From Paratrimastix pyriformis (taxonomy: Eukaryota; Preaxostyla; Paratrimastigidae), in the NCBI GenBank assembly GCA_027972325.1, contig JAPMOS010000004.1, forward strand, positions 1 to 64,000: 64,000 nucleotides of DNA, read 5' to 3'. Shown here piece by piece: positions 1-64,000 of this stretch. Positions within the stretch are counted from its first letter, which is position 1. Each line of letters begins with the position of its first letter. A model generated the notes under the pieces. It saw only the letters and a list, made by a program, of their open reading frames with translations, did not search any database and was not told the origin of the DNA. Made by a program: the position numbers and the translations under genes.

Positions 1-3000
1 TGCGTGAGCCTCAGCGGCAGAGGCACGAGGGGAGGGCACGAGGGGCGAGAGGGGGCGGGGCGCTGTGCGGACCGGGGATGTGCAGCTGGGATGTGCTGGG
101 GTGCACTCGGTGCAGACGGTCACCTGGGCCGAGCGCCCCCGGGACTTCCCTGCGGGGCCCGCGGGGAACGGAGCCGATGGACGGAAGACAACCAACGGCA
201 GGTCGGGGGTGTGGTGGGAGTGGGTGGAGTGGAGTGGAGTGGAGGGTCGGGCTCAGCATTCTCACCGTGGGGGAGGCGACGGGCGAGGCCAGGTGCAGCT
301 CGGAGATGGCGGCCGGCCCGTCGGCGAGTCCCCACCGGACGGGGAGCCGCCTCGAGGCCAGCACCACGGGCCAGGGATCCGTCGCCCACAGGAACCAGAA
401 GTGGCCTGCGGCGGGTGCGCGAGGGGTCGGTTGGGGCGTGGGGGGAGGCAAGAGGGTGGGGACAGGGGTGAACACGAGGGCACAGAGGGTGGTATAGGTG
501 TGCATGCGTGTGTATGTGCGTGTATGTGTGTGTATGTGTGTGTGTGTGTGTGTGTGGGGGCAGACCGCGGCCCGCGCGGGGTCGGCGATGCGGCCATCGG
601 AGGCAGCCTGCACCCAGCCAGCCAGCCGAGTGGCGGCCCCAAGGCGATGCGGTGAGACAGCGACCGGCTGGGCTGGGCTGGGCTGGGCTGGGCTGGGCTG
701 GGCTGGGCTGGGCGGGCGGGGCTGGGCTGGGCTGGGCTGGGCTGGGCTGGGCTGGGCTGGGCTGGGCTGGGCTGGGCTGGGCTGGGCTGGGCTGGGCTGG
801 GCTGGGGGGATGCGGACCGGCGGCGTGGACGGTCCCGTCGCAGAAGGTGCACCCCTCCCCGCCGGCGGCGGTCCGGGTGCTGCTGACGACGCCCACCCGG
901 TCCAGGGGCCCCATGGGGACCCGCCACACCCGCCCGTCCAGCTCCACCGCCCGGGCGGGGGCCGGGGGCGCGCTGGGTGTCTGGCCGCAGTTCTCGTTGT
1001 TGTCGGGGGTGATGCCGAAGACCCCGAAGACGGTCAGCACGCCGCCCCCGATGGGCCGGGTCAGCTCGATGGCGGCCACCCGGCGGTCGGTGGGCACGGG
1101 CAGCGAGGCGTCGAAGAGCAGCCACTGGGCCCCGTCGGGGGCCCCGGGGTTGCTCAGGGTGGCCCGGGTGCCCGTCGCCAGCGGGGCCACGGGGGCCGAG
1201 CAGCGCGGGACGTTGCCCCAGTCTGTCCGCCAAAGCAGCCAACGCCGCCCGCCACCCACCACCACCCCACCCCACCCCACCCCAACCCAACCCACCCCAA
1301 CACGATGAGCGGCGGCCCAACGTTGTCCAGGCAGGGATCGGCACGCAGCAGCAGGGGCAGCGCCCACGTGCCACCGCCAACACAGCGCCACGGTCCCCAC
1401 CGCATCACAGCGCCCTGCCGGGTCCCAAAGCATGGGAGGGGGTGGCGGCAGGGCGGCAGGGCCAGGGCGGCAGGGCGCAGAGGCGGGGGCGGCCCGGACC
1501 GGGGATGAGGCCGTCCGTGACGTGGCTGGTGCCGTCCTCCATCTGGACCCGGATCCGGAGCGGCTGGCCGCTGTGGTTGCCGCCCCGTGCCCACCCCCAC
1601 CACCACAACCAATACCGCCACCACACCCACCACAGCATGAGGATGGACGAGGCATCCGAAGCCCCTGCCTCACGGGCAGCGGTCGGTGGCTGCGAAGGTG
1701 GGGGGGAAGGCCAGGCCGACCGTGGTGGCGACGACGTGCACCTCGGCCAGGCGGCGGGGCCGTCCAGGGCAATTCGGACGGGGTATGTCGGGACCAGCCG
1801 GATGGCGTTGTGGCGCCCGAGGTGTCGCCCCAGGGGAAGCAGAACGCCTGCGCGGGGGGGGGGGGGGCGGATGCGGATGATGGAGGAAGAGCAAGGTGAG
1901 CATCCCCGGGAAGAGGGCCATCCGGGGCCGGGCCGGGTCGTGGGGGATGGGGGAGCACAGAGAGGAGGACCGCGGGTGGGGGGGTGAGATGGCGGCGGCG
2001 TGGCGGGGGGTGCGGACCGCGGCTCTGCGGGTCCGGGACGCGCCCATCGGCCGGAAGACCTGCGCGGCCGGCACATGGGAGCGCCGAGGGCGGCGCGTCA
2101 GTTGGGATCGGGGGAGGGCAGGGAAGGGATGGATGGAGGGACGGGGACATTGCGGACCGGCGGGGTGGATGGAGGTGTCGACGAAGTGGTAGCCGCACCC
2201 GTCGGCGTCGTCGGTCACCGTGCGGTTGGCCGCCATGACGGCCGTGGTGTTGGCCACCCCCTCGATGGGCACCCGCCAGACCCGGCCCCCGTCGGTCGCG
2301 GCAGGCGGCGGGGCGGGGCCCTCGGTGATGCCGAAGACCCCGAAGACGGTCAGCACGCCACCCTCGCCCAGCCGGGTCAGCTCGATGGCGGCCACCCGGC
2401 GGTCGGTGGGCACGGGCAGCGAGGCGTCGAAGAGCAGCCACTGGGCCCCGTCGGGGGCCCCGGGGTTGCCCAGGGTGGCCCGGGTGCCCGTCGCCAGCTG
2501 GGCTACGGGGGCCGAGCAGCTCGGGACGTTCCCCCAGTCTGTCCGCCACCGCGTGATGACCACAGGCGGAGCAGGGTGAGCAGCGCCCAGCCAGGCCCAC
2601 CGTCCACCGCCTGGGAGGGGGGGTGGCAGCAGGGGGAGGGGCGGGGGCGGCCCGGACCGGGGATGAGGCCGTCCGTGACGTGGCTGGTGCCGTCTTCCAT
2701 CTGGACCCGGATCCGGAGCGGCTGGCCGCTGTGGTTGCCGCCCTGTCCGAAGAATCTCATCCGATGATCATCCGGGGGGTCGGGTCGGGTCGGGGGCAGG
2801 GCAGGGCAGGGCAGGGCAGGGCAGGGCAGGGCAGGGCAGGGTGCAAGTCGCGTGACCGACCGTGGTGGCGACGACGTGCACCTCGGCCAGGGTGCGGGGG
2901 CCGTCCAGGGCGAGCCGGACGGGGGCCATGGGCGCCAGCCGGATGGAGTTGTGGCTGCCGGCGGGGGTGTCGCCCCAGGGGAAGCGGAACGTGCCTGCGA

Positions 3001-5623
3001 GCAGCACAACAGCAGCAGCGCGGCAGGATGAGGGGCGAGGTCGAACGGCATGGGGGGGCAGGGGCGAAGGGGATGGGGGTGGATGGGGATGGGGATGGGG
3101 ATCTGGATGCCAGCAGACCGCGGCCTCGCGGATCCGGGATGCACCCGTCGGCGGGCAGGCCTGCGGAGAAGGCACATCAAGGGACGGAGAAGGCACATCA
3201 AGGGACGGAGAAGGCACATCAAGGGACGGAGAAGGCACATCAAGGGACGGAGAAGGCACATCAAGGGGCGGAGAAGGCACATCAAGGGGCGGAGATGAGC
3301 CAGGCGCGGATGGGGAGAGGGGGGGGGGGTTACGGAGAAGAGTCAATACATGAATTGCGACGGGCGTGGCGGCGTGGCGGCGTGGCGGCTCCCAGGCGGG
3401 CGGACCCTCGGGGTGGATGGAGGTGTCGACGAAGTGGTAGCCGCACCCGTCGGCGTCGTCGGTCACCCAGCGGTTGGCGTTCAGCACCCCCGTGGCGTTG
3501 GCCACCCCGGCGATGGGCACCCGCCAGACCCGGCCCCCGTCGGGCTCCTCCCGCTGCCCCGGCTGCTCCTGCCGGGGGGCCCCGCCGACGGTGCCGAAGA
3601 TGCCGAAGCAGGTCAGCACGCCCAGCCCGTACCGGCGCAGCTCCACCGAGCGGACGGTGGCCCCCTCGGGGACCGGGATGGCCGCGTCGTACAGGCAGAA
3701 CTGCCCCAGCGGGTCGGTGGCGCTGGCGTTGATGTAGGGCGCCCGCGAGGCCCGCACAAGGACCGAGACGGGCCCCTCGCAGGAGGCCGGCGAGAACCAG
3801 TCTGGAGGAAGGTGAGCCGAGCCATGGGGAGGCGGGTGAGGGGGCGGGGTGGGACGGGACGGGACGGGACAGGACGGGAGCGGGCGGGCAGGAGTCGCGG
3901 CCATGCGCCTTCGCCCCCACGGTGACGGTGAGGGGGAGATGGGGCGCGGACCGGGGATGGTCACGTTCTCCTCGTGGTCGCCCCGGTCGGTGCGTAGGGT
4001 GACCTGCAGCGGGATCCCCTCCACATTGCCGCCCTGGGCGGGAAGCCTGGAGATGAGGAAGGCGGACGAAAGCGAAGGAGAGGCGGAAGCAGGGCGGGGG
4101 GGGGGGGGGGGGGGGAGGTGTGACCGTTGTGGCGACGATATGGACGAGGCTGAGGCGGCCCGGTGCGGCGCTCAGATCAACCTCGACGGGGGGGCTGTTG
4201 TCCAGGTGGAAGGCGTTCGGCTGGCCGGGGCGGCCCCACGCGAAGCAGAACGTGCCTCGGCCGTTGGGGTCCGCCACCCGGCCGTCCACCGGCAGGCCTG
4301 GAACCACCGGCAAGCGCGTGCGAGTGCAGTCAGCCACCACCAGGGTCAGCCACCACCAGGGTCAGCCACCACCAGGGCCAGCCACCACCAGGGTCAGCCA
4401 CGGCAAAAGGCCCTCCTGGCAGGCACGGACCGGTGGGGGCGAGGCTCCGGTCCTGGAAGACGGCCATCTGGCGGTCCATGCCCTGGCTGTACGAGCGCCC
4501 CGCCCCCGCCACGACCCGCAGGTCCATCTGGGCCGCGAGGGGCGCCGCCCAGATCTCGCCCTCGATGCCGCACTGGGGCTCGGGCGAGCCCTCACGGCCC
4601 ACCCCGAAGAGGCCGAAGCAGGTGGTGCGGCCGGCGCCGCCCACCCGGCGGAGGGTCACGGCTGAGACCTGCGTGCCCGGCGCCAGGGGGATGCTGCACT
4701 GCCACAGGGTGAACAGCTCCTCGCCCACCTGCTGGTAGATCCCCGCGCGGGTGGCCCGGATCAGGGGCGTCACGGCCGGGTCGGGCGAGGAGCCGTACCA
4801 GTCTAGGGTGAGGAGGAGGAGGAGGAGGAGGAGGAGGAAGGGGGAGGGGGTGGAGCAACCATCAACGGGGATTCGAGGAACTACCACCTCCCTCCCTCCC
4901 TCCCTCCCTCCCTCCCCCCTCCCATCTCTCATATTCAGAAAACCGAGCCCGGGGCCCGTAAAAGGGAACACGAGAAAGACCTCTCTCTCTCTCTCTCTCT
5001 ATGATGACGGGAGACGGACCGGGGACGAGAAGATCGTGGAGAGTGGTGCGCCCCTCGGCGGTCAGCACCTCCACCTGGATGGGGTTGCCGCTGCCGTTCC
5101 CACCCTGCCCCGGTCAAGGGTTGAGCTGGCTGCGAAGCGGGCGGGCGCTCCCGGCAGACCGTTGTGGCGACCACGATCAACTCGGAGAGGACGGGTGGCC
5201 GGTTGAACTCGACAATGGTCCCAGCGAGAGGCACCTCGAACCCGTTGTCGCCGTCGCGGTTCTCCCATGGGAACTGGAACCGGCCTGGTCGAAGAATTCC
5301 AGGAAGATCGACAAGGGGGGGTTGAGATAAGCAGACCGCGAGAAGAGTCGACACACCCGTCGTTCGGGAGGCCCCGGGAGTGGAGGGATTGATCTCTATG
5401 AAAATCGCGGAAAGAAAATGGGAGTTGAGAGGGGCCAGTATCAACGCATCACAGACACAAAATAATAGCCGCAGCCGTCCAGATCCTGGCCGAACAAGAA
5501 AACATGTTCTCAAGTTGCTCCCGAATCTCATCCGAAACAAACCTGAGTCGGGTCCCTGCCTCGGCCGATGATACAGCGAAAATTCAAAGAGTTCTCAAAC
5601 GGGAGTCGAATAATCGACGACAT
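1..5623 (-). CDS. Modular repeat protein of unknown function (3' part outside window)
   Basis: I do not recognise this family. The gene runs off the left edge and has at least 15 exons here. The product is a chain of about four ~240-residue modules. Each has a segment like LPADGxIPDPxGRG, a segment like GTFxFPWGD ending HVVATTV, a short segment like GGNHSGxPL ending IPGP, and a segment opening DW and ending DADGCGYHFVDTSIHP. Exon boundaries recur at the same module positions. I chose ATG 5623 because its frame (MSSIIRLPFENS) joins across a 57-base intron (5486-5542) to a module end reading DLDGCGYYFV. No signal peptide follows this ATG, so an upstream exon could be missing. The modules look beta-rich with a few cysteines, perhaps extracellular or lectin-like, but that is inference. 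Confidence 0.6.
490..806. repeat. TG-rich and GGGCT-type microsatellites in an intron
   Basis: A TG dinucleotide run (about 490-556) is followed by about 27 copies of a five-base GGGCT unit (about 667-806), interrupted once near 711-720. It falls between coding segments of the modular repeat gene and is intronic. Confidence 0.85.
1009..2900 (-). repeat. Two near-identical tandem gene modules, exons and spacing included
   Basis: The stretch 1009-1231 closely matches 2327-2549 with only scattered base differences, and the exon near 1490-1590 matches the one near 2650-2745. A 45-base piece at 2174-2218 is also identical to one near 3422-3466. Exons are conserved while the introns between differ in repeat content. 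This indicates recent tandem duplication of a whole multi-exon module inside the gene. Confidence 0.8.
2796..2840. repeat. GGGCA five-base tandem repeat
   Basis: About nine copies of a GGGCA unit lie in an intron of the modular repeat gene, just upstream (gene sense) of a short GGNHSG-type exon. Confidence 0.85.
3168..3297. repeat. 21-base tandem minisatellite, about six copies
   Basis: The unit reads GAAGGCACATCAAGGGACGGA with minor variation. Its length is a multiple of three, so it stays open as a heptapeptide repeat on both strands, but it sits upstream of the TCCGCAG acceptor at about 3164 (gene sense) and is best read as intronic. Confidence 0.8.
4328..4400. repeat. 16-base tandem repeat (AGCCACCACCAGGGTC type)
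   Basis: Four to five direct copies occur in an intron of the modular repeat gene. Confidence 0.75.
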
Positions 5624-5810
5624 GTTACCAGAAAACAATGGACGGCGGGGTGCGTTCGGCTATGCGTGGGTCGAGCACCCGCCCAAACAAATTTCGTCCC
5701 CAAATTTTGTGTCACTGAAAATGAAACTTTGTCAAGGATGGACAAAACAACAATAAATAAATAAAAAAAAAAAGATTGCTTGTTTGTTATTCCGCCCCAC
5801 ATGGTGGCGA

Positions 5811-8372
5811 CTAGACTGTGGCCGCCGCCGCCACTGGGGTAATCGTAATTTGAACAGTCGTTCCGCGGCTTGCGGCAGTGTGGGTCACCTCAATGCGGTT
5901 CGTGGCGACCTTCGCCCATTGGGCCGCTCCGGGAGGGGTAATGGTGACGTCGAAACCGTGGGGATAGTACCTAGGGAAGAACGGCCAAATGATTCCAACG
6001 AAAGACTCTATGCGAGCGCTCCAGACCAGGCTTCATTGAGATAAATCTCGGTGGGCCCCTTGGCGGCCTGAGCATGTGGCGGGAGAAGAAAAACGCGGTT
6101 GGGGATGAGAAGACAAGGCCGGATGGCCATGCGGAACGCCCGAGGAGGAGGGCACAGACGGGGTTGGGGTTGTACTTGAGGTTATACAGGGCCGTCTCGG
6201 GGTCGAATGCCATGCTCACCGGCACCCCTGCGATGGCGGGCGCGAACGTGCGGGACAGCGCGCGCACCTACCCCCGGCGACGGGCAGCCGGACAATGAAG
6301 ACGAAACGTTGGGGCACGGGGGAATGGGATGCGCGCGCGCGCGGGGCGACACGAGCAGGCGCGGACCTTGGAGACCTCCAGGTTGCCGTTGGAGTCGTAG
6401 AAGCCCTCCAGCGCGTCCGCGGTGGTGAGGTCCTGCAGCGCAGAGGGCCGCCCGTCAAGGATCGGCAAATGCCATTCCCACTCCTCCCCACTCGTTACCT
6501 CATGCCCCCCCCCCCCCCCCCCCCCAGTGCGAATTGGTTGTGCCCCGCGATACGGACCTGGAAGTACTTGAACTGCCAGTAGTCCCAGTTTTCCATGTAC
6601 TTGTCGGCCTGGTTGCCCATGTAGTTCAGCTCGTGGATGGCGATCGAGTGGTCCGTGCTCGCCCCGAACTCAGTCAGGAAGCTCCCGCACCCTTGGTGGT
6701 CGGCGGTGGTGGTCGGCGGTGGTGGTCGGCGGTGGTGGTCGGCGGTGGTGGTCGGTGGGGGGCCAAGGGCGCGGGGCAGACCGAGCCGCTTGATGTCCTT
6801 CTTGCGGGTGGCCCAGCTTTCGCTGTCCTCGCCCTTGCAGACGGTCTTCGAGCGCGGGTCCGTCTGCGGGAAGCAAAGCAGGCAAACAGACGTTAGGCGT
6901 TGCGGGGGGGGGGGTGTCTGCGTGCCGCGAATCGAGTCAAGCGCGAAAGGGGCGTCAGGCAGCGAGGCGGACCCGGTTGGTGTCGAGGGAGCAGTAAATA
7001 TGGTAACTGGGCCCAAAGAAGGAGGAAAAGAAGAAGAAGGTGCCAGTGAAGATGGAGGTGAGTCAGCAGGGACCAACCAGGGAGGCCCTGGGGCACCCAG
7101 GGCGGACCTATACACTTGCCGGTCGTTGTACTCCTTGCCGCCGGGGCCCTCCTGAAAGCCGGACGTCCAGTAGTCCGTGACGGCGGGCTCGAAGAAGATC
7201 ATGTGGTCCGTGTCGATGCGCCGGATGGCCTCGTGCAGGCGCCGGTACATGGGGACCAGGTTGTGCTGTCGAGGCAGGGGGGGGGGGGGGGGGGGAGGGA
7301 GGGAGGGAGGGAGGGGGGAGCGGGCGCCAGTGAAGGGAGAGGATCCGAAGGGCTTCCCCCTCGCACCGCAGAAGGCAGTCGGGGCTCTTGTGGGTGGCCG
7401 CGGGGGGGACCTTGTCCGCGTATCCGCTGAGCCCGATCAGGAGGGGGTTGGTGTAGATGTCACCCGGCCAGGGTTCGTTGAGCAGCTCGTAGCCCATGAC
7501 GCCCTCGTGGCCCTTCAGGGCAGCCACCACCGAACTCCAGTACTGCGAGCAACCGCGCCATAGCACCGTGAAACCAGACCCGTTGGAGTGGCTGCCGGGC
7601 GACGGGGGGAGGCCGGGGTGAAGGAGCCGGCTGAAGAAGAAGGCCGACCTCGACGAATTTATCTTGGAGAATGCCCGTGTTGTTGTACAGGTGCTGGGAG
7701 GCCAGGCACGCTTGGTCGGACATATAGTATACAAAGAAGGGATGCTAGAGGAGGGCGAATGAGCGACACGGGGCACGGGCAAGAGCGAGGTCCGGACGCT
7801 GAGGCAATCCTTCAAATCGGGGTATTGAGTCACGGGATCAACCGTGAACTTGTGGGCAGATGGATGGGAGAAGGCCAATCCGTTGGTTGTGGAGATGGCC
7901 CAATCAGGCGCGCCCTCGCCGCACAGCTTGCGCGAGAGAATATCTTGGTGGCAGTCAACGAGTGTGCTAATGTTGTATGAGTGGAGAAGATCGATCATCC
8001 TTCCCATGGTATTGAGGTACTCGGTGTCGGTTGTTGTTGAAGTCGGCTGCACACCAGGCCACATCACACCAAGTCGAACATGATTGAAACCCCCTATCAA
8101 GGGGAAAAGAAGGATGAAAATATTGAGATTGCCGAAAAAAAATGCTGACAAGAAACGAGATTTTGCGCATCAATCTCCGAGAACGAGTTTTGCGCGTCAA
8201 ATCCCTCCAATTCCGGATGCCACGGAGGAATTTTGTAAACCGCGTTCAATCCGTGGAACAAGCGGGTCCTCCCGAACTCGTCGATAATATGTTGTGTGGT
8301 TGGATCGACATGAAATGGAGCGGCTCGGACCGCGACCACAAGCAACAAAAGAAACAGCCCCCGGCTTGGCAT
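5811..8372 (-). CDS. Family 5 glycoside hydrolase, endoglycoceramidase type
   Basis: The product is predicted to cleave the bond between oligosaccharide and ceramide in glycosphingolipids, in the secretory path or a digestive vacuole. ATG 8372 opens a clear signal peptide (MPSRGLFLLLLVVAVRAA). A TIM-barrel catalytic domain follows, with GFNHVRLGVMWPGVQP, DCHQD, the acid/base glutamate in NEPWPGD and the nucleophile glutamate in LTEFGAS. The C-terminal beta-sandwich follows, with SMAFDPETALYNLKYNPNP and NEAWYYPHGFDVTITP. The last intron is 5971-6026, rejoining W|YY, and the final exon is 5811-5970 with stop at 5811-5813. Introns hold G or C runs at about 6505-6526, 6904-6914 and 7267-7284. The assignment is firm at superfamily level; substrate is inferred from the family. 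Confidence 0.85.
6691..6756. repeat. 12-base GGTGGTCGGCGG tandem repeat in an intron
   Basis: About five direct copies lie between glycosidase exons, immediately 5' in gene sense to the exon carrying LTEFGAS. Confidence 0.75.
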
Positions 8373-8455
8373 AGTCTCTCCGGGCAGGGTTATTGCGATA
8401 ATCTAAACAGGTTTGTTTTTGGCTTGCTATCTCACTGTGGCTCATCGAACGATAG
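8373..8455. promoter_or_regulatory. 83-base gap between divergent start codons
   Basis: The glycosidase (-) and the Cgr1-type gene (+) start 83 bases apart, so both promoters and 5' untranslated regions must lie in this gap or overlap the neighbouring gene. The gap is less GC-rich than the gene interiors. I see no TATA box. Confidence 0.5.
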
Positions 8456-8842
8456 ATGGGTCGCTGCAATCCGATGCTTCGCGCTCCTACCACAAAGGCT
8501 GGCAAGCTTTCGAAGATTATCACTTGCAAACAGCTGAAGCCCAGTTATGAGCAGCAGAAAGAACAAAAGGCGAAGCTCCGGGCGATCCGAGAAAAGGAAC
8601 TCGAAATGAAGAAAGCACAAGATGAGAAGAAGAAGGTTTGTTGAGATTGCGTGAACCACCTCCCCAATCCTGGTCCCCCCTTCCAGCGTCAACGCATTGA
8701 ACTCCAAAGGAGGCAAAAGGAAAAGGCAGAGAAGGACAAGAATGCGATGGTTCTTCAAACGATCAACCCGAAGAAAATCAAGCACATGAATCGCAAGACA
8801 CTCAGGCATCTCACGGCCCGTGGCGATATCACAACGAAATGA
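8456..8842 (+). CDS. CGR1: Cgr1/CCDC86-family nucleolar protein
   Basis: A small, highly charged protein of 111 residues. In yeast this family is needed for processing of rRNA for the large ribosomal subunit in the nucleolus. Two exons are clear: 8456-8635 and 8687-8842, with a 51-base intron 8636-8686 in phase 0. The centre is a Lys/Glu/Arg coiled coil opening at KPSYEQQKEQKAKLRAIR, and the C-terminus NPKKIKHMNRKTLRHL matches the family's basic tail. Length agrees with fungal Cgr1. It is convergent with the START gene, 41 bases away. Confidence 0.75.
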
Positions 8843-8883
8843 GCGCAACCGAACGCGAGTGACTTTCACACTTGAGGTTTATC

Positions 8884-10364
8884 TTATTCTTGGGGTGGGA
8901 CGTCTCCTGTGGCTGTCGCGACTGGTTGCCCTGCCCCGGTCGTCGCTCGAGCGACCCGTTCCTGCCGAGACGTGATCGTTATCCGCCTTCCACGGGGAAC
9001 AGACCTCGAGTGGCCCGTATAATTCGCGGTTTTGTTCAACACGCGCGCGATGGATGCTCCCGGGCTCCATCCCTTTGATAGATTGTGCTTGGAGGGTCTG
9101 GATGGGGGGGGGGGGGGGGGGGGTTAGGAATGTCATCTGCGCGCAGACCTTGAAGGCCATCGGCACGAGCCAGTTGACCGCCCACTTGAGAAGCCACTGA
9201 GGAACCCACGGGACATAGGGGTTGAGAGAGATCATGACACGAAGACGGGATTTGTTCGCCGAGACAGGAAGAATCTGGAACCTACAAAGAGTTGCAGGAA
9301 GATTCCACTCGAAGGGACAGACACGCAGGTGTGCAGGAGAAGTCGTGTCACGCCTTTTCCGGGCGGAGCGATTGGAGTTCGCTGGAGAGCTTCCCTCAGC
9401 AAGGGAGGAAGCGAGACCCCAGAAGGCGCTGTCCCCACAGGAGTGGGAGAGGCGGCTGCCACTCTTCCGGAGTTGGCTGACTCCAAAAAGCGTCGAAGGA
9501 GAGTGTTCAGGGGACTGACTCCGGGGCTGGCCGCCGGAGAGCTCGATGATTGAGGAGAAGGCGACCGTGTTGGGGGGACCCCAGGGATTGGGACTTCACC
9601 AAGTGAGTTCTCGATATCGGATGGCGGTGATGCCGCTGCACATTCAGCAGGTGGCGGAGCACAATCTTGGGCGAGTTCCCCCTGGGAAAAGGCAGAAGAA
9701 GCGAGACTCACTTGATCGAGCCAAGAGGGGAATGCCAGCGATGTGGGAGGGGGCGGGGTGACATTTGGCTGCTGAATCGAGTTAATGATCGCTAAGAACC
9801 CTCCACCATGAGACAGGACGTCGTAACCGTTGACCCAACCTATCGGGGGGTGAATTCCACCAAAATCGAGGGACGGGGAGAACCGGACCAAGGAAATCTC
9901 GATCTTCGAATGGCCATGGCAGCGCTCCTCTGACCCTCGCAATTTGACGAGTGAACCCAACATTCTTTAAACGACATGACTCCTGCGAAGAGATAGGCAA
10001 GTGAGGCCCGAGAAAACTGGGAAACCTTGCAGTGTGGAAGCCATTGAGAATACAAATCGCTCTCGATAAATTGGGCTAAGATGGCAACTGCCGAGGCATC
10101 AATACTGCCATTGATGCAGATGCTGTGGACAAGGCCCCCATCATGACGATAATGAATGGTGTATGTGGGCTCACTCGCAAAAAGCGTCCAACCGTGCTTA
10201 TCTTCTAGGGCAACGAGTGATTCAGAGAGAGTTTGAGCGTCTCGAAGAATGGTTTGGTAGGCCGGAGAGGCGCGCAGTTGTTCGTTGGCCATGATCTTCT
10301 CAACGGCCTCGCCGACTCTCCCATACTCGAGGTCTCGCTGCAAATCCTGTTCGATTTGGGACAT
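8884..10364 (-). CDS. START-domain lipid-binding protein
   Basis: The product resembles START/Bet v1-fold proteins that carry lipids in a hydrophobic pocket. Exon 1 (from ATG 10364, MSQIEQDLQRDLEYGRV) holds an acidic helical N-terminus, then TLFASEPTYTIHYRHDGGLV and ESDLYSQWLPHC. A later exon gives LPWPFEDRDF, the conserved START WPF-DRD core, followed by the helix segment NPYVPWVPQWLLKW. The last exons read GMEPGSIHRARVEQNRELYG and EERVARATTGAG, with stop at 8884-8886. The middle part is Ser/Pro-rich and partly intronic, with a C run on the coding strand near 9103-9122. An alternative ATG at 10409 would overlap the RPB3 start codon; I prefer 10364. Ligand unknown. Confidence 0.65.
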
Positions 10365-10407
10365 GCCGGCAGATAGCGGATTCAGCCACGGCTCAGGTAT
10401 CACAACC
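10365..10407. promoter_or_regulatory. 43-base gap between divergent START and RPB3 genes
   Basis: The two start codons face away from each other across 43 bases, so core promoter elements of both must overlap one another or coding sequence. No TATA box is visible. Confidence 0.5.
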
Positions 10408-11689
10408 ATGCACCACGCGCGAGCTGACGCGCCCCCACGTGGGCCCCTGGTGCAAGTGCGATCAATCAACCCACAAGAGATGACATTTTCTCTGGAGGGC
10501 ACCGATGCCTCGATCGCAAATGCCCTTCGGAGAGTCATGATTGCCGAGACTCCGACCGTTGCCATCCATTTTGTGCGCATTGAGAACAATACATCACCAC
10601 TCAATGACGAAATGTTATCTCACAGACTTGGGTTGATTCCGATTGTTTACAGAGGTGACGTTCGGCAACTCAATTCGAACCGAGTCCGTGCCCGCCTCTG
10701 CTGTTTGGCTGACCTCTCTGCCATCCGCAGGATTGCGATTGTCAAGGCAATTGCGCTCGCTGCTCTGTTGAGTTCGAGTTGCACGTTCGGAACGACGGTC
10801 AGACAATGCTTTTTGGGGGATTTCTAATTCTTGCTGCGTATGTAGGGGAGGATACAATCGAGGTGACCTCTCACGATCTACGTGCACTCTCCGATATGGC
10901 TGTTCCTCTGGACGACGAGACTCTCCCCAGAGGGATTTTGATTTGCAAGTTGGGCAAGTTTCAAGAAATTAGACTGACAGCGATCGCCACGAAGGTCGGT
11001 CCCCCGGCGGCCGGTTCGGTTGGCTCACGTTCGTCCTGGGTGCTTCTTTCGGTCAGGGTGTGGGGAAGGAACACGCAAAGTGGTCGCCAGTTTCCACGGC
11101 CGTGTTCCAGTACGAGCCCAGTATCCGGCTCAACTACCGGCTGTTGGACGAGCTTTCTCCGCAAGATCGCCAGAATTTGTCTGTCCTGTGCGTCACCGCC
11201 TCCGGGAGACCTGCTTTGAGCACATAACGCACCCACTCACCACTCACCACCCACTCACTCACCACCCACCGCCCACTCCCCACCCCGCTCACCACCCACC
11301 CGCCACCCACCCGCCACCCACCCGCCACCCATTCTATCTAGTGTCGGCTCGTGCCCAGCGCGGGTCTTCGAGATTCAGGATGGCCGCGTGGTCATCCCCG
11401 ACGTGTATAGGTGTACTTACACCGAAGAGTGTATGCGATGGGCCGAACAGGTCGGGAAACCTGATCTGGTGACCGTGAAACAGCTCGAGCCACCCAGGTT
11501 TCGCTTTTCGGTCGAGGTCTGCCGCCGAGTTGTGGTCATCTCTTGGTGAATTCAAACTCTCTCCAGACGACCGGGTCCCTTAAGCCTGCCGAAATCGTGC
11601 AATCATGTCTTATTACCATCCAGGAGAAGATCAGGAAAATCGAAGATCTCCTCGTGACAAAGCAGGAAGAACAACAACTTCCCCAATAA
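10408..11689 (+). CDS. RPB3: RNA polymerase II subunit RPB3
   Basis: This alpha-like subunit scaffolds RNA polymerase II assembly with RPB11. Six exons splice cleanly to 293 residues: 10408-10644, 10731-10797, 10846-10994, 11057-11187, 11342-11516, 11567-11689. The N-terminal dimerisation part has SLEGTDASIANALRRVMIAE and HRLGLIPI. A cysteine cluster, CDCQGNCARCSVEF, forms the family's zinc-binding loop. ILICKLGKFQEIRLTAIA and GVGKEHAKWSPVSTAVF are hallmark RPB3 strings. The segment SCPARVFEI...CTYTEECMRWAE and the final dimer helix (ETTGSLKPAEIV) complete the family. The loop before the cysteine cluster is shorter than usual, the intron at 10645-10730 falling there. Intron 4 (11188-11341) is filled with CACC-type repeats. 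GC is lower than in neighbouring genes. Confidence 0.93.
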
Positions 11690-11851
11690 TCGCTTTCGTT
11701 TTTCTCCTTTTCTCCTCCCGCCATTTCTCTCCATCTTCGTGTTTCGGCAAAAGACAGACCGTTCTGTTCCAAACGTGATCTGCTTTCCGCTGGGTCGGGT
11801 CTGCTGCATCGAAGTTCGAACTTTGCGGAGTTATTACGACCCTGACCACGC

Positions 11852-14800
11852 ATGCCCCCGCGAACTGTTCAGGCACTTGCCAAAGTAAAACTCGATGAAC
11901 TTTTCAGCGTTTGGTTATGTCAGCAAGAGGCGCAGGATTGGATCCGTGCGACCCTCTCCGATTTCAAGAACGGCATTACCACCCCGCATTCCATTCCCAG
12001 CCCATCACATCTCCCTCTCTCCCCAACATCACCGCGCTATTCTCACCGCGCTACCGCGTCTCCAACATCCGATGGGCTGAGCCCGCACCTCACATTTTCG
12101 CTGGCTGCTCCTGCATCTGTACATTCCACCTCCGAGACTTCCCCCCTTCCCTCGCCCCACGATAAATCTCCCTCGTTTTCCCCTGTTTCCCCTGTTTCGT
12201 CTGTCTCTTCACCAAATTCTCCGACAACCCCACCATCACCCCTTGCCCTCCCTTCCAGCCTCTACGTCCCGCCACCCAACCCCATTCCATCTGTGGGTCC
12301 TTCAACGACAACTGTAACTCCCATACAAACTGCTCCCGTCACCCCGGCCGTTTCCGCCAATCCCGCTCCCACAACCACCTCGACCGCCCCCGTCACCCCA
12401 GCCGTTTCCACGGCACCCGAGAAACCCAAATCCCTTGTGAAACAAGAGAGTCCTGCGGTCGCAATACCTCCACCAACACCCATCTCAGCACAGGCACTCA
12501 CCAAGGTCTGGATCGGAGCATTCGGCCCGGATGCACCATTCTTACTCATCTTTGGGGCAGGCTCTTCCCATTCCCCAATTTTATTTCCCTGGTGGCAAAC
12601 CTGCTCCGCAGGAGAAGGTCGATGCCGAGAAGGTCTGCTGGTCTCCGTTGCCTTGGTTCTTGGTGCGCTCACAACGGAGGTGTTCTCTCCCATCCCGCCG
12701 CCGTCCATGCTGTTGCCTCTCTCTGGTGGGTCCCTGCTGCTCCCCGCAGGCCCAATTCGCGGAGATTTTCGCGCGGCACCCGGACGGGGTCTCTGTGGAG
12801 ATCTTCCAGGACGAGGTCATGCGCCCCGTCCTCGGCCTGCCCCGCTGGATGGCCCGGCCCTTCTGGGACCGCATGATGGCCGTCGCCGCGACCATCCCAG
12901 GCGAGACCCTGATCACCTTGAATGAATTCACTAAGTCTGCTCCCCCCCCCCCCCACCCCCCACCCCCACCCCCCCACCCAGGACCTTCCCTGCAGCGATG
13001 TCATTCCTGTTTCTTGATGGCCTTTTAGGTATTACGCGGCCAACCTGCAGAACTTCGACGCCCAGGCGCGCTTCTTCCGGATCTTGAAGGACCCGGCCCA
13101 CAACTACGTCACCCGGGACGACTGGGTCCCATACATCCGCGGTCCGCCGGGCCCCTCGCGCCGAAGGGCTCCGTCCTCCTCTGCCCGTCATTGCGGCACC
13201 CTCCCGGCGAGATATTGGCATCATCACCGATCCGACCGCCTTTGGGGATGTGGGGTTCCCGGGTTGTGGGGTGGGGCCAGCATGATGGACGTGCACCCGG
13301 GGCTCGATTTCCTCAAGTCGGCCCCGAGTTCCAGCAGCGCTACGGTCCGTCTCGACCCGCCCCTCGTCTTGGTCACCAGCGACATCTCGGGCATGTTCTA
13401 AACTCTGGTCTCCTCGGCGGGCTATTCCCCCCCGGCCGAGACGGTGGCGGCACGCATCTACTACGCGGTCAACCGGAAGGATGACGGCCGGATGACGCTG
13501 CCCGAGATCCGGCGGAGCAACCTCTTCGCGACCTGCCTGCGCTGCGACGACGAGCCCGACATCAACAAGGTCCCGCCATCCCGGCCCGCCTGCTGCCCCC
13601 TGCCTTCCCCGGCATCCCTCGGCATCACGGCCCACCCACCCACCCACCCACCTCATGTACCTCGCTGCTGCTGACGCCCCACGGCTCGGCTCAACTCTCG
13701 GGTGGTCTTTGCTCTCCCCGCAGATCCTGTTCTACTTCAGCTACGAGCACTTCTACGTGCTCTACTGCAAGTTCTGGGAGCTCGACTCGGACCACGACCA
13801 GTTCATCGGCAAGGCCGTCCGTCCCTTCGCCCATCTCCCGACCATCCCACGCCATCCGCACCTCTTCCCGGCTCCTCGCATCGCGACGGATGGTCACCCG
13901 CGCCGCCTCCCCCCGTCGGCTTGTGGCCGCGACCGTGGGCGCAGGATCTGGCCCGGTACGGCACGGGGGCGCTCTCGCAGAAGACCTTGGACCGGATCTT
14001 CACCCAGATCCCGCGCAAGTTCGCATCCACCCGGCCAGGCACCATGTGCTACGACGATTTCATCTGTCCGTCCGACCCCCTCCCCCCCCCCCCCCCCCCC
14101 CCCCCCCCCGCCGCCGCCGCCGCCGCCGCCACAACACCGCCGACCCCCGCGCACTCCTCACCTTGCCGCCCACAATCACCCCTTCTCTACCCCCCCCCCC
14201 CCCCCCGGCCAGGGTTTCTGCTGTCGGAGGAGGACAAGACCACCGACACCAGCCTAACCTACTGGTTTCGGCTGTGCGACCTCGACGGTGGTCTGCTGCC
14301 CCGTCTTCGCCATCCCCGCCGCCACACACCATGCCGCGAGTGAGCGACTGCCCCTCACCATCACGATTTTCTTGCCGGTGTCTGTGTGTCTGTGTGTGTG
14401 TGTGTGTGTGGGGGGAAGATGGGGTCATCTCGGCCTACGAGATGGAGTACTTCTACGAGGAGCAGGAGAAGCGCCTCGCCCAGCAGGACAGCGAGCTGGT
14501 CAAGTTCTCGGATATCCTCACCCAAATGTCCGCCCCGGCCCCGTTCCTCATCCTTCGGCTCTCCCTCGTGTCCTGCTTCCTCCGTTGGCCTGCCTGGGTG
14601 GCGCTGACGCTGATCCGCATGGCTGGGGGCATCTTTGGGGTGGGCGGGTGTTGGCACAGGACGGACATGATCCACCCCGTGCAGGGCGGCAGGATCACCC
14701 TGGCCGACTTGAAGCGCTGCAAGCTTGGTCCGCTGTCCCGCCCCACCATCTTCTCGATGCGTCCCCTCCTCTCCCTCCCCCCTCCCTCTCCCCCTCCCTC

Positions 14801-15366
14801 TCCCTCCCTCCCTCCCTCTCCCTCCCTCCCTCCCTCTCCCTCTCCCCTCCCTCTCCTCCCTCCCTCCCTCTCTCTCCTCCCCTCCCCTCCCGAGCGATGC
14901 CGCCCGTCACCCCGCTGGCCTTCCGCCCCTGATCCCCTGATCCCCTGATTTGTTGTGACTCTCCTTGGCCCCCCGGCCTCGCCTCACCAGGCAACAACTT
15001 GTTCAACATCCTCACCAACGTCACCAAGTTCATCATCTTCGAGACGCGCGACCCGTTCGGCACCCGACCCGACACCGAGTTCACGTCCGTCCCCCGCCCC
15101 CTGGTCGCCGCTGCCCCGCTATGCCCTCCCTTCCTTCCGTGTGCCGATTTGTTGGGGCCACCGCCTGCCTCCTCCTCCATCCTCCTCCATGCTCCCCTCC
15201 TCCTCCTCCTCCTCCTCCTCCTCCGAACAGCGACTGGGACCGGTTCGCCCAGGTGGAGTACGAGAAGCTGGCCAGCGAGGAGGCCCCCCTGGCCAACGAG
15301 GAGGCCCCCCAGGACGTCAACGACGCCGCCGACCTCGAGCAGCCCGCCCCGGCCCTCGGGGCATGA
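11852..15366 (+). CDS. PPP2R3: Protein phosphatase 2A regulatory subunit B'' (EF-hand type)
   Basis: This subunit directs and calcium-tunes the PP2A core enzyme. ATG 11852 opens [18 protein letters not shown], then a ~200-residue Ser/Pro/Thr-rich segment. The conserved B'' domain runs from [13 protein letters not shown] to the C-terminus over about ten exons: [108 protein letters not shown]. One EF-hand loop, split by an intron, reads [16 protein letters not shown] with all calcium ligands; [10 protein letters not shown] is a second candidate. The acidic C-terminus ends at stop 15364-15366. C runs and CT-rich tracts (14765-14890) fill the introns. Confidence 0.88.
14765..14890. repeat. CCCT/CTCC pyrimidine-rich intron tract
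   Basis: A ~125-base almost pure pyrimidine stretch lies in an intron of the PP2A B'' gene on the coding strand. Confidence 0.7.
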
Positions 15367-15563
15367 AGGCCCTGGGCCCCCGGCCCCGCCCATACCCCCC
15401 CCGGTGTGAATTCGATCGATGCCGGCACAGTGGCCTCGGAGTGCTTTGTTTGTGTTTTCCTTCGGCAATTCGCAGGCCGGTCGTGTTCTGCTCTGCTGGC
15501 CGGGGGGTGGAGGGGGGGGGGGGGGGGGTCAGGTTGGGGGTTTCGACAGGAAGGCGCGGCGAA

Positions 15564-16085
15564 ACCCGTGCTGCCGAATCCCGAGGCCCCACGCGCAGTG
15601 CTATCCAGCTCGGCGACCTGCGGGGAAAAGGCCGGACGGCGGAGTGGCGGAAGACGGCAGGAGACGGGCAGACCTCCTGCACGGGGCAGATCAGGCATCG
15701 TTCGCAGATGAGCTGCGCGATCCGAGATCCGGCTGCGATCGGGAATGGCTCATCGGAGTGGTTAAAGAGCAACACTTTGATCTCCCCTCTAGAAAGTCAA
15801 GTGCGACATGAGATGAGGAAGAGTAGAATGCCCCCCAGACCGATAATCACCATCGATCACTCCCGCCCCCACGTCGATCCCATTTTTGAGAGCTAGCCCA
15901 GAACGTGACGCAATCCTCCCGTATGTTTCGGGGGGAAGGGCGATCGCGATGCCTGTGGGCACAAGAAGCCGACCGCGAGGGGGGACAACACAGTCGCTGC
16001 ATGCTGCCAGATCAACCCCTGCGGCCAAAGCGCTTCCGCGGGTGGGAATCACCGCTGATGCACAGAGCCGCCTGATCTGCAACAT
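15564..16085 (-). CDS. DUT: dUTPase
   Basis: The enzyme hydrolyses dUTP to dUMP, keeping uracil out of DNA and supplying thymidylate synthesis. ATG 16085 opens [20 protein letters not shown]. The five trimeric dUTPase motifs appear in order: [38 protein letters not shown], and [10 protein letters not shown] as the closing motif. Exon 1 is 15841-16085, intron 15789-15840 rejoins GDYR|GE, exon 2 is 15674-15788, exon 3 starts at 15617 ([12 protein letters not shown]). After GSTG the frame stays open far into the antisense of the PP2A gene, so a further intron or a short tail is likely; the tail may reach 15317 and overlap the PP2A 3' end. No transit peptide is evident. Confidence 0.88.
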
Positions 16086-17480
16086 GGCGTTTGGACCTGG
16101 GGGGGTGAGAGACTCCTTTTTCTCGGCAATGGGTACATATTAGGGGACATATTATGACCGGATTATGTAATAAAACGAGGGGAAAAAAAAAAAAAACAAA
16201 AAAAAGCAACGATAACGATGGAAAAAGAGAAGTGCAGCAACAAAACAAATGAAAGAAACGAACCAGGGGAGCAAAAACAAACGGGACCCGAAAAAAAAAA
16301 AGAAAGAAAAAAAAGAAAAGAGGCGGCCCGCCCGTGGGCGGCAGCAGGAGGGATCCGGCCCCCGGTGAGGCGGGCCTCACCCTGGTGCCTGGTGGCCAGC
16401 GGGCGACCGAACTCAAAGTACGTATGCATCAACATGGGGGTACGGGTGAGCCGGGAACGGGGCGGATGGGCACGAGGCGCAGAGAATGCAATGTACCGGA
16501 TCCGATGAAGCGGGGGATGGGGCGGCCGGGGAACGGGAATGGGATTGCCGCAGGGCGCCATCCCCGAGTCCGAACAGAGGGGGACATGGAACATCAAAAA
16601 TGAACACCGGCCACTTCCGAGTCAGAGGACCACACCAGAGTAAGGACGCCAGTCACGCGGCACACGGAGAGCCAGAGCAGAGCCGCCGCGAAAAGGGACA
16701 CCGGACGACGGCAAGCAGGCGCGGAGGGCGGGTCACAAAAACAGGAAGGCACGACACAGACCCGAAAAGCACCATACCAGACCACAGACCATCCCAGACC
16801 ATCCCAGACCATCTCAGACCATCTCAGACCATCTCAGACCATCCCAGACCATCCCATACCACAGACCAGAAACTTAACAGAAACAGACCAGAGGACAGAC
16901 CAGGCCATCCCAGACCACAGACCACAGGGCACGAAAACGAAAGGTGGGGTTGAACCAACAGCAGCAGCAGCAGCAGCAGCAGCGGGATGAGGATGTCGCA
17001 GAGGGGACACCCGGGGCAACACGCAAGATAAGATCAGACGACAGGGGGCGGATCCGTCAATGCGGATCGGGGGGGGGGGGGGGGGGTAGAAGATCAAACA
17101 AAGCTGGGCGCTCCGCCAACAAACAATAATCAAAAACGGGGGGGGGGGGGGGCGAAGGACAGGAACCATCAGATGAAACCGAGGCGAAGAACAACGGAAC
17201 GAACAACAAGAGGCGAAGCAGAGGGCAGCGCGTAACAATAAACCGCCGCCAGCCGCAGAACCACCAGCATCGCCACGCCCATCCGCCGCCCAAGCGCGAG
17301 GGGCGGGAGCGGGAGCGGGAGCGAGGCCAGAGGAAAAGGAAAGTGCGCCACCCCCCCAGATGGGGCGGGGGGGGCTTGGCGGCGAGCGACAGGGGCGGGG
17401 CACAGGGCCACACCAACAACGCACACGGGGCAGAGAAGTCACCATGAACACCTTGTCAAACGCCACTCCCGTCGGACGGA
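16086..17480. other. 1.4-kb stretch without a recognisable gene
   Basis: It lies upstream of dUTPase and downstream of the cyclin stop, both on the minus strand. It holds an A-rich segment with short A runs (16180-16320), a CCAGACCATC tandem repeat (16781-16862), a CAG run (16959-16982), G runs near 17070-17086 and 17140-17152, and GAGCGG repeats near 17300-17320. Short open frames show no family motif and no consistent splice pattern. It may be cyclin 3' untranslated sequence plus the dUTPase promoter. Confidence 0.55.
16781..16862. repeat. 10-base CCAGACCATC tandem repeat
   Basis: Seven to eight direct copies with C/T variation at one position, outside any gene I can recognise. Confidence 0.8.
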
Positions 17481-19909
17481 TCAAAAGGCAGCACGCCCAC
17501 TGCCGGCCTCTCGGCTGCCCGCGGCGCTGCTGCCGCTGAACGAGGGGGCCGCGTCGCGGCTCTCGAAGGAGCACATCGAGAGGCCCTCGGTGAGGGTGTC
17601 CAGGGTCAGGCCCGAGTCGGTGCGCCGGATGAGCTGGGTGGCCACGTTGGGCGGGATCGAGGGCACGCTCATGCTGCGGCACACCTTCAGCCGGAGGGCC
17701 CACTGGGCGGGCGACAGGTGCGGCGTGGCGCTCGACAGGGGGCTCTCGGACGGCCGGGTGGTGCGGCCCGAGTCGCAGAGGCTCTCGGGAGGTCCCTCCA
17801 GGGCCATCATGGGCTCCTCCGGGAAGGCCGGATCGGCCAAGGCCGGGGCCTTCTCGGTGCCCTTGGGGACGAGGCCCGCGGGGTGGGTCGGCGGCAGGCC
17901 GGAGGGCGGCAGGACGACCGGGGGAAGCAGCGCATCGGCCGGCAAAAGATCAGTCGCCCACGGGGCCCGGTCCGGGGTGGCGCAGCGGGCGGTCGCGGGC
18001 TGTCCGAGAGGCGGCGACGGTGGAGGAGTGAGGGGCGGCGGCTGGGGCGGCGGCGGCGCCGGGCGCGGGGTGGCCAGGGCGTCCTCGCAGCAGCAGCCGG
18101 GGACCACGGTCCCGCTGCAGGTGTCCAGCGAGCGGACCGAGTTGGAGGGCGTCAGGGTCTTGGGGTCCGAGTGGTCGGTGGGCGTGTCCGGCTCGTTGTT
18201 GTTGTTGTTGTTGTTGTTGTTGTTGCTGCTGCCCGGCTCGCCCCTCACCGGGGAGTCGGGATGCCCGGGCTCGATGGGGGCACGGGCAGGGGCGGCGGAG
18301 GGTTCGGCGGCCTTCGGGATGATGAGGACCTGCAGGGCCGACGCCTCACGCCGCAGGGCCAGCAGGGCCAGTGTGGGCGAGGCGGGCGGGGCGGGGGGCA
18401 GGGGCGAGCCGGACGTGATGGAGTGGCGGCTGACGAAGCTCAGCTCCATCGTCGAATCGGACGGGGTCAGCGGGTCGTGCGGCTGGCCCTCGGCCGACGA
18501 GGTGGGCGTCCCGGGGAGCGCCATCTCCACCGCGGGCAGCGAGCGGCACGAGACCATGTGGGGGCCGCCGCCCGCGGTGGCCGGGATTGTCACCTCGGTG
18601 GCGGCCGAGAAGGGCGTGGCGGTGCGGCTGCAGGGGACCGAGACCGAGGCCAGGTCGATCGAGGGGACCGAGTCGCAGGGCAGCAGGCTGGCGGGCACCT
18701 CGAGGGACCGCACCGAATCCGAGGGGACCATGGCGGCCCCGGGGTGGGCCGGGTCGAGGGTGCGGGCCGAGTCGGACGGGACCAGGACCCGGTAGGGGCA
18801 GCAGCTGCCCAGCGAGCGGGCCGAGTCGGAGCGGGGGATCTGGCTCAGGTAGGCCAGGGAGCGCGAGGAGGCCAGGGACAGGCCGGCCGGAGGGGGCGGC
18901 GTGAGGGAGATCCGCGAGCTGGACGGAGACATGCTCGGGGTCGGGGGGCCGGGGGTCGGGGCCGGGCTCTCGAAGAGTCGGAACGATTCCGAGGGCGCGA
19001 GCAGCCGGGGCTGGAGCGGCGAGAGGGGCATGCAGAGCGGGGGCGGGCTCGGATGCGCAGGGTCGGCGGCCTCGCCCCCGGGAAGAGCCGGCGGGATCTC
19101 CGTGGTTGGGGTGGGGTTGGGGGTCGAGGAGGCCGAGGTCGACTCGGACAAGGAGGCCTCGTCGTCCGTGGCCGATTGCAGAGGAGGAGGAGGGACGTGC
19201 CGGGTGACCCTGGTGGCAGGCAGAGAGTCGCGCCGCCTGGCCCAAAGTGCTGCAAGAAGAGGCAGCGCGGTGAAAAAGAAATGGCCCAGGGAAGCGCGAC
19301 AAACCTGGGGACTGTTTGACAACATCATAATACGGGAGAAAAAGGCGCTCGTTGAAAAAACCGTGGAACTCTTCGGGGGACACAAACAGCCGAAAATGCA
19401 AAAGAAGCAGCAGCTCGATTTCCATCTGGTTGATCATCTTTATGCTATATACACCACCTACCGGAACGAGACGTATTTAAAAAGGGAAGAGGGAAAGCCA
19501 TCAAACCCGAAATTGCAGCCCAAGAGACATTTCCAAGAACTTTATCTTCAAAGACTTTGGCTGCCAGTAAGCAGCTGCAGAGAAAGAGACGTCTGATGTT
19601 GAGAGAATTCATCATCATTTGTGGGTAGTCCCGTCGGATTCGAGAAAGATAAAGGCACGCCGTCACCAACAGTGAGGGGCTGATCGGGGCGGCCCGGTAA
19701 ATTCTTTCGGCCCAGGCCTCCAAAGAAATGTGCGTTGGCTCCGTCTGAAAATTGGCACCACCAGCCCCTCGTAGAACTTGTTGTGACGCCAATCGGCCGA
19801 GATGTTCACCAATGACGAAGAAAAAATGCCGTGGAGGGTCCAACTTGCTCTCCAATTTCATGGAATGTTTGGGTATATTGGGAGGGTCCTTCGCGCGCTG
19901 TGACATCAT
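17481..19909 (-). CDS. Cyclin (PHO80/cyclin Y-like) with long Ser/Pro-rich tail
   Basis: A regulatory partner for a cyclin-dependent kinase is predicted. Starting at ATG 19909 (MMSQRAKDPPNIPKHS), the cyclin box runs through ISLEAWAERIYRAAPISPS, LLVTACLYLSRIRRDYPQ and RLFLCSCLLAAKVFEDKVLG. After an intron come GVYSIKMINQMEIELLLL and FRLFVSPEEFHGFF, the helix-3 to helix-5 pattern of PHO80-type cyclins. A ~500-residue tail follows, ending at 17481. It carries repeated short strings (PSDSVRSL, PSDSARTL, SRSLPA, RSDSARSL) and a ten-asparagine run (GTT repeats at 18199-18228 on the plus strand). The repeats look like phosphorylation or docking motifs; that is inference. Exact subfamily and partner are uncertain. 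Confidence 0.7.
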
Positions 19910-20304
19910 CGACGTTCGGGCGTCAGTTTGCACAGAAAACGCCAAAGGATGGCGGTGAATAGAATCCCGGGGTGATGCAACTCTTTGTAAAAAAAAAAGC
20001 TGGGGGAGTCGAACCAACACGGCACCAAAACTCCCTCTTTCCTTTACCGTTTCGGGTAACTCTATTTTTTCGAATGATACAAATAGCTGCTCTACTTTTT
20101 CGAAACTCACCCCCTTATGTACTTAAGAATTTGGAAAACCCGTTTTTGACGCCCTTCCGGTCTCCACCACCTCCCACCCGTCCACCGGAGGCCCGACCTG
20201 AATTGCGCAGTATGAAGAGGCTGAGTGGGGCTCCACACTGGTATCTTGGGTTCCCTCAAGGGGGTCGGGGGGATGGTGACACTGCACAGAAACATCGAGG
20301 GGTC

Positions 20305-20324
20305 AAGTAGCACGGGTGCTACTT
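20305..20324. repeat. Perfect 20-base inverted repeat
   Basis: AAGTAGCAC, two G bases, then GTGCTACTT: nine paired bases around a two-base centre. It could be a dimeric protein-binding site; two bases are too few for a stable hairpin loop without opening part of the stem. Confidence 0.6.
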
Positions 20325-20829
20325 GGGTTAGGTCCGTCACAAGATGGGGGGATGCAGCCGTCGGGTCGACGGGGGCCGGGGGGCCAGGGGGGAGGAGGTG
20401 TGGTGTGCCGAACGCAAGGCGAGTTGGGTCTGCCACTCGGCAGGGTGTCGCGTTTCCAGTCGATTCACCCTGTGACCCCCCGGGCGGCCACCTCCCCCTG
20501 ATGCGAACCTCTCGATGGGTGGGATCCGGAGCGGGCCGCCTCTTTCAACCGTCGCTCTCGTGAGCCCCCAGCCCCGAGACCCTGCCGGAGGATCAGTGGC
20601 AGATTGCATCCTTCACTAACCCGGACAGGGTCGTGACGATGGGGCAGAGGGTGTGAAAAAGTTGACGGGGGAAGCGAGGCCCGGGCCAGCCAGGGGGCGC
20701 GGGCAGGGAGGCCGGGCTTCCCCGGGGCGCCGAGGGGAGGAGAGTCTCTAGTGACTGCGACGACTTGGGGGCGTGGCGCCGGGCGCAGCGGGCCAGGAGG
20801 TGGGCCGGGGGATGACCGACACCCACCGG

Positions 20830-21009
20830 ACGACCCGGCGGTATGACACCGGTAAGCAACTTGAGGAGCCCTACAGCGGGGGCCGGGAAATCAATGGTCT
20901 TGTCTCGCAATAATGTAGCGAAGGTGCCTTCCTTCAACGCTCTGATGGTGTTTGGGCTCCCTTGCAAAGCGCCCGAGCCGCTTCGAGGTCAAAACCTGAT
21001 ATCGGCCAT
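20830..21009 (-). CDS. Weak candidate exons of an unrecognised small gene
   Basis: ATG 21009 (MADI) can join across a short GT...AG intron to a frame reading SPNTIRALKEGTFATLLRDK and TIDFPAPAVGLLKLLTG. The composition is protein-like and the base composition is milder than nearby repeats. I recognise no family, and the downstream end is not resolved. It may be spurious. Confidence 0.2.
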
Positions 21010-21571
21010 CGATGTCTTGTGTGGTCGCGGGTCGGACTCGATCACTGCAGATCAATTTCACCTTATGTCCGTTCGAGAAGACCACGAGGACGTCCGGATG
21101 CCAAGAGAAATTTCCTTCCCGACCTCTTGGGGGAAAAACGTGTTGGCCCTCTTTTCCTTTTGTATCGTCTCCTCTTCCCTCTCTTTCTTTTTTTTCCCTC
21201 TCTTCACACCGGCTGAACGGCGGACGCAACCCTGTCAAAATTTTGAATTTTTCAAAACCTTAGACACATTAAGTTTTGTATCGTTCTCCTCCCTTTCTTT
21301 CTTTCTTCCCTCACCCCTTTTATCGTTCTTCTCCGGCAACTGCCCCATTGTCCCCGGGCCAACACGTTTTTCCCCCATTAAGGGGAACATGGTCTTAAGG
21401 GTGAGACCGGAATAAGCTCGAGCGCGACGGGCGCCCGCCTCTGTTTCAAAACACTGCCACGCCGTGAACAGTGGGCGGCACAGTGCGGCTCTAGGCACAA
21501 AGTGGTCACAGGGTTGTGACGCACCTCAACCCGGTCGGATCGACCCCAAACCCAGAAATCCCCCTCCTGCG

Positions 21572-23684
21572 ATGAGCGAAGGCGCAGAATTATTGCCACC
21601 TTGGAGTCCCTCAAAGCGGTCCAAGCTTGGGGTCTTCACGGCCGTGATGACCCTTGTCGTCACCACGCTTGCCGGTATTATTTTCATCTTCATGATGTTG
21701 AACAATGGCGCCGCCGCAAACCTCCAGACCGACCTGAAGACTCTGACCCAAAAGGTCGCTGACCTTGACGGACACTTGACCAGGTTTGTTTCTTCGGCTG
21801 ATTTCCGTTCCATTTTTTTTTTTTGTCTCTTTCAGTGTTGGCAATCTCGTCAACAAGCACAAGATCTACAAGTATGGCGTGACTCACATGACTCCGCGCA
21901 CTTTTCAGGAGAATCGTGGGACGTGCTGGGTCCGGAAACATCATCCTCTCCTCTCCGGACTCATCTTTTCCTAGGCCTTTGCCGCCATTCAAATGCTTGA
22001 AGCATCCTATCGCCAGAACGGCTACAAGAAGGGCTTCATTGCCGAGCGCGATTATGTTGCCTTCTCCCAGCAGGCTTTCGGCCTCTCCATGATTGCCGCC
22101 TGCAAGGCCGCCAAGTCCGGCAAGGACATCGGCATTTGCGACGAGTTCGGCGATGGCGTCATGGATGGCCGCACCGCGGGCGGTGAGATTCAGTGGCTCA
22201 AGTACCTGCCCGATGTCTGGAACACGGTTCTGCCCCACTCGGTTTGCCCCTACACGGACCTTGCCCACGAGCTCGAGTGCCCCGGGATGGACGACGCCCT
22301 CAAGACCAACCCCATCAAGTTCAACATCACCGCCATGCACACCAGCTACGACGTGGAGATGTCCCGCCGCATGCTGATGGAGTCGGGCCGCGTGCTCGGC
22401 TGGTCCTCGCCCACCCACCACGTCTCGTACTACCTGCCCTGCAACGACCTCTGGGCCGCCCGCCCCGAGTGCCAGGAGGGCAAGCGCGCCCTGTGCCCCA
22501 CCTACCGCAACTACGGCACCCAGTACTGCGCCCGGCTGGAGACCTCCGGCTACAACATGGAGGGCGAGTTCATGATGCACGACCAGTACATCGTCCAGGG
22601 CGGCCACGCCATGAACGCCGTCGGGTTTAACGACCGCTTCGTCACCCAGTCCGGCCAGGTGGTCCGTCACTCTCCATCCCCCCCTGCGGTCCTTGCTCAT
22701 TCCATTTTTTCCCCCTCTGTGTGGGTGTGTGGGGGTGTGTGGGGGTGTGTGGGGGTGTGTGTGGGTGTGTCTCTGGTTGGTTTGGCAGGGTGGCTTCATT
22801 CTGATGAACTCGTGGCGCGATGCCGTGTACCCGATTCCCCGGGGGCCCCGCGGGTCGCACTCGCTGCCCTTCTACCTGTCGGAGATCTCCGACTGGGACG
22901 AGCGCATCATCTGCCCCAACGCCCGCAACCCCCGCAACTGGCTCTCGTGCATCGACATGCAGGTGGGCCCCCACTCCCGCGCCAACGGCGCCCTCCCCGC
23001 CCAGCTGCCCAAGGGCACTCCCCGGCCCCGCAACCCCCTCGTCCCCACGGCCGCCAACCAGGGCAACGGGTACGACATGAACCTGTGTCTGGCCAACTCG
23101 GACCTCGAGTGGCTCGTGCGCCTGATGCGGCAGCCCATGGAATTCGCCTGCACGGACGCCGCCTACTGCACGCAGGACCCCGACATGCGCTGGTTCTTCA
23201 AGAGCGCCACCCCCGACGTGTCCGACACCCAGCGGTACACCATGGTCGGCTACAACACCACCAGCCAGCAGACCACCACCGTCGTGCTGCCCCCCATGCC
23301 GGCCGAGTTCGTGGCCGAGATCTTCACCCCCATCGACTCCGAGCTGGCCACCCTCGTCAACTCGGATGACGGTCTGCGCCCACCAGCACCCACCCAGCCC
23401 GCTGCCCAGCCCGCCCAGCCCAGCACCCGCCCGTCCGCACCACACCTCATCCTCCCTCTCCTCTCTCGCCCTGGGCAGAGTGCGGCTACTACTTCTTCCC
23501 GTACGACATTATGAACCTGGCCCGGGGGGCCGCCTTCGTGACGGACTTCGAGATCCACTGGGACGACCAGGCTTACGCCGCCAACGCGGCCAAGTACCCC
23601 GGCTTCAACTACGACCTGGTCAAGGGCTCCACCGGCAACCAGGCCCGGACCACCTTCGACGGCCCCACCCCCTTCGCCCGGTAG
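21572..23684 (+). CDS. Papain-family (C1) cysteine peptidase, type II membrane protein
   Basis: A cathepsin-like peptidase predicted to act in the endomembrane or digestive system. Five exons splice in frame to 592 residues: 21572-21783, 21836-21929, 21975-22658, 22789-23371, 23479-23684. The N-terminus has ~20 cytosolic residues, then one membrane segment (LGVFTAVMTLVVTTLAGIIF) and a short coiled stalk, with no obvious inhibitory propeptide. Catalytic residues are all visible: oxyanion-hole Gln and Cys in QENRGTCWAFAA (the Cys exon junction rejoins W|AFAA), His in GGHAMNAVGFND, Asn in ILMNSW. The ~230 residues between Cys and His are cysteine-rich, and about 250 residues follow the Asn. Both are longer than in typical cathepsins. 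The gene is convergent with the metallo-beta-lactamase gene (110-base gap). Confidence 0.88.
22718..22768. repeat. GTGTGGGG-type repeat in a peptidase intron
   Basis: Short G/T-rich direct repeats lie in intron 3 (22659-22788) of the peptidase gene, between the catalytic His and Asn exons. Confidence 0.7.
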
Positions 23685-23794
23685 AGGCCGTTGCTTTTCT
23701 CTCTTTTCTCTGTCTTGTTCCCCATCCCCCCCTTTCGTTTTTTATACACTCCGGCCGCCCTATCGAGACTCGGCTCGCAATCGCGGGCGCGATG

Positions 23795-26732
23795 TTATAT
23801 GGTGGTGAATAATAATAAGGCTGCGCTGCCCCCTCTGCCCCCGCCCTGGTTTGGTTGGGCGTCTTCACGGCCGGCGGGGGCCACCGGGGCCGGCTGAGTC
23901 GCTCCAGCAGCAGCTGGGACTGCCCCGGCTTCCTGTCCCGCCGCGACCTCGCCTTGCCCAGCGGCCCGAGCTGCGGCCCGGGCAGCGGCGGCCTTCTCAA
24001 GGATCTCTTCCTTCTGCTGAAGAACGCGGGCCAGCCGAGCGGCACCGGGCGCTCCTGCGGCCGACCCAGCCGGGGCATCGACCTGGGAGGCGAGGGCCTC
24101 CTCGACCTCGACCATGGCCTGCACCTCCTCCGGGAGCCACCCCTCGACCTGGCTGGCGCCGCCGGGGCCCCAGGTGCGCAGCTGCTCGGCCAGGGCCCAC
24201 AACCGCCGACTGGACGGGCCCCCAGCCCGCAGGAGCCTGGTCAGGAAGCCCTCGCAGAGGGCCCCGTGGATCTCCTCAGCCAGCGTCGCCAGTGGGGTGG
24301 CTGTGGCCAGGTCCAGCTCCGCCCGCCGCTCGGGGTGCCCCCGCCGCCCACCGGAAGGCACTGTGCGTGAGAGCAGGAGCCGCCCGGGGCGATTCTCGGC
24401 CCCCACGAACACGTCCACGGGGCAACCACGGGTGGCTCCCAGCAGGGCCGCACTTAAGTGAAAGGTGCGCACATCCTGGGAGAGAGGGGGAGAGGGGGGG
24501 GGGGGGTGCGTGCGTGTGTGTGTGTGTGTGTCACCAGAGAGGTAGAAGAGACAATGTGTGTGTGTGTGTGGAGGTGATGGCGTATTGTGGGCAAGGGTCG
24601 AAGGGGAGGGCAGTTGGGGGCGCGAGGCCGACCTTGGGGCGCTGCTTGTGCAGAGAGACCGTCGATAGGAGGACCGTGGCCCGGGGGCACCGATAGAAGG
24701 GTCCCGGGTTGGCCGCGATCCGCTCCACCAGGTCTGACACCCGAGGCGAGAGGCGAGATCCCGGATGACGACGTGCGGGTGTCTTTTCGAGTTGGGAAGG
24801 GGCAGACCCCGAAGGTGGACGAGGGACCCGGCCCGGTCGGTGGCTGCCATGGCGGGGGCGCACACGAGGTAAAAGTCGGCCAGCAGAGCCTTGCACTGCT
24901 CGGCCGTGTTGTACTCACCCGCCGCAACACTGCCGTGATGTGGAACCTGGATCAATCGACCAAGCGGTCCACGTGTGAGGAGGAGGAGCAGGAGGAGGAG
25001 GAGGAGGAGCAAGAGAGGGGGGGAGGGGGGGAGGGGGGGACCTTGATCACGTCATAGCGAGTTGGGATGCCCTGGTGCTGCAACAGAACCGCCGATGGGA
25101 CGTCGCCAGGGAAGAGCATCCGAAACGGCTGCGGGTCTGCCTCGCTCCCCGGCCCTGCCAAAAGCACAACCGCGCCCCAGCCCCGAGCCAGAAACCGGAC
25201 ATTATGAAGGAGACAACCAGAGCGAACTTCGCACCGGGCGGTGGGCGAACCGCCATGGCCCGACCTCGCGGCGAGGACCGCGGGACGGACCGTCTGCGAG
25301 GAGGGACACCACGGACGACCCATTCCGCTCCCCGTTGAGGGCCTGGTAGCAGCTCATCAGGTCGGGCTCGTAGAAGGAAATCTCGAACCCTTGAGGGCAC
25401 TGGAAATATGGGATGAGAGCGGGGGTGAGGCGGGGTGGTGAAATGGCGATGGGGGTGGGTGGGGAGTGGGGGGGGGGGGGGGGGGGCGAGGGTGCAGAGC
25501 ACCAAACCTTCTGTCTTCCGTAGAACTGGAACAGTGGAAAGTCGTGCTCCGTCCAGGGAACCTGGGAGAACGGGACAGAAAAAAGACAACCGTTGGCTTG
25601 TGCTTGCGTTCTCGGTTGCTTCCCCAACCGCCGACACGGGCAGGGTGGGGCGCGCAGTAGGGACAGACCCCCGTGCTGAGGATGACCGAGTTGATGAAGG
25701 GCATTCGGCCCCGGGGTCGTGCCGGAAGTGGCACCGCCATCTGGGGCGGCGCCACACTGAAAGGGCACGAGGAGACCGCCGGGGCCAGTGGGCTGGGACC
25801 ACGTGCGAATGAGGGCAGCGGAAGGGCCGATGGCGGCTGTTCGGCCCGGGTCGAAACAGGCGCCGCCCGGTCGAGGGGGAACCCCGCCTGAACATAAAAG
25901 TGGACGTGAACGTGAGAGTGCGTGAAAACACAGGCCTGAGCAAGGACTCGCTGGAAGAAAGCTGGGTCCCATAGGGTCAGAGGGCGATGCCAAAATAGCG
26001 CCACAGGATACGAGTAGACGGGTGGCGGCGGCGGAGGTGGTGGTGGTGGCGGCGGCGGTGTGACCATGGGGGTGACGATGGACAGGTCTTGGAGCTGGTC
26101 TGCCAGCCCGTGGAGGTTGTGTTCTCCCCGGCCAGTGGTCTGAGCAGTTCCTGGAGTCCTGGGAGGCCGCCCTCGTCGCCGGGGGGCGGCAGAGGCCGGG
26201 GTCGAAGGCTGAGGGGTCTGGGGTGCTGGGTGTTGCGGAGCCTCGGCGTTCGGTATGGTTGGGGAGGGGGAGGGGGAGGGGGGAGGCATCACAAGAGGCA
26301 CTGGGTTTTGCGTGCTGGGAGGGGACCAGTCAAGAGCAGCGAGTTTTGCAATGTGGTCCCGGTCCGAGTGGCTGATCACGACCATGTGCGGACGCAATTT
26401 AGGCTCGAATTTTTCGATACTCTCTGCCCCGGCGTCGAACAACACCTTGAATGCAACGGGTGGGGGACAGCCCTTAGCCTCGAGCTCCTGTAACGGAACA
26501 CCAAATGTCGTCATCACCGATTCGCCAAAATCTCCGTTGAGGACATCAACTGCCAGTCTAAATGTGGTCCGATCACACGGAGGGGAAGGAGGCCACTTGC
26601 AATAAGCGGCCACCGATGCAGCCGGAGCGGTTGAGTCGGCCACTTCCGGCGTTCGAGCAACCCCCACCTGGCATATGCAGGCACGCCGGAACTTTCACCA
26701 GACAGTCTGCAGGAACATGCCGGCTCAACATG
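23795..26732 (-). CDS. Metallo-beta-lactamase-fold protein (ComEC-like hydrolase domain)
   Basis: Candidate start ATG 26732 (MLSRHVPADCLVKV) precedes an exon with FRLAVDVLNGDFGESVMTTF, the opening strands of an MBL fold. KVLFDAGAESIEKF and the metal motif SHSDRDHIAKL (HxDxDH) follow. After intervening exons come GIPTRYDVIKV and, across a repeat-filled intron, PHHGSVAAGEYNT, the second metal histidine seen as KVPHHGS in ComEC-type proteins. A C-terminal ~200-residue Ala/Glu/Arg-rich helical segment ends at stop 23795-23797. Between the two metal motifs lie ~250 residues of Pro-rich and unfamiliar sequence (WTEHDFPLFQFYGRQKVW, FEISFYEPDLMSCYQ), so the domain is heavily interrupted. Substrate is unknown. 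In bacteria such domains act on nucleic acids; in this protein the function is open. Confidence 0.6.
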
Positions 26733-26919
26733 CTGTCGGAAAGTTATTGGTCGGTCGTCTGGGCGACAGCGCCACAAAAAATCAAGAAGAAGCAACGAAG
26801 CAGCCACAAAAGACCCCAAAAAACGCGCCGCCACCGGCGGAGCCCGAGGGAACCGGAACAAAAGCATCCCCCGCAGAGGAGGCCACGAGGTATTACACAG
26901 GGTGAGCGTCGGTCAGCGC

Positions 26920-27799
26920 TTAGTCGTGGCGCTCGTTGAGCCAGGCCAGGGCGGCGGACATGGACTCGGTGAGGAGCAGGGCCTCCTTGGTGAGGGCGTC
27001 GCTATAACCCATGTCACGCAGCTTCTGGTAGGTCAGCACCAGCTCCAGCGCCTGCTCGGCACGAGACGAGCCGATGTGAGCGGGGAGGGCGGGAGGGCGG
27101 GGAGGGCGGGGGAGGGCGGGGGAGGGCGGGGGAGGGCGGGGAGGACGGGGAGGGCGGTGGTGACCTTGTCTTCCTGGTTGGGGTCCTTGTCGTACCGAGA
27201 CAGGGCGAACTTGAGGACGTCCTCCGGGAAGCCCATCCCGAAGAGCTGCCCCAACGCGCGGCCCACAGGACCCCCAACCAAGCAGCGCCGTGCAAGGTCA
27301 GCAGCGCACAGGGACCGAGGGCGAGGGCGAGGGCGAGGGCGAGGGCGAGGGCGAGGGCGAGGGCGAGGGCGAGGGCGAGGGCGAGGGCGAGGGCGAGGGC
27401 GAGGGCGAGGGCGAGGGCGGGGAAGGGTCCAGACCGCTGCAGGGTTGCCCTCGCAAGCGACGGGGGGGACCTGTGGCGGCTCGTCGAAGGGGTTCAGCGG
27501 CATGGGGATCGGCGGCTCGGGCAGCACCAACGGGGTGGTCGTCGCCGCGGGGGGGGAGGAGGACACGGCGGAGGAGACGGCGGCGCTCATGGGGATGCCC
27601 GATGCGGGGCCCGGGCTGGTGATCATGGGGATGCTCAGCGGCATCATGGGCTAAAGAGGAGGGTGGGACTCGCCCCTGGGAGACCGAGGCAGACAGACCA
27701 TGGGGGAGGGCGTGGACAGCCGCCTGGCCTTCTCCTCCAGCTCGCGGGCGGTGAGCATCTGGATAAACTGCTTCTCGACGGAAAAGTCGTAGCTGCCCA

Positions 27800-27837
<38 letters not shown>

Positions 27838-28546
27838 TGCCAAATTTGGGACTGCCTGAGAAAGACCCCCCGGCCCCCCACCACCACAGACGTGAATGCG
27901 GTGTGGGGGACATTTTCAACGTAGTCCGGGGGGAGCGTGACCTAAAGGTCGTGATGAGAGAACGATCGTCGGTGCGGGGCTGGAACCCAGACCAAGGAGG
28001 CGGGAACGCGCGGTCGCGTGGGGAGTGGGGGACGGAGTGGGGTGACACTCGGGGGTTGGGCACTCTAGAATATGGGTCAATAAAAATAAAAGTGAAAATG
28101 ATCCGGAGCATCGAACCTGTGGCTGCGCGGTCACACCAAGATTTTGCCGCAGCAATTGTTCATCTGCGAGCCGCGAGAAGCGAATTGCGCAGGGCTTCGG
28201 ATTCGCGATTAAAACGAGACTTTAAAGAAGAGACTCATCTCGCATGTCGAAGGCATCAAAACAGACCCCGGTTCTGGAATGGACACGAGGTCGGGGCGGA
28301 TGGGTGCGGCCCAGAGCAAATTTGTCTGAAGATCGCCGTCTGCGGCAATACCAACTTTCAAATTCGCCCCGTCAGACAGAATGTGCAGGTATTTGACGGC
28401 TTCTAGCCTCGGAATTGGATTCCAAACAGCGGCTGGGGAGGGTGAAAATTGGGCGGAAAACAAACTCTGAACGAACCTCCAAGAGCCGACTGAACTAGTT
28501 CTGAAATCGTCACTTCGCCATCAAAACGGCAAAGTGAGGTCAGCAT
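26920..28546 (-). CDS. UBA-domain protein, UBAP1/ESCRT-I-like
   Basis: The C-terminus joins LFGMGFPEDVLKFALSRYDK across an intron to QALELVLTYQKLRDMGYSDA and LTKEALLLTESMSAALAWL, ending NERHD at stop 26920-26922. The spacing resembles the overlapping-UBA solenoid (SOUBA) of UBAP1, an ESCRT-I subunit that binds ubiquitinated cargo at endosomes. Upstream are MMPLSIPMITSPGPASG with an NPF tripeptide (PMPLNPFDEPP), and YDFSVEKQFIQMLTARELEE. A possible first exon is MLTSLCRFDGEVTISELVQ at ATG 28546, then AVWNPIPRLEAVKYLHIL. The middle exons were not joined with confidence. A GAGGGC repeat fills one intron. Family is inferred from pattern, not proven. Confidence 0.5.
27311..27420. repeat. GAGGGC six-base tandem repeat in an intron
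   Basis: About 18 copies. It reads as an open Pro-Arg dipeptide run on the minus strand, but GT (after NPAA) and AG (before LFGMGF) sites frame it cleanly as an intron. Confidence 0.8.
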
Positions 28547-28951
28547 TCTTCTTTCCACAACACGCGGAAGAAAAAGATAGTGTGAGGCACAGGGGCCAAG
28601 TTTACAAAACAACATGTCAAAGAACTGGTCGACAACGAAGGAAAGCCAACACAACAACAACAACAAAAAAAAAAAATAAAATAAAACAGACAACAAAACA
28701 GGAATTACCAATTCACAATTGCATAGTAGAAAAGGAGAAGAGAGAACAGGTCGAGTTTTCGCTAGAGCATCGGTGGAGAGGGAGCCCTCTGGTGAGCGAG
28801 GTGGTCGTCAGGGTAATATTGGGGGCCTGCGGGCGTGGAAAGTGAGAGGAAGCACTGCAAGATGGCACTACAAACCGGGTGATCGAGATGGCGGCTCCCG
28901 CCCAAAACGTGGTTCTGTGGTCCCTGCAGCAGCCGGGGCTTTGGGCTTGGT
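28547..28951. other. 405-base intergenic stretch
   Basis: Between the stop of the SHIPPO gene (28952) and the tentative start of the UBA gene (28546), both on the minus strand. It is A-rich on the plus strand (A run at 28665-28676 followed by TAAAATAAAA), so T-rich in gene sense. No coding signal seen. Confidence 0.5.
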
Positions 28952-30013
28952 CTAGCGGTGAAGGCAAAGATTAACGGCGAGAAGCAACGATGCCCAACGG
29001 ACGACAGCGTAGCTACTCTGCTGGGCCATGGTGGCGTTCGCCGAGAATACTGGGGGCGTGGGCATCACCCGGGCCTCCTTGCCAAACGAGAAGCGTGGCG
29101 GACTTCGTGGTGGTTGGGGAACGGGCGAGTACACGGGTCCTGCCAATCCAAAATCAACATGGCAGCGCAGACGGGCGGCTCACGGACCGGGCGCATCGCT
29201 GGCGACGGAGGGGAAACGCGGAGCCCCGCCAAATCGGTGCTCGGGAGCTGCAACAGGAAAAGTGTGGGTGAGGCGGAGGGGCCGGGGGAAGGCAGACAAG
29301 CCGGAGCGACGTTGCGGGGCATGTACTTGGGCCCCGGAGAGTCGGTCGGGCGCTGCTGATCGAAGTAGCGGGCCCCCGTCTCGGAGAGCCGCGGCCGGAT
29401 GACGGGGCTTGGACTGCGAGCCCGCTGCAGGTCGGTATACCCCAGGGCATCGAATTGGGTGCTCGCTGGGGTGAGGTGGTGTGGTGACAGAAGGGGATCA
29501 GGTCCTGGCGCCCCTCAAAGCCAAACAAGACCTGAGGGGACATAGGGGAGAGAGGGATTGACAAAACGCGCGGCGCTCCCGAAACCCGAGCTTCGAATGG
29601 TGGGGCGAGAAATCGTCTGGTCGGGGGAGTAGCGAGCTGGAAAACCAAAATTCAGTGGCCCCAAAACGCGAGAACAACCCGGACCCGGGCCGGGGGAGTC
29701 GACGTTCCGAAAGGGGAGGCGTTCGCGCCGCGAGGCGGAGAGGCGGGTGGGAGACAACGATCTCCTGATCAGACTAGACGCTGTTGATGCTGTGAAAGAA
29801 TCTCGTGTCCTTTTCGATCGTGAGTTTTCATGTTCGCGCAAAAAACAAAAATGGGACCTCTGTCTCTGTCTCGACTGCGGAGATGATCCGCGAGTCAAAG
29901 AGGCAAGTGGATCCTACGTCCAAATCAAAAAAAATCAAGAAAGGCATCCCGGCGACACAGACAGGTGACGGGGCGAGCGGAGGCAGCCTCGACTGCTGTT
30001 GAGGTGTAGCCAT
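28952..30013 (-). CDS. SHIPPO/STPGR-repeat flagellar protein (ODF3/CIMAP-like)
   Basis: Proteins with PGP repeats of this sort associate with axonemal or cortical microtubules. ATG 30013 opens MATPQQQSRLPPLAPSP, followed across an intron by DPLASLTRGSSPQSRQRQR. Four or more repeats are visible, several rebuilt across introns: DSPGP|ARYSPDQTISRP, GAPGPDPLLSPHHLTP, DSPGPKYMPRN, DAPGP|GPVYSPVPQPP followed by PRFSFGKEARV. Between them is SPSPVIRPRLSETGARYFDQ. The last exon ends at stop 28952-28954. Repeats sit at or near exon boundaries, as in other members. The start codon lies 54 bases from that of the divergent axonemal dynein chain. Confidence 0.75.
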
Positions 30014-30067
30014 TAGTTCCCCCGGGTTTGAGCTCCTAACACTTGTTTAAACCGCTCTGCGAAAGAA
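30014..30067. promoter_or_regulatory. 54-base bidirectional promoter gap between two flagellar genes
   Basis: It separates the start codons of the SHIPPO-repeat gene (-) and the dynein intermediate chain gene (+). Both products are ciliary, so shared control from this interval is a natural reading. It is AT-richer than the flanks. I do not see a clear X-box (RFX site). Confidence 0.55.
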
Positions 30068-33000
30068 ATGCAGACATCAATGAGCGGTGCCAAACTGCCA
30101 GCAGGCAGAAAGGCTCCTTCTGGTGCGCCCAGTATATCTGTTTCTCAATCTCGCGCCTCCCGCTCGGTCGTCTCTTCGGCGGGCGGCATGGGGAAAAAGA
30201 AACAAGGTCTGCCACTGCGGCAGAAACACGTGGGGGGCGCGGGACCAAATATCCGTTTGTTGCGTTCGCAGAATAGTGGGCCGCCATTTCTTCCGGCTCA
30301 TTTCACAATCCCATCTCCCATCTTCGCCCGCACCATCGCCAGCCTCCGAAGAAGACTACCCGTCGCTGCAACTTGCTGATCCGAAGACTGGCGAATTGAA
30401 GGAGATGGCCCCGTACCGGCTCAATCGGAGCGCCCCCCCTCCGCCCCCCGCTCTGGTGGAGGGGAAGGGCAGCGATGCACGCAGCATGGCCGACCGGAGC
30501 GAGACCCGCAGCGTCTACAGGGCCCCGTCGATTGCCTCCCGCAGCAAGGGGGCTCGCTCTGTCCGAGCTGTCTGTCCTCGCGGGCTCACCTTCATGGACA
30601 GGGCCGGCCTCCTCCTCCCCGGGTGATTTCACCTGCGCCGGCGGTTCTTGGTGGGGGGTGGGGGGTGGCAGCAATCGTCCCACGAGATGGACCAGATCTC
30701 GTACAGCGTGTCCTTCTCGGGGCTCGAGTCGGACGAGTCGGGCGACAACGAGTCGGTGGCCTCGAGCCGCCTCGAGGAGGACGAGGAGGCCGACCGGGCC
30801 GACCGGGAGGACGTCGACAGGGCCCCCGAGGCCGAGAAGCCCGAGAGTCTGCATCCCCCCCTCCCTTCTCCACATGCACCCTGTCCATCCCCCGCACCAC
30901 ACCACACGCGCTGGGCGGGGATGGCCATGGCATATCATGATCGTGCTGGACGGGGGCGGGGTCTTCTTGGTCCGGGCGTGGCGTGGCGGGGCGGGGGCAG
31001 TCCATCGGGAGTGGGCCTACGACGACGACCAGCCCCCCAAGGGGGCCGACACCGACCAGGCCGTCTCGCTGATCTTCGAGGAGTCCGAGACACACACCCT
31101 GCTCGACCTGCCCCAGGTCCGCATCCCCCCAGGCACCGGCACTGGCACACTGGCACACTGGCACACTGGCACACTGGCACACTGGCACACTGGCACACTG
31201 GCACACTGGCACACTGGCACACTGGCACACTGGCACACTGGCACACTGGCACACTGGCACACTGGCACTGGCACAGCACGCACACGCCCCATCGGCGCAC
31301 TCCCCGCTCTCGTCGCGGTGCCCTGGGTTCTCACCGCGGGGCGGGGCGGGGCGGTGGCACGGATGGACGCAGACCTGCGTGGCGCAGGACTCGCCGCTGT
31401 ACATCAAAGTCCTCGAGAGCAACGACCGCTACAAGAAGGTCGCCCGCCCCGTGCCATGCGCCGCGCCACCCGCCATACCCCCCATCCGCCGCCGGCTCCC
31501 TCTCCCCTCCCTGGCCTCCTCGGCGGCTCACGCCGCGTGCCGCACCTGGATGGATGGGCGGGTGGATGGGCGGATGGGTGGCAACCGAGCAGAAGCTCAA
31601 GCAGAACCAGCAGCAGAAGGACACCCTGGCCGCCAAGTCGGTCATCACCCTGGGCCCCGACCCGACCCACTTCGGCAACCAGGCCATCCGCCACCAGGTC
31701 GGCCGACACCATCCCCCCCCCGCTCCCCATACCCCCAAGCAGTCGGCACAGCCACGTTCGGGTTTCCAGAGAAACGTCTCGTTCCCTGCTCGTTCCCTAC
31801 GCCCCGCCCCACCGCCCCACCGCCCCACCGCCCCACCGCCCGGACTCCTCGGGACGCCCTCACCCGGGCGGGGATGCGGACGTGTGGCTCACAGTCGACC
31901 GAGTCCGAGGTGGCCGTACCGATCGTCTTCGCCGAGGAGCCCAAGCCCAAGGCCGAGGGCCCCGCCCCCGAGACGGCCGGCCCGCCCAAGCTCAACCTGG
32001 GCGACATCAACAAGTCGGCCCTCGGTCCGCCCCCTCGCCCGCACCTCGCTCCCCCCCCCCCCCCCCCCCCCACCCGTCTGCCTGCCTCCGCCTCATCGGC
32101 GCCTCTCGCGGCGTGGGCCCCTGGCCCTGGGGGGCGCAGGCCACCCCTCGGCCACCGCAGCACCCCGGGCAGGCCGGGACGGGTGGCCAGGCGGCCCGTC
32201 GGCCCAGCCGGCCACCGAGCGGATCGCCGAGCTGCGGCGGCTGATGGAGGCCACCCCGACAAGCTCGCCCAGAGCCAGTACAAGGCCCAGATCATGGCCC
32301 TCCAGGTCCGCCCACGCCAGCACCACCCCAGCACCACCCCAGCATCACTGCCAGCATCACCGCCAGCATCACCGCCAGCACCAACGCCCCCGTCACGCCC
32401 TGTCCTCATCGCCATCGGCCACCCCCAGCAAAGGCGGGCCTGGAGGCCCTCAGGCAACGCGCCGCCGCCGCGTCGCAGCAGCAGGCCGACAAGGGCACTG
32501 ACACCATGGCCGCCGTCCGTGCGCCCTCCGGAAGGGGAAGGGGGGGGGAGGGAAAGGGGGGAGAGGGGAAGGGTGTGTGAAATGGGGCCGGGAGCCTTCC
32601 TTCTTCGCTGCTCACCCAGCCTGGGGTGATGCCGACCGGTGCGCCCGACCAGGCGATGCGGCTGCTGCCCAACCAGCGGGTGCACCCGGTGCAGGTCAAC
32701 CTGTGGGACATCTGGGACGCCTCGGGCATGCGGGCCGCCGCCGAGGGAAGAGCCCGGGGCCGGGGGGCCGGCGCCCAGGGCGACGAGGACCCCCGCCCGG
32801 CCGAGGACGACCAGTCCGAGGCCCCGCCGCCCAGGCCCCGCCCGGCCCATCAGCTCGGTCCCAAGCGCCGCTGCCCCGTCAGCAGGTCCGCTCGCCCCCA
32901 AACTGGCCTTCCTCCTTCTACCACCACCACCACCACACCATGCTCCCGCACCACCACCCCTTTCATCATCTCACGTATGCGCCCCTTCACCCCGCCGCCG

Positions 33001-34952
33001 CCGCCGCCCATCGCCCATCCCCATCGCCCCATCCATCCCCATCTCCGTGGGTGCAGCCGGGCGAGTGCCCGAGCGGGCCGGGCGGCCCGCTGGGCACGAT
33101 GGGGCACGATGGGCACCGAGACCATCATCAGCGCCGCCACCTGGCCCAGGCCCAGGAGGCCCGCCTGGCCCGGGAGAACGTGCTCTTCGTCCAGGTCGCC
33201 CCCGGCCCGCCCCCGCCTCCTTTGCCCGCTGCCTGCACCTTCTTCTTCCTCCCCCCTCCCTCGCCCTGTCATCAGCACCCCATCACCCCATCATTATCGG
33301 CATCATCATAGCCATCATCATGTGCCCCCCACCCATCCCTGACCTCACCTCCCGTCCTCCTCTTTCCTCTCCGCGCGCGCCCCCTTGTTGGCGGGACCCC
33401 CTGCCGGCGCCCGCAGAAGCTGCCCCACATCCGGGAGACCCTGCGGCTGGTGGAGAACGCTGGCGCAGAACCTCTTCCACGAGCCCATCATGCAGTACCG
33501 CAACCTGCTGCCCCTGCCCCTGCCCGAGCCCGACGCCCGCTCGCCCGTGCTGTACAGGCTCTGGGCCTACCAGTGCGACCTCACCGCCGGCCTGCCCGTC
33601 GCGGCCATCGCAGTCAACAGGCACAACCCCGTCCGCGGCACACCTGCCCCCCCCTCGTCCCGGCTCGACGCCATCATCGACATCACCGCCAGACCATGAT
33701 CATCACTCCCCGCTCAACATCATCCACATCCAATACCAAAGGAAACCCACCTGACATACCCCCCCCCCCCCCCCCCCCCCGGCCGGTGCAGGACCTGATC
33801 GGGGTTGCCTACAGCAGCCTCAAGTTCGGTGTGGCCCAGCGGCCGGGGCTGATCCTGTGCTGGTCGCTGAAGAACCCTGGGCACCCCAGACGGTCATCCG
33901 CACCCCGGTGGGGGTCACCGCCCTGGCCTTCAGCGTGGCCCACCCGCCCATCATCGCGGCCGGCATGTACGACGGCTCGATCGCCTCTACGACGTCCGCA
34001 AGCGCAACCCCAAGCCCGTCCTCGAGACAAGGTCCGCGCCCCTGCCCGCCGCCCCCTGCCCGCCGCCCCCTGCCCGCCGCCCCTGCCCGCCGCCCCCTGC
34101 CCGCCGCCCCTGCCCGCCGCCCCCTGCCCGCCGCCCCTGCCCGCCCATACAACGGCATGCATCTCATCATCGCGACCCGACACGCTGACCCCCGTTCTCT
34201 TTCGTGCCCCCCCCCCCCCCCCCCCCCCCCCCATCCGGTCGGTGTCTGTCTGTGTGTCTGCGTGTCTGTCTGTTTGTGGGCAGCGGGATGCCGGGCAAGC
34301 ACAGCGACCCGGTCTTCCAGCTGGCCTGGATCGACGCCGACACGGAGCGGGCGAGCCTGGCCTCGGTCTCGACCGACGGCAAGGTGTCCTCTGGAACGCC
34401 GCCAAGGGCTTCGAGCACACCGACCTGATGCGCCTCCGCCGGCTGACCAGCACCCGGCCCAAGCTCACCGCCAAGCTGACGCCCTCTTCCCCAGCGCCGC
34501 CGGCGGCGCTCGCCTGCCCCGCGGCGGCGGCGGCCCCGGAAGGGCGGCCGCCAGTCCGGCCGCCGGGGCCGCGGACGGCCACGGACGCGTTCATCTCCCG
34601 GGTGGCCAGCGGGACCTGCTTCGACTTCCAGATGCACGCCGCCGCCGACCACAACATGTCCGCCCCCCCCAGGCCGCCCGCCGCCCCCCCAGGCTGCCCG
34701 CCGCCCCCCAGGCCGCCCGCCGCCCCCAGGCCCCCCCCCCCCCCCCCCCCGCGCCCCCCCCCCCCCCCCCCGCGCCCCCGCCGATCACCCACACGCACTC
34801 ACATCACACGCACACCTGGCCTGGGCGCAGCTACCTTGTGGGCACGGAGGACGGGACCATCCACAAGTGCTCGCGGTCGTACCCCGAGTACCTGGAGAAC
34901 TACCTGGCCCACTCGGGCCCCATCTACAGGCCCGATGGTCCCCTAGCACCCC

Positions 34953-35023
<71 letters not shown>

Positions 35024-36059
35024 TCATCAAACCTTCACGTGCATCCTCCCGCCCCCTCCCCCCTGCATGCATCCCTGGGTGGTGGTGGCTGCGGCGGCGG
35101 CTGGCGGGATGCAGGTCGCCCTTCTGCCCCGAGTTCTTCCTGTCCTGCTCGGCCGACTGGACGGCCCGCCTGTGGCACAGCGAGCACGAGGAGACGCCCC
35201 TGTTCACCTTCCAGTCCTTCAAGGTCCCCCCACCAGCAAACCCCGCGCCCCGCGCCCCGCCCCCGCCCCCCACGATGCGATGATCTGTCTTGATGCGGTT
35301 GCACTGCTTTCCGCATCAAAACCCACTCCCTCTCCTCCTCCCCCTCCCTCCCTCCGTGTTACCCCGTCTCCCCTCCCCTCTCCCCTGGGCAGGACTACGT
35401 TGCGGACGTGGTCTGGTCGCCGACGCACTCGTCCCTCTTCGTGACGGCCACCGGGGACGGCACCCTGGACGTCTGGGACCTGGCCCACTCCACGTCCGCG
35501 CTCCGTGCCCTCCTCCCCGCATCCACACCCTCCCCGCCGCCATCCCCCGCGCCTCCCATCCCCCCCACGCCTCCATCCCTCACTCACTCACTCACACCTC
35601 CCCACCGGGGTCATCGTTGATCGGCCGATCCATCGGGTGGCTTGGGGCCGCGCAGGGTGGACCCGCTCATCGCGGGGGCCCCCCAGGACAGCCCCCTGGG
35701 CGCCCTGGCCTTCGGGCCCGACGGGACGGTCCTCTTCGCGGGCGACGCACAGGGGGCGGTCCACGTCTACAAGCTGGCCAACATCCCCCCACGCACCGTC
35801 CGTCGTCCCAGCCACCCACCACCACCCAACCTCCCGTCCACCGCCTCGCCCATCCCTCCGGGGCACTGTCGGCTTGGCGACTGATCTCCCGTGGGGTTTT
35901 CCTGCATCCGGCCTGTCCCCTCCTGGCCCACAGGCGGACGCGTTGCGGCAGGCGGTGATGGCCGAGGGCCACACCTTGCTGGGGGGCGACGAGAAGGCCC
36001 AGCAGCAGCAGGCCCAGCAGGCCCAGCGGCAGCAGACCCCGTCCGAGCCACCATCCTGA
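30068..36059 (+). CDS. DNAI4: Axonemal dynein intermediate chain, WDR78/IC138 type
   Basis: A WD-repeat subunit of an axonemal dynein, closest by pattern to the inner-arm I1/f chain IC138 (WDR78). ATG 30068 opens MQTSMSGAKLPAGRK; about 20 exons follow. The N-terminal half is acidic and disordered (SYSVSFSGLESDESGDNESV, DTDQAVSLIFEESETHTLLD). The dynein-chain core has KLPHIRETLRLVE, NLFHEPIMQYRNLLPL and LIGVAYSSLKFG. Then come GLILCWSLKNPGHP, VTALAFSVAHPPIIAAGMYD, KHSDPVFQLAWI, YLVGTEDGTIHKCSRSYPEY, FFLSCSADWTARLWHSEHEE, DYVADVVWSPTHSSLFVTA and PLGALAFGPDGTVLFAGDAQ, i.e. about six WD blades. A Gln-rich tail ends at stop 36057-36059. Introns contain CACACTGG and CA repeats and long C runs. Confidence 0.85.
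31137..31272. repeat. 8-base CACACTGG tandem repeat
   Basis: About 16 near-perfect direct copies in an intron of the dynein chain gene. Confidence 0.85.
34030..34145. repeat. CCCTGCCCGCCGCC-type tandem repeat in an intron
   Basis: Several direct copies of a 13-14-base C-rich unit between WD-repeat exons of the dynein chain gene. Confidence 0.7.
34958..35021. repeat. CA dinucleotide run
   Basis: About 32 CA units in an intron of the dynein chain gene, shortly after the SGPIY exon. Confidence 0.9.
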
Positions 36060-36515
36060 GGGCCGCTCCCACCGGGATCCCACCCTTCCATCCCCTCCGT
36101 CCCCCATCCCCTCCACCACCTGTTTTTATAAGGCCGCCGCTTGGCATTTCTTCCTCCCGTGCTGGGTGTACATTCGATGCGAACAGCAGCCGTCCCGACC
36201 CAACCCCCGGCCCCCCCCCCCCGTCCCTTCCCAGCCAGGGCCCCCCGAAGTGCCGCCCGCATATGTTTGGGTGGTGGGCGCCCAAAGGGGCACACGGCAC
36301 AAACGCCTTAATACATGGAGACCGGCTACGGCCAGAGAGCCCCACGCCCCCGGGGCACAAGCGTGCTGTCCGGCCGCGGGTGGGTGCCAGTGGGCGGGCT
36401 GGTCGGCAGCCAGAGGCACACCCCATTCCACCCCCCGCCCGCCCCCCTCCCATCGCGCGGGGAGCCACCGGCTCGCCTGGCCACGGGTTGTCGGCGGGGC
36501 ACACCGGTCGGCCCT
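36060..36515. other. 456-base interval between convergent genes
   Basis: Lies between the stops of the dynein chain (+) and the HMG gene (-), so it should hold both 3' untranslated regions. A C run at 36210-36222 is present. No coding signal or clear polyadenylation signal seen. Confidence 0.5.
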
Positions 36516-37387
36516 TCACGAGTCCCCTTCCTCCTCGACGGCCTCCGGGGCCTCCTCCCCCTCCGGCGCGTCCTGCTGGTTGGCGGCAGCAGCAGCAGCG
36601 GCGGCGGCGGCGGCGGCCTGCTTGTCCTCGGCCTCCTTGGCGGCCTGCTTCTCGCGGCCCTTGCGCTCCTTGTACTCCCGCGACTCATTCTCGTAGCGGC
36701 GCTTGTTCTCCGAGGCCACGTCCAGGTAGTGCTGTGGTGGACAGGGTGGTGCGGAGACGGACCGTGGAGGTGAGATGGGGGTGGTGGGAGCAGGCCAGGG
36801 GCCAGACCTGCTTCTCCTCGGCGGGAAGGACCCTCCAGAGGGCGCCAATGAGCTTGCCCAGCTCCATGGTGTTCAGGTCGGGGTTCTCGTCCTTAAATTG
36901 TGCCCTGGGAGGATCTCGTCAGGATGGAACGGGACGGAGAGCCAGAAACGGACCTCTTCTCCTGGGAGAAAATCATGAACGAGGTCTGACATTGGGAGCG
37001 AACGACGTGTGAAACTCGGATGTCCTACACACACAGACCACCGGACGCTTTGGGGCAGAAGGATCTTTCTCAGGGACGCCCTTGTAGGCGGCCATCTCCT
37101 TCTTGTAGCGAATGGAGTCTGCCTCGGCACGCTCTTGGTATTGCTACAAGAAAAAAATGTCGGAAAAGGTCGTTTGTGGTCGTTTGCCATTTGGAGACGC
37201 TCAAACTCACCTTTTTCTCATCCTCCGGGAGGGCCTTCCATTGCTGAGCCAGGATCTTGCTAGACTGAGGGACCGATGTTGATTCTGCGGGCAAATCTTT
37301 CCTATGCTCCTCGCAGAAATAAAAATATGCCGATTTAACGTGCTTCGGCTTCCCGTCGTCGGGCTTTTCCTGCTTGGCCTTTGGCAT
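36516..37387 (-). CDS. HMGB-like protein with two HMG boxes
   Basis: A chromatin architectural protein that bends DNA. ATG 37387; exon 1 (37211-37387, 59 codons) has KPKHVKSAYFYFCEEHRK and QQWKALPEDEKK; exon 2 continues QYQERAEADSIRYKKEMAAY, completing box A. Box B is rebuilt across introns: DPSAPKRPVTSFMIFSQEKR, AQFKDENPDLNTMELGKLIG, LWRVLPAEEKQ, HYLDVASENKRRYENESREY. The tail has a basic KERKGREKQAAKEAED stretch, a 12-alanine run and a short acidic end with stop 36516-36518. Order and length fit a small eukaryotic HMGB, except that the alanine run separates box B from the acid tail. Confidence 0.9.
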
Positions 37388-37480
37388 TATGTGGGATGAT
37401 CCCTGTCCTCAGCGACTGATCGGTATTTGAATTTGAATGCGGTGAAAACAAAACGCCACCATCGTCTTCTGGTTCTGACA

Positions 37481-40191
37481 TCAAGGGCGATAAGCTTTCA
37501 CTCTCCACGGACGTTTAGCCTTTCCTCCCGGCGTGGCGTCATCTTCTTTGATCGTCGTTGTCGGCGCCGAGGGAGGCGCAGCGGCCGACGACGCTGGAGG
37601 GGGCGCTGGTGGGAGCGCATCATTGGACCTCAAGAAAAGCTCGATGGCATCGGTCAATGCCCCAAACTCGCTCCACATGACAGCACGGGCATTGGGGCTG
37701 TTGCGATCAGGCTGGGCGGGACTGTCCTCTTCCCGAGGCGCTCCCGCAGCTGGAGGGGATGAGGATGGCGCCTCTTCACGGGGGCGTTTGTAAGGTCTCC
37801 CATCATCGGCATCAACCTCACCACCGGGGTCTGGGGACGGCACCTCCCGCATGGGGGGAGGTACCGCCCCGGGGTCGCGTTGACTCACCGCTTGCTGCTG
37901 CTCCTCGTCGGGCTTGGGGGGCACCTCAAGGTGCAGCGTCAGGGCCCAGAGCCCTCCCGGCGGCAGCTGAGCCGCGTCTATTGTGCATGTGGCGACCGGA
38001 TGGAGCACATCCGTCTGGTAGGCGGCGGGTGTCCCCAGCGCGGTGGAGGCCTCGGGGACGGGGAGCGGTTGGCCACACGCTGGGCATACCGGGGGCACGG
38101 GGTCCGGCTGATGGGGGGCGGAATCTGCGGTCGACTGAAGGGGCGGAGCGGGTTCCATGGCGTCGTAGGGAGACCGGTGGAACCCGGGATGGGGCAGCCG
38201 GCCCGAATACACGACCACCTTGGATGCGAAGGGCGGCTCGTCCTCTGGGAGCGCGCAGCTCGAGGCAGCAACGGCCGCTAGCCGATCGGTGATGCCGGCA
38301 GGCGGGACGACGACTGCGCGCCGGTACCGATCAAGGGCGCCAACCAGGCGGTGCCAGAGACAGCCGCGAGTGGGCGCCCTAGCGAGGATGGGCGCATGAT
38401 GGGGGTCAGGAGGGTGCGCAAAGGAGGCGCGCGGGACGGACTGGACAGTCAGCGTCACGGAGGCGGGGCGGTGCCGAGCGAGGGAGTGCTTCTTCGCCTG
38501 CACGACGGAACGAGGGGGACCGTCAGCCGCCTTCCTCACGGCCACCCCCCAACGCAGCATCTCTCCCCATCCAGGCTCACCATCTCCTTCCCCGAGGAGA
38601 GGGACCGGAGAGCGGACCCGCGGATACCACGACCAGGCGACCACCCAGCGCGAGGTGACGCCTTGCTGCAGCTCGTAGTACTGGATGGTGGGCACCTTTC
38701 CCGTCCCGGCGATGTGCGGCGAGATGGACGCAACGACCCCGGGTGGTGAAGAACGACCGGTCAGTGGGAGAGCTTGGCGGCGGGGAGGCCGGGGCGGGTC
38801 CGTCATGGGGGGCAGACCGAAACGAGGTGGAGGTAGTGGTCGATGAGGCGCAGGTCCCTCTTGCGGCCCACCAGCGAGGTGCACCACCGGATCCGGGTGC
38901 GCATGGCGAGACTGTCGGCGATCAGTGAGCGGACCAGGGCCACCTCCCCGCCGGCCATGGCCAGCTCGCCATCGGTGGCCACGCAGGGCTGCCAACCGGG
39001 AGCCGTCAAGGTGAGGGGCGAGGCGAGGGAGGAGAGGGAGGGACCGACCCTTCGCGGATGCTCGGCCTTCTCGGCCACCTCCTCGAAGAAGGGCGGGTTG
39101 CACATGCAGAAGTCGAAGCGCTCCTGGGGGCCGATGACCCCCTGCAGGAGGCTCGCCACCGGCCCGCTCTCCTCCTCGAGAGCCCCAGGGGGCTCGGTGG
39201 AAGGTGGGCAAGGGATTTCGAAGCTGGGCACATCGCAGCCCTTTTGGGGGGTGCTTGCCACATCGCGGCCGACCTGAGGATCGTCGACCCCAGCGGGAGA
39301 AGGAGGCGGAGGTGGCGGTAGTTGCAGCGGGGTGGCGGTCGATGTCTGGGCCATCCCTGGTGACGAGCTTGCCTCCGGGGACGCCGAGGGACCAGAGGGA
39401 CCAGGGTTTTGGACGAGAGGCGTGGCCAGGCGCACCTCAATCCGGTCGCCGAACCGATTCAGGGCGACATTGTGCCGGGCGTAGTGAACCGAGGTTGGGT
39501 CGATCTCTGCGGGGTGACGGGATGTGGAGAGTGGCGAGGTGCAGCTGCTCTGCTGTGTCGGCGGACGGCAGACCCGTCGCCACAAAGGACCAGTTGTAGA
39601 GGCGGCAGCCCAGAAGCGGGTAGATGGCCGATCCGCCCGTTCCACTGGGGCAACAATGAGACTGCGGCGGAAGGAGTGGATGGGTTCGGAACAGACATGT
39701 CGAGACCGCGGGTCGCACCTGCTGTGTGAATTCCCGCCAGACTTTGCGGCGATCCGGCGCCAACCCCGAGCGGAGTCTCGAGCAAAGCGGCGATCGTACG
39801 AATGTAATTCAGTCTCCCGGTGACCTAGACGATGCAAACAACGAATTTGTAGAGAAGGTAGCACACACAGCCCAGGCGGACCATGGGGCATAACTTTTCT
39901 GCAGAAAGATCGACGAGAATGGAAAAGGAGGAATGGAGGAGGACCCGGGTGAGCTCCCTGGAAGGTGCTCGATGGACCCAGTGGCAGAAAATACACAGAC
40001 AGTGACGCTTTGGGGTCCTTCCAATCCATTGAATACGTCCCGTGCCGAGTTTGATACACACTACAACAGGTATTATTATCTCTGGCAGCTGTCGGGGGAA
40101 AACCCGACTATTTTCGGAGGGTTGGGTAGCGTTGAGCAAGGTCGCCAAAATCTGGCGGCTGACGGGAATCTCGGACGGGGAGTATGCGCAT
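37481..40191 (-). CDS. METTL16: METTL16-type RNA N6-adenosine methyltransferase
   Basis: METTL16 methylates U6 snRNA and structured RNA hairpins using S-adenosylmethionine. ATG 40191 opens MRILPVRDSRQPPDFGDLAQ, matching the family's N-terminal RNA-binding start, then across introns YSMDWKDPKA, SRELTRVLLHSSFSILVDLS, EKLCP and LNYIRTIAALLE. The Rossmann core includes GTGGSAIYPLLGCRLYNWSF, HYARHNVALNRFGDRIEVRL, the catalytic motif FDFCMCNPPFFEE and GGEVALVRSLIADS. ELQQGVTSRWVVAWSW is the family-specific C-terminal core string. An insert of ~85 Pro/Ser-rich residues separates IEVRLATP from the NPPF motif. A ~280-residue Pro/acidic tail with a basic KRPRE patch, ending KAKRPWRVKAYRP at 37481, replaces the vertebrate conserved region. 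Confidence 0.88.
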
Positions 40192-40522
40192 TCAAACCGG
40201 ATAGACAACTATAACCTTTGGGGGGACAGCGGCTCTATCGTGTTTCTTTGCCCGAAGAAAAAAGAAAGGCCAACCACGAGGACGAATTCACAATGATGGA
40301 GTGCGCAGAAGGGAGGGCTCACGACCCAGGGAGGTATTGGGGGAAAAAACAGAGAATGAATGACTGCATAAAAACGCGCACGCATATGAACGCACAGAAC
40401 AACACAAAACACGGGTAGGTACAACAACAAGTGCCCTGAATCCGAGCAAGGGAATAGAAGGGGGAGGGAGGGAGAGATAGAAGGGAGGGAGGGGATTTGA
40501 CGACGGGGCTGCCATCGGGGGC
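40192..40522. other. 331-base interval upstream of METTL16
   Basis: Between the METTL16 start (40191) and the PP2C stop (40523), both minus strand. It is AT-richer than the genes and probably holds the phosphatase 3' end and the METTL16 promoter. A purine-rich GGGAGGGAGG tract lies at 40458-40494. Confidence 0.5.
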
Positions 40523-41090
40523 TCAGACGAGCCGCACCACGATGACCGAGATGTTGTCCGTGCTGTTCAGGGCCAGGGCTGCGCTGCGCAGCCGGGAAGC
40601 CACCTCGAAGGCGCTGCCGCAGAGACCCGCCTCGGCCTCGTCCGCTGGGGCCGCAGCCTGCTTGTCGCAGTCGCCCTGGGGACCGCCCGCCATCCAACCG
40701 CAGGCCAGGGCCGCGGCCTGGTCGTCGGTGATGACGTCCCAGAGGCCGTCGCAGGCCAGGACCAGCCCCACGTCCCGCTCCTCGAGGCGCTCCTCCACCG
40801 TGCCGGCCGCCTCGCCGGGGCGGCTCCGCCGGGGCCGGGCGGGCCGGGTCCGCTCCTCGACCACGCGCCAGTGGGGGTTCCACGGGCACACGTGGATGTC
40901 GGGCGAGGCCGAGAGGCCCCATCCCAGGGGGAAGTCCCCCAGGGAGCGGGCCACGGCCAGGACCCCGTTCAGGCGGCCGTCGGCCGAGAGGAACCCGCCG
41001 GCCCGCTTGATCCGGTCCACCTGCAAACAACACCCCCCCGAGAAAAACACAATGAGCCGCGGCGGCGGCGGCGGCGGTGGGTGGGTGGGT

Positions 41091-41131
<41 letters not shown>

Positions 41132-44100
41132 ACCGCGTGTCAGGGGCTGGGGGGCGGACCTCGGAGGGCTCGGTGCCCTTGTGGTCGACCGTCAGCCTGA
41201 CCCCGACCGCCTCGCGGACGCAGCTGCGCAGGGGCACGTCGACCGGGTGGGGGGCCTTGGGGGCCGGCTGGGTGGCGTCGGAGCCCAGGTGGGCCACCTC
41301 CCACTCGTCGCTCTCGGACTCGTCGCCCCCGCTGGCCGCCTCCATCTCGTCGGGCTCGCTGGGACTGGGGCTGGTGCTGGGTGGCGGTGGTGGCGGGGGA
41401 AGAGGGGTCGTCGTCGCCAGCGGGGCGCCTTGCTGCTGGGCCTGGGGAACCTCGCTCGAGGCGGCGGGGCTGTGGGCGTCTCCCGAGACCCGGGCGAAGG
41501 GGGCGGCCTGATCGGCGGCCGGGGGACTCACCGGGGTCGAGGCCGCCGGGGGAGGGAGAACGCACTTGGCGGCGGCGGCGTCATCCCGGTCGCGCCGCCG
41601 GCGGGCGGGGTGGCGGCGGTGGCCGCTGGGGGCGACCAGGGTCACCTCGGTCACGGGGGCCGCGGGATCGGCCCCGGCGGGCCGGCGGGTGACGGTGCGG
41701 CGGTGCTGGCGGACCAACACGGCCCGGCAGTCGCCCAGGTTGGTGATGAAGAGCCGCCCGGGGCTGACCAGGCAGCAGAGGGCCGTGGTGCCGTCGGAGA
41801 TGTTGTTCAGGCGGAGCGTGTCGGTCAGCTTGGCGAAGGTGTTCCGGAGCACCATGCAGGTGGCGTGCTGGGCCGCGTCCAGCTGGGGCGCGGCGGGGTG
41901 GTGCGGCCGGGCCGAGGGGGCGCTGGGGCTGTTGGCGGTGGCGGTGGCGGTGGCGGTGGCGGTGGCGGTGGCGGGGGTGTTCGCTGCGGCGGCTGTGGGG
42001 GTGGCGGGGGCGGCCTCTTGGGTCGGGTCGGGGCCGGCGGTGGGGCTGCCGACGCTGGTGGTGGCGGCGGCGGCAGGGGTTGGGGATGGGGTCGTGGTGG
42101 CCGCCCCGGCCTGCATGGGGGTGCTGGTGGCCACGGCGATGGCCCCGCGGATCTGGGGGTCGACCGCCACGGGTGGGGGCGGGGGCGGGGGCGTGGCCAT
42201 CGTGGCCGAGACGGGCGGCGACAGCGGCGCCGGGGTGCCCGGCGAGCGGGCGGGGGCCTCGCGGGGCGGGGTCATGGTCTCGTGGGGGCCCGCGGGGGTC
42301 GCCCCGAGGGGAGTCACCTCGGCCAGCCCGCAGAAGGGCGACGGGCTGTTGAAGCGGGTGATCTCCTGCACGGTGGCCGGCCCGGCCGCGCCCGCGGTGG
42401 CCCGCTGGGTGGCGTAGTTGAGGGCACACTCGTAGAAGAGGGTCGTCAGGTGCTGGGCGCAGAACTCGGCCGCCGAGGGGCCCCCGTGGCCGTCGAAGAC
42501 CGCGTAGATGCCGCACGGGGCCAACCCAGCCGGCGCTCGGTGGGGCGAGGCCAGCGGGCCCGCGGCCGCGGCCGGGGTGGCAGAGTCGGTGGTGGGGCTG
42601 GTGGTGGTGGGGCTGGTGGGCGACTCGGCCGAGGGCGCCGGGGTGGCCGGGCTGGCGACCACGGCCAGGGGCGGGACGGCCTTCTTCTCGGGCAGGACAA
42701 TGACCTCGTCCAGCTCCTCCTCTTCGGCCGCCGGGGCCTCGGTAGACGAGGGCGGGCCGGCGGCGGGCGCTTCTTCTTCGCCCGCCGGGGCGGCGGCGGC
42801 GGCCTTGGCCAGGGCCCGCTGCCTCCAGGCGGGGGGCCCCATGGCGCTGTCCTCGGCGGCGGGCTTGGGGGAGGCCGACGAGACAGGCGACGGGGCGACC
42901 AGCCCCACGGCCGCCGGGGAGGCGACAGCCTCGGGGGCGGCGGCGGCGGCCTGTGGTCCCTCCGCCCCACCGGCGGCGGGTGAGGGGGCGGCACCGGCGG
43001 AGCCCTCGGGGGCGCCGGGGGCATCGTCCTCGTCCTTGGCGGGCGGGGTGGGCGTGGCGTTGGGGAAGCGCTCCTTGAAGTTGAACCGGGCCGCCACGTC
43101 CAGCGTCCGCCCCCGGAACTGCCCCACAGCAGCAGCACAGCAGCAACAGCAACAGCAGCGAGACGAACACCGAGGATGCCCGATTGGATCCATGAGGCGA
43201 GCCGCCGAGGACGGGGGGGGGAGCGGGTGCTGGGGTGGGGCAGGCGATGGCGGACCTGGCGGCGGCCGATGGTCATGGTCTGGAGCGGCTTTCGGGAGGC
43301 CGGGGGCAGCCCTGGCCGAGCGGCACCGCCGGCAGCCGGGGCCGGAGTCGCTTCCTCATCAGCGGGGGCACTCGGGCCATCGGCTGCCTTGGCCGGGGCA
43401 CCGGCGGCAGCAGGGGCGGCAGCAGGGGCGGTGGCAGGGGCGGGGGCGGATTCCAGGGCGCCGGGGGCCTCGAGGGAGGCGGGCAGGGGGGGCCGGTTGG
43501 GGCGGGGCAGGGTCTTGGGCAGCTTGGGGTCGGGCCCGACGGCGGCCAGGGTGGAGACCTCCGTGCCGGGCGTGTAGGGGGGCGGCGAGGGCCACTGGGC
43601 CTGCTGCAGGGCCACGCAGGCCGGGCAGCGGCAGGCGAAGAGGTGCAGCCAGGGCAGCAGGTGCTGCTCGACCAGCGACGGCTGCTGGATGGCGGCCCCG
43701 ATGAGGGCGCACACGTCGAAGGTGGGCAGCAGCCCGGAGGCCTCGCCGAAGGCCGATGAGGCCGGCCCCAGGAAGGGGCACAGCACCACGCTGTCCTCCA
43801 TCGAGGGCCGCTTGCCGATGGTCTCCGAGTAGCCCACCATCATGCTGAGCCCCGTGGCCAGGGCCAGCGGGCCGGCCGGGGGCGGGTCCTTGTCGCCCGG
43901 CAGCAGGAGGGGAGCCCCGGCCCGCTGGGGCAGGGCGTACCAGGGCGGGTACTTCTGCACGGCCCGGCAGTGGGCCAGCAGGGTGCTGTACCAGGGGTGC
44001 AAACCCGTGTACCGGACGAAGGGCTCCGTCAGGGTGGGCAGGGTGGCGGCCGTCAGGTGGCGCAGCTGTGGGGGAGCCGCAGGTCGAGAGACGGCGGAGA

Positions 44101-47100
44101 GGAGCCGAGAATGAGCCCCGGCCACCGAGCCGCCTGGCGGGAAGGCCACAAGGAAGCCCACCCGGGTGTGCGCGCGCATAGCAGGTGATGGGGGGGGCAG
44201 GGCAGCAGACCCCGGGCAGGGGCTCGCGGGGCAGGAAGGACGGCATCGGGCTGGCGGGCCGGACGAAGTGGCGCATGATGGCCCGCGAGAGCTCCGACAG
44301 GTTGTGGATCGGGTTGAAGGACAGGTCGCAGAACCTGCCGCCCCACAAAGAAGCCGCACCGCGGAGGTCAGCCGGGCCCCGTGTTGTGGCGAGGGGCCGA
44401 CCCGGGGGACGCGGGCATAACGGAGGCATAACGGAGGCATAACGGAGGCATAACGGAGGCATAACGGAGGCATAACGGAGGCATAACGGAGGCATAACGG
44501 AGGCATAACGGAGGCATAACGGAGGCATAACGGAGGCATAACGGAGGCATAACGGAGGCATAACGGAGGCATAACGGAGGCATAACGGAGGCATAACGGA
44601 GGCAGAGCGGGAGCGGGGGCGGGGGGCGGACTTGATATCGCGGAGGGACTCGACGAAGGAGGACGCGGAGACCTCGGGGATGAGGTTGTACGAGGCGTCG
44701 AGGGCGGTCAGGTGGGAGAGCACGTAGATCGAGGGCGGCAGGGCGCGGAGGCCCGTGTGGGCGACGCTGAGCACGCTGAGGTCGTCCAGCTGCACGAAGA
44801 AGTCCGCCGGGCAGGGGCCCAGCGGGTTCCCCTCGAGGCTCAGTTTCTGCGGGGCGGCGGCGGCGGGGTGGGGAAGGGTGGGGGTGCGGCATGATGAATG
44901 ATGGGGAGGGAATGCCCGGGGTCGGGTGGATGAGGGTGTGGTGGGGGTGGCGGACCTGGAGGGTGCTCATCCGGGCGAGGACGGGGGGCCACGCGGCGAG
45001 CCGGTTGCCGTCGAGGGAGAGCTGGACCAGCTTCAGGTGGCGCATCCACTCGGGCAGGCCCGTCAGCCGGTTGTGCGACAGGTGCAGCTGCAGCAGCCTG
45101 GTCCCCCGGAAGATACGGCCGTGCGCGACCCAGTGAAAAGGTGGTGAGGAGGAGAAGGCGAGGGGGGCTTGCTGGCCGGCATGGCGGGGGCATGGCAGGG
45201 GCAGGGGCAGGGGCAGGGGCAGGGGCAGGGGCAGGGGCAGGGGCAGGGGCAGGGGCAGGGGCAGGGGCAGGGGCAGGGGCGGGGGCAGGGGCGGGGGCGG
45301 ACCGGGGGAGGCTGGCCAGCCAGGGGGGCAGCTCGGACACCTGGTTCTCGCAGATGGACAGCGACTCCAGGCAGGCGCACTCCGACAGCACGTACGGGAT
45401 GGCCTTGAAGGCGTTCATCGAGAGGTTGACGTCCGCCAGCCGGGGCAGCTGAGTGGTGGGCGAGGCGGCGGTATGGACGACACAAGGGGGGTGATGAGGG
45501 GACAGGACAGCAGGAAAAAAGGAAGGTTGGAGCTCAGCGGGTGCCCGCATTCGGAGTAGTCCGAATTGAGTTTCTCCAGAGCCCCTTGCGGGGGCCCTCG
45601 GAGCCTTGTGCATTTAACTCAGATCCACGTGTGCTCGTCTCCGGGCATGTCTCAACCCCCCGAGGGGGGTGCCATTTCAGGTACCCGGAACTCCGCTTTC
45701 GCAGAGGAGGCAGCAAACCTCAACGACCTCAGACCTTCCCTGACCGCAGATTTGGCATGCATCGCTGCAGCCAGTACGTTTCGGCCAAGGCACAAGCTCG
45801 AACACGAGCAAGGCCCGAAGAGTTCCCACCAACCGCCAGCAAACCATGCGCGGTGCCCCTTATAAGGGGGATCTGGAGGTACTTCCGAACAATTATGGGA
45901 CAGCACCAAAAAAAATCTTCAAAGCCACACCCGCCACCCCGACGACGGACCTTGCCGAAGTTGGTGGGCAGGCGGCGGAGGTGGTTGCCGCCCAGGCGGA
46001 TGCCGTGGAGGGAGGTCAGGTTCTCCCAGGGCCCCGTCAGGTCGCTGAGGCCGCACGACTCGAGCCACACCTCGGCCAACTCGCCCAGCCCGAAGAACTC
46101 TGCCGCCGCCAGCCCCCCGGCGGGGGAGAGGGAGGGAGAGAGAGTCATGAGGACATCTGCCATCACCGACACTCCCCATCCCCCCCAGCCCCCACCATCC
46201 CCCAGGGCCCCCCTCCCCACCGGCAGGGGGCGGACCCTGGCCGAGGCTGCCCAGCGGGTTCTGGTCGAGCCGGAAGAGGGTCAGCCGCTTGCAGGTGGCC
46301 AGGCCCTGGGGCAGCTGGGCCAGCCGGTTGCCGTGAAGGTCCATCTCGACCACGTTGGTCATGCCCGTCAGGTTGAGCTGGGCCAGCTGGTTGCCCCCCA
46401 GGGCCACCACCCGCAGCTGCCCCAGGGCCTGCCACGAGGGGAAGGCGACCGCCGTGAGGCGGTTCTCGGCCAGATGCAGTTCGGTCAGCGTCTGCAGCTC
46501 GAGCAGCGACTCGGGCAGCACCTCCAGCTGGTTGTGCTGCAGGCAGAGCACCCGCAGCGAGGCTGCACGGCGGGGGGGGGGGGGGGACAGACGAGGTGAG
46601 CATGACCGGGGAACCCTCGGGGGGGGGGGGGGGGGGCAAGCCTACGGACGGAGGCACCCATGGAAGATGTCCGCGGGCAGCTGCACCAGCCGGTTGCAGC
46701 GCAGGTCGAGCCGCTCCAGGGCGGGCATGTCCGCGAAGAAGCGGGGCGGGATGGTGGACAGGTTGTTGTACGACAGGTCCAGCAGGGTCAGCGAGGGGAA
46801 GGGCAGGTGGTTCGCCGAGAGGGCCGTCAGGAAGTTGTTCCCCAGGTAGAGGAACTTGAGCGCTTGGAAGGAGGGCAGGGGGGGAAGGTAGGTCAGGCTG
46901 TCCGGAGGGGGGGGGGGGGGGGAAGGGGAAGAGAGAGAACAGGGGTGACGCCCGACATAAGAAAAATATTCATCATGACAAACAAACCGATTCGCGCGCA
47001 TATCCAGAGTCCGGAGCGTGGTGCGGATCGCGAAGGGAAAATCGGGGAATTCCGAGAAGCGATTTTGACTGAGATTCAGATCGCTCAGACAAGTCCACCT

Positions 47101-47421
47101 TTGAAGGTCGAACGTGGGGAAAGTGCGCAGCTGATTGCCGCGAAAATCCAAAGTGTCCAGAACAGTCAACTCAAATAGCTCGTGGGGCCACTCAGAGAAG
47201 AGGTTCCACGCGAGGCTGAGTCGCTTCAACTCGGCCGCGAGCAACCCTAGTTCCGCGGGAAGATCTTTGAAACGGTTCTGGGCGAGAACGAGCGATTTGA
47301 CAGGACGGAAACGAGAGAGCTTGAGATCAGGAGGGAAGGAAGTGAGAGCACGTCCTGCAAGGGTCAGAGAATCTCCGATGCCTCTAGGACCGCCGCTTGC
47401 ACCGCCCCATTGATTTCCCAT
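40523..47421 (-). CDS. Leucine-rich-repeat PP2C serine/threonine phosphatase
   Basis: ATG 47421 (MGNQWGGASGGPRGIGD). The N-terminal ~700 residues hold some 20 leucine-rich repeats (SLVLAQNRFKDLPAELGLL, LTLLDLSYNNLSTIPPRFF, LCLQHNQLEVLPESLLEL, LTELHLAENRLTAVAF, VNLSMNAFKAIPYVLSE, LDASYNLIPEVSASSF). The PP2C domain follows with ETIGKRPSMEDSVV, YAVFDGHGGPSAAEFC, LFITNLGDCRAVLVRQ, LNGVLAVARSLGDFPL, LVLACDGLWDVITDD and NSTDNISVIVVRLV at stop 40523-40525. All metal-binding acidic motifs are present, so activity is expected. The LRR-PP2C order resembles PHLPP and fungal adenylate cyclase, but no PH, Ras-association or cyclase domain is seen. Low-complexity inserts of several hundred Ala/Pro/Thr residues split the PP2C fold, notably before DGHGG and after GDCRAVL. 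Confidence 0.85.
41091..41127. repeat. 37-base uninterrupted G run (C on the coding strand)
   Basis: The longest homopolymer in the window. It is intronic in the PP2C gene, between the ADGRLNGVLAVARS exon and its upstream neighbour. Confidence 0.95.
44409..44604. repeat. 10-base GCATAACGGA tandem repeat, ~19 copies
   Basis: Near-perfect direct copies in an intron between two LRR/linker exons of the PP2C gene. It is unusual here in containing A and T in every unit. Confidence 0.9.
45186..45292. repeat. GGCAGG six-base tandem repeat
   Basis: About 17 copies between LRR exons of the PP2C gene (between SELPPWLASL and LLQLHLSHNRL). Confidence 0.9.
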
Positions 47422-47549
47422 TTGGGTGCTCGCGTTGGCGCGAGTTTGCAGAACGAAACTGAAAGTGGGGAAAGACCCGCGGTCTACTTTCCTAAATCCG
47501 TCAAGCCGTTTCTTTTTTTTTTGTTGGCCCTCCCGTTGGCTCCCATTCG
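47422..47549. promoter_or_regulatory. 128-base gap between divergent PP2C and membrane protein genes
   Basis: The start codons at 47421 (-) and 47550 (+) face apart. The gap includes a T-rich stretch (47511-47522) and is AT-richer than the flanks. Confidence 0.5.
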
Positions 47550-50500
47550 ATGAGATCTCCAGACGAGGCCGGGGAATCTTCTATGTATCTTCAGGTTCCT
47601 GCAGCTCGGACTCCAAAAAAGTCATGTGGCTGCGGTGGCTGCACCCGTAAAATCTTCTGGACCGAGTTCATGCATCTGGTCCCTGTTCTGCTTCTCATCG
47701 GGGCGGGCATCTACTTTTCAACTTGGATTCCTCGGGTGGAGAAGAATCAGGGGGTGCATTGCGTCTGGGGAGCGGTCGAACTCCCTCATGACCAAGTGCA
47801 ACCTCATTTTTTCTGCGAGGAGGATGTTCCCATTTTGATTTATGCCACCACCGCCTCCAGAGATCTGTGGGTGCACCAATCCGGACACCGGCCCTTCGTG
47901 GAGTGGGCGACTTGGAGCGCAAAGGGCCCCGACCGGATCACCCCCTACCCCCACCACTTTGCCACCCTTCCCCACGGCCGAGTGGCCCTTCTGGCCTACA
48001 TCGCCCCGGTGCTTGAGCTTTATATCTTGACCAATTCCTCTGCCGAATGGACCTTGGCGAGCCGGTCGATCAACATCACCGCCGCCCCGTGGGACATGAT
48101 CTACGTGCCCGCCCTGGGGTCCCTCGTCTTCGCATGTCCGTCGATCCTGACCTCCTCCCTCCTCCGACACCCCTTGTCCATGCTCCTGCTCCCCTCTGCA
48201 CCCCCCATGACACCCCCCCCCCCCCCCCCCCCCCCCTCGTGAGCAGCCCAGACCGGGGTTTTCGTCCAGCAAGAGGCGGCCCCGTACTGGCGGCTGGCCT
48301 TCCCGTCGCCCTTCCCCCAGTGGGCCGACTACGAGGGCTTCCTCCTCAACCAGCATCCTGTGGCCCTGGTCCGCCCCCGCCCCCGCGCCGCCCCACTCCT
48401 TCTGTTCCGATTCATCATCCTCCGTTCGCCTGTTCCTCGGCCGGTTGGGCATCGCCCCCGGGGCGCCTTGACCCTGGCCGCCCAGATGGTCAACGGGACG
48501 CACACCCTGGCCGTGCTCAACGGCTACCTGGGGCTGCAGCGCTCGGTGGACCTGGCCGCCCCGGACCCGCAGTGGGACACCCGCGACTGGGGGCTCAAGG
48601 TGCTCGACCTCCACTGCGCCCCCCAGGGCGGCCCCTGCGCCCCGGGGGTCGTCTGCGACCCCACGGTCTGCCGTGTGGCCACCTCCCCCCGGTGCACGGA
48701 CCTTCACCGCCACCAACACGGCCCGCCACGCACCACCCCCAGAAAGCAGGCTTGGAGGGGTGCCGGGCCTCGGCGGCGGGCAAGGCGCAGCTGCAGCCGC
48801 GCCAGGCGGTCTGCAACGGGACGGTCTACCTGTGGGGCCGCATGGCGACCGTCCGATCGGACGTCTACTTTGTCATCAAGGCCCCGCCCATCATCATGGC
48901 CCAGCACCGGCCCAACGGGACGGTCCGCCCCCTCCCCTCCCTGGGTGGCAGCGGCGATGAGGGTCACCTCAGATCCCCGACGACACTCACGCCATCCATA
49001 CTTTGATTCCTCCTCCCACCCACTCCACCCCCGCCAGTTCTCCGACTGCCAGGTGCCCTTCCAGGACAACCTGACCCTGCAGATTGTGGGGTACGTCTTC
49101 CTGGGGATCTCGATGGTCCCCATCGGGCTGCCCCTGGCCACGGGCATCGGCGCCAAGATCAGCCAGCGCCGCCGCGCCAAGAAGGAGGCCGCCAGCCGGG
49201 CGGCCGGCACGCCGCCCCCGGGGATCTCGCCGGCGCCGCCTGCATCCCCCCGCGCCGCCTCGTCCTCCCTGGCGGCGGCGGCGGACGGGGGGACGTCGCC
49301 CTGGGCCCCGCCCAAGGAGGACCCCCGCGCCCCGCCCACCTTCTCGCTCTTCCTGTACTTCCTGCAGTACCTGCTCTACTTCAGCGGCTACGGGATCGAC
49401 ATTTTCTGGGGGCTCTACCGGACCCTGCTCGACAAGCCGGGCTCGTCGGCCCTCTCGTGGGCCATCCGGATGCCCATGTACCTCTTCGGGGGCCCCGACG
49501 ACTGGCACACGGGGTTCATCGCCATCACGGCCATCGACACGGTCCTGGCCACGGCGGTGCTGGCCTGGCTGCCCCTGCTGGCCATCTCGGGGCACGCCTT
49601 CCGGTGGGCCCTCGAGCGGCTCCCGCCCGCCCCTGGCGGCGGCCCGCCCCCGCCGGTGGCCGACCAGCCCCAGCCCCAGCCTCAGCCTCAGACCCGGCGC
49701 CTCTGGCGGCCCACCGAGGCCGACGTCCGGGTGGTGCGCCGTTTCGGGCGGCGGGGCCGGTGCGGCCAGCTGGTGCTGATCGTGGTCCCGTCGCTGACCA
49801 TCTGCGTCGGCTTCGGGGTGGGCCAGGTGGTCCTCTGGTGCATGCAGCAGCTGCGGCCCTACATGCCGCCCTTCTGGCTGTCCCTCTTCAAGTCGGCCCT
49901 GATGCTGTGCGTCTCGACCGCCTCCAAGACCCTCTCGGGGTGGCTCATGGGCCTCTTCCTCGAGAAGGGCTCGCTGCTCCACACCCGCTTCATCCAGCTG
50001 GTCCGGAGGAGCGCCACCTGCCCCTGCAATCGCATCGTGCTGCCGTGCATGCCTCCCGCTTGCACGCCCGAGGCCCCGGGGTTTCCCTCGCCTCCTGGGG
50101 GCCTCGTGCGGTCATTCGGGCGCCAATCAGTCCTGCCCATCACTCCGTCCCCCCCCCCCCCCCCCCCCCCCGCCTCTCTCTCTCGCCAGGCGTACGCGAC
50201 GACCCTCTCGCAGACCCTGAACGCCCTGCAGGTGCCCAAGGGGCACCCGACCATCGAGGCGGAGATTGTGGCCTTCTTCCAGGACACCCTCCTGCAGTTC
50301 GCCACGACGGTGGGCCTGATGGAGGCCCTCAACTGGGTCGGCGAGCTGGCCCTGGTCGTCCGCGACCGGTGGACGTGGGTGCAGCCCCCAAGGCCCAGGC
50401 CCAGCCCCAAGCCAACCGGAAAGCCGCCCGTGGGGGGCCCAGGCGTGGTGGGGTTGCTGCCGCCGGGGGCGGTGGATTTCACCCGGTGGGCGATCCGCAT

Positions 50501-51768
50501 GGGGCTGAACGCCCTCGCCCGGAGCGACCCCACCCCCAACGCGGACTGGAAGGTCCCCCGGCTGCCTCCTCCCCTCTTCCCCTTCCTCTCCCCCCTGGCC
50601 ACAACGAGAGATTGACTGTCTGCTATCCCCCCCCCCCCCCCCCCCGTGCCCGTGCCCCGTGCCCCTCCCGCCAGCCGTTGATCTTCCTGTTCTCGGTGCT
50701 GCCCTTCTACCTGTTCAACGCGCCCGCCATGGGGATGATGCTCCCGGTGATCGCCATTGTGGTGGTGCTGTCCTTCCGGGCCCGGGGAGCCCTCTTCGCC
50801 CGGGCCCGGGCCCCGCCCGAGCCCCAGCACGCCAACGCGGCCATCTTCCAGGGAGTCATCTTCACCTCGGTGCTGCCCGTGGTCTACATCATCTGCATCC
50901 TGCAGGCCGCCTCCAATTTCTACAACTTCTGGCAGGTCTACGACCCCAGCTACACCACCGACTACGTCGCGTCCGTCAGGCCACACACCCCGCCCCACCT
51001 ACCACCACCCCACAAGTTCTCCCTTCTTCATCCTTCCTTCGTCGCCATCCTTTGCCCACGCCCACGCCCATGGCGCGCGCAGGCAGATCACGCAGTACTA
51101 CCAGATGGCCTGCGTGATGATCACCAGTCTGTACTTCTTCCTGCTCCTGGACCGGGTCGTGTGCCGCATGATCCACCGCAGCATCGGCAAGGGCCAGAAC
51201 TACCTCCAGTACTGCCTGCGCCGTCCGCACGCCCCCCCTGCCCCCCCGCCCGTCTGCCCCCCTGCCCGTCTGCCCCCCTGCCTGCCCCCCCTGCCTGCCC
51301 CCCCTGCCTGCCCCCCCTGCCTGCCCCCTGCCCCCCTGCCCCCCTGCCCCCCTGCCCCCCCCTGCCCCCTGCCCCCTGCCCCCCTGCCCCCCTGCCCCCC
51401 CCCGCCCCCCGCCCCCCCCTGCCCCCTGCCCCCTGCCCCCTGCCCCCGCCCCCCCCCCTGTCTGCCCCTGTCTGCCCCCTGCCTCTGCCTGCCTTCCCGC
51501 CGCCCTCCTCACTGGTGGGCCGTCCTTTGCTTTTGCTTTGCTTTTGCTTTTGCGTGTTGTTGCAGCCAACCTGTACGGGCGGGTGGTGCCCCGCAACCAG
51601 ACGGCCCTCCCCGCCCGAGCCCGAGCCCGACACGCCCAACCCGCTCCGGTGGGCCCCAACCCGGCGGTCGCCTCCCACCCACCCTCTCCATCACCTCACC
51701 TCAGCTCGCCCCTCAGCTCGCCCATGGAGATGACCGCCATCGCCCGGGTGGCCCCGCCCTCCCTCTGA
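47550..51768 (+). CDS. Large polytopic membrane protein of unknown function
   Basis: I do not recognise this family. ATG 47550 (MRSPDEAGESSMYLQVP). A cysteine motif KKSCGCGGCTRK precedes the first membrane segment (FMHLVPVLLLIGAGIYFSTW). A ~300-residue luminal or extracellular region follows with N-glycosylation sequons (NSS, NIT, NGT) and several cysteines. At least eight further hydrophobic segments come next, for example LTLQIVGYVFLGISMVPIGL, FLYFLQYLLYFSGYGIDIFW, GFIAITAIDTVLATAVLAWL, LVLIVVPSLTICVGFGVGQV, PLIFLFSVLPFYLFNAPAMG, VIFTSVLPVVYIICILQAAS and MACVMITSLYFFLLLD. Stop 51766-51768. Cytosolic loops are Arg/Pro-rich. It could be a channel, transporter or receptor; nothing in it decides. 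Confidence 0.7.
51231..51475. repeat. CCCCCTGCC-type imperfect tandem array in an intron
   Basis: A ~245-base C/T/G stretch with hardly any A lies in an intron near the 3' end of the membrane protein gene, between the QYCLRR exon and ANLYGRVVP. Confidence 0.75.
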
Positions 51769-51998
51769 TCGCCCCCCGTTTTCTCTGCAATGTTGTTTTC
51801 TCTCCGGCTTGTGTTGTATCTGGGCCCGAGATCGTCTGTTTTCATGGCTTGTTCTTGTCCAACGCTGCTGCCTGTGCCGCATCGCCTCTTGGGAGCGGGG
51901 GGGGGGGGGGGGGGGGGGGCGAGGAAGGAAGCCAGACGTCCGCCGGGGCGAAGGCCCGGGGTCATCGGACGACCAGCTCGGCGGGGATCTGGAGGGGC

Positions 51999-53279
51999 TC
52001 AGCAGGCCCGGTAGCTCAGCTTGACCTCGAGGGTCACCCAGATGGCGCGGCTGATGGCGTTGCCCTTCTCCAGGGCCAACTGTAGCCACCATGCGCAACG
52101 GGGGTGGGGTGGGGTGGGGCGGAGTGAGGTGGTGGGGCGGAGGGGCCGACTCGACGGACCCTGAGGAGGGTGCGGTTTGGGGCCAGGCTGTTGACGATGG
52201 CGCAGGCCCCAGCGTCGCCGATCCTGTTCTCCTCCAACTCGAGCTGCCAGGCACCCACCGCCATGCCAGCCAGCCATGAGCAAGCCGAGGATGTCGAGGA
52301 TGGGGGGGGGAGGGGGGAGGGGAGGGAGGGGGAGGGAGGAGGAGGAGGAGGAGGAGTGATGTCCGATGGCCGGGGGAGGCAGACCCAAACGAGGGTCCGG
52401 TTGAGGCGGAGGGCCCGGGCGATGGCCAGGGCGCCCTCGTCGCCGATCCTGTTCTGGTTGAGGACCAGCTGCCCGACCACCCAGCGCCCGCAACCCGAAC
52501 GGCGGGTGGTGAGAGCCCCACCCCACCCCACCCCCGGGGAGCAGGAACAGACCCACCTGAGGGGCGTCTCGCGCGACTCGAGCACCTTGGCCATGGCCGC
52601 GGCGCCCTTGTTCCCGACCCGGCAATCTTCCATGAACAGCTGCCGGAACGAAGGGCATGTGAGATGGAAGGAAGGTGAAGGAACGAAGGGCATGCGATGG
52701 AAGGAAGGTGAAGGAACGAAGGGGCATGTGATGGAAGGAAGGTGAAGGAGCGAAGGGGCATGTGATGGAAGGAAGGTGAAGGAACGAAGGGGCATGTGAT
52801 GGAAGGAAAAGCGCCAGGCGGAGACCATTGTGATGGTGGGCCGGGCGAGGATGGCCTGGGCGAGAAAGAAGGCCCCCTGCCCGCTCAGCCGAGTCGAGTT
52901 CAGGTTGAGCTGCGGGGGGGGCGCACAGGTGGTCGGTCGGCCGGGGGTGGTGAGGGAGCATCGAACGAGTGAGCGGTCGTGGGAGGCGCGTGGGCGGCAG
53001 ACCCCCTGCAAGGTGAGCGGAGGGAAACTTCGCCCCCCTCGCCCATGCGAAGCGCGGGTGCGACATGTGCCGGGCCGATGGGATTGGCTCGTGGCTGGCC
53101 GGTTTCGGCTGCTCGTCGGAGGGCGGCCCGCGGTCGGAGGGCGGCCCGCGGTCGGAGGGCGGCCGTGGCTCGTGGGCGGGCGATCGGCGCCGGAAAGCCG
53201 CTGCTGCCGGACTTTGTCTGCAGGAAGGAAGAGGGAGCGCATCCTGAGAGGTGCCGCGCCCAGAGGGCACATCCGCCAT
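51999..53279 (-). CDS. Ribonuclease-inhibitor-type leucine-rich-repeat protein
   Basis: Single-repeat exons give LNLNSTRLSGQGAFFLAQAI, QLFMEDCRVGNKGAAAMAKV, QLVLNQNRIGDEGALAIARA and QLELEENRIGDAGACAIVNS, the 28-residue RNI/NLRC3-type LRR consensus. The last exon (LALEKGNAISRAIWVT) ends at stop 51999-52001. ATG 53279 (MADVPSGRGTSQDALP) is a possible start, but its Arg/Pro-rich frame is not LRR-like and may include intron sequence, so the 5' end is uncertain. One repeat per exon suggests growth by exon duplication. Such proteins usually act as binding scaffolds; the partner is unknown. Confidence 0.6.
   Translation of the reverse strand: MADVPSGRGTSQDALPLPSCRQSPAAAAFRRRSPAHEPRPPSDRGPPSDRGPPSDEQPKPASHEPIPSARHMSHPRFAWARGAKFPSAHLAGGLPPTRLPRPLTRSMLPHHPRPTDHLCAPPAAQPELDSAERAGGLLSRPGHPRPAHHHNGLRLALFLPSHAPSFLHLPSITCPFAPSPSFHHMPLRSFTFLPSHALRSFTFLPSHMPFVPAAVHGRLPGREQGRRGHGQGARVARDAPQVGLFLLPGGGVGWGSHHPPFGLRALGGRAAGPQPEQDRRRGRPGHRPGPPPQPDPRLGLPPPAIGHHSSSSSSSLPLPPLPPPPPILDILGLLMAGWHGGGCLAARVGGEQDRRRWGLRHRQQPGPKPHPPQGPSSRPLRPTTSLRPTPPHPRCAWWLQLALEKGNAISRAIWVTLEVKLSYRAC
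52657..52808. repeat. 34-base tandem minisatellite
   Basis: Four to five copies of a CATGTGATGGAAGGAAGGTG-containing unit, in an intron of the RNI-type LRR gene. Confidence 0.85.
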
Positions 53280-53480
53280 GCCAGTTGTCTTGTCGAGGGT
53301 CGGCGGGTCATCACATCACTCGGGGTGGAATGCGGGAGGCTGCTGCGAAGGGGAGGCAGCGATGGCATTGGGGGGAGACCTGGCGAGCGGCTGGTGGAAC
53401 CCTGGCGGCGGAGCGGCGCGACGGTCGGCACGGCCAGGCCCTAAGTGACAGCAGTGAGAGGACAACTTGGATGAGGCGGC

Positions 53481-56319
53481 TTATGCGTGACGGACGGCCG
53501 GCGGGGCATCCTGCATGCGCCCGATCGGGTAGACGCACGGCCGGAGGCGCTTGATGTTGCCCGCGAGGCCTGCAGGCTGCGGCGGCGGCAGGTGCCCAAG
53601 TCGGCCCGCGGCCGTCCCGGAGAGGGCAAGGGCAGGGCCACGGGGCAGCGACGTCCCGGGTCGGGCGGCCGCCTGCGGCTGGAGGAGGTCGACGCCTTCG
53701 CCCCCGCCGGCTGCGGTCGGGCCAAAGAGGGAAAATGTTCCGTCAAGGCGAGCGGTATGCGGGCCTGCGGTTGGCGGGGGTGCGGCAAGCCACGAACCGG
53801 TGAGGTCCTCCTCGACAAGGGTGCACCCGGGCGAAAGCGCCTCGGCCAGCCCGCGGGCCCCGTCAAGGTCGAGAACGAAGTAGTTGAACGCCAGGTGGGT
53901 CTGTGCGGGGGCACAAGGGCAGGGTGGCCGTCAACACAATGGAATGACGGGTGGCCGGTCAGGTCGGGCAGGTCGGTCGGGCGGGCGAGCAGGAGGGACG
54001 GACCTCGGTCCGGTTGAAACAGAGCGCCTGAAGAGCCCCGTACAGCACATTTTGGCCTGGAGGTCCACAGAAGCCCCGAGTGAACAACCAACCCAAACCG
54101 AATGAACAACAACCCAAACCGAAACGGGGGAGACCTTGGGCAGAGACCCGCTCCGCCTCGACGACAACGGGCCGGCAGGGGTTCACGGGCCAGAGGGCCT
54201 GCCGGACGTCACGCAGGTTGGGCCGCTCGAGGGGGTTGGGCGCAAGCAGGCCCAGGATGCACTCGATCTCGCGCTTCCTGCGGCTGATCTCCCGGGCCCG
54301 CCGCTCCTTCCGTCGCCGGAGGCGCTCCTCGGCGTCATCCACCAGACCCGACCCGGTGCTGCTCTCCTCGCCGTCCTCCTCGCCTTCCTGCTCCTCCTCG
54401 GCCTCCTCACCACCCTCGCCCTCCTCTTCTTCGCCGCCATCCTCCTCACTGTCCTCGCCGCCGCCGCCGCGGTTGGGAGGTGCCTCAGAAGCAAAGCCAT
54501 GGGCCATGCCCGATTCACCATGAGAGCGAGCAGTAAGGGGGGGCGGGCCGATGAGGAGCCGGTCGGTCGGGCCGGTGGCTGTCTCGCCCAGCGGATACAT
54601 GTTGCGCCGGGTCACCAGGTAGGCATGAACCAGCGTCAGATCGGGCACGAAGGGCCCCTCGACGGGCTCGGCCCCGCTCAGGAGCATGGGCAGGGGCAGG
54701 GGCGGCGGGGACACGGGGAGCGGCAGAGGGATCATGGAGGTGGGGGCAGGGTCGGGGTAGCTCCGGATCCCGGCCGCGAAGGGGACGGGGCCCACCGCCT
54801 CGAAGACGCAGAGCGAGTCCGGGTCAAACGCCGGGCCCGGGGCCAGAGAAGGGGGCTGCGGTTCGGGGACCGAGTCGAAGAGGGAGATGGAGTCCGTCGT
54901 GTGGGGCCGCTCCGACCCCACCACCCGGCTGGACGCAGGAGACGGGGTCTCCGAAGTGGCGCTGCTGGGCGGCGCCGGGGAGCCCCCGGGAAGCAATGGA
55001 ACACGCTGCTCGGGGGACGGGGAGGCGACAAACGGCGGGGACCCAACTGGGGTCGGAGAACGTGGAACGGCGCTCGGAAGCCCTGGGGACGCGACTGCTG
55101 GGGTCGGCTGGGCCTTGGGCTGCTGCTGGAGGACAGAGAGCATGGCGCCGCCAAGGGGGATCAGCGCGGGCTTCTGCTCCGGAGCGGCTGCTGGGGGCGG
55201 GGCCAACCTCCGGTAAGTCTCTTCGAACGTCCATCCCATGTGCAACGCGAAAAGCACCAGCCCGGCCGCGTAGGCGTCGCGCTGTTCGCCGGGGCTCATC
55301 GGCGGGTACTGTGAGGGCACCGTGGCGGGGGCGAGCGCGGTGCGCGGCCTGACAGGGGAGACCAACTGGCCGCCAGGAGGCGAGGTCTGGTACTCGGGAG
55401 GCATGAAGAGGGGGTGGCTGGTGGGGCCATCGGCCCCAAGGCGGCCCTCGGCCCGTGCCATCAGCTGGTAATCGGTCAGCACCAAGTCCGGGTCAGGGAC
55501 TTGGCCCAGGCCGAGGATGGCAGAGGCCGGTTGGGGCAGGGCATCCAGGAGAGTGGCCGATCGCGAGTGTAGTTGAGACGAGCCCATCGCCGGGATCTCC
55601 GTGTCCGGCTCCGGGGGGTTGGTTGTGGGTTCGTCGAGGTGGGGAGAGCTCGGCGCTGGCAGGGGCTGAAGAGCCGGGGAAAGGCGACTCGTCTGACGAA
55701 AGAGAATGTTGTTGGGCTAGGGGAGAGAGGTGATGACCATGACGAGGCGAATACTTTCGCGGCGGCGGACCTGCAGCCGACCATGGAAGATCTGGCGATC
55801 GTGGAGGGCAACCAGGTCGTTGATCAGCGACCGGGCCACCAAGTCCCGCTGATAGTCGGTGAGGCTCGGAATCACCTCGTCAAATGGCTTGCAAAACTCG
55901 GTGATCAAAGAAATGCTGTGCTCCAACGAAGCGACATGGCGGCGGGTCCGGAGGGGAGGCGGTGGCCGGGCAAAATCGTTCCGGTAGGTCAGCAGGAAAG
56001 GCAAATCGTTGAACGATTGAACTTGTTCGCAGAGCGGCCGAGAAATTTGGACCAACGGGAGAATTCGGACGAGAAAGCGCTGGCCATCAATATCGTCCAT
56101 GACTTTCAGTTCGCCATGAGCAGAGGGCGATGCGAGGGTAGTTTTAACATCCTCGAGATCCTCGACACAAAAGAGATTCTGAGGTCTCTCTGGGTGGACT
56201 ATCGGCTCCAGAATTGTTTCAACAACAACGCAGGCAGTCTTTTGGATTCCCCTGCAGGGCGCCTAGAACCAGGTGGAACGAGCTATCTCATCAATAATTT
56301 GTTCCCGGGTTGTTTTCAT
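53481..56319 (-). CDS. Protein-kinase-like protein lacking catalytic motifs (probable pseudokinase)
   Basis: The N-lobe reads TACVVVETILEPIVH, LFCVEDLEDVKTTLAS and GQRFLVRILPLVQ. The C-lobe continues ASLEHSISLITEFCKPFDEV and LINDLVALHDRQIFHGRLQ, where kinases have HRDLKPEN, then DPDLVLTDYQLMARA in place of DFG. GEQRDAYAAGLVLFALHMG matches the helix-F region and NPLERPNLRDVRQALWP the closing RP motif. So the catalytic Asp (HGR for HRD) and DFG are missing. A ~330-residue Pro/Ser and Glu-rich insert interrupts the C-lobe. The last exon (THLAFNYFVLDLDGARGLAE, TLVEEDLTGSW) ends at stop 53481-53483. Start near 56319 (MKTTREQIIDEIA) is tentative, because the first splice was not resolved. Confidence 0.6.
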
Positions 56320-56362
56320 TCGTTTTTTTTTCTTAATTGGTTGAGTTTTGGCCTGCGTGGTG
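56320..56362. promoter_or_regulatory. Very short gap between divergent kinase-like and ion-channel genes
   Basis: If the kinase-like gene starts at 56319, only 43 bases separate the two start codons. The interval includes a T run (56323-56331) and is AT-rich. Confidence 0.35.
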
Positions 56363-59300
56363 ATGACAATCGACCATGATTTACCCATTGACGAGCCAGC
56401 AATTTCGAAGCACCGAAGACGGGCTCGCATCATCGTCAACTCGCTGCTCTGGAAAGTGACAATGTTTCTCGTCACGCTGTGCAACTTCATTATTATTATA
56501 CTATTCGATCCGACCTCTTCGAATTACACGGGGTATAACAGTGCCCTCGATCGTGTCGAGGTCTGTCCCCTTGGGTGTCCCCAAGCCGTCCCGGTGCGTC
56601 TTTCCCTGTAGGAAGTCTTGTCCATCCTCTTTGTCGTCGATTTTATTCTTGAGCGCGTCGCTGGAGCCCCATTCAATCGGATTGCTTGGCGCATCTTTTC
56701 ATTGATCCTGGCCCTCACCGGCATCCTCAGCTTGTTGCTCAGCTGGGCCGTTTTGATGCCCTACTGGGCCAGCGGCACCACACCCGCCTTGCCGACTGGG
56801 GTCACGGCGACCCTAGCTGTGCTTCGGGTCATTCGGAGCTTCCGGCTGCTCCTGATCTTCGACTACATCACCGGGCCGCGGACCCTCCTCGGGAACTACA
56901 TGTTCGCGGACGGTCTGTCGCCGCCCCCTCCACTCCCACTCCACTGTGCCCCCATTGCCCGCCCGTCCGCCCCAGCACATCCCACCGTCACCACATCCCA
57001 TCGACCTCCTCACCACCAACCAACCCCCCCCCCCCCCCCCCCCATGACCATGCAGCCAATTCGGTCACCCTGGTGGCGGTGGTGCTGACCCTCTGCCTGG
57101 CGGTGGTCTTCTCGTTCGCCATCATGGGCGTGACGGTCTTTCGCGACCCCTTGCACCAGCGCTGCATGGCCCCCGTGGTGGCCCCCAACGCCACCTCCAC
57201 CCAGCTCTGGCTGGACGGGGTGCCCCTGGCCGGGCTCACCGACCCCGGGGCCAAGCGGCTCTGCTCGTCCCCCGTGCTCCGCCTGAGCTCGGCCGGCACC
57301 CTGACCCTGTACAACCCGGCCGCCGGCAATTCGACCTCCCCTGCCAACACGTCTGCGCCTTCTTCGGCGGTCGCCGGGCTGGGGCGGTGGTGGTCATCGG
57401 ACGGCATCGCCGCCGCGGAGGAGGACGCCGACTACGGGCCCAACGACGACAACCCCTGGGGCGACATCGACCAGCGCCCGGTCGGCGGCGCGGGGTTCTG
57501 GAGCTACTTCGTGGCCGCCGCCGCCAACCAGACGGCCGCCGCCTCGGCGGGCCACGCATGCGACCCGGTCCGGGGTGCCTGGCGCCCTGCATCATCCGCT
57601 CTGCGCACGCGCCCCCTCCACCCCTCTCCGCCCCTCCGCTCGCGTCGGCTTCTCTCAGGGCACTTCTCTTTGCGCCGTCGCAGGGCTCCTACTGCACGGA
57701 CGTGCCCGTGGGGCCCAACCTGGGGTCGACCAGCTTCGACAACGTCCTGCAGGGCTTCGTGACGGTCTTCCAGGCCATGTCCCTCGAGGGCTGGACCCAA
57801 GTCATGTACTACGTCCGGCCCCGCCATCCCGCCCCCCGCCCCGACCGCACGCACACCCCAGCCGCCAGCGCGCACGCACACACACGCTGTCCCATGCGGT
57901 CACGCGCTCACCCTCGGCACACTCTCACCACCGCGCAGACGATGGATGCCGGCTCCGCGTGGGCGGCCGTCTACTGGCTCGGCGTGGTCCGCCCCTCCCC
58001 GCCATGAGGAGACCACCACAGACTGTCGTCGCCGTGTCCTCCTACATGTCCCAGCCCGCGGCCGCGCTGACCCCTCATCCTTCCGTCCCCTCCCCCTTGC
58101 TGGGCCCAGGTCTTCCTGTGCAACTTCTTCTGCCTGGGCCTCTTCAACACCCTCATGAGCGACCGGGTCTCGTCCGCGGTCGGTCCCAGCCTCCTCCTCA
58201 CCCCCACCCCCACCCCCACCCCCACCCCCACCCCCACCCCACCGCCTCATCCTCCCGGTTGTCGCCCATTGTGGTGGCCTTTCTGTGCCTCCGGTTGGCG
58301 TCCTTCTGCTCGCCGGTTCCGTGGCGCGTGCCCCCCCTTGTGCTTGTGCTTGTACTTGTACTTGTACTTGTACTTGTACTTGTACTTGTACTTGTACTTG
58401 TACTTGTACTTGTACTTGTACTTGTACTTGTACTTGTACTTGTACTTGTACTTGTACTTGTGTGGCATGGTCTCCCTGGTGGGGGGGCGGCAGGCCAAGC
58501 GGAAGCAGGCCCAGGAGGAGCGCGAGGAGGCCGCCCGGTTGGCCGAGAAGAAGCGCCGCGAGGCCGAAGCCGAGCGGGCCAAGCGCGTGGTGGCCCTGTG
58601 CCCCGTCCGGCGCGGCCCCGGCCCCTCGTCGGCCCCCGAGCCCCAGCTACCGCCCAAGGCGGCCGACCCGCCGCTGGGCTCGCGGGCCCTGTCCCCGTTC
58701 ACCCGCCGCCGCGATGTCCGCCTCCATTCCCATCCCCCCCGCCCCCCGCCACGCCCGGCGTGACCACCCATGCCCTGCTCTGGCCTCACCCGTCCTCCTG
58801 CCACCCCGGGGGGTATGGCGGTTGTGGTGGTGGGCGGATGCAGCGGTTCGTCATGTGGTGGCTGGCCCACAGCCAGTGGAGCGCCCTGGACGAGCTCGAG
58901 GAGCTGCGCACGGGGGTGGCGCCCCACCGGCAGCTGGTGGTGCAGGATCCGCTCATCCTGGCCGCCTTCTGGGCCGCCTGCGGCCGGGCTGCCCGGGGCT
59001 GCCTGGCCTGCACGGGCGCCTGCCTGGCCTGCACGGGGCGCGGCTGCTGGGTGAGCACCTGCTTCCTGGCCCGAGCCTGCGGGCGCTGCTGTCGCGGGTG
59101 CTGCCGGCGGGGCGGGGCCAAGCCAAGGCCCACCACGGGGGACGAGCCGCCGCCCCGCCAGAAGCCCCCCCCACCAGAGGCTGAAGGCAAGAGGGGCGCG
59201 CCCCCGGCCTCCACCACCACCTCCTCGCTCCAGCCAGCAAGCGCCACTGCCGCTCCGACCACGCCCCGCCCCGCCAGCCCGGCCAACCTGCTGCCCGTCA

Positions 59301-59847
59301 CCATCACCGCTGCCGCTGATGACGATGGTGGGGATGCGGCCCCTCCGACGGCCGACGGCCCCTGGAAGGAGGCCCGCAGCATCGAGCGGCGGCGGCGGGT
59401 GCGGGTGGGCTGGCTGCGGCTGCGGATCTTCTTCTACGGGCTCGCCTACCAGCCGGCCACGGCCGCCCCGCCCCACATCCCCGAGTTCCTCTCGTACCAG
59501 CACAAGGTCATGCTCCGCCGGTGCCTCAGGGCCCCCAGGCAGGTCCGCACCTCCTCCTCCTCCTCCTCCTCCTCCCCCTCCTGCTCCTGCTCCTGCTCCT
59601 CCTCCTCCCCTGCAATCTTCCTCCACTCGGGGGCCGAGTCGCAGCTTCGAGGGACAGCACCGCTTACCATGTGTCTGTTCGCGGGGCGGGGGATGCGGGG
59701 GCTCCGTGTGGGGTTGGCGGGGCGGGCAGGAGACCAAGATGCGCAACACGATCTTCGAGGGGGTCATGACCCTGGTGCTGCTCTTCAACGCCTTCTCGAT
59801 GGCCTTCGAGTACCAGGTCCCTCCGTGCCCCTCCTCCTCCTCCTCCT

Positions 59848-59878
<31 letters not shown>

Positions 59879-62800
59879 CCCTGCCGCCCCGACCCCGACC
59901 GGGACACACGTCCAGACAACGCCGCCTGCTGCACCCCATGATCGGGTGGCCTCACGCCTGGACCCCCCCCCCCCCCCCCCCCCCCCCCATCGTCCCTCGC
60001 CCCTTGCCGTCCACCACCCTCCCACCCCTACCCCACCCCACCCCGCCGCCTGCAGGACATGCCACCCAAGGTGGAGGCCGACTTGGACCGGCTCAACGTG
60101 GCCTTCACGGTCTTCTTCACGGTTGAGCTGGCCGTCCGGCTGCTGGGCATGGGCTGGGTGCCCTTCCTGGGGCGGGGCCCCGCCAGCTGGCTCGACCTGC
60201 TGGTGGTCCTCCTCAGCTGGATCGAGGTCCGGCCCGCCCCGCTCCCCCATGACCCATATTGCACCGACAGCCGTACCTGATTCTGCAACCGCGACACGTG
60301 CTGGCCCACCGCACCCGGAGCTGGGGGCGGGGGAGAGGGCGATGGCGGGGGTGAGGGCGACGAGGAGGGACGTGGGCCGCTGCAAACTGGTGGCTGGGCC
60401 GGGGGGAAGATCCTGGCGGGCTCCTTCCCCGACCTGCATTGCACCGACAAACTGGGTGGGTGGGTGGGTGGGCGTGGGGGACAGCTGCTGGTGGGGGCGA
60501 GCACCCGGGCCAAGTCGCTCCCGCTGGGCGGCATCAACACCCTGCAGACGCTGCGCCTGCTGCGGATCCTGATGCTCGGCCGCCAGTTCAAGGCCCGTCC
60601 CTCCACCACCACCACCGCCGCCGCCGCTACCACCACCACCCCCACCCACCCACCCACCCCCACTCGCACCGCGATCCGGTGGAGCCACCCACTTCGCATC
60701 AACAGGCTCCCACCTCACCGCCCATTCGCCACCACTGATGACGCCACCACCAGAGGCTGACGAGCCCCTTCGAGGCGCTGGGGCGGGCCTGGCGGACGCT
60801 GGCCAACTTCCTGCTGCTGCTGGTGGTCTTCCTGCTGGTCTTCGCGTCCATCGGGATGCACGCATTCGGCGGCCTGCCCTTCGGCAGCCAGGTCGGCCGC
60901 GGCCTTCCTCACCCCGTGGTGGGGGATGGAGGGTGGGCGGGCGGGCGGCTTCTCCTCACCCTGGGCTGCTGGCTCGTGGTGGTTGTGTGTTGGGGGGGGC
61001 TGGGTAGGTCACCCCGTCCGTGCCCGCGGACCCGACCCTGCCCGCCGATGTGGGGCCCCTGGACGCGTCGGCGGCCACTTCGGATGCCAACTTCAGCACC
61101 CTGACCTGGGCCTTCTTCACCGTCTACCAGTTCTTCACCGTCCGTCGCTGCTCTGCCCTGGCCTTCTCCGACCCGCCCCCGCCCTCCCTCGCCTTCGATC
61201 CGGCGCGCCATCTGACACTTTCCCTACCTCCGTCGCCCCTCGCGGTCGGCCTTTATCTCCTCTCAGGGCGAAAACTGGAATGGTCTGTGCCGCCGCTGTC
61301 CCCTCGCCACCTCGTCCTCACGGCTCTCGCCACTTCCTTTGCCGTCCGTCCGCCCGACCAGGCCTCCTGTGGATCACGGTCCGCGGCCGCCCCTCGCGCC
61401 CACGCCCCCTAGCCCCCTAGCCCCCCCCCCCCCCCCCCCCCCCCCCCAGGCCATCACGCGCCCCCAACAACCCCTTCGCTTTTGTGGGCTGGGTAGATTC
61501 GGCTGCGGGGCTGGTTCGTGGGGGCCGCCTACTGCTGCCTGACCCTCTTCTTCGGCAACTACCTCGGTCCGCCCCCGGGGCCCTCACACAGTGCGAGGCA
61601 CCTTGCCCCCCCATCCGCGCCTGCCCCCCACCTCACGCATCACGCATCCCCCCCGTGGTGCGCCCGTGGGGTGTTCGTTCGTTCGTGTGGGTGGCATGGC
61701 CGCAGGGATGGCCATGTTCATCGGCGTCCTGGTGGAGACCTTCAACAACCCGCCCCCCACGAGCGACCCCCGCTACAAGCGGGCCCTGCTGCGGGTCGAC
61801 GAGCACTGCCAGGATGTCCAAGCCCTGGTGCTGCGCTGCCTGGGGGCCCGGCCGGGCCTCGAGCAGCGCGAGGAGCGCTGGGAGGACGGCACCGAGCCGG
61901 AGGACTTTGCCCGGCTGGGGGCCCGCTTCGAGGAGCGCGCCAAGGTGACCGCCGACCGGGAGGCCCTGCTGGCCGAGTGCCAGCTGGCCCTGCGGCTCCT
62001 CCGCATGCAGCGGCGAAACCTGCAGGAGCTCGGCCTCGACTACCTGCCCGCCCCGCTGCCCGCAGGCCCGGGAGAGGACGCCGACCAGGAGGCCAGCGGC
62101 GGCGGCGGCTCCGAGGATGACGAGGACGAGGAGGAAGAAGAGGGGGATGAAGATGAGGACGAGGAGGAGGACGAGGACGAAGAAGAAGAAGAAGAAGAAG
62201 AAGAAGAGCCTCCGGCCGGGGCGGGCCGGGGCCTGGGGGCGGTGCCGATCGAAGTTGCCGAGGCGACCGACGGGGCCCAGCCGCCACCACACCGGGGGGG
62301 CGCCCTCGAGGACGCCGCCCGGCCCGAGCGGCCCATGTCGGAGATCCCCGAGGAGCCCGCCTCGACGCCGCCCCCCCCGGGGCCGGGTGACGTTGCCACC
62401 GCCACCGCCGCCGGCCGGCCGCCCCTGCCCCCGGGGGCCCGTGGTCGGCTGGCCGGTCAGCCGCGGGCCGGGGCGGAAGTGGCCTGGGGCCGGTCCTCGA
62501 TCAGCGGGGACGCCGAGGAGGTGCTGGCCGTGCCCGAGCTGCCCCTCGAGGAGCCCGACGAGGACCCCGCCCAGCTGCCGGCCCGCCCCCCGCAGCCCGA
62601 CGATGCCCACGGTCCGTCGGCCACCCCCCCCCCCCCCCCCCCCGATGGCCGCCACGCGCATCAGCCCCCCACGCCTTCCCCCGTTCTCGCCCGGCTCTCT
62701 GCTCAGACAGCTCTCTGCGGGGGCCCTGCGGGGGGCACGGATGCGTGTGGGCAGCCTTCCAGACGCTGCGCCAGTTCGTGCTGGGGCTGCCCGAGCAGCT

Positions 62801-64000
62801 TGCCCGGCCCGAGATCACCGAGGTGACGGCCGACGGGCGGGTGCTCCGGTCGGGGGTGCGCCTCTCGACCCGGCAGACCCTGGGCAGCTTCCTGGAGGGC
62901 CCCTTCTGGCGGTGGACCTCGCTGGGGGCCGTCCTGCTGACTCTGCTCTTCCTGTGGCTCGACCCGGCCCCCCAGCTGGCCCGCATGCGGACGGGCTCCC
63001 AGCCGGCGGCCGACCCGGCCCAGGCCCAGGCCCTGGAGGCCCTCCACGAGGCCTGCGCGGCCATGGACTGGCTCTACGTGGCCTTCTGCGTGGTCGAGCT
63101 GTGCCTGACGGCCGCCGGGCGGGGCCTCCGGGCGGCCCTGCGGTCGGGCTCGGTGTGGCTCAACGGGCTGGTGGGCCTGTCGATGGTCTTCAACCTGTTC
63201 CCCATCCACGCGGCCAGCCCGCCCTTCGCCCAGGCCTTCGTCCGGCCCCTGAAGGGCCTCCGGCCCCTGCTGCTGGTCAGCCACATCACCGAGGTGCGCA
63301 AGGCGGCCCTGAGCGTGGTCCTGGCCCTGCCCGAGCTGCTCCAGCTGGCCGCCCTGGGCTTCCTGATCCTCTTCGTGGTGGCCGTCGTGGGCATCGAGCA
63401 GTTCGGCAGCTGGTTCGGGGCCACCGACCGCTACGCGGTCACCTTCGCCAACGTCTTCACCGCCATGCAGTCCCTCTACGAGCTCATCTCCCAGGAGGGT
63501 CCGTTTTTTTCGCGCGCCGCCCCACCCTCGAGACGACGACCCACTCGCTGGGGGGGTGCACTCGACATGGAAGCGCCCCTTGGCTGGTCCTGAGCCGCCC
63601 TGGGGACTGTGTGTGTGTGGCGTGCAGGCTGGCCAACGACGGCCTACAAGTTCGTCGTCAAGGCCATGGACTACGGGGCGAGCCCGCTGGGGCCGATCAT
63701 CTTCTTCATCCTGGTCACCTTCGTGGGCCTCTTCATCAACGCCATGCTCATCAGGTCCGTCGTCCGACGGCCCGCGCCCGCCCGCCACCACCGCCGCTCC
63801 TCGGTGCCCGCCGCTCGTCTCTCCCCCTCACTCTTCTGCCTCCGCTCCCTCCGATCATCGTGATGCACCTGCACGCGGACCTCTCCACCCCCCCTCCCCC
63901 CCTCCCCCTTCATCAATCAGTACGCTGACGAGCCGGGTGCCGGCCAACATGACCCGGCTCGAGGGGCTCGACCTGCTGCAGCCCGAGGAGCGGCGCCTCT
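56363..64000 (+). CDS. Voltage-gated cation channel alpha subunit (partial, four-domain type)
   Basis: ATG 56363 (MTIDHDLPIDEPAISKHRR). Domain I: S1 WKVTMFLVTLCNFIIIILF, S2 SILFVVDFILERV, S4 VLRVIRSFRLLLI, S5 LVAVVLTLCLAVVFSFAIMG, pore FVTVFQAMSLEGWTQVMYY, S6 FLCNFFCLGLFNTLM. Domain II: FEGVMTLVLLFNAFSMAFEY, S4 TLQTLRLLRILMLGRQFK, pore FFTVYQFFTGENWN (rejoined across an intron), S6 GMAAGMAMFIGVLVETFNN. A ~300-residue II-III linker has a long Glu/Asp run (62115-62210). Domain III: WLYVAFCVVELCLTAA, weakly charged S4 PLKGLRPLLLVSHITEVRK, pore MQSLYELISQEGW rejoined across an intron, S6 PLGPIIFFILVTFVGLFINA. The three visible selectivity glutamates suggest a calcium-type filter. Domain IV lies beyond the window. 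Confidence 0.85.
58335..58460. repeat. 6-base TTGTAC tandem repeat, ~20 copies
   Basis: Perfect direct copies in the intron after the domain I S6 exon (LFNTLM) of the channel gene. It is preceded by CCCCCA repeats at 58201-58240. It stays open as Tyr-Leu or Lys-Tyr dipeptides but is framed by GT and AG sites. Confidence 0.9.
62115..62215 (+). repeat. Glu/Asp-coding trinucleotide repeat tract
   Basis: GAG/GAC/GAA codons encode more than 30 almost consecutive acidic residues in the domain II-III linker of the channel. The frame is continuous with flanking channel sequence, so this repeat is coding. Confidence 0.8.

What the first reader, a model, noticed from the sequence alone, without database searches (positions are those of the whole stretch)
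4081..62640. Long C runs are found almost only on the coding strand of introns
I counted more than 20 homopolymer C/G runs of about 10-37 bases. In genes on the plus strand they are C (14087, 32049, 33760, 34208, 34731, 48218, 50153, 57027, 59850, 61421, 62627). In genes on the minus strand they read G on the plus strand (4091, 7267, 9103, 25469, 41091, 46572, 46908). The one clear exception is 6505-6526 in the glycosidase gene. Many sit just before a 3' splice site, as unusually pure polypyrimidine tracts. This could reflect splicing selection for C-rich tracts, transcription-linked slippage, or R-loop biology, and would allow gene orientation to be read from homopolymers alone.
Basis: seen in the sequence. 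Interest (0 to 1): 0.8.

Follow-up and report, generated by a model that had tools for sequence, protein, structure and literature searches.

The report
Sense-strand C runs; rewritten U1 code
Long runs of C do prefer the sense strand of introns in this single-celled flagellate, and following them up showed something rarer: its introns start with an unusual signal that is matched by a change in the splicing RNA U1 that should recognise it.

Summary
The window has 35 C/G runs of at least 10 bases. Of 27 inside predicted introns, 26 read C on the coding strand; 2 are in predicted exons, 6 outside predicted genes. Elsewhere the bias is real but weaker: 50 C to 15 G around Pfam-anchored exons, 31 to 7 in complete introns outside the window, 96 to 31 after a donor heptamer genome-wide. 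A small intergenic sample shows none (5 C, 6 G). I read it as the tail of a general sense-strand pyrimidine polarity of introns; about a third of the runs lie near 3' splice sites.

The organism is Paratrimastix pyriformis. Its 5' splice sites read AG|GTC(C/T)G(C/T), not GTRAGT; 18 of 18 introns implied by two published proteins begin GTC. All 8 U1 genes found start AUACAGACC instead of AUACUUACC, the compensating change; U1 position 6 = G was noted as a prediction beforehand. U6 is unchanged in the 2 of 4 copies read. I found no report of this in the open-licence library searched. U1 expression and splicing at RNA level were not tested.

The parts
1854..1867 (-). C14 run (sense), intron 1848-2157, 6 nt from acceptor
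3319..3329 (-). C11 run (sense), intron 2995-3405
4096..4115 (-). C20 run (sense) in a predicted exon (4068-4297) of the minus gene 73-7723; the gene model may be wrong here
6505..6525 (-). G21 run on the sense strand: the one intronic exception in the window (intron 6433-6557)
6904..6914 (-). C11 run (sense), intron 6864-6972
7277..7295 (-). C19 run (sense), intron 7266-7410, 11 nt from acceptor
9104..9123 (.). G20 on plus strand, outside predicted genes (upstream of the minus gene 73-7723)
12942..12954 (+). C13 run (sense), predicted intron 12935-13028 of PP2A B''-like gene (junction gap-free in only 34 of 118 homologues)
14082..14109 (+). C28 run (sense), intron 14066-14212 of PP2A B''-like gene; junction gap-free in 120 of the 120 listed homologues
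14190..14206 (+). C17 run (sense), same intron, 6 nt from acceptor
15512..15528 (.). G17 on plus strand, outside predicted genes
17069..17086 (.). G18 on plus strand, outside predicted genes
17138..17152 (.). G15 on plus strand, outside predicted genes
24494..24506 (-). C13 run (sense), intron 24476-24632
25468..25486 (-). C19 run (sense), intron 25400-25668
32051..32071 (+). C21 run (sense), in an intron also implied by the published protein P0241
33759..33780 (+). C22 run (sense), in an intron also implied by P0241
34207..34232 (+). C26 run (sense), in an intron also implied by P0241
34731..34750 (+). C20 run (sense), in an intron also implied by P0241
34754..34771 (+). C18 run (sense), same intron
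36211..36222 (.). C12 on plus strand, outside predicted genes, just downstream of the plus gene 30405-36059
41091..41127 (-). C37 run (sense), intron 41021-41159, longest in the window
46572..46586 (-). C15 run (sense), intron 46563-46649, 9 nt from acceptor
46619..46636 (-). C18 run (sense), same intron
46907..46922 (-). C16 run (sense), intron 46898-46987, 9 nt from acceptor
48213..48236 (+). C24 run (sense), intron 48136-48246, 10 nt from acceptor
50149..50171 (+). C23 run (sense), intron 50001-50189
50627..50645 (+). C19 run (sense), intron 50553-50674
51449..51458 (+). C10 run (sense) at the end of a predicted exon (51083-51459)
51897..51919 (.). G23 on plus strand, between convergent predicted genes
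57024..57043 (+). C20 run (sense), intron 56913-57055 of an ion-channel-like gene, 12 nt from acceptor
59848..59876 (+). C29 run (sense), intron 59817-60055
59963..59988 (+). C26 run (sense), same intron
61421..61447 (+). C27 run (sense), intron 61245-61496
62624..62643 (+). C20 run (sense), intron 62612-62754
30068..36056 (+). gene of published protein P0241 (1030 aa, WD40 among its precomputed domains); 17 implied introns, all starting GTC, with 5 C runs and no G run of 10 or more inside them
38818..39354 (-). exon of a METTL16-like methyltransferase (Methyltransf_10), the only match of this family returned by the genome search

Best explanation
Shown: in Paratrimastix pyriformis long C runs lie preferentially on the sense strand of introns, with no such bias in a small intergenic sample, and in the pooled introns the preference grows with run length. 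Inferred: it is the tail of a general pyrimidine polarity of introns (C over G, T over A) that seeds slippage-prone homopolymers in one orientation; the G orientation is probably further disfavoured in pre-mRNA, and a minority of C runs double as the polypyrimidine tract. Shown at DNA level, and the more important result: the introns of this genome carry a shifted 5' splice site, AG|GUC(C/U)G(C/U), and all 8 U1 snRNA genes found have the matching change in the recognition sequence (AUACUUACC to AUACAGACC), so that U1 would now read UCUGU, the same letters that the unchanged U6 ACAGA box can pair with. Inferred: U1 pairs with these sites in the usual register, +3 C with U1 G6 and +4 U with U1 A5. 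No causal link between the C runs and the U1 change is shown.
For: C runs: 26:1 in window introns and 45:13 in introns of the other loci; 50:15 around Pfam-anchored exons, no gene finder used (p 1.6e-5); genome-wide, C12 follows the donor heptamer AGGTCTG within 4-34 nt at 96 plus-strand places and G12 at 31 (p 6e-9); reversed-pattern controls, counted once per place, 3 and 16. Intergenic 5 C, 6 G. C:G ratio in complete introns 2.0 at 3-5, 2.6 at 6-9, 7.1 at 10+, 31:1 at 20+; T:A 79:15 at 6+. Acceptor-proximal excess 16 of 57 vs 4.9. U1/5' site: with no donor preference beyond GT, +3 is C in 74% and +5 G in 66% of 345 introns; trained model +3 C in 389 of 438; published proteins imply 18 of 18 GTC donors. 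U1: 8 matches over the whole model, 8 of 8 with ATACAGACCTTG, 0 of 8 with ACTTACCT. Own U1 end gives more Watson-Crick pairs than the canonical end in 313 donors, fewer in 20, equal in 105, of 438; duplex energy lower in 413 of 438 (predicted donors). U6 canonical in the 2 of 4 copies read.
Against: Outside the window the rise of the ratio from 6-9 to 10+ is not significant on its own (122:53 to 31:7, p 0.17; pooled p 0.01), so extra selection on long runs rests partly on the window that raised the finding. 8 sense-G runs exist in 438 complete introns, 3 of them in one locus. C is not raised towards acceptors (0.39-0.40 in every bin from 6 to 65 nt upstream). My gene models are rough: of 17 introns implied by P0241 they share 15 donors but only 9 introns at both ends, and several junctions of the PP2A model lack homologue support.
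Confidence: 0.68

Rival explanations
1. Direct selection for poly-C as the polypyrimidine tract of 3' splice sites explains the whole bias.
For: 16 of 57 C runs end within 12 nt of a predicted acceptor vs 4.9 expected; last 40 nt: 21 C, 0 G.
Against: 36 C and 8 G runs lie in the intron bodies and are still biased; mean C is not raised towards acceptors.
Confidence: 0.2
2. Transcription-linked mutation or repair (slippage or deamination asymmetry on the exposed strand) makes C runs on the non-template strand wherever transcription goes.
For: Sense C over G also in exons (0.364 vs 0.311) but not outside predicted genes (0.273 vs 0.279).
Against: Fourfold codon sites show C 1977, G 2064, though codon choice may hide a mutational skew; G runs are absent from, and C runs denser in, the last 40 nt of introns.
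Confidence: 0.2
3. G runs are removed from pre-mRNA because G-quadruplexes or R-loops harm transcription or splicing; C runs are merely what is left.
For: Sense G runs in introns (8 in 98.7 kb) are below the intergenic per-strand rate (11 in 26.1 kb over both strands).
Against: Sense C runs (57 in 98.7 kb) are above that rate, so C seems gained, not only G lost (the intergenic sample is small and may hide untranslated introns).
Confidence: 0.25
4. The runs, or the donor and U1 findings, are artefacts of assembly or of my gene finder.
For: Nanopore-based assembly may misstate run lengths; my introns are predictions with imperfect ends.
Against: Orientation relative to genes is not expected to come from length error; the bias is seen without a gene finder; GTC donors recur in published proteins of contigs of the same length and with a donor model free of preference; the U1 copies lie on 8 different contigs.
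Confidence: 0.05

Closest known systems
Canonical U1 snRNA / 5' splice site pairing (AUACUUACC with CAG|GURAGU; pairing scheme recalled)
   Same: Match to RF00003 over all 166 model positions; 5' end complementary to the genome's own predicted donors
   Different: Positions 5-6 are AG instead of UU in 8 of 8 copies found. Passages of PMC10581693 say that ACUUACC was invariant in the U1 candidates of 227 of 230 Saccharomycotina genomes and 9 of 10 outgroups, and name a change of U1 position 5 to A as a possible compensation for a +4 U
Yeast-type donors with +4 U and U6 ACAGA pairing (Saccharomyces; oxymonad Streblomastix)
   Same: +4 pyrimidine; in S. cerevisiae +4 U pairs with the central A of ACAGA (PMC10581693 passages); conserved A, U, G at +3 to +5 in the related Streblomastix (PMC1501061 passages)
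   Different: +3 is C here (389 of 438), and U1 has followed the donor; the yeasts examined keep ACUUACC
Non-canonical introns of the tunicate Fritillaria borealis (PMC13326754, passages)
   Same: Genome-wide departure from the standard donor
   Different: There the two U1 versions have identical 5' ends and RNA modification is invoked; here the U1 sequence itself has changed and predicted introns keep GT-AG ends (my gene finder allows no others)
Polypyrimidine tracts of 3' splice sites (recalled)
   Same: C runs are pyrimidine tracts on the sense strand and some sit next to acceptors
   Different: Most lie elsewhere in the intron, and they are pure C

Membership tests
U1 snRNA (RF00003) | Covariance-model match over the whole model | tested here: met
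   8 matches, model positions 1-166 of 166, E 3.7e-13 to 2.0e-10
U1 snRNA (RF00003) | Rfam gathering score 69.5 bits (curated cut-off) | tested here: not met
   50.8 to 60.2 bits
U1 snRNA (RF00003) | 5' end ACUUACC | tested here: not met
   ATACAGACCTTG in 8 of 8; hence described as a U1 with an altered recognition sequence, not filed as a canonical U1
U1 snRNA (RF00003) | 5' end complementary to the genome's own 5' splice sites | tested here: met
   Better than the canonical end in duplex energy for 413 of 438 predicted donors
U1 snRNA (RF00003) | Expression and assembly into a U1 snRNP | not testable with these tools
   no RNA or protein data
Polypyrimidine tract | Lies within about 40 nt upstream of the acceptor | tested here: inconclusive
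   21 C runs in the last 40 nt, 36 in intron bodies
Polypyrimidine tract | Needed for splicing of its intron | not testable with these tools
   needs a splicing assay
Introner elements (mobile introns) | Many introns at unrelated sites share sequence | tested here: inconclusive
   14 similar intron pairs among 438 introns with runs masked: 2 pairs between kinase loci, 8 within introns numbered 185-192 of which only one was looked at, 1 not looked at, and 3 among three long predicted introns of unrelated loci sharing 64-80 nt. No large family in this sample.

The most novel reading that the evidence does not exclude
The 5' splice-site code of Paratrimastix pyriformis has been rewritten on both sides: U1 positions 5-6 changed from UU to AG in all copies found, and donors genome-wide moved to +3 C with a +4 pyrimidine, so that U1 and U6 now recognise the same UCUGU. 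A donor with +3 A and +4 U, as in the oxymonad Streblomastix, would make this a stepwise path in which U1 was captured by the donor that U6 pairs with best. The C-rich, pyrimidine-polar introns with their sense-strand C runs may belong to the same change of code.
Probability: 0.8. Interest if true: 0.85.

Novelty: new variant of a known kind. Interest (0 to 1): 0.74.

Why it matters
The U1 5' end is very highly conserved (recalled; invariant in the 236 fungal genomes with a candidate, PMC10581693 passages), and every donor that depends on it should hold it in place. A genome in which both sides have moved is a natural experiment on whether that lock can be picked, and could let the roles of U1 and U6 in choosing donors be separated. 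The C-run polarity itself helps to call gene strand in this genome and is a test of how splicing or transcription shapes repeat orientation, but is a lesser result.

Tried and rejected
Introner-like origin of the C runs: an all-against-all comparison of 438 introns with runs masked gave 14 similar pairs. Two pairs join kinase loci; eight are among introns 185-192, of which I looked at one (C395); one pair was not looked at; three join long predicted introns at C377, C24 and window 20902-21616 over 64-80 nt, which may be a dispersed repeat. No large family was seen in this sample; I did not follow it further. Loss of METTL16 as the cause of the +4 pyrimidine: not supported, a METTL16-like exon is present, by coincidence inside the window (psilocybin synthases of the same family match too, less well). 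Pfam on ten mechanical open frames named an EF-hand_13 and two Ion_trans pieces, one of them under the cut-off, and one weak EED hit; on ten predicted exons PP2C, Methyltransf_10 and a weak DNA_pol_phi. Compensation between donor positions: ten tests, +4 C goes with less +5 G (p 0.02) and less -1 G (p 0.05), eight others over 0.09, uncorrected. Pfam families gave positions only and enter no count. Literature: (open-licence PMC papers; two searches returned none; others showed only the top of longer lists) showed no report of the U1 change, of the GTCYGY donor, or of the C runs. Supplements were not available, and the published annotation must itself have used such donors. Papers: passages seen of PMC10581693, PMC13326754, PMC1501061, PMC10703272 (and its abstract), PMC8767320, PMC6679479, PMC9887622; others only as search listings.
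Full report
Observation. One search lists every C or G run of 8 or more in the window. There are 35 of 10 or more. To orient genes without using the runs I took Pfam matches in the same genome (80 loci, L009-L088), then wrote a small hidden Markov gene finder trained on them and refined on all loci plus the window. It masks runs of 6 or more, uses a strand-symmetric non-coding model and has no polypyrimidine model, so the runs should not set the strand. All 70 anchors that it called coding had the right strand; 10 of 80 were not called coding (these anchors were also its first training set).

Strand bias. In the window 26 of 27 intronic runs are C on the sense strand; 2 runs are in predicted exons and 6 outside genes. 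Around the Pfam anchors, with no gene finder, 65 runs give 50 sense C and 15 sense G (25:4 at 20 or more; the eight loci fetched by a C15 pattern were left out). In introns outside the window the count is 45:13, or 31:7 if introns cut by a locus end are dropped. Genome-wide, the donor heptamer AGGTCTG is followed within 4-34 nt by C12 at 96 plus-strand places and by G12 at 31. The raw answers are forward 96, reverse 524, controls 61 and 3 for C12, and 31, 212, 80 and 16 for G12; the listings show that one strand counts each place once and the other counts every offset of a run, so I used only the once-counted strand, also for the reversed-pattern controls (3 and 16). Outside predicted genes there are 5 C and 6 G in 26.1 kb. 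So the bias is real, tied to genes, and stronger in this window than elsewhere.

What the runs are. In 438 complete introns (98.7 kb) the sense strand has 34.7% C, 25.7% G, 23.3% T, 16.3% A with runs removed; DNA outside predicted genes has 27.3% C and 27.9% G. The C:G ratio of runs rises from 2.0 (3-5) through 2.6 (6-9) to 7.1 (10+) and 31:1 (20+). T runs outnumber A runs 79 to 15 (6+). Runs of 15+ are far beyond an order-2 Markov model (0.3 expected for C15-19, 0.0 for C20+; 17 and 31 seen). Sixteen of 57 C runs end within 12 nt of the acceptor against 4.9 under random placement, but 36 lie outside the last 40 nt, where 8 G runs lie too. I read them as slippage-grown homopolymers seeded in pyrimidine-polar introns, with some selection on top. 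Outside the window alone the rise from 6-9 to 10+ is not significant (p 0.17; pooled 0.01). Fourfold codon sites show no C over G excess, against a plain transcription-wide skew.

Organism. A PKA-like exon (L009) best matches a Paratrimastix pyriformis protein on a contig of 805,111 bases, the length of C13; a window gene matches a P. pyriformis protein on a contig of 1,128,783 bases, the length of C332. The genome paper (PMC10703272, abstract and passages) gives 633 scaffolds and 56.6 Mb, Nanopore plus Illumina; the copy held here has 495 contigs. A word search of its main text found no 'snRNA' and 'splic' once, and none of the passages shown is a statement on splice sites.

The splicing code. 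The gene finder learned a donor AG|GTC(C/T)G(C/T). With no donor preference beyond GT, 345 introns still give +3 C 74%, +5 G 66%, -1 G 60%, while GT elsewhere in introns is followed by C in 31%. Introns whose ends follow from conserved protein motifs read GTCTGT, GTTTGT, GTCCGT and the like (by eye, motifs recalled). The published protein P0241 aligns without mismatch to the window with 17 introns, all starting GTC, holding five C runs and no G run (my aligner favours GT-AG ends but not the third base). My models share 15 of these 17 donors and 9 of 17 introns at both ends. P0001 implies one more intron, GTCTGC (read by eye). In the PP2A B''-like gene the intron with runs of 28 and 17 C is spanned without gap by 120 of the 120 listed homologues; so are, wholly or nearly, the junctions at 12633 (23 of 24), 13570, 13817 (120 of 120 each) and 14291 (119 of 119). 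The junctions at 12935 (34 of 118), 13173 (0 of 119), 13345 (12 of 120), 14761 (0 of 120) and 15085 (12 of 120) are poorly or not supported, and 11451 could not be judged.

U1. I noted the expectation that U1 position 6 should be G before reading any U1 letters. RF00003 found 8 copies matching the whole model. All 8, on eight contigs, start ATACAGACCTTG; none contains ACTTACCT in the stretch read. Against the Rfam consensus AUACUUACCUG, positions 5-6 are AG for UU. G6 would face +3 C and A5 +4 U. The altered end pairs better than the canonical one with 413 of 438 donors by duplex energy (-7.3 against -3.4 kcal/mol on average; these donors are predictions of my model). U6, read in 2 of 4 copies, has the usual ACAGAG box. 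The U1 start AUACAGA now equals AUACAGA in U6, so both can pair with UCUGU. A METTL16-like exon lies in the window itself; METTL16 is the U6 methyltransferase (titles; PMC10581693 passages).

Against and unknown. +4 and +6 are C at least as often as U, where U1 has A: tolerated mismatch, or a modified A, is open. No RNA evidence was available. A canonical U1 missed by the search is not excluded, though it should score better than these. Passages of PMC10581693 report ACUUACC as invariant in the U1 candidates of 227 of 230 yeasts and 9 of 10 outgroups and name U1 position 5 to A as a possible compensation; PMC1501061 (passages) gives A, U, G at +3 to +5 in a related oxymonad.

Verdict. The splicing code it led to raises the score.

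Noticed in passing
L089-L096 (G000 contigs C212, C231, C441, C388, C24, C349, C482, C495): All 8 U1 snRNA genes found have AUACAGACC in place of AUACUUACC, matching the genome's AG|GUCYGY donors.
   Followed up: yes
window 38818-39354, minus strand: METTL16-like exon (Methyltransf_10; best solved-structure match a U6 adenine-43 methyltransferase), the only match of this family returned by the genome search. My model joins it to a PP2C-like exon (41160-43118) in one gene, probably wrongly.
   Followed up: partly
L082:1584-1764: A CDC48-like AAA gene seems to have a 6-nt exon between two GTCTGT introns (motif recalled, read by eye).
   Followed up: no
window 30068-36056, plus strand: Published protein P0241 is named THO complex subunit 2 but its precomputed domains include a WD40 repeat (PF00400); the name may be wrong.
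   Followed up: no
L015 (C453:106544-109948): Three sense-G runs in two introns of one predicted gene, the main cluster of exceptions outside the window; the gene model was not checked further.
   Followed up: no
window 20902-21616; C377 and C24 loci: Three long predicted introns of unrelated loci share 64-80 nt at 92-97% identity: perhaps a dispersed repeat.
   Followed up: no
window 51083-51459: C-rich repeat inside a predicted exon, coding a Pro/Leu/Cys-rich stretch.
   Followed up: no
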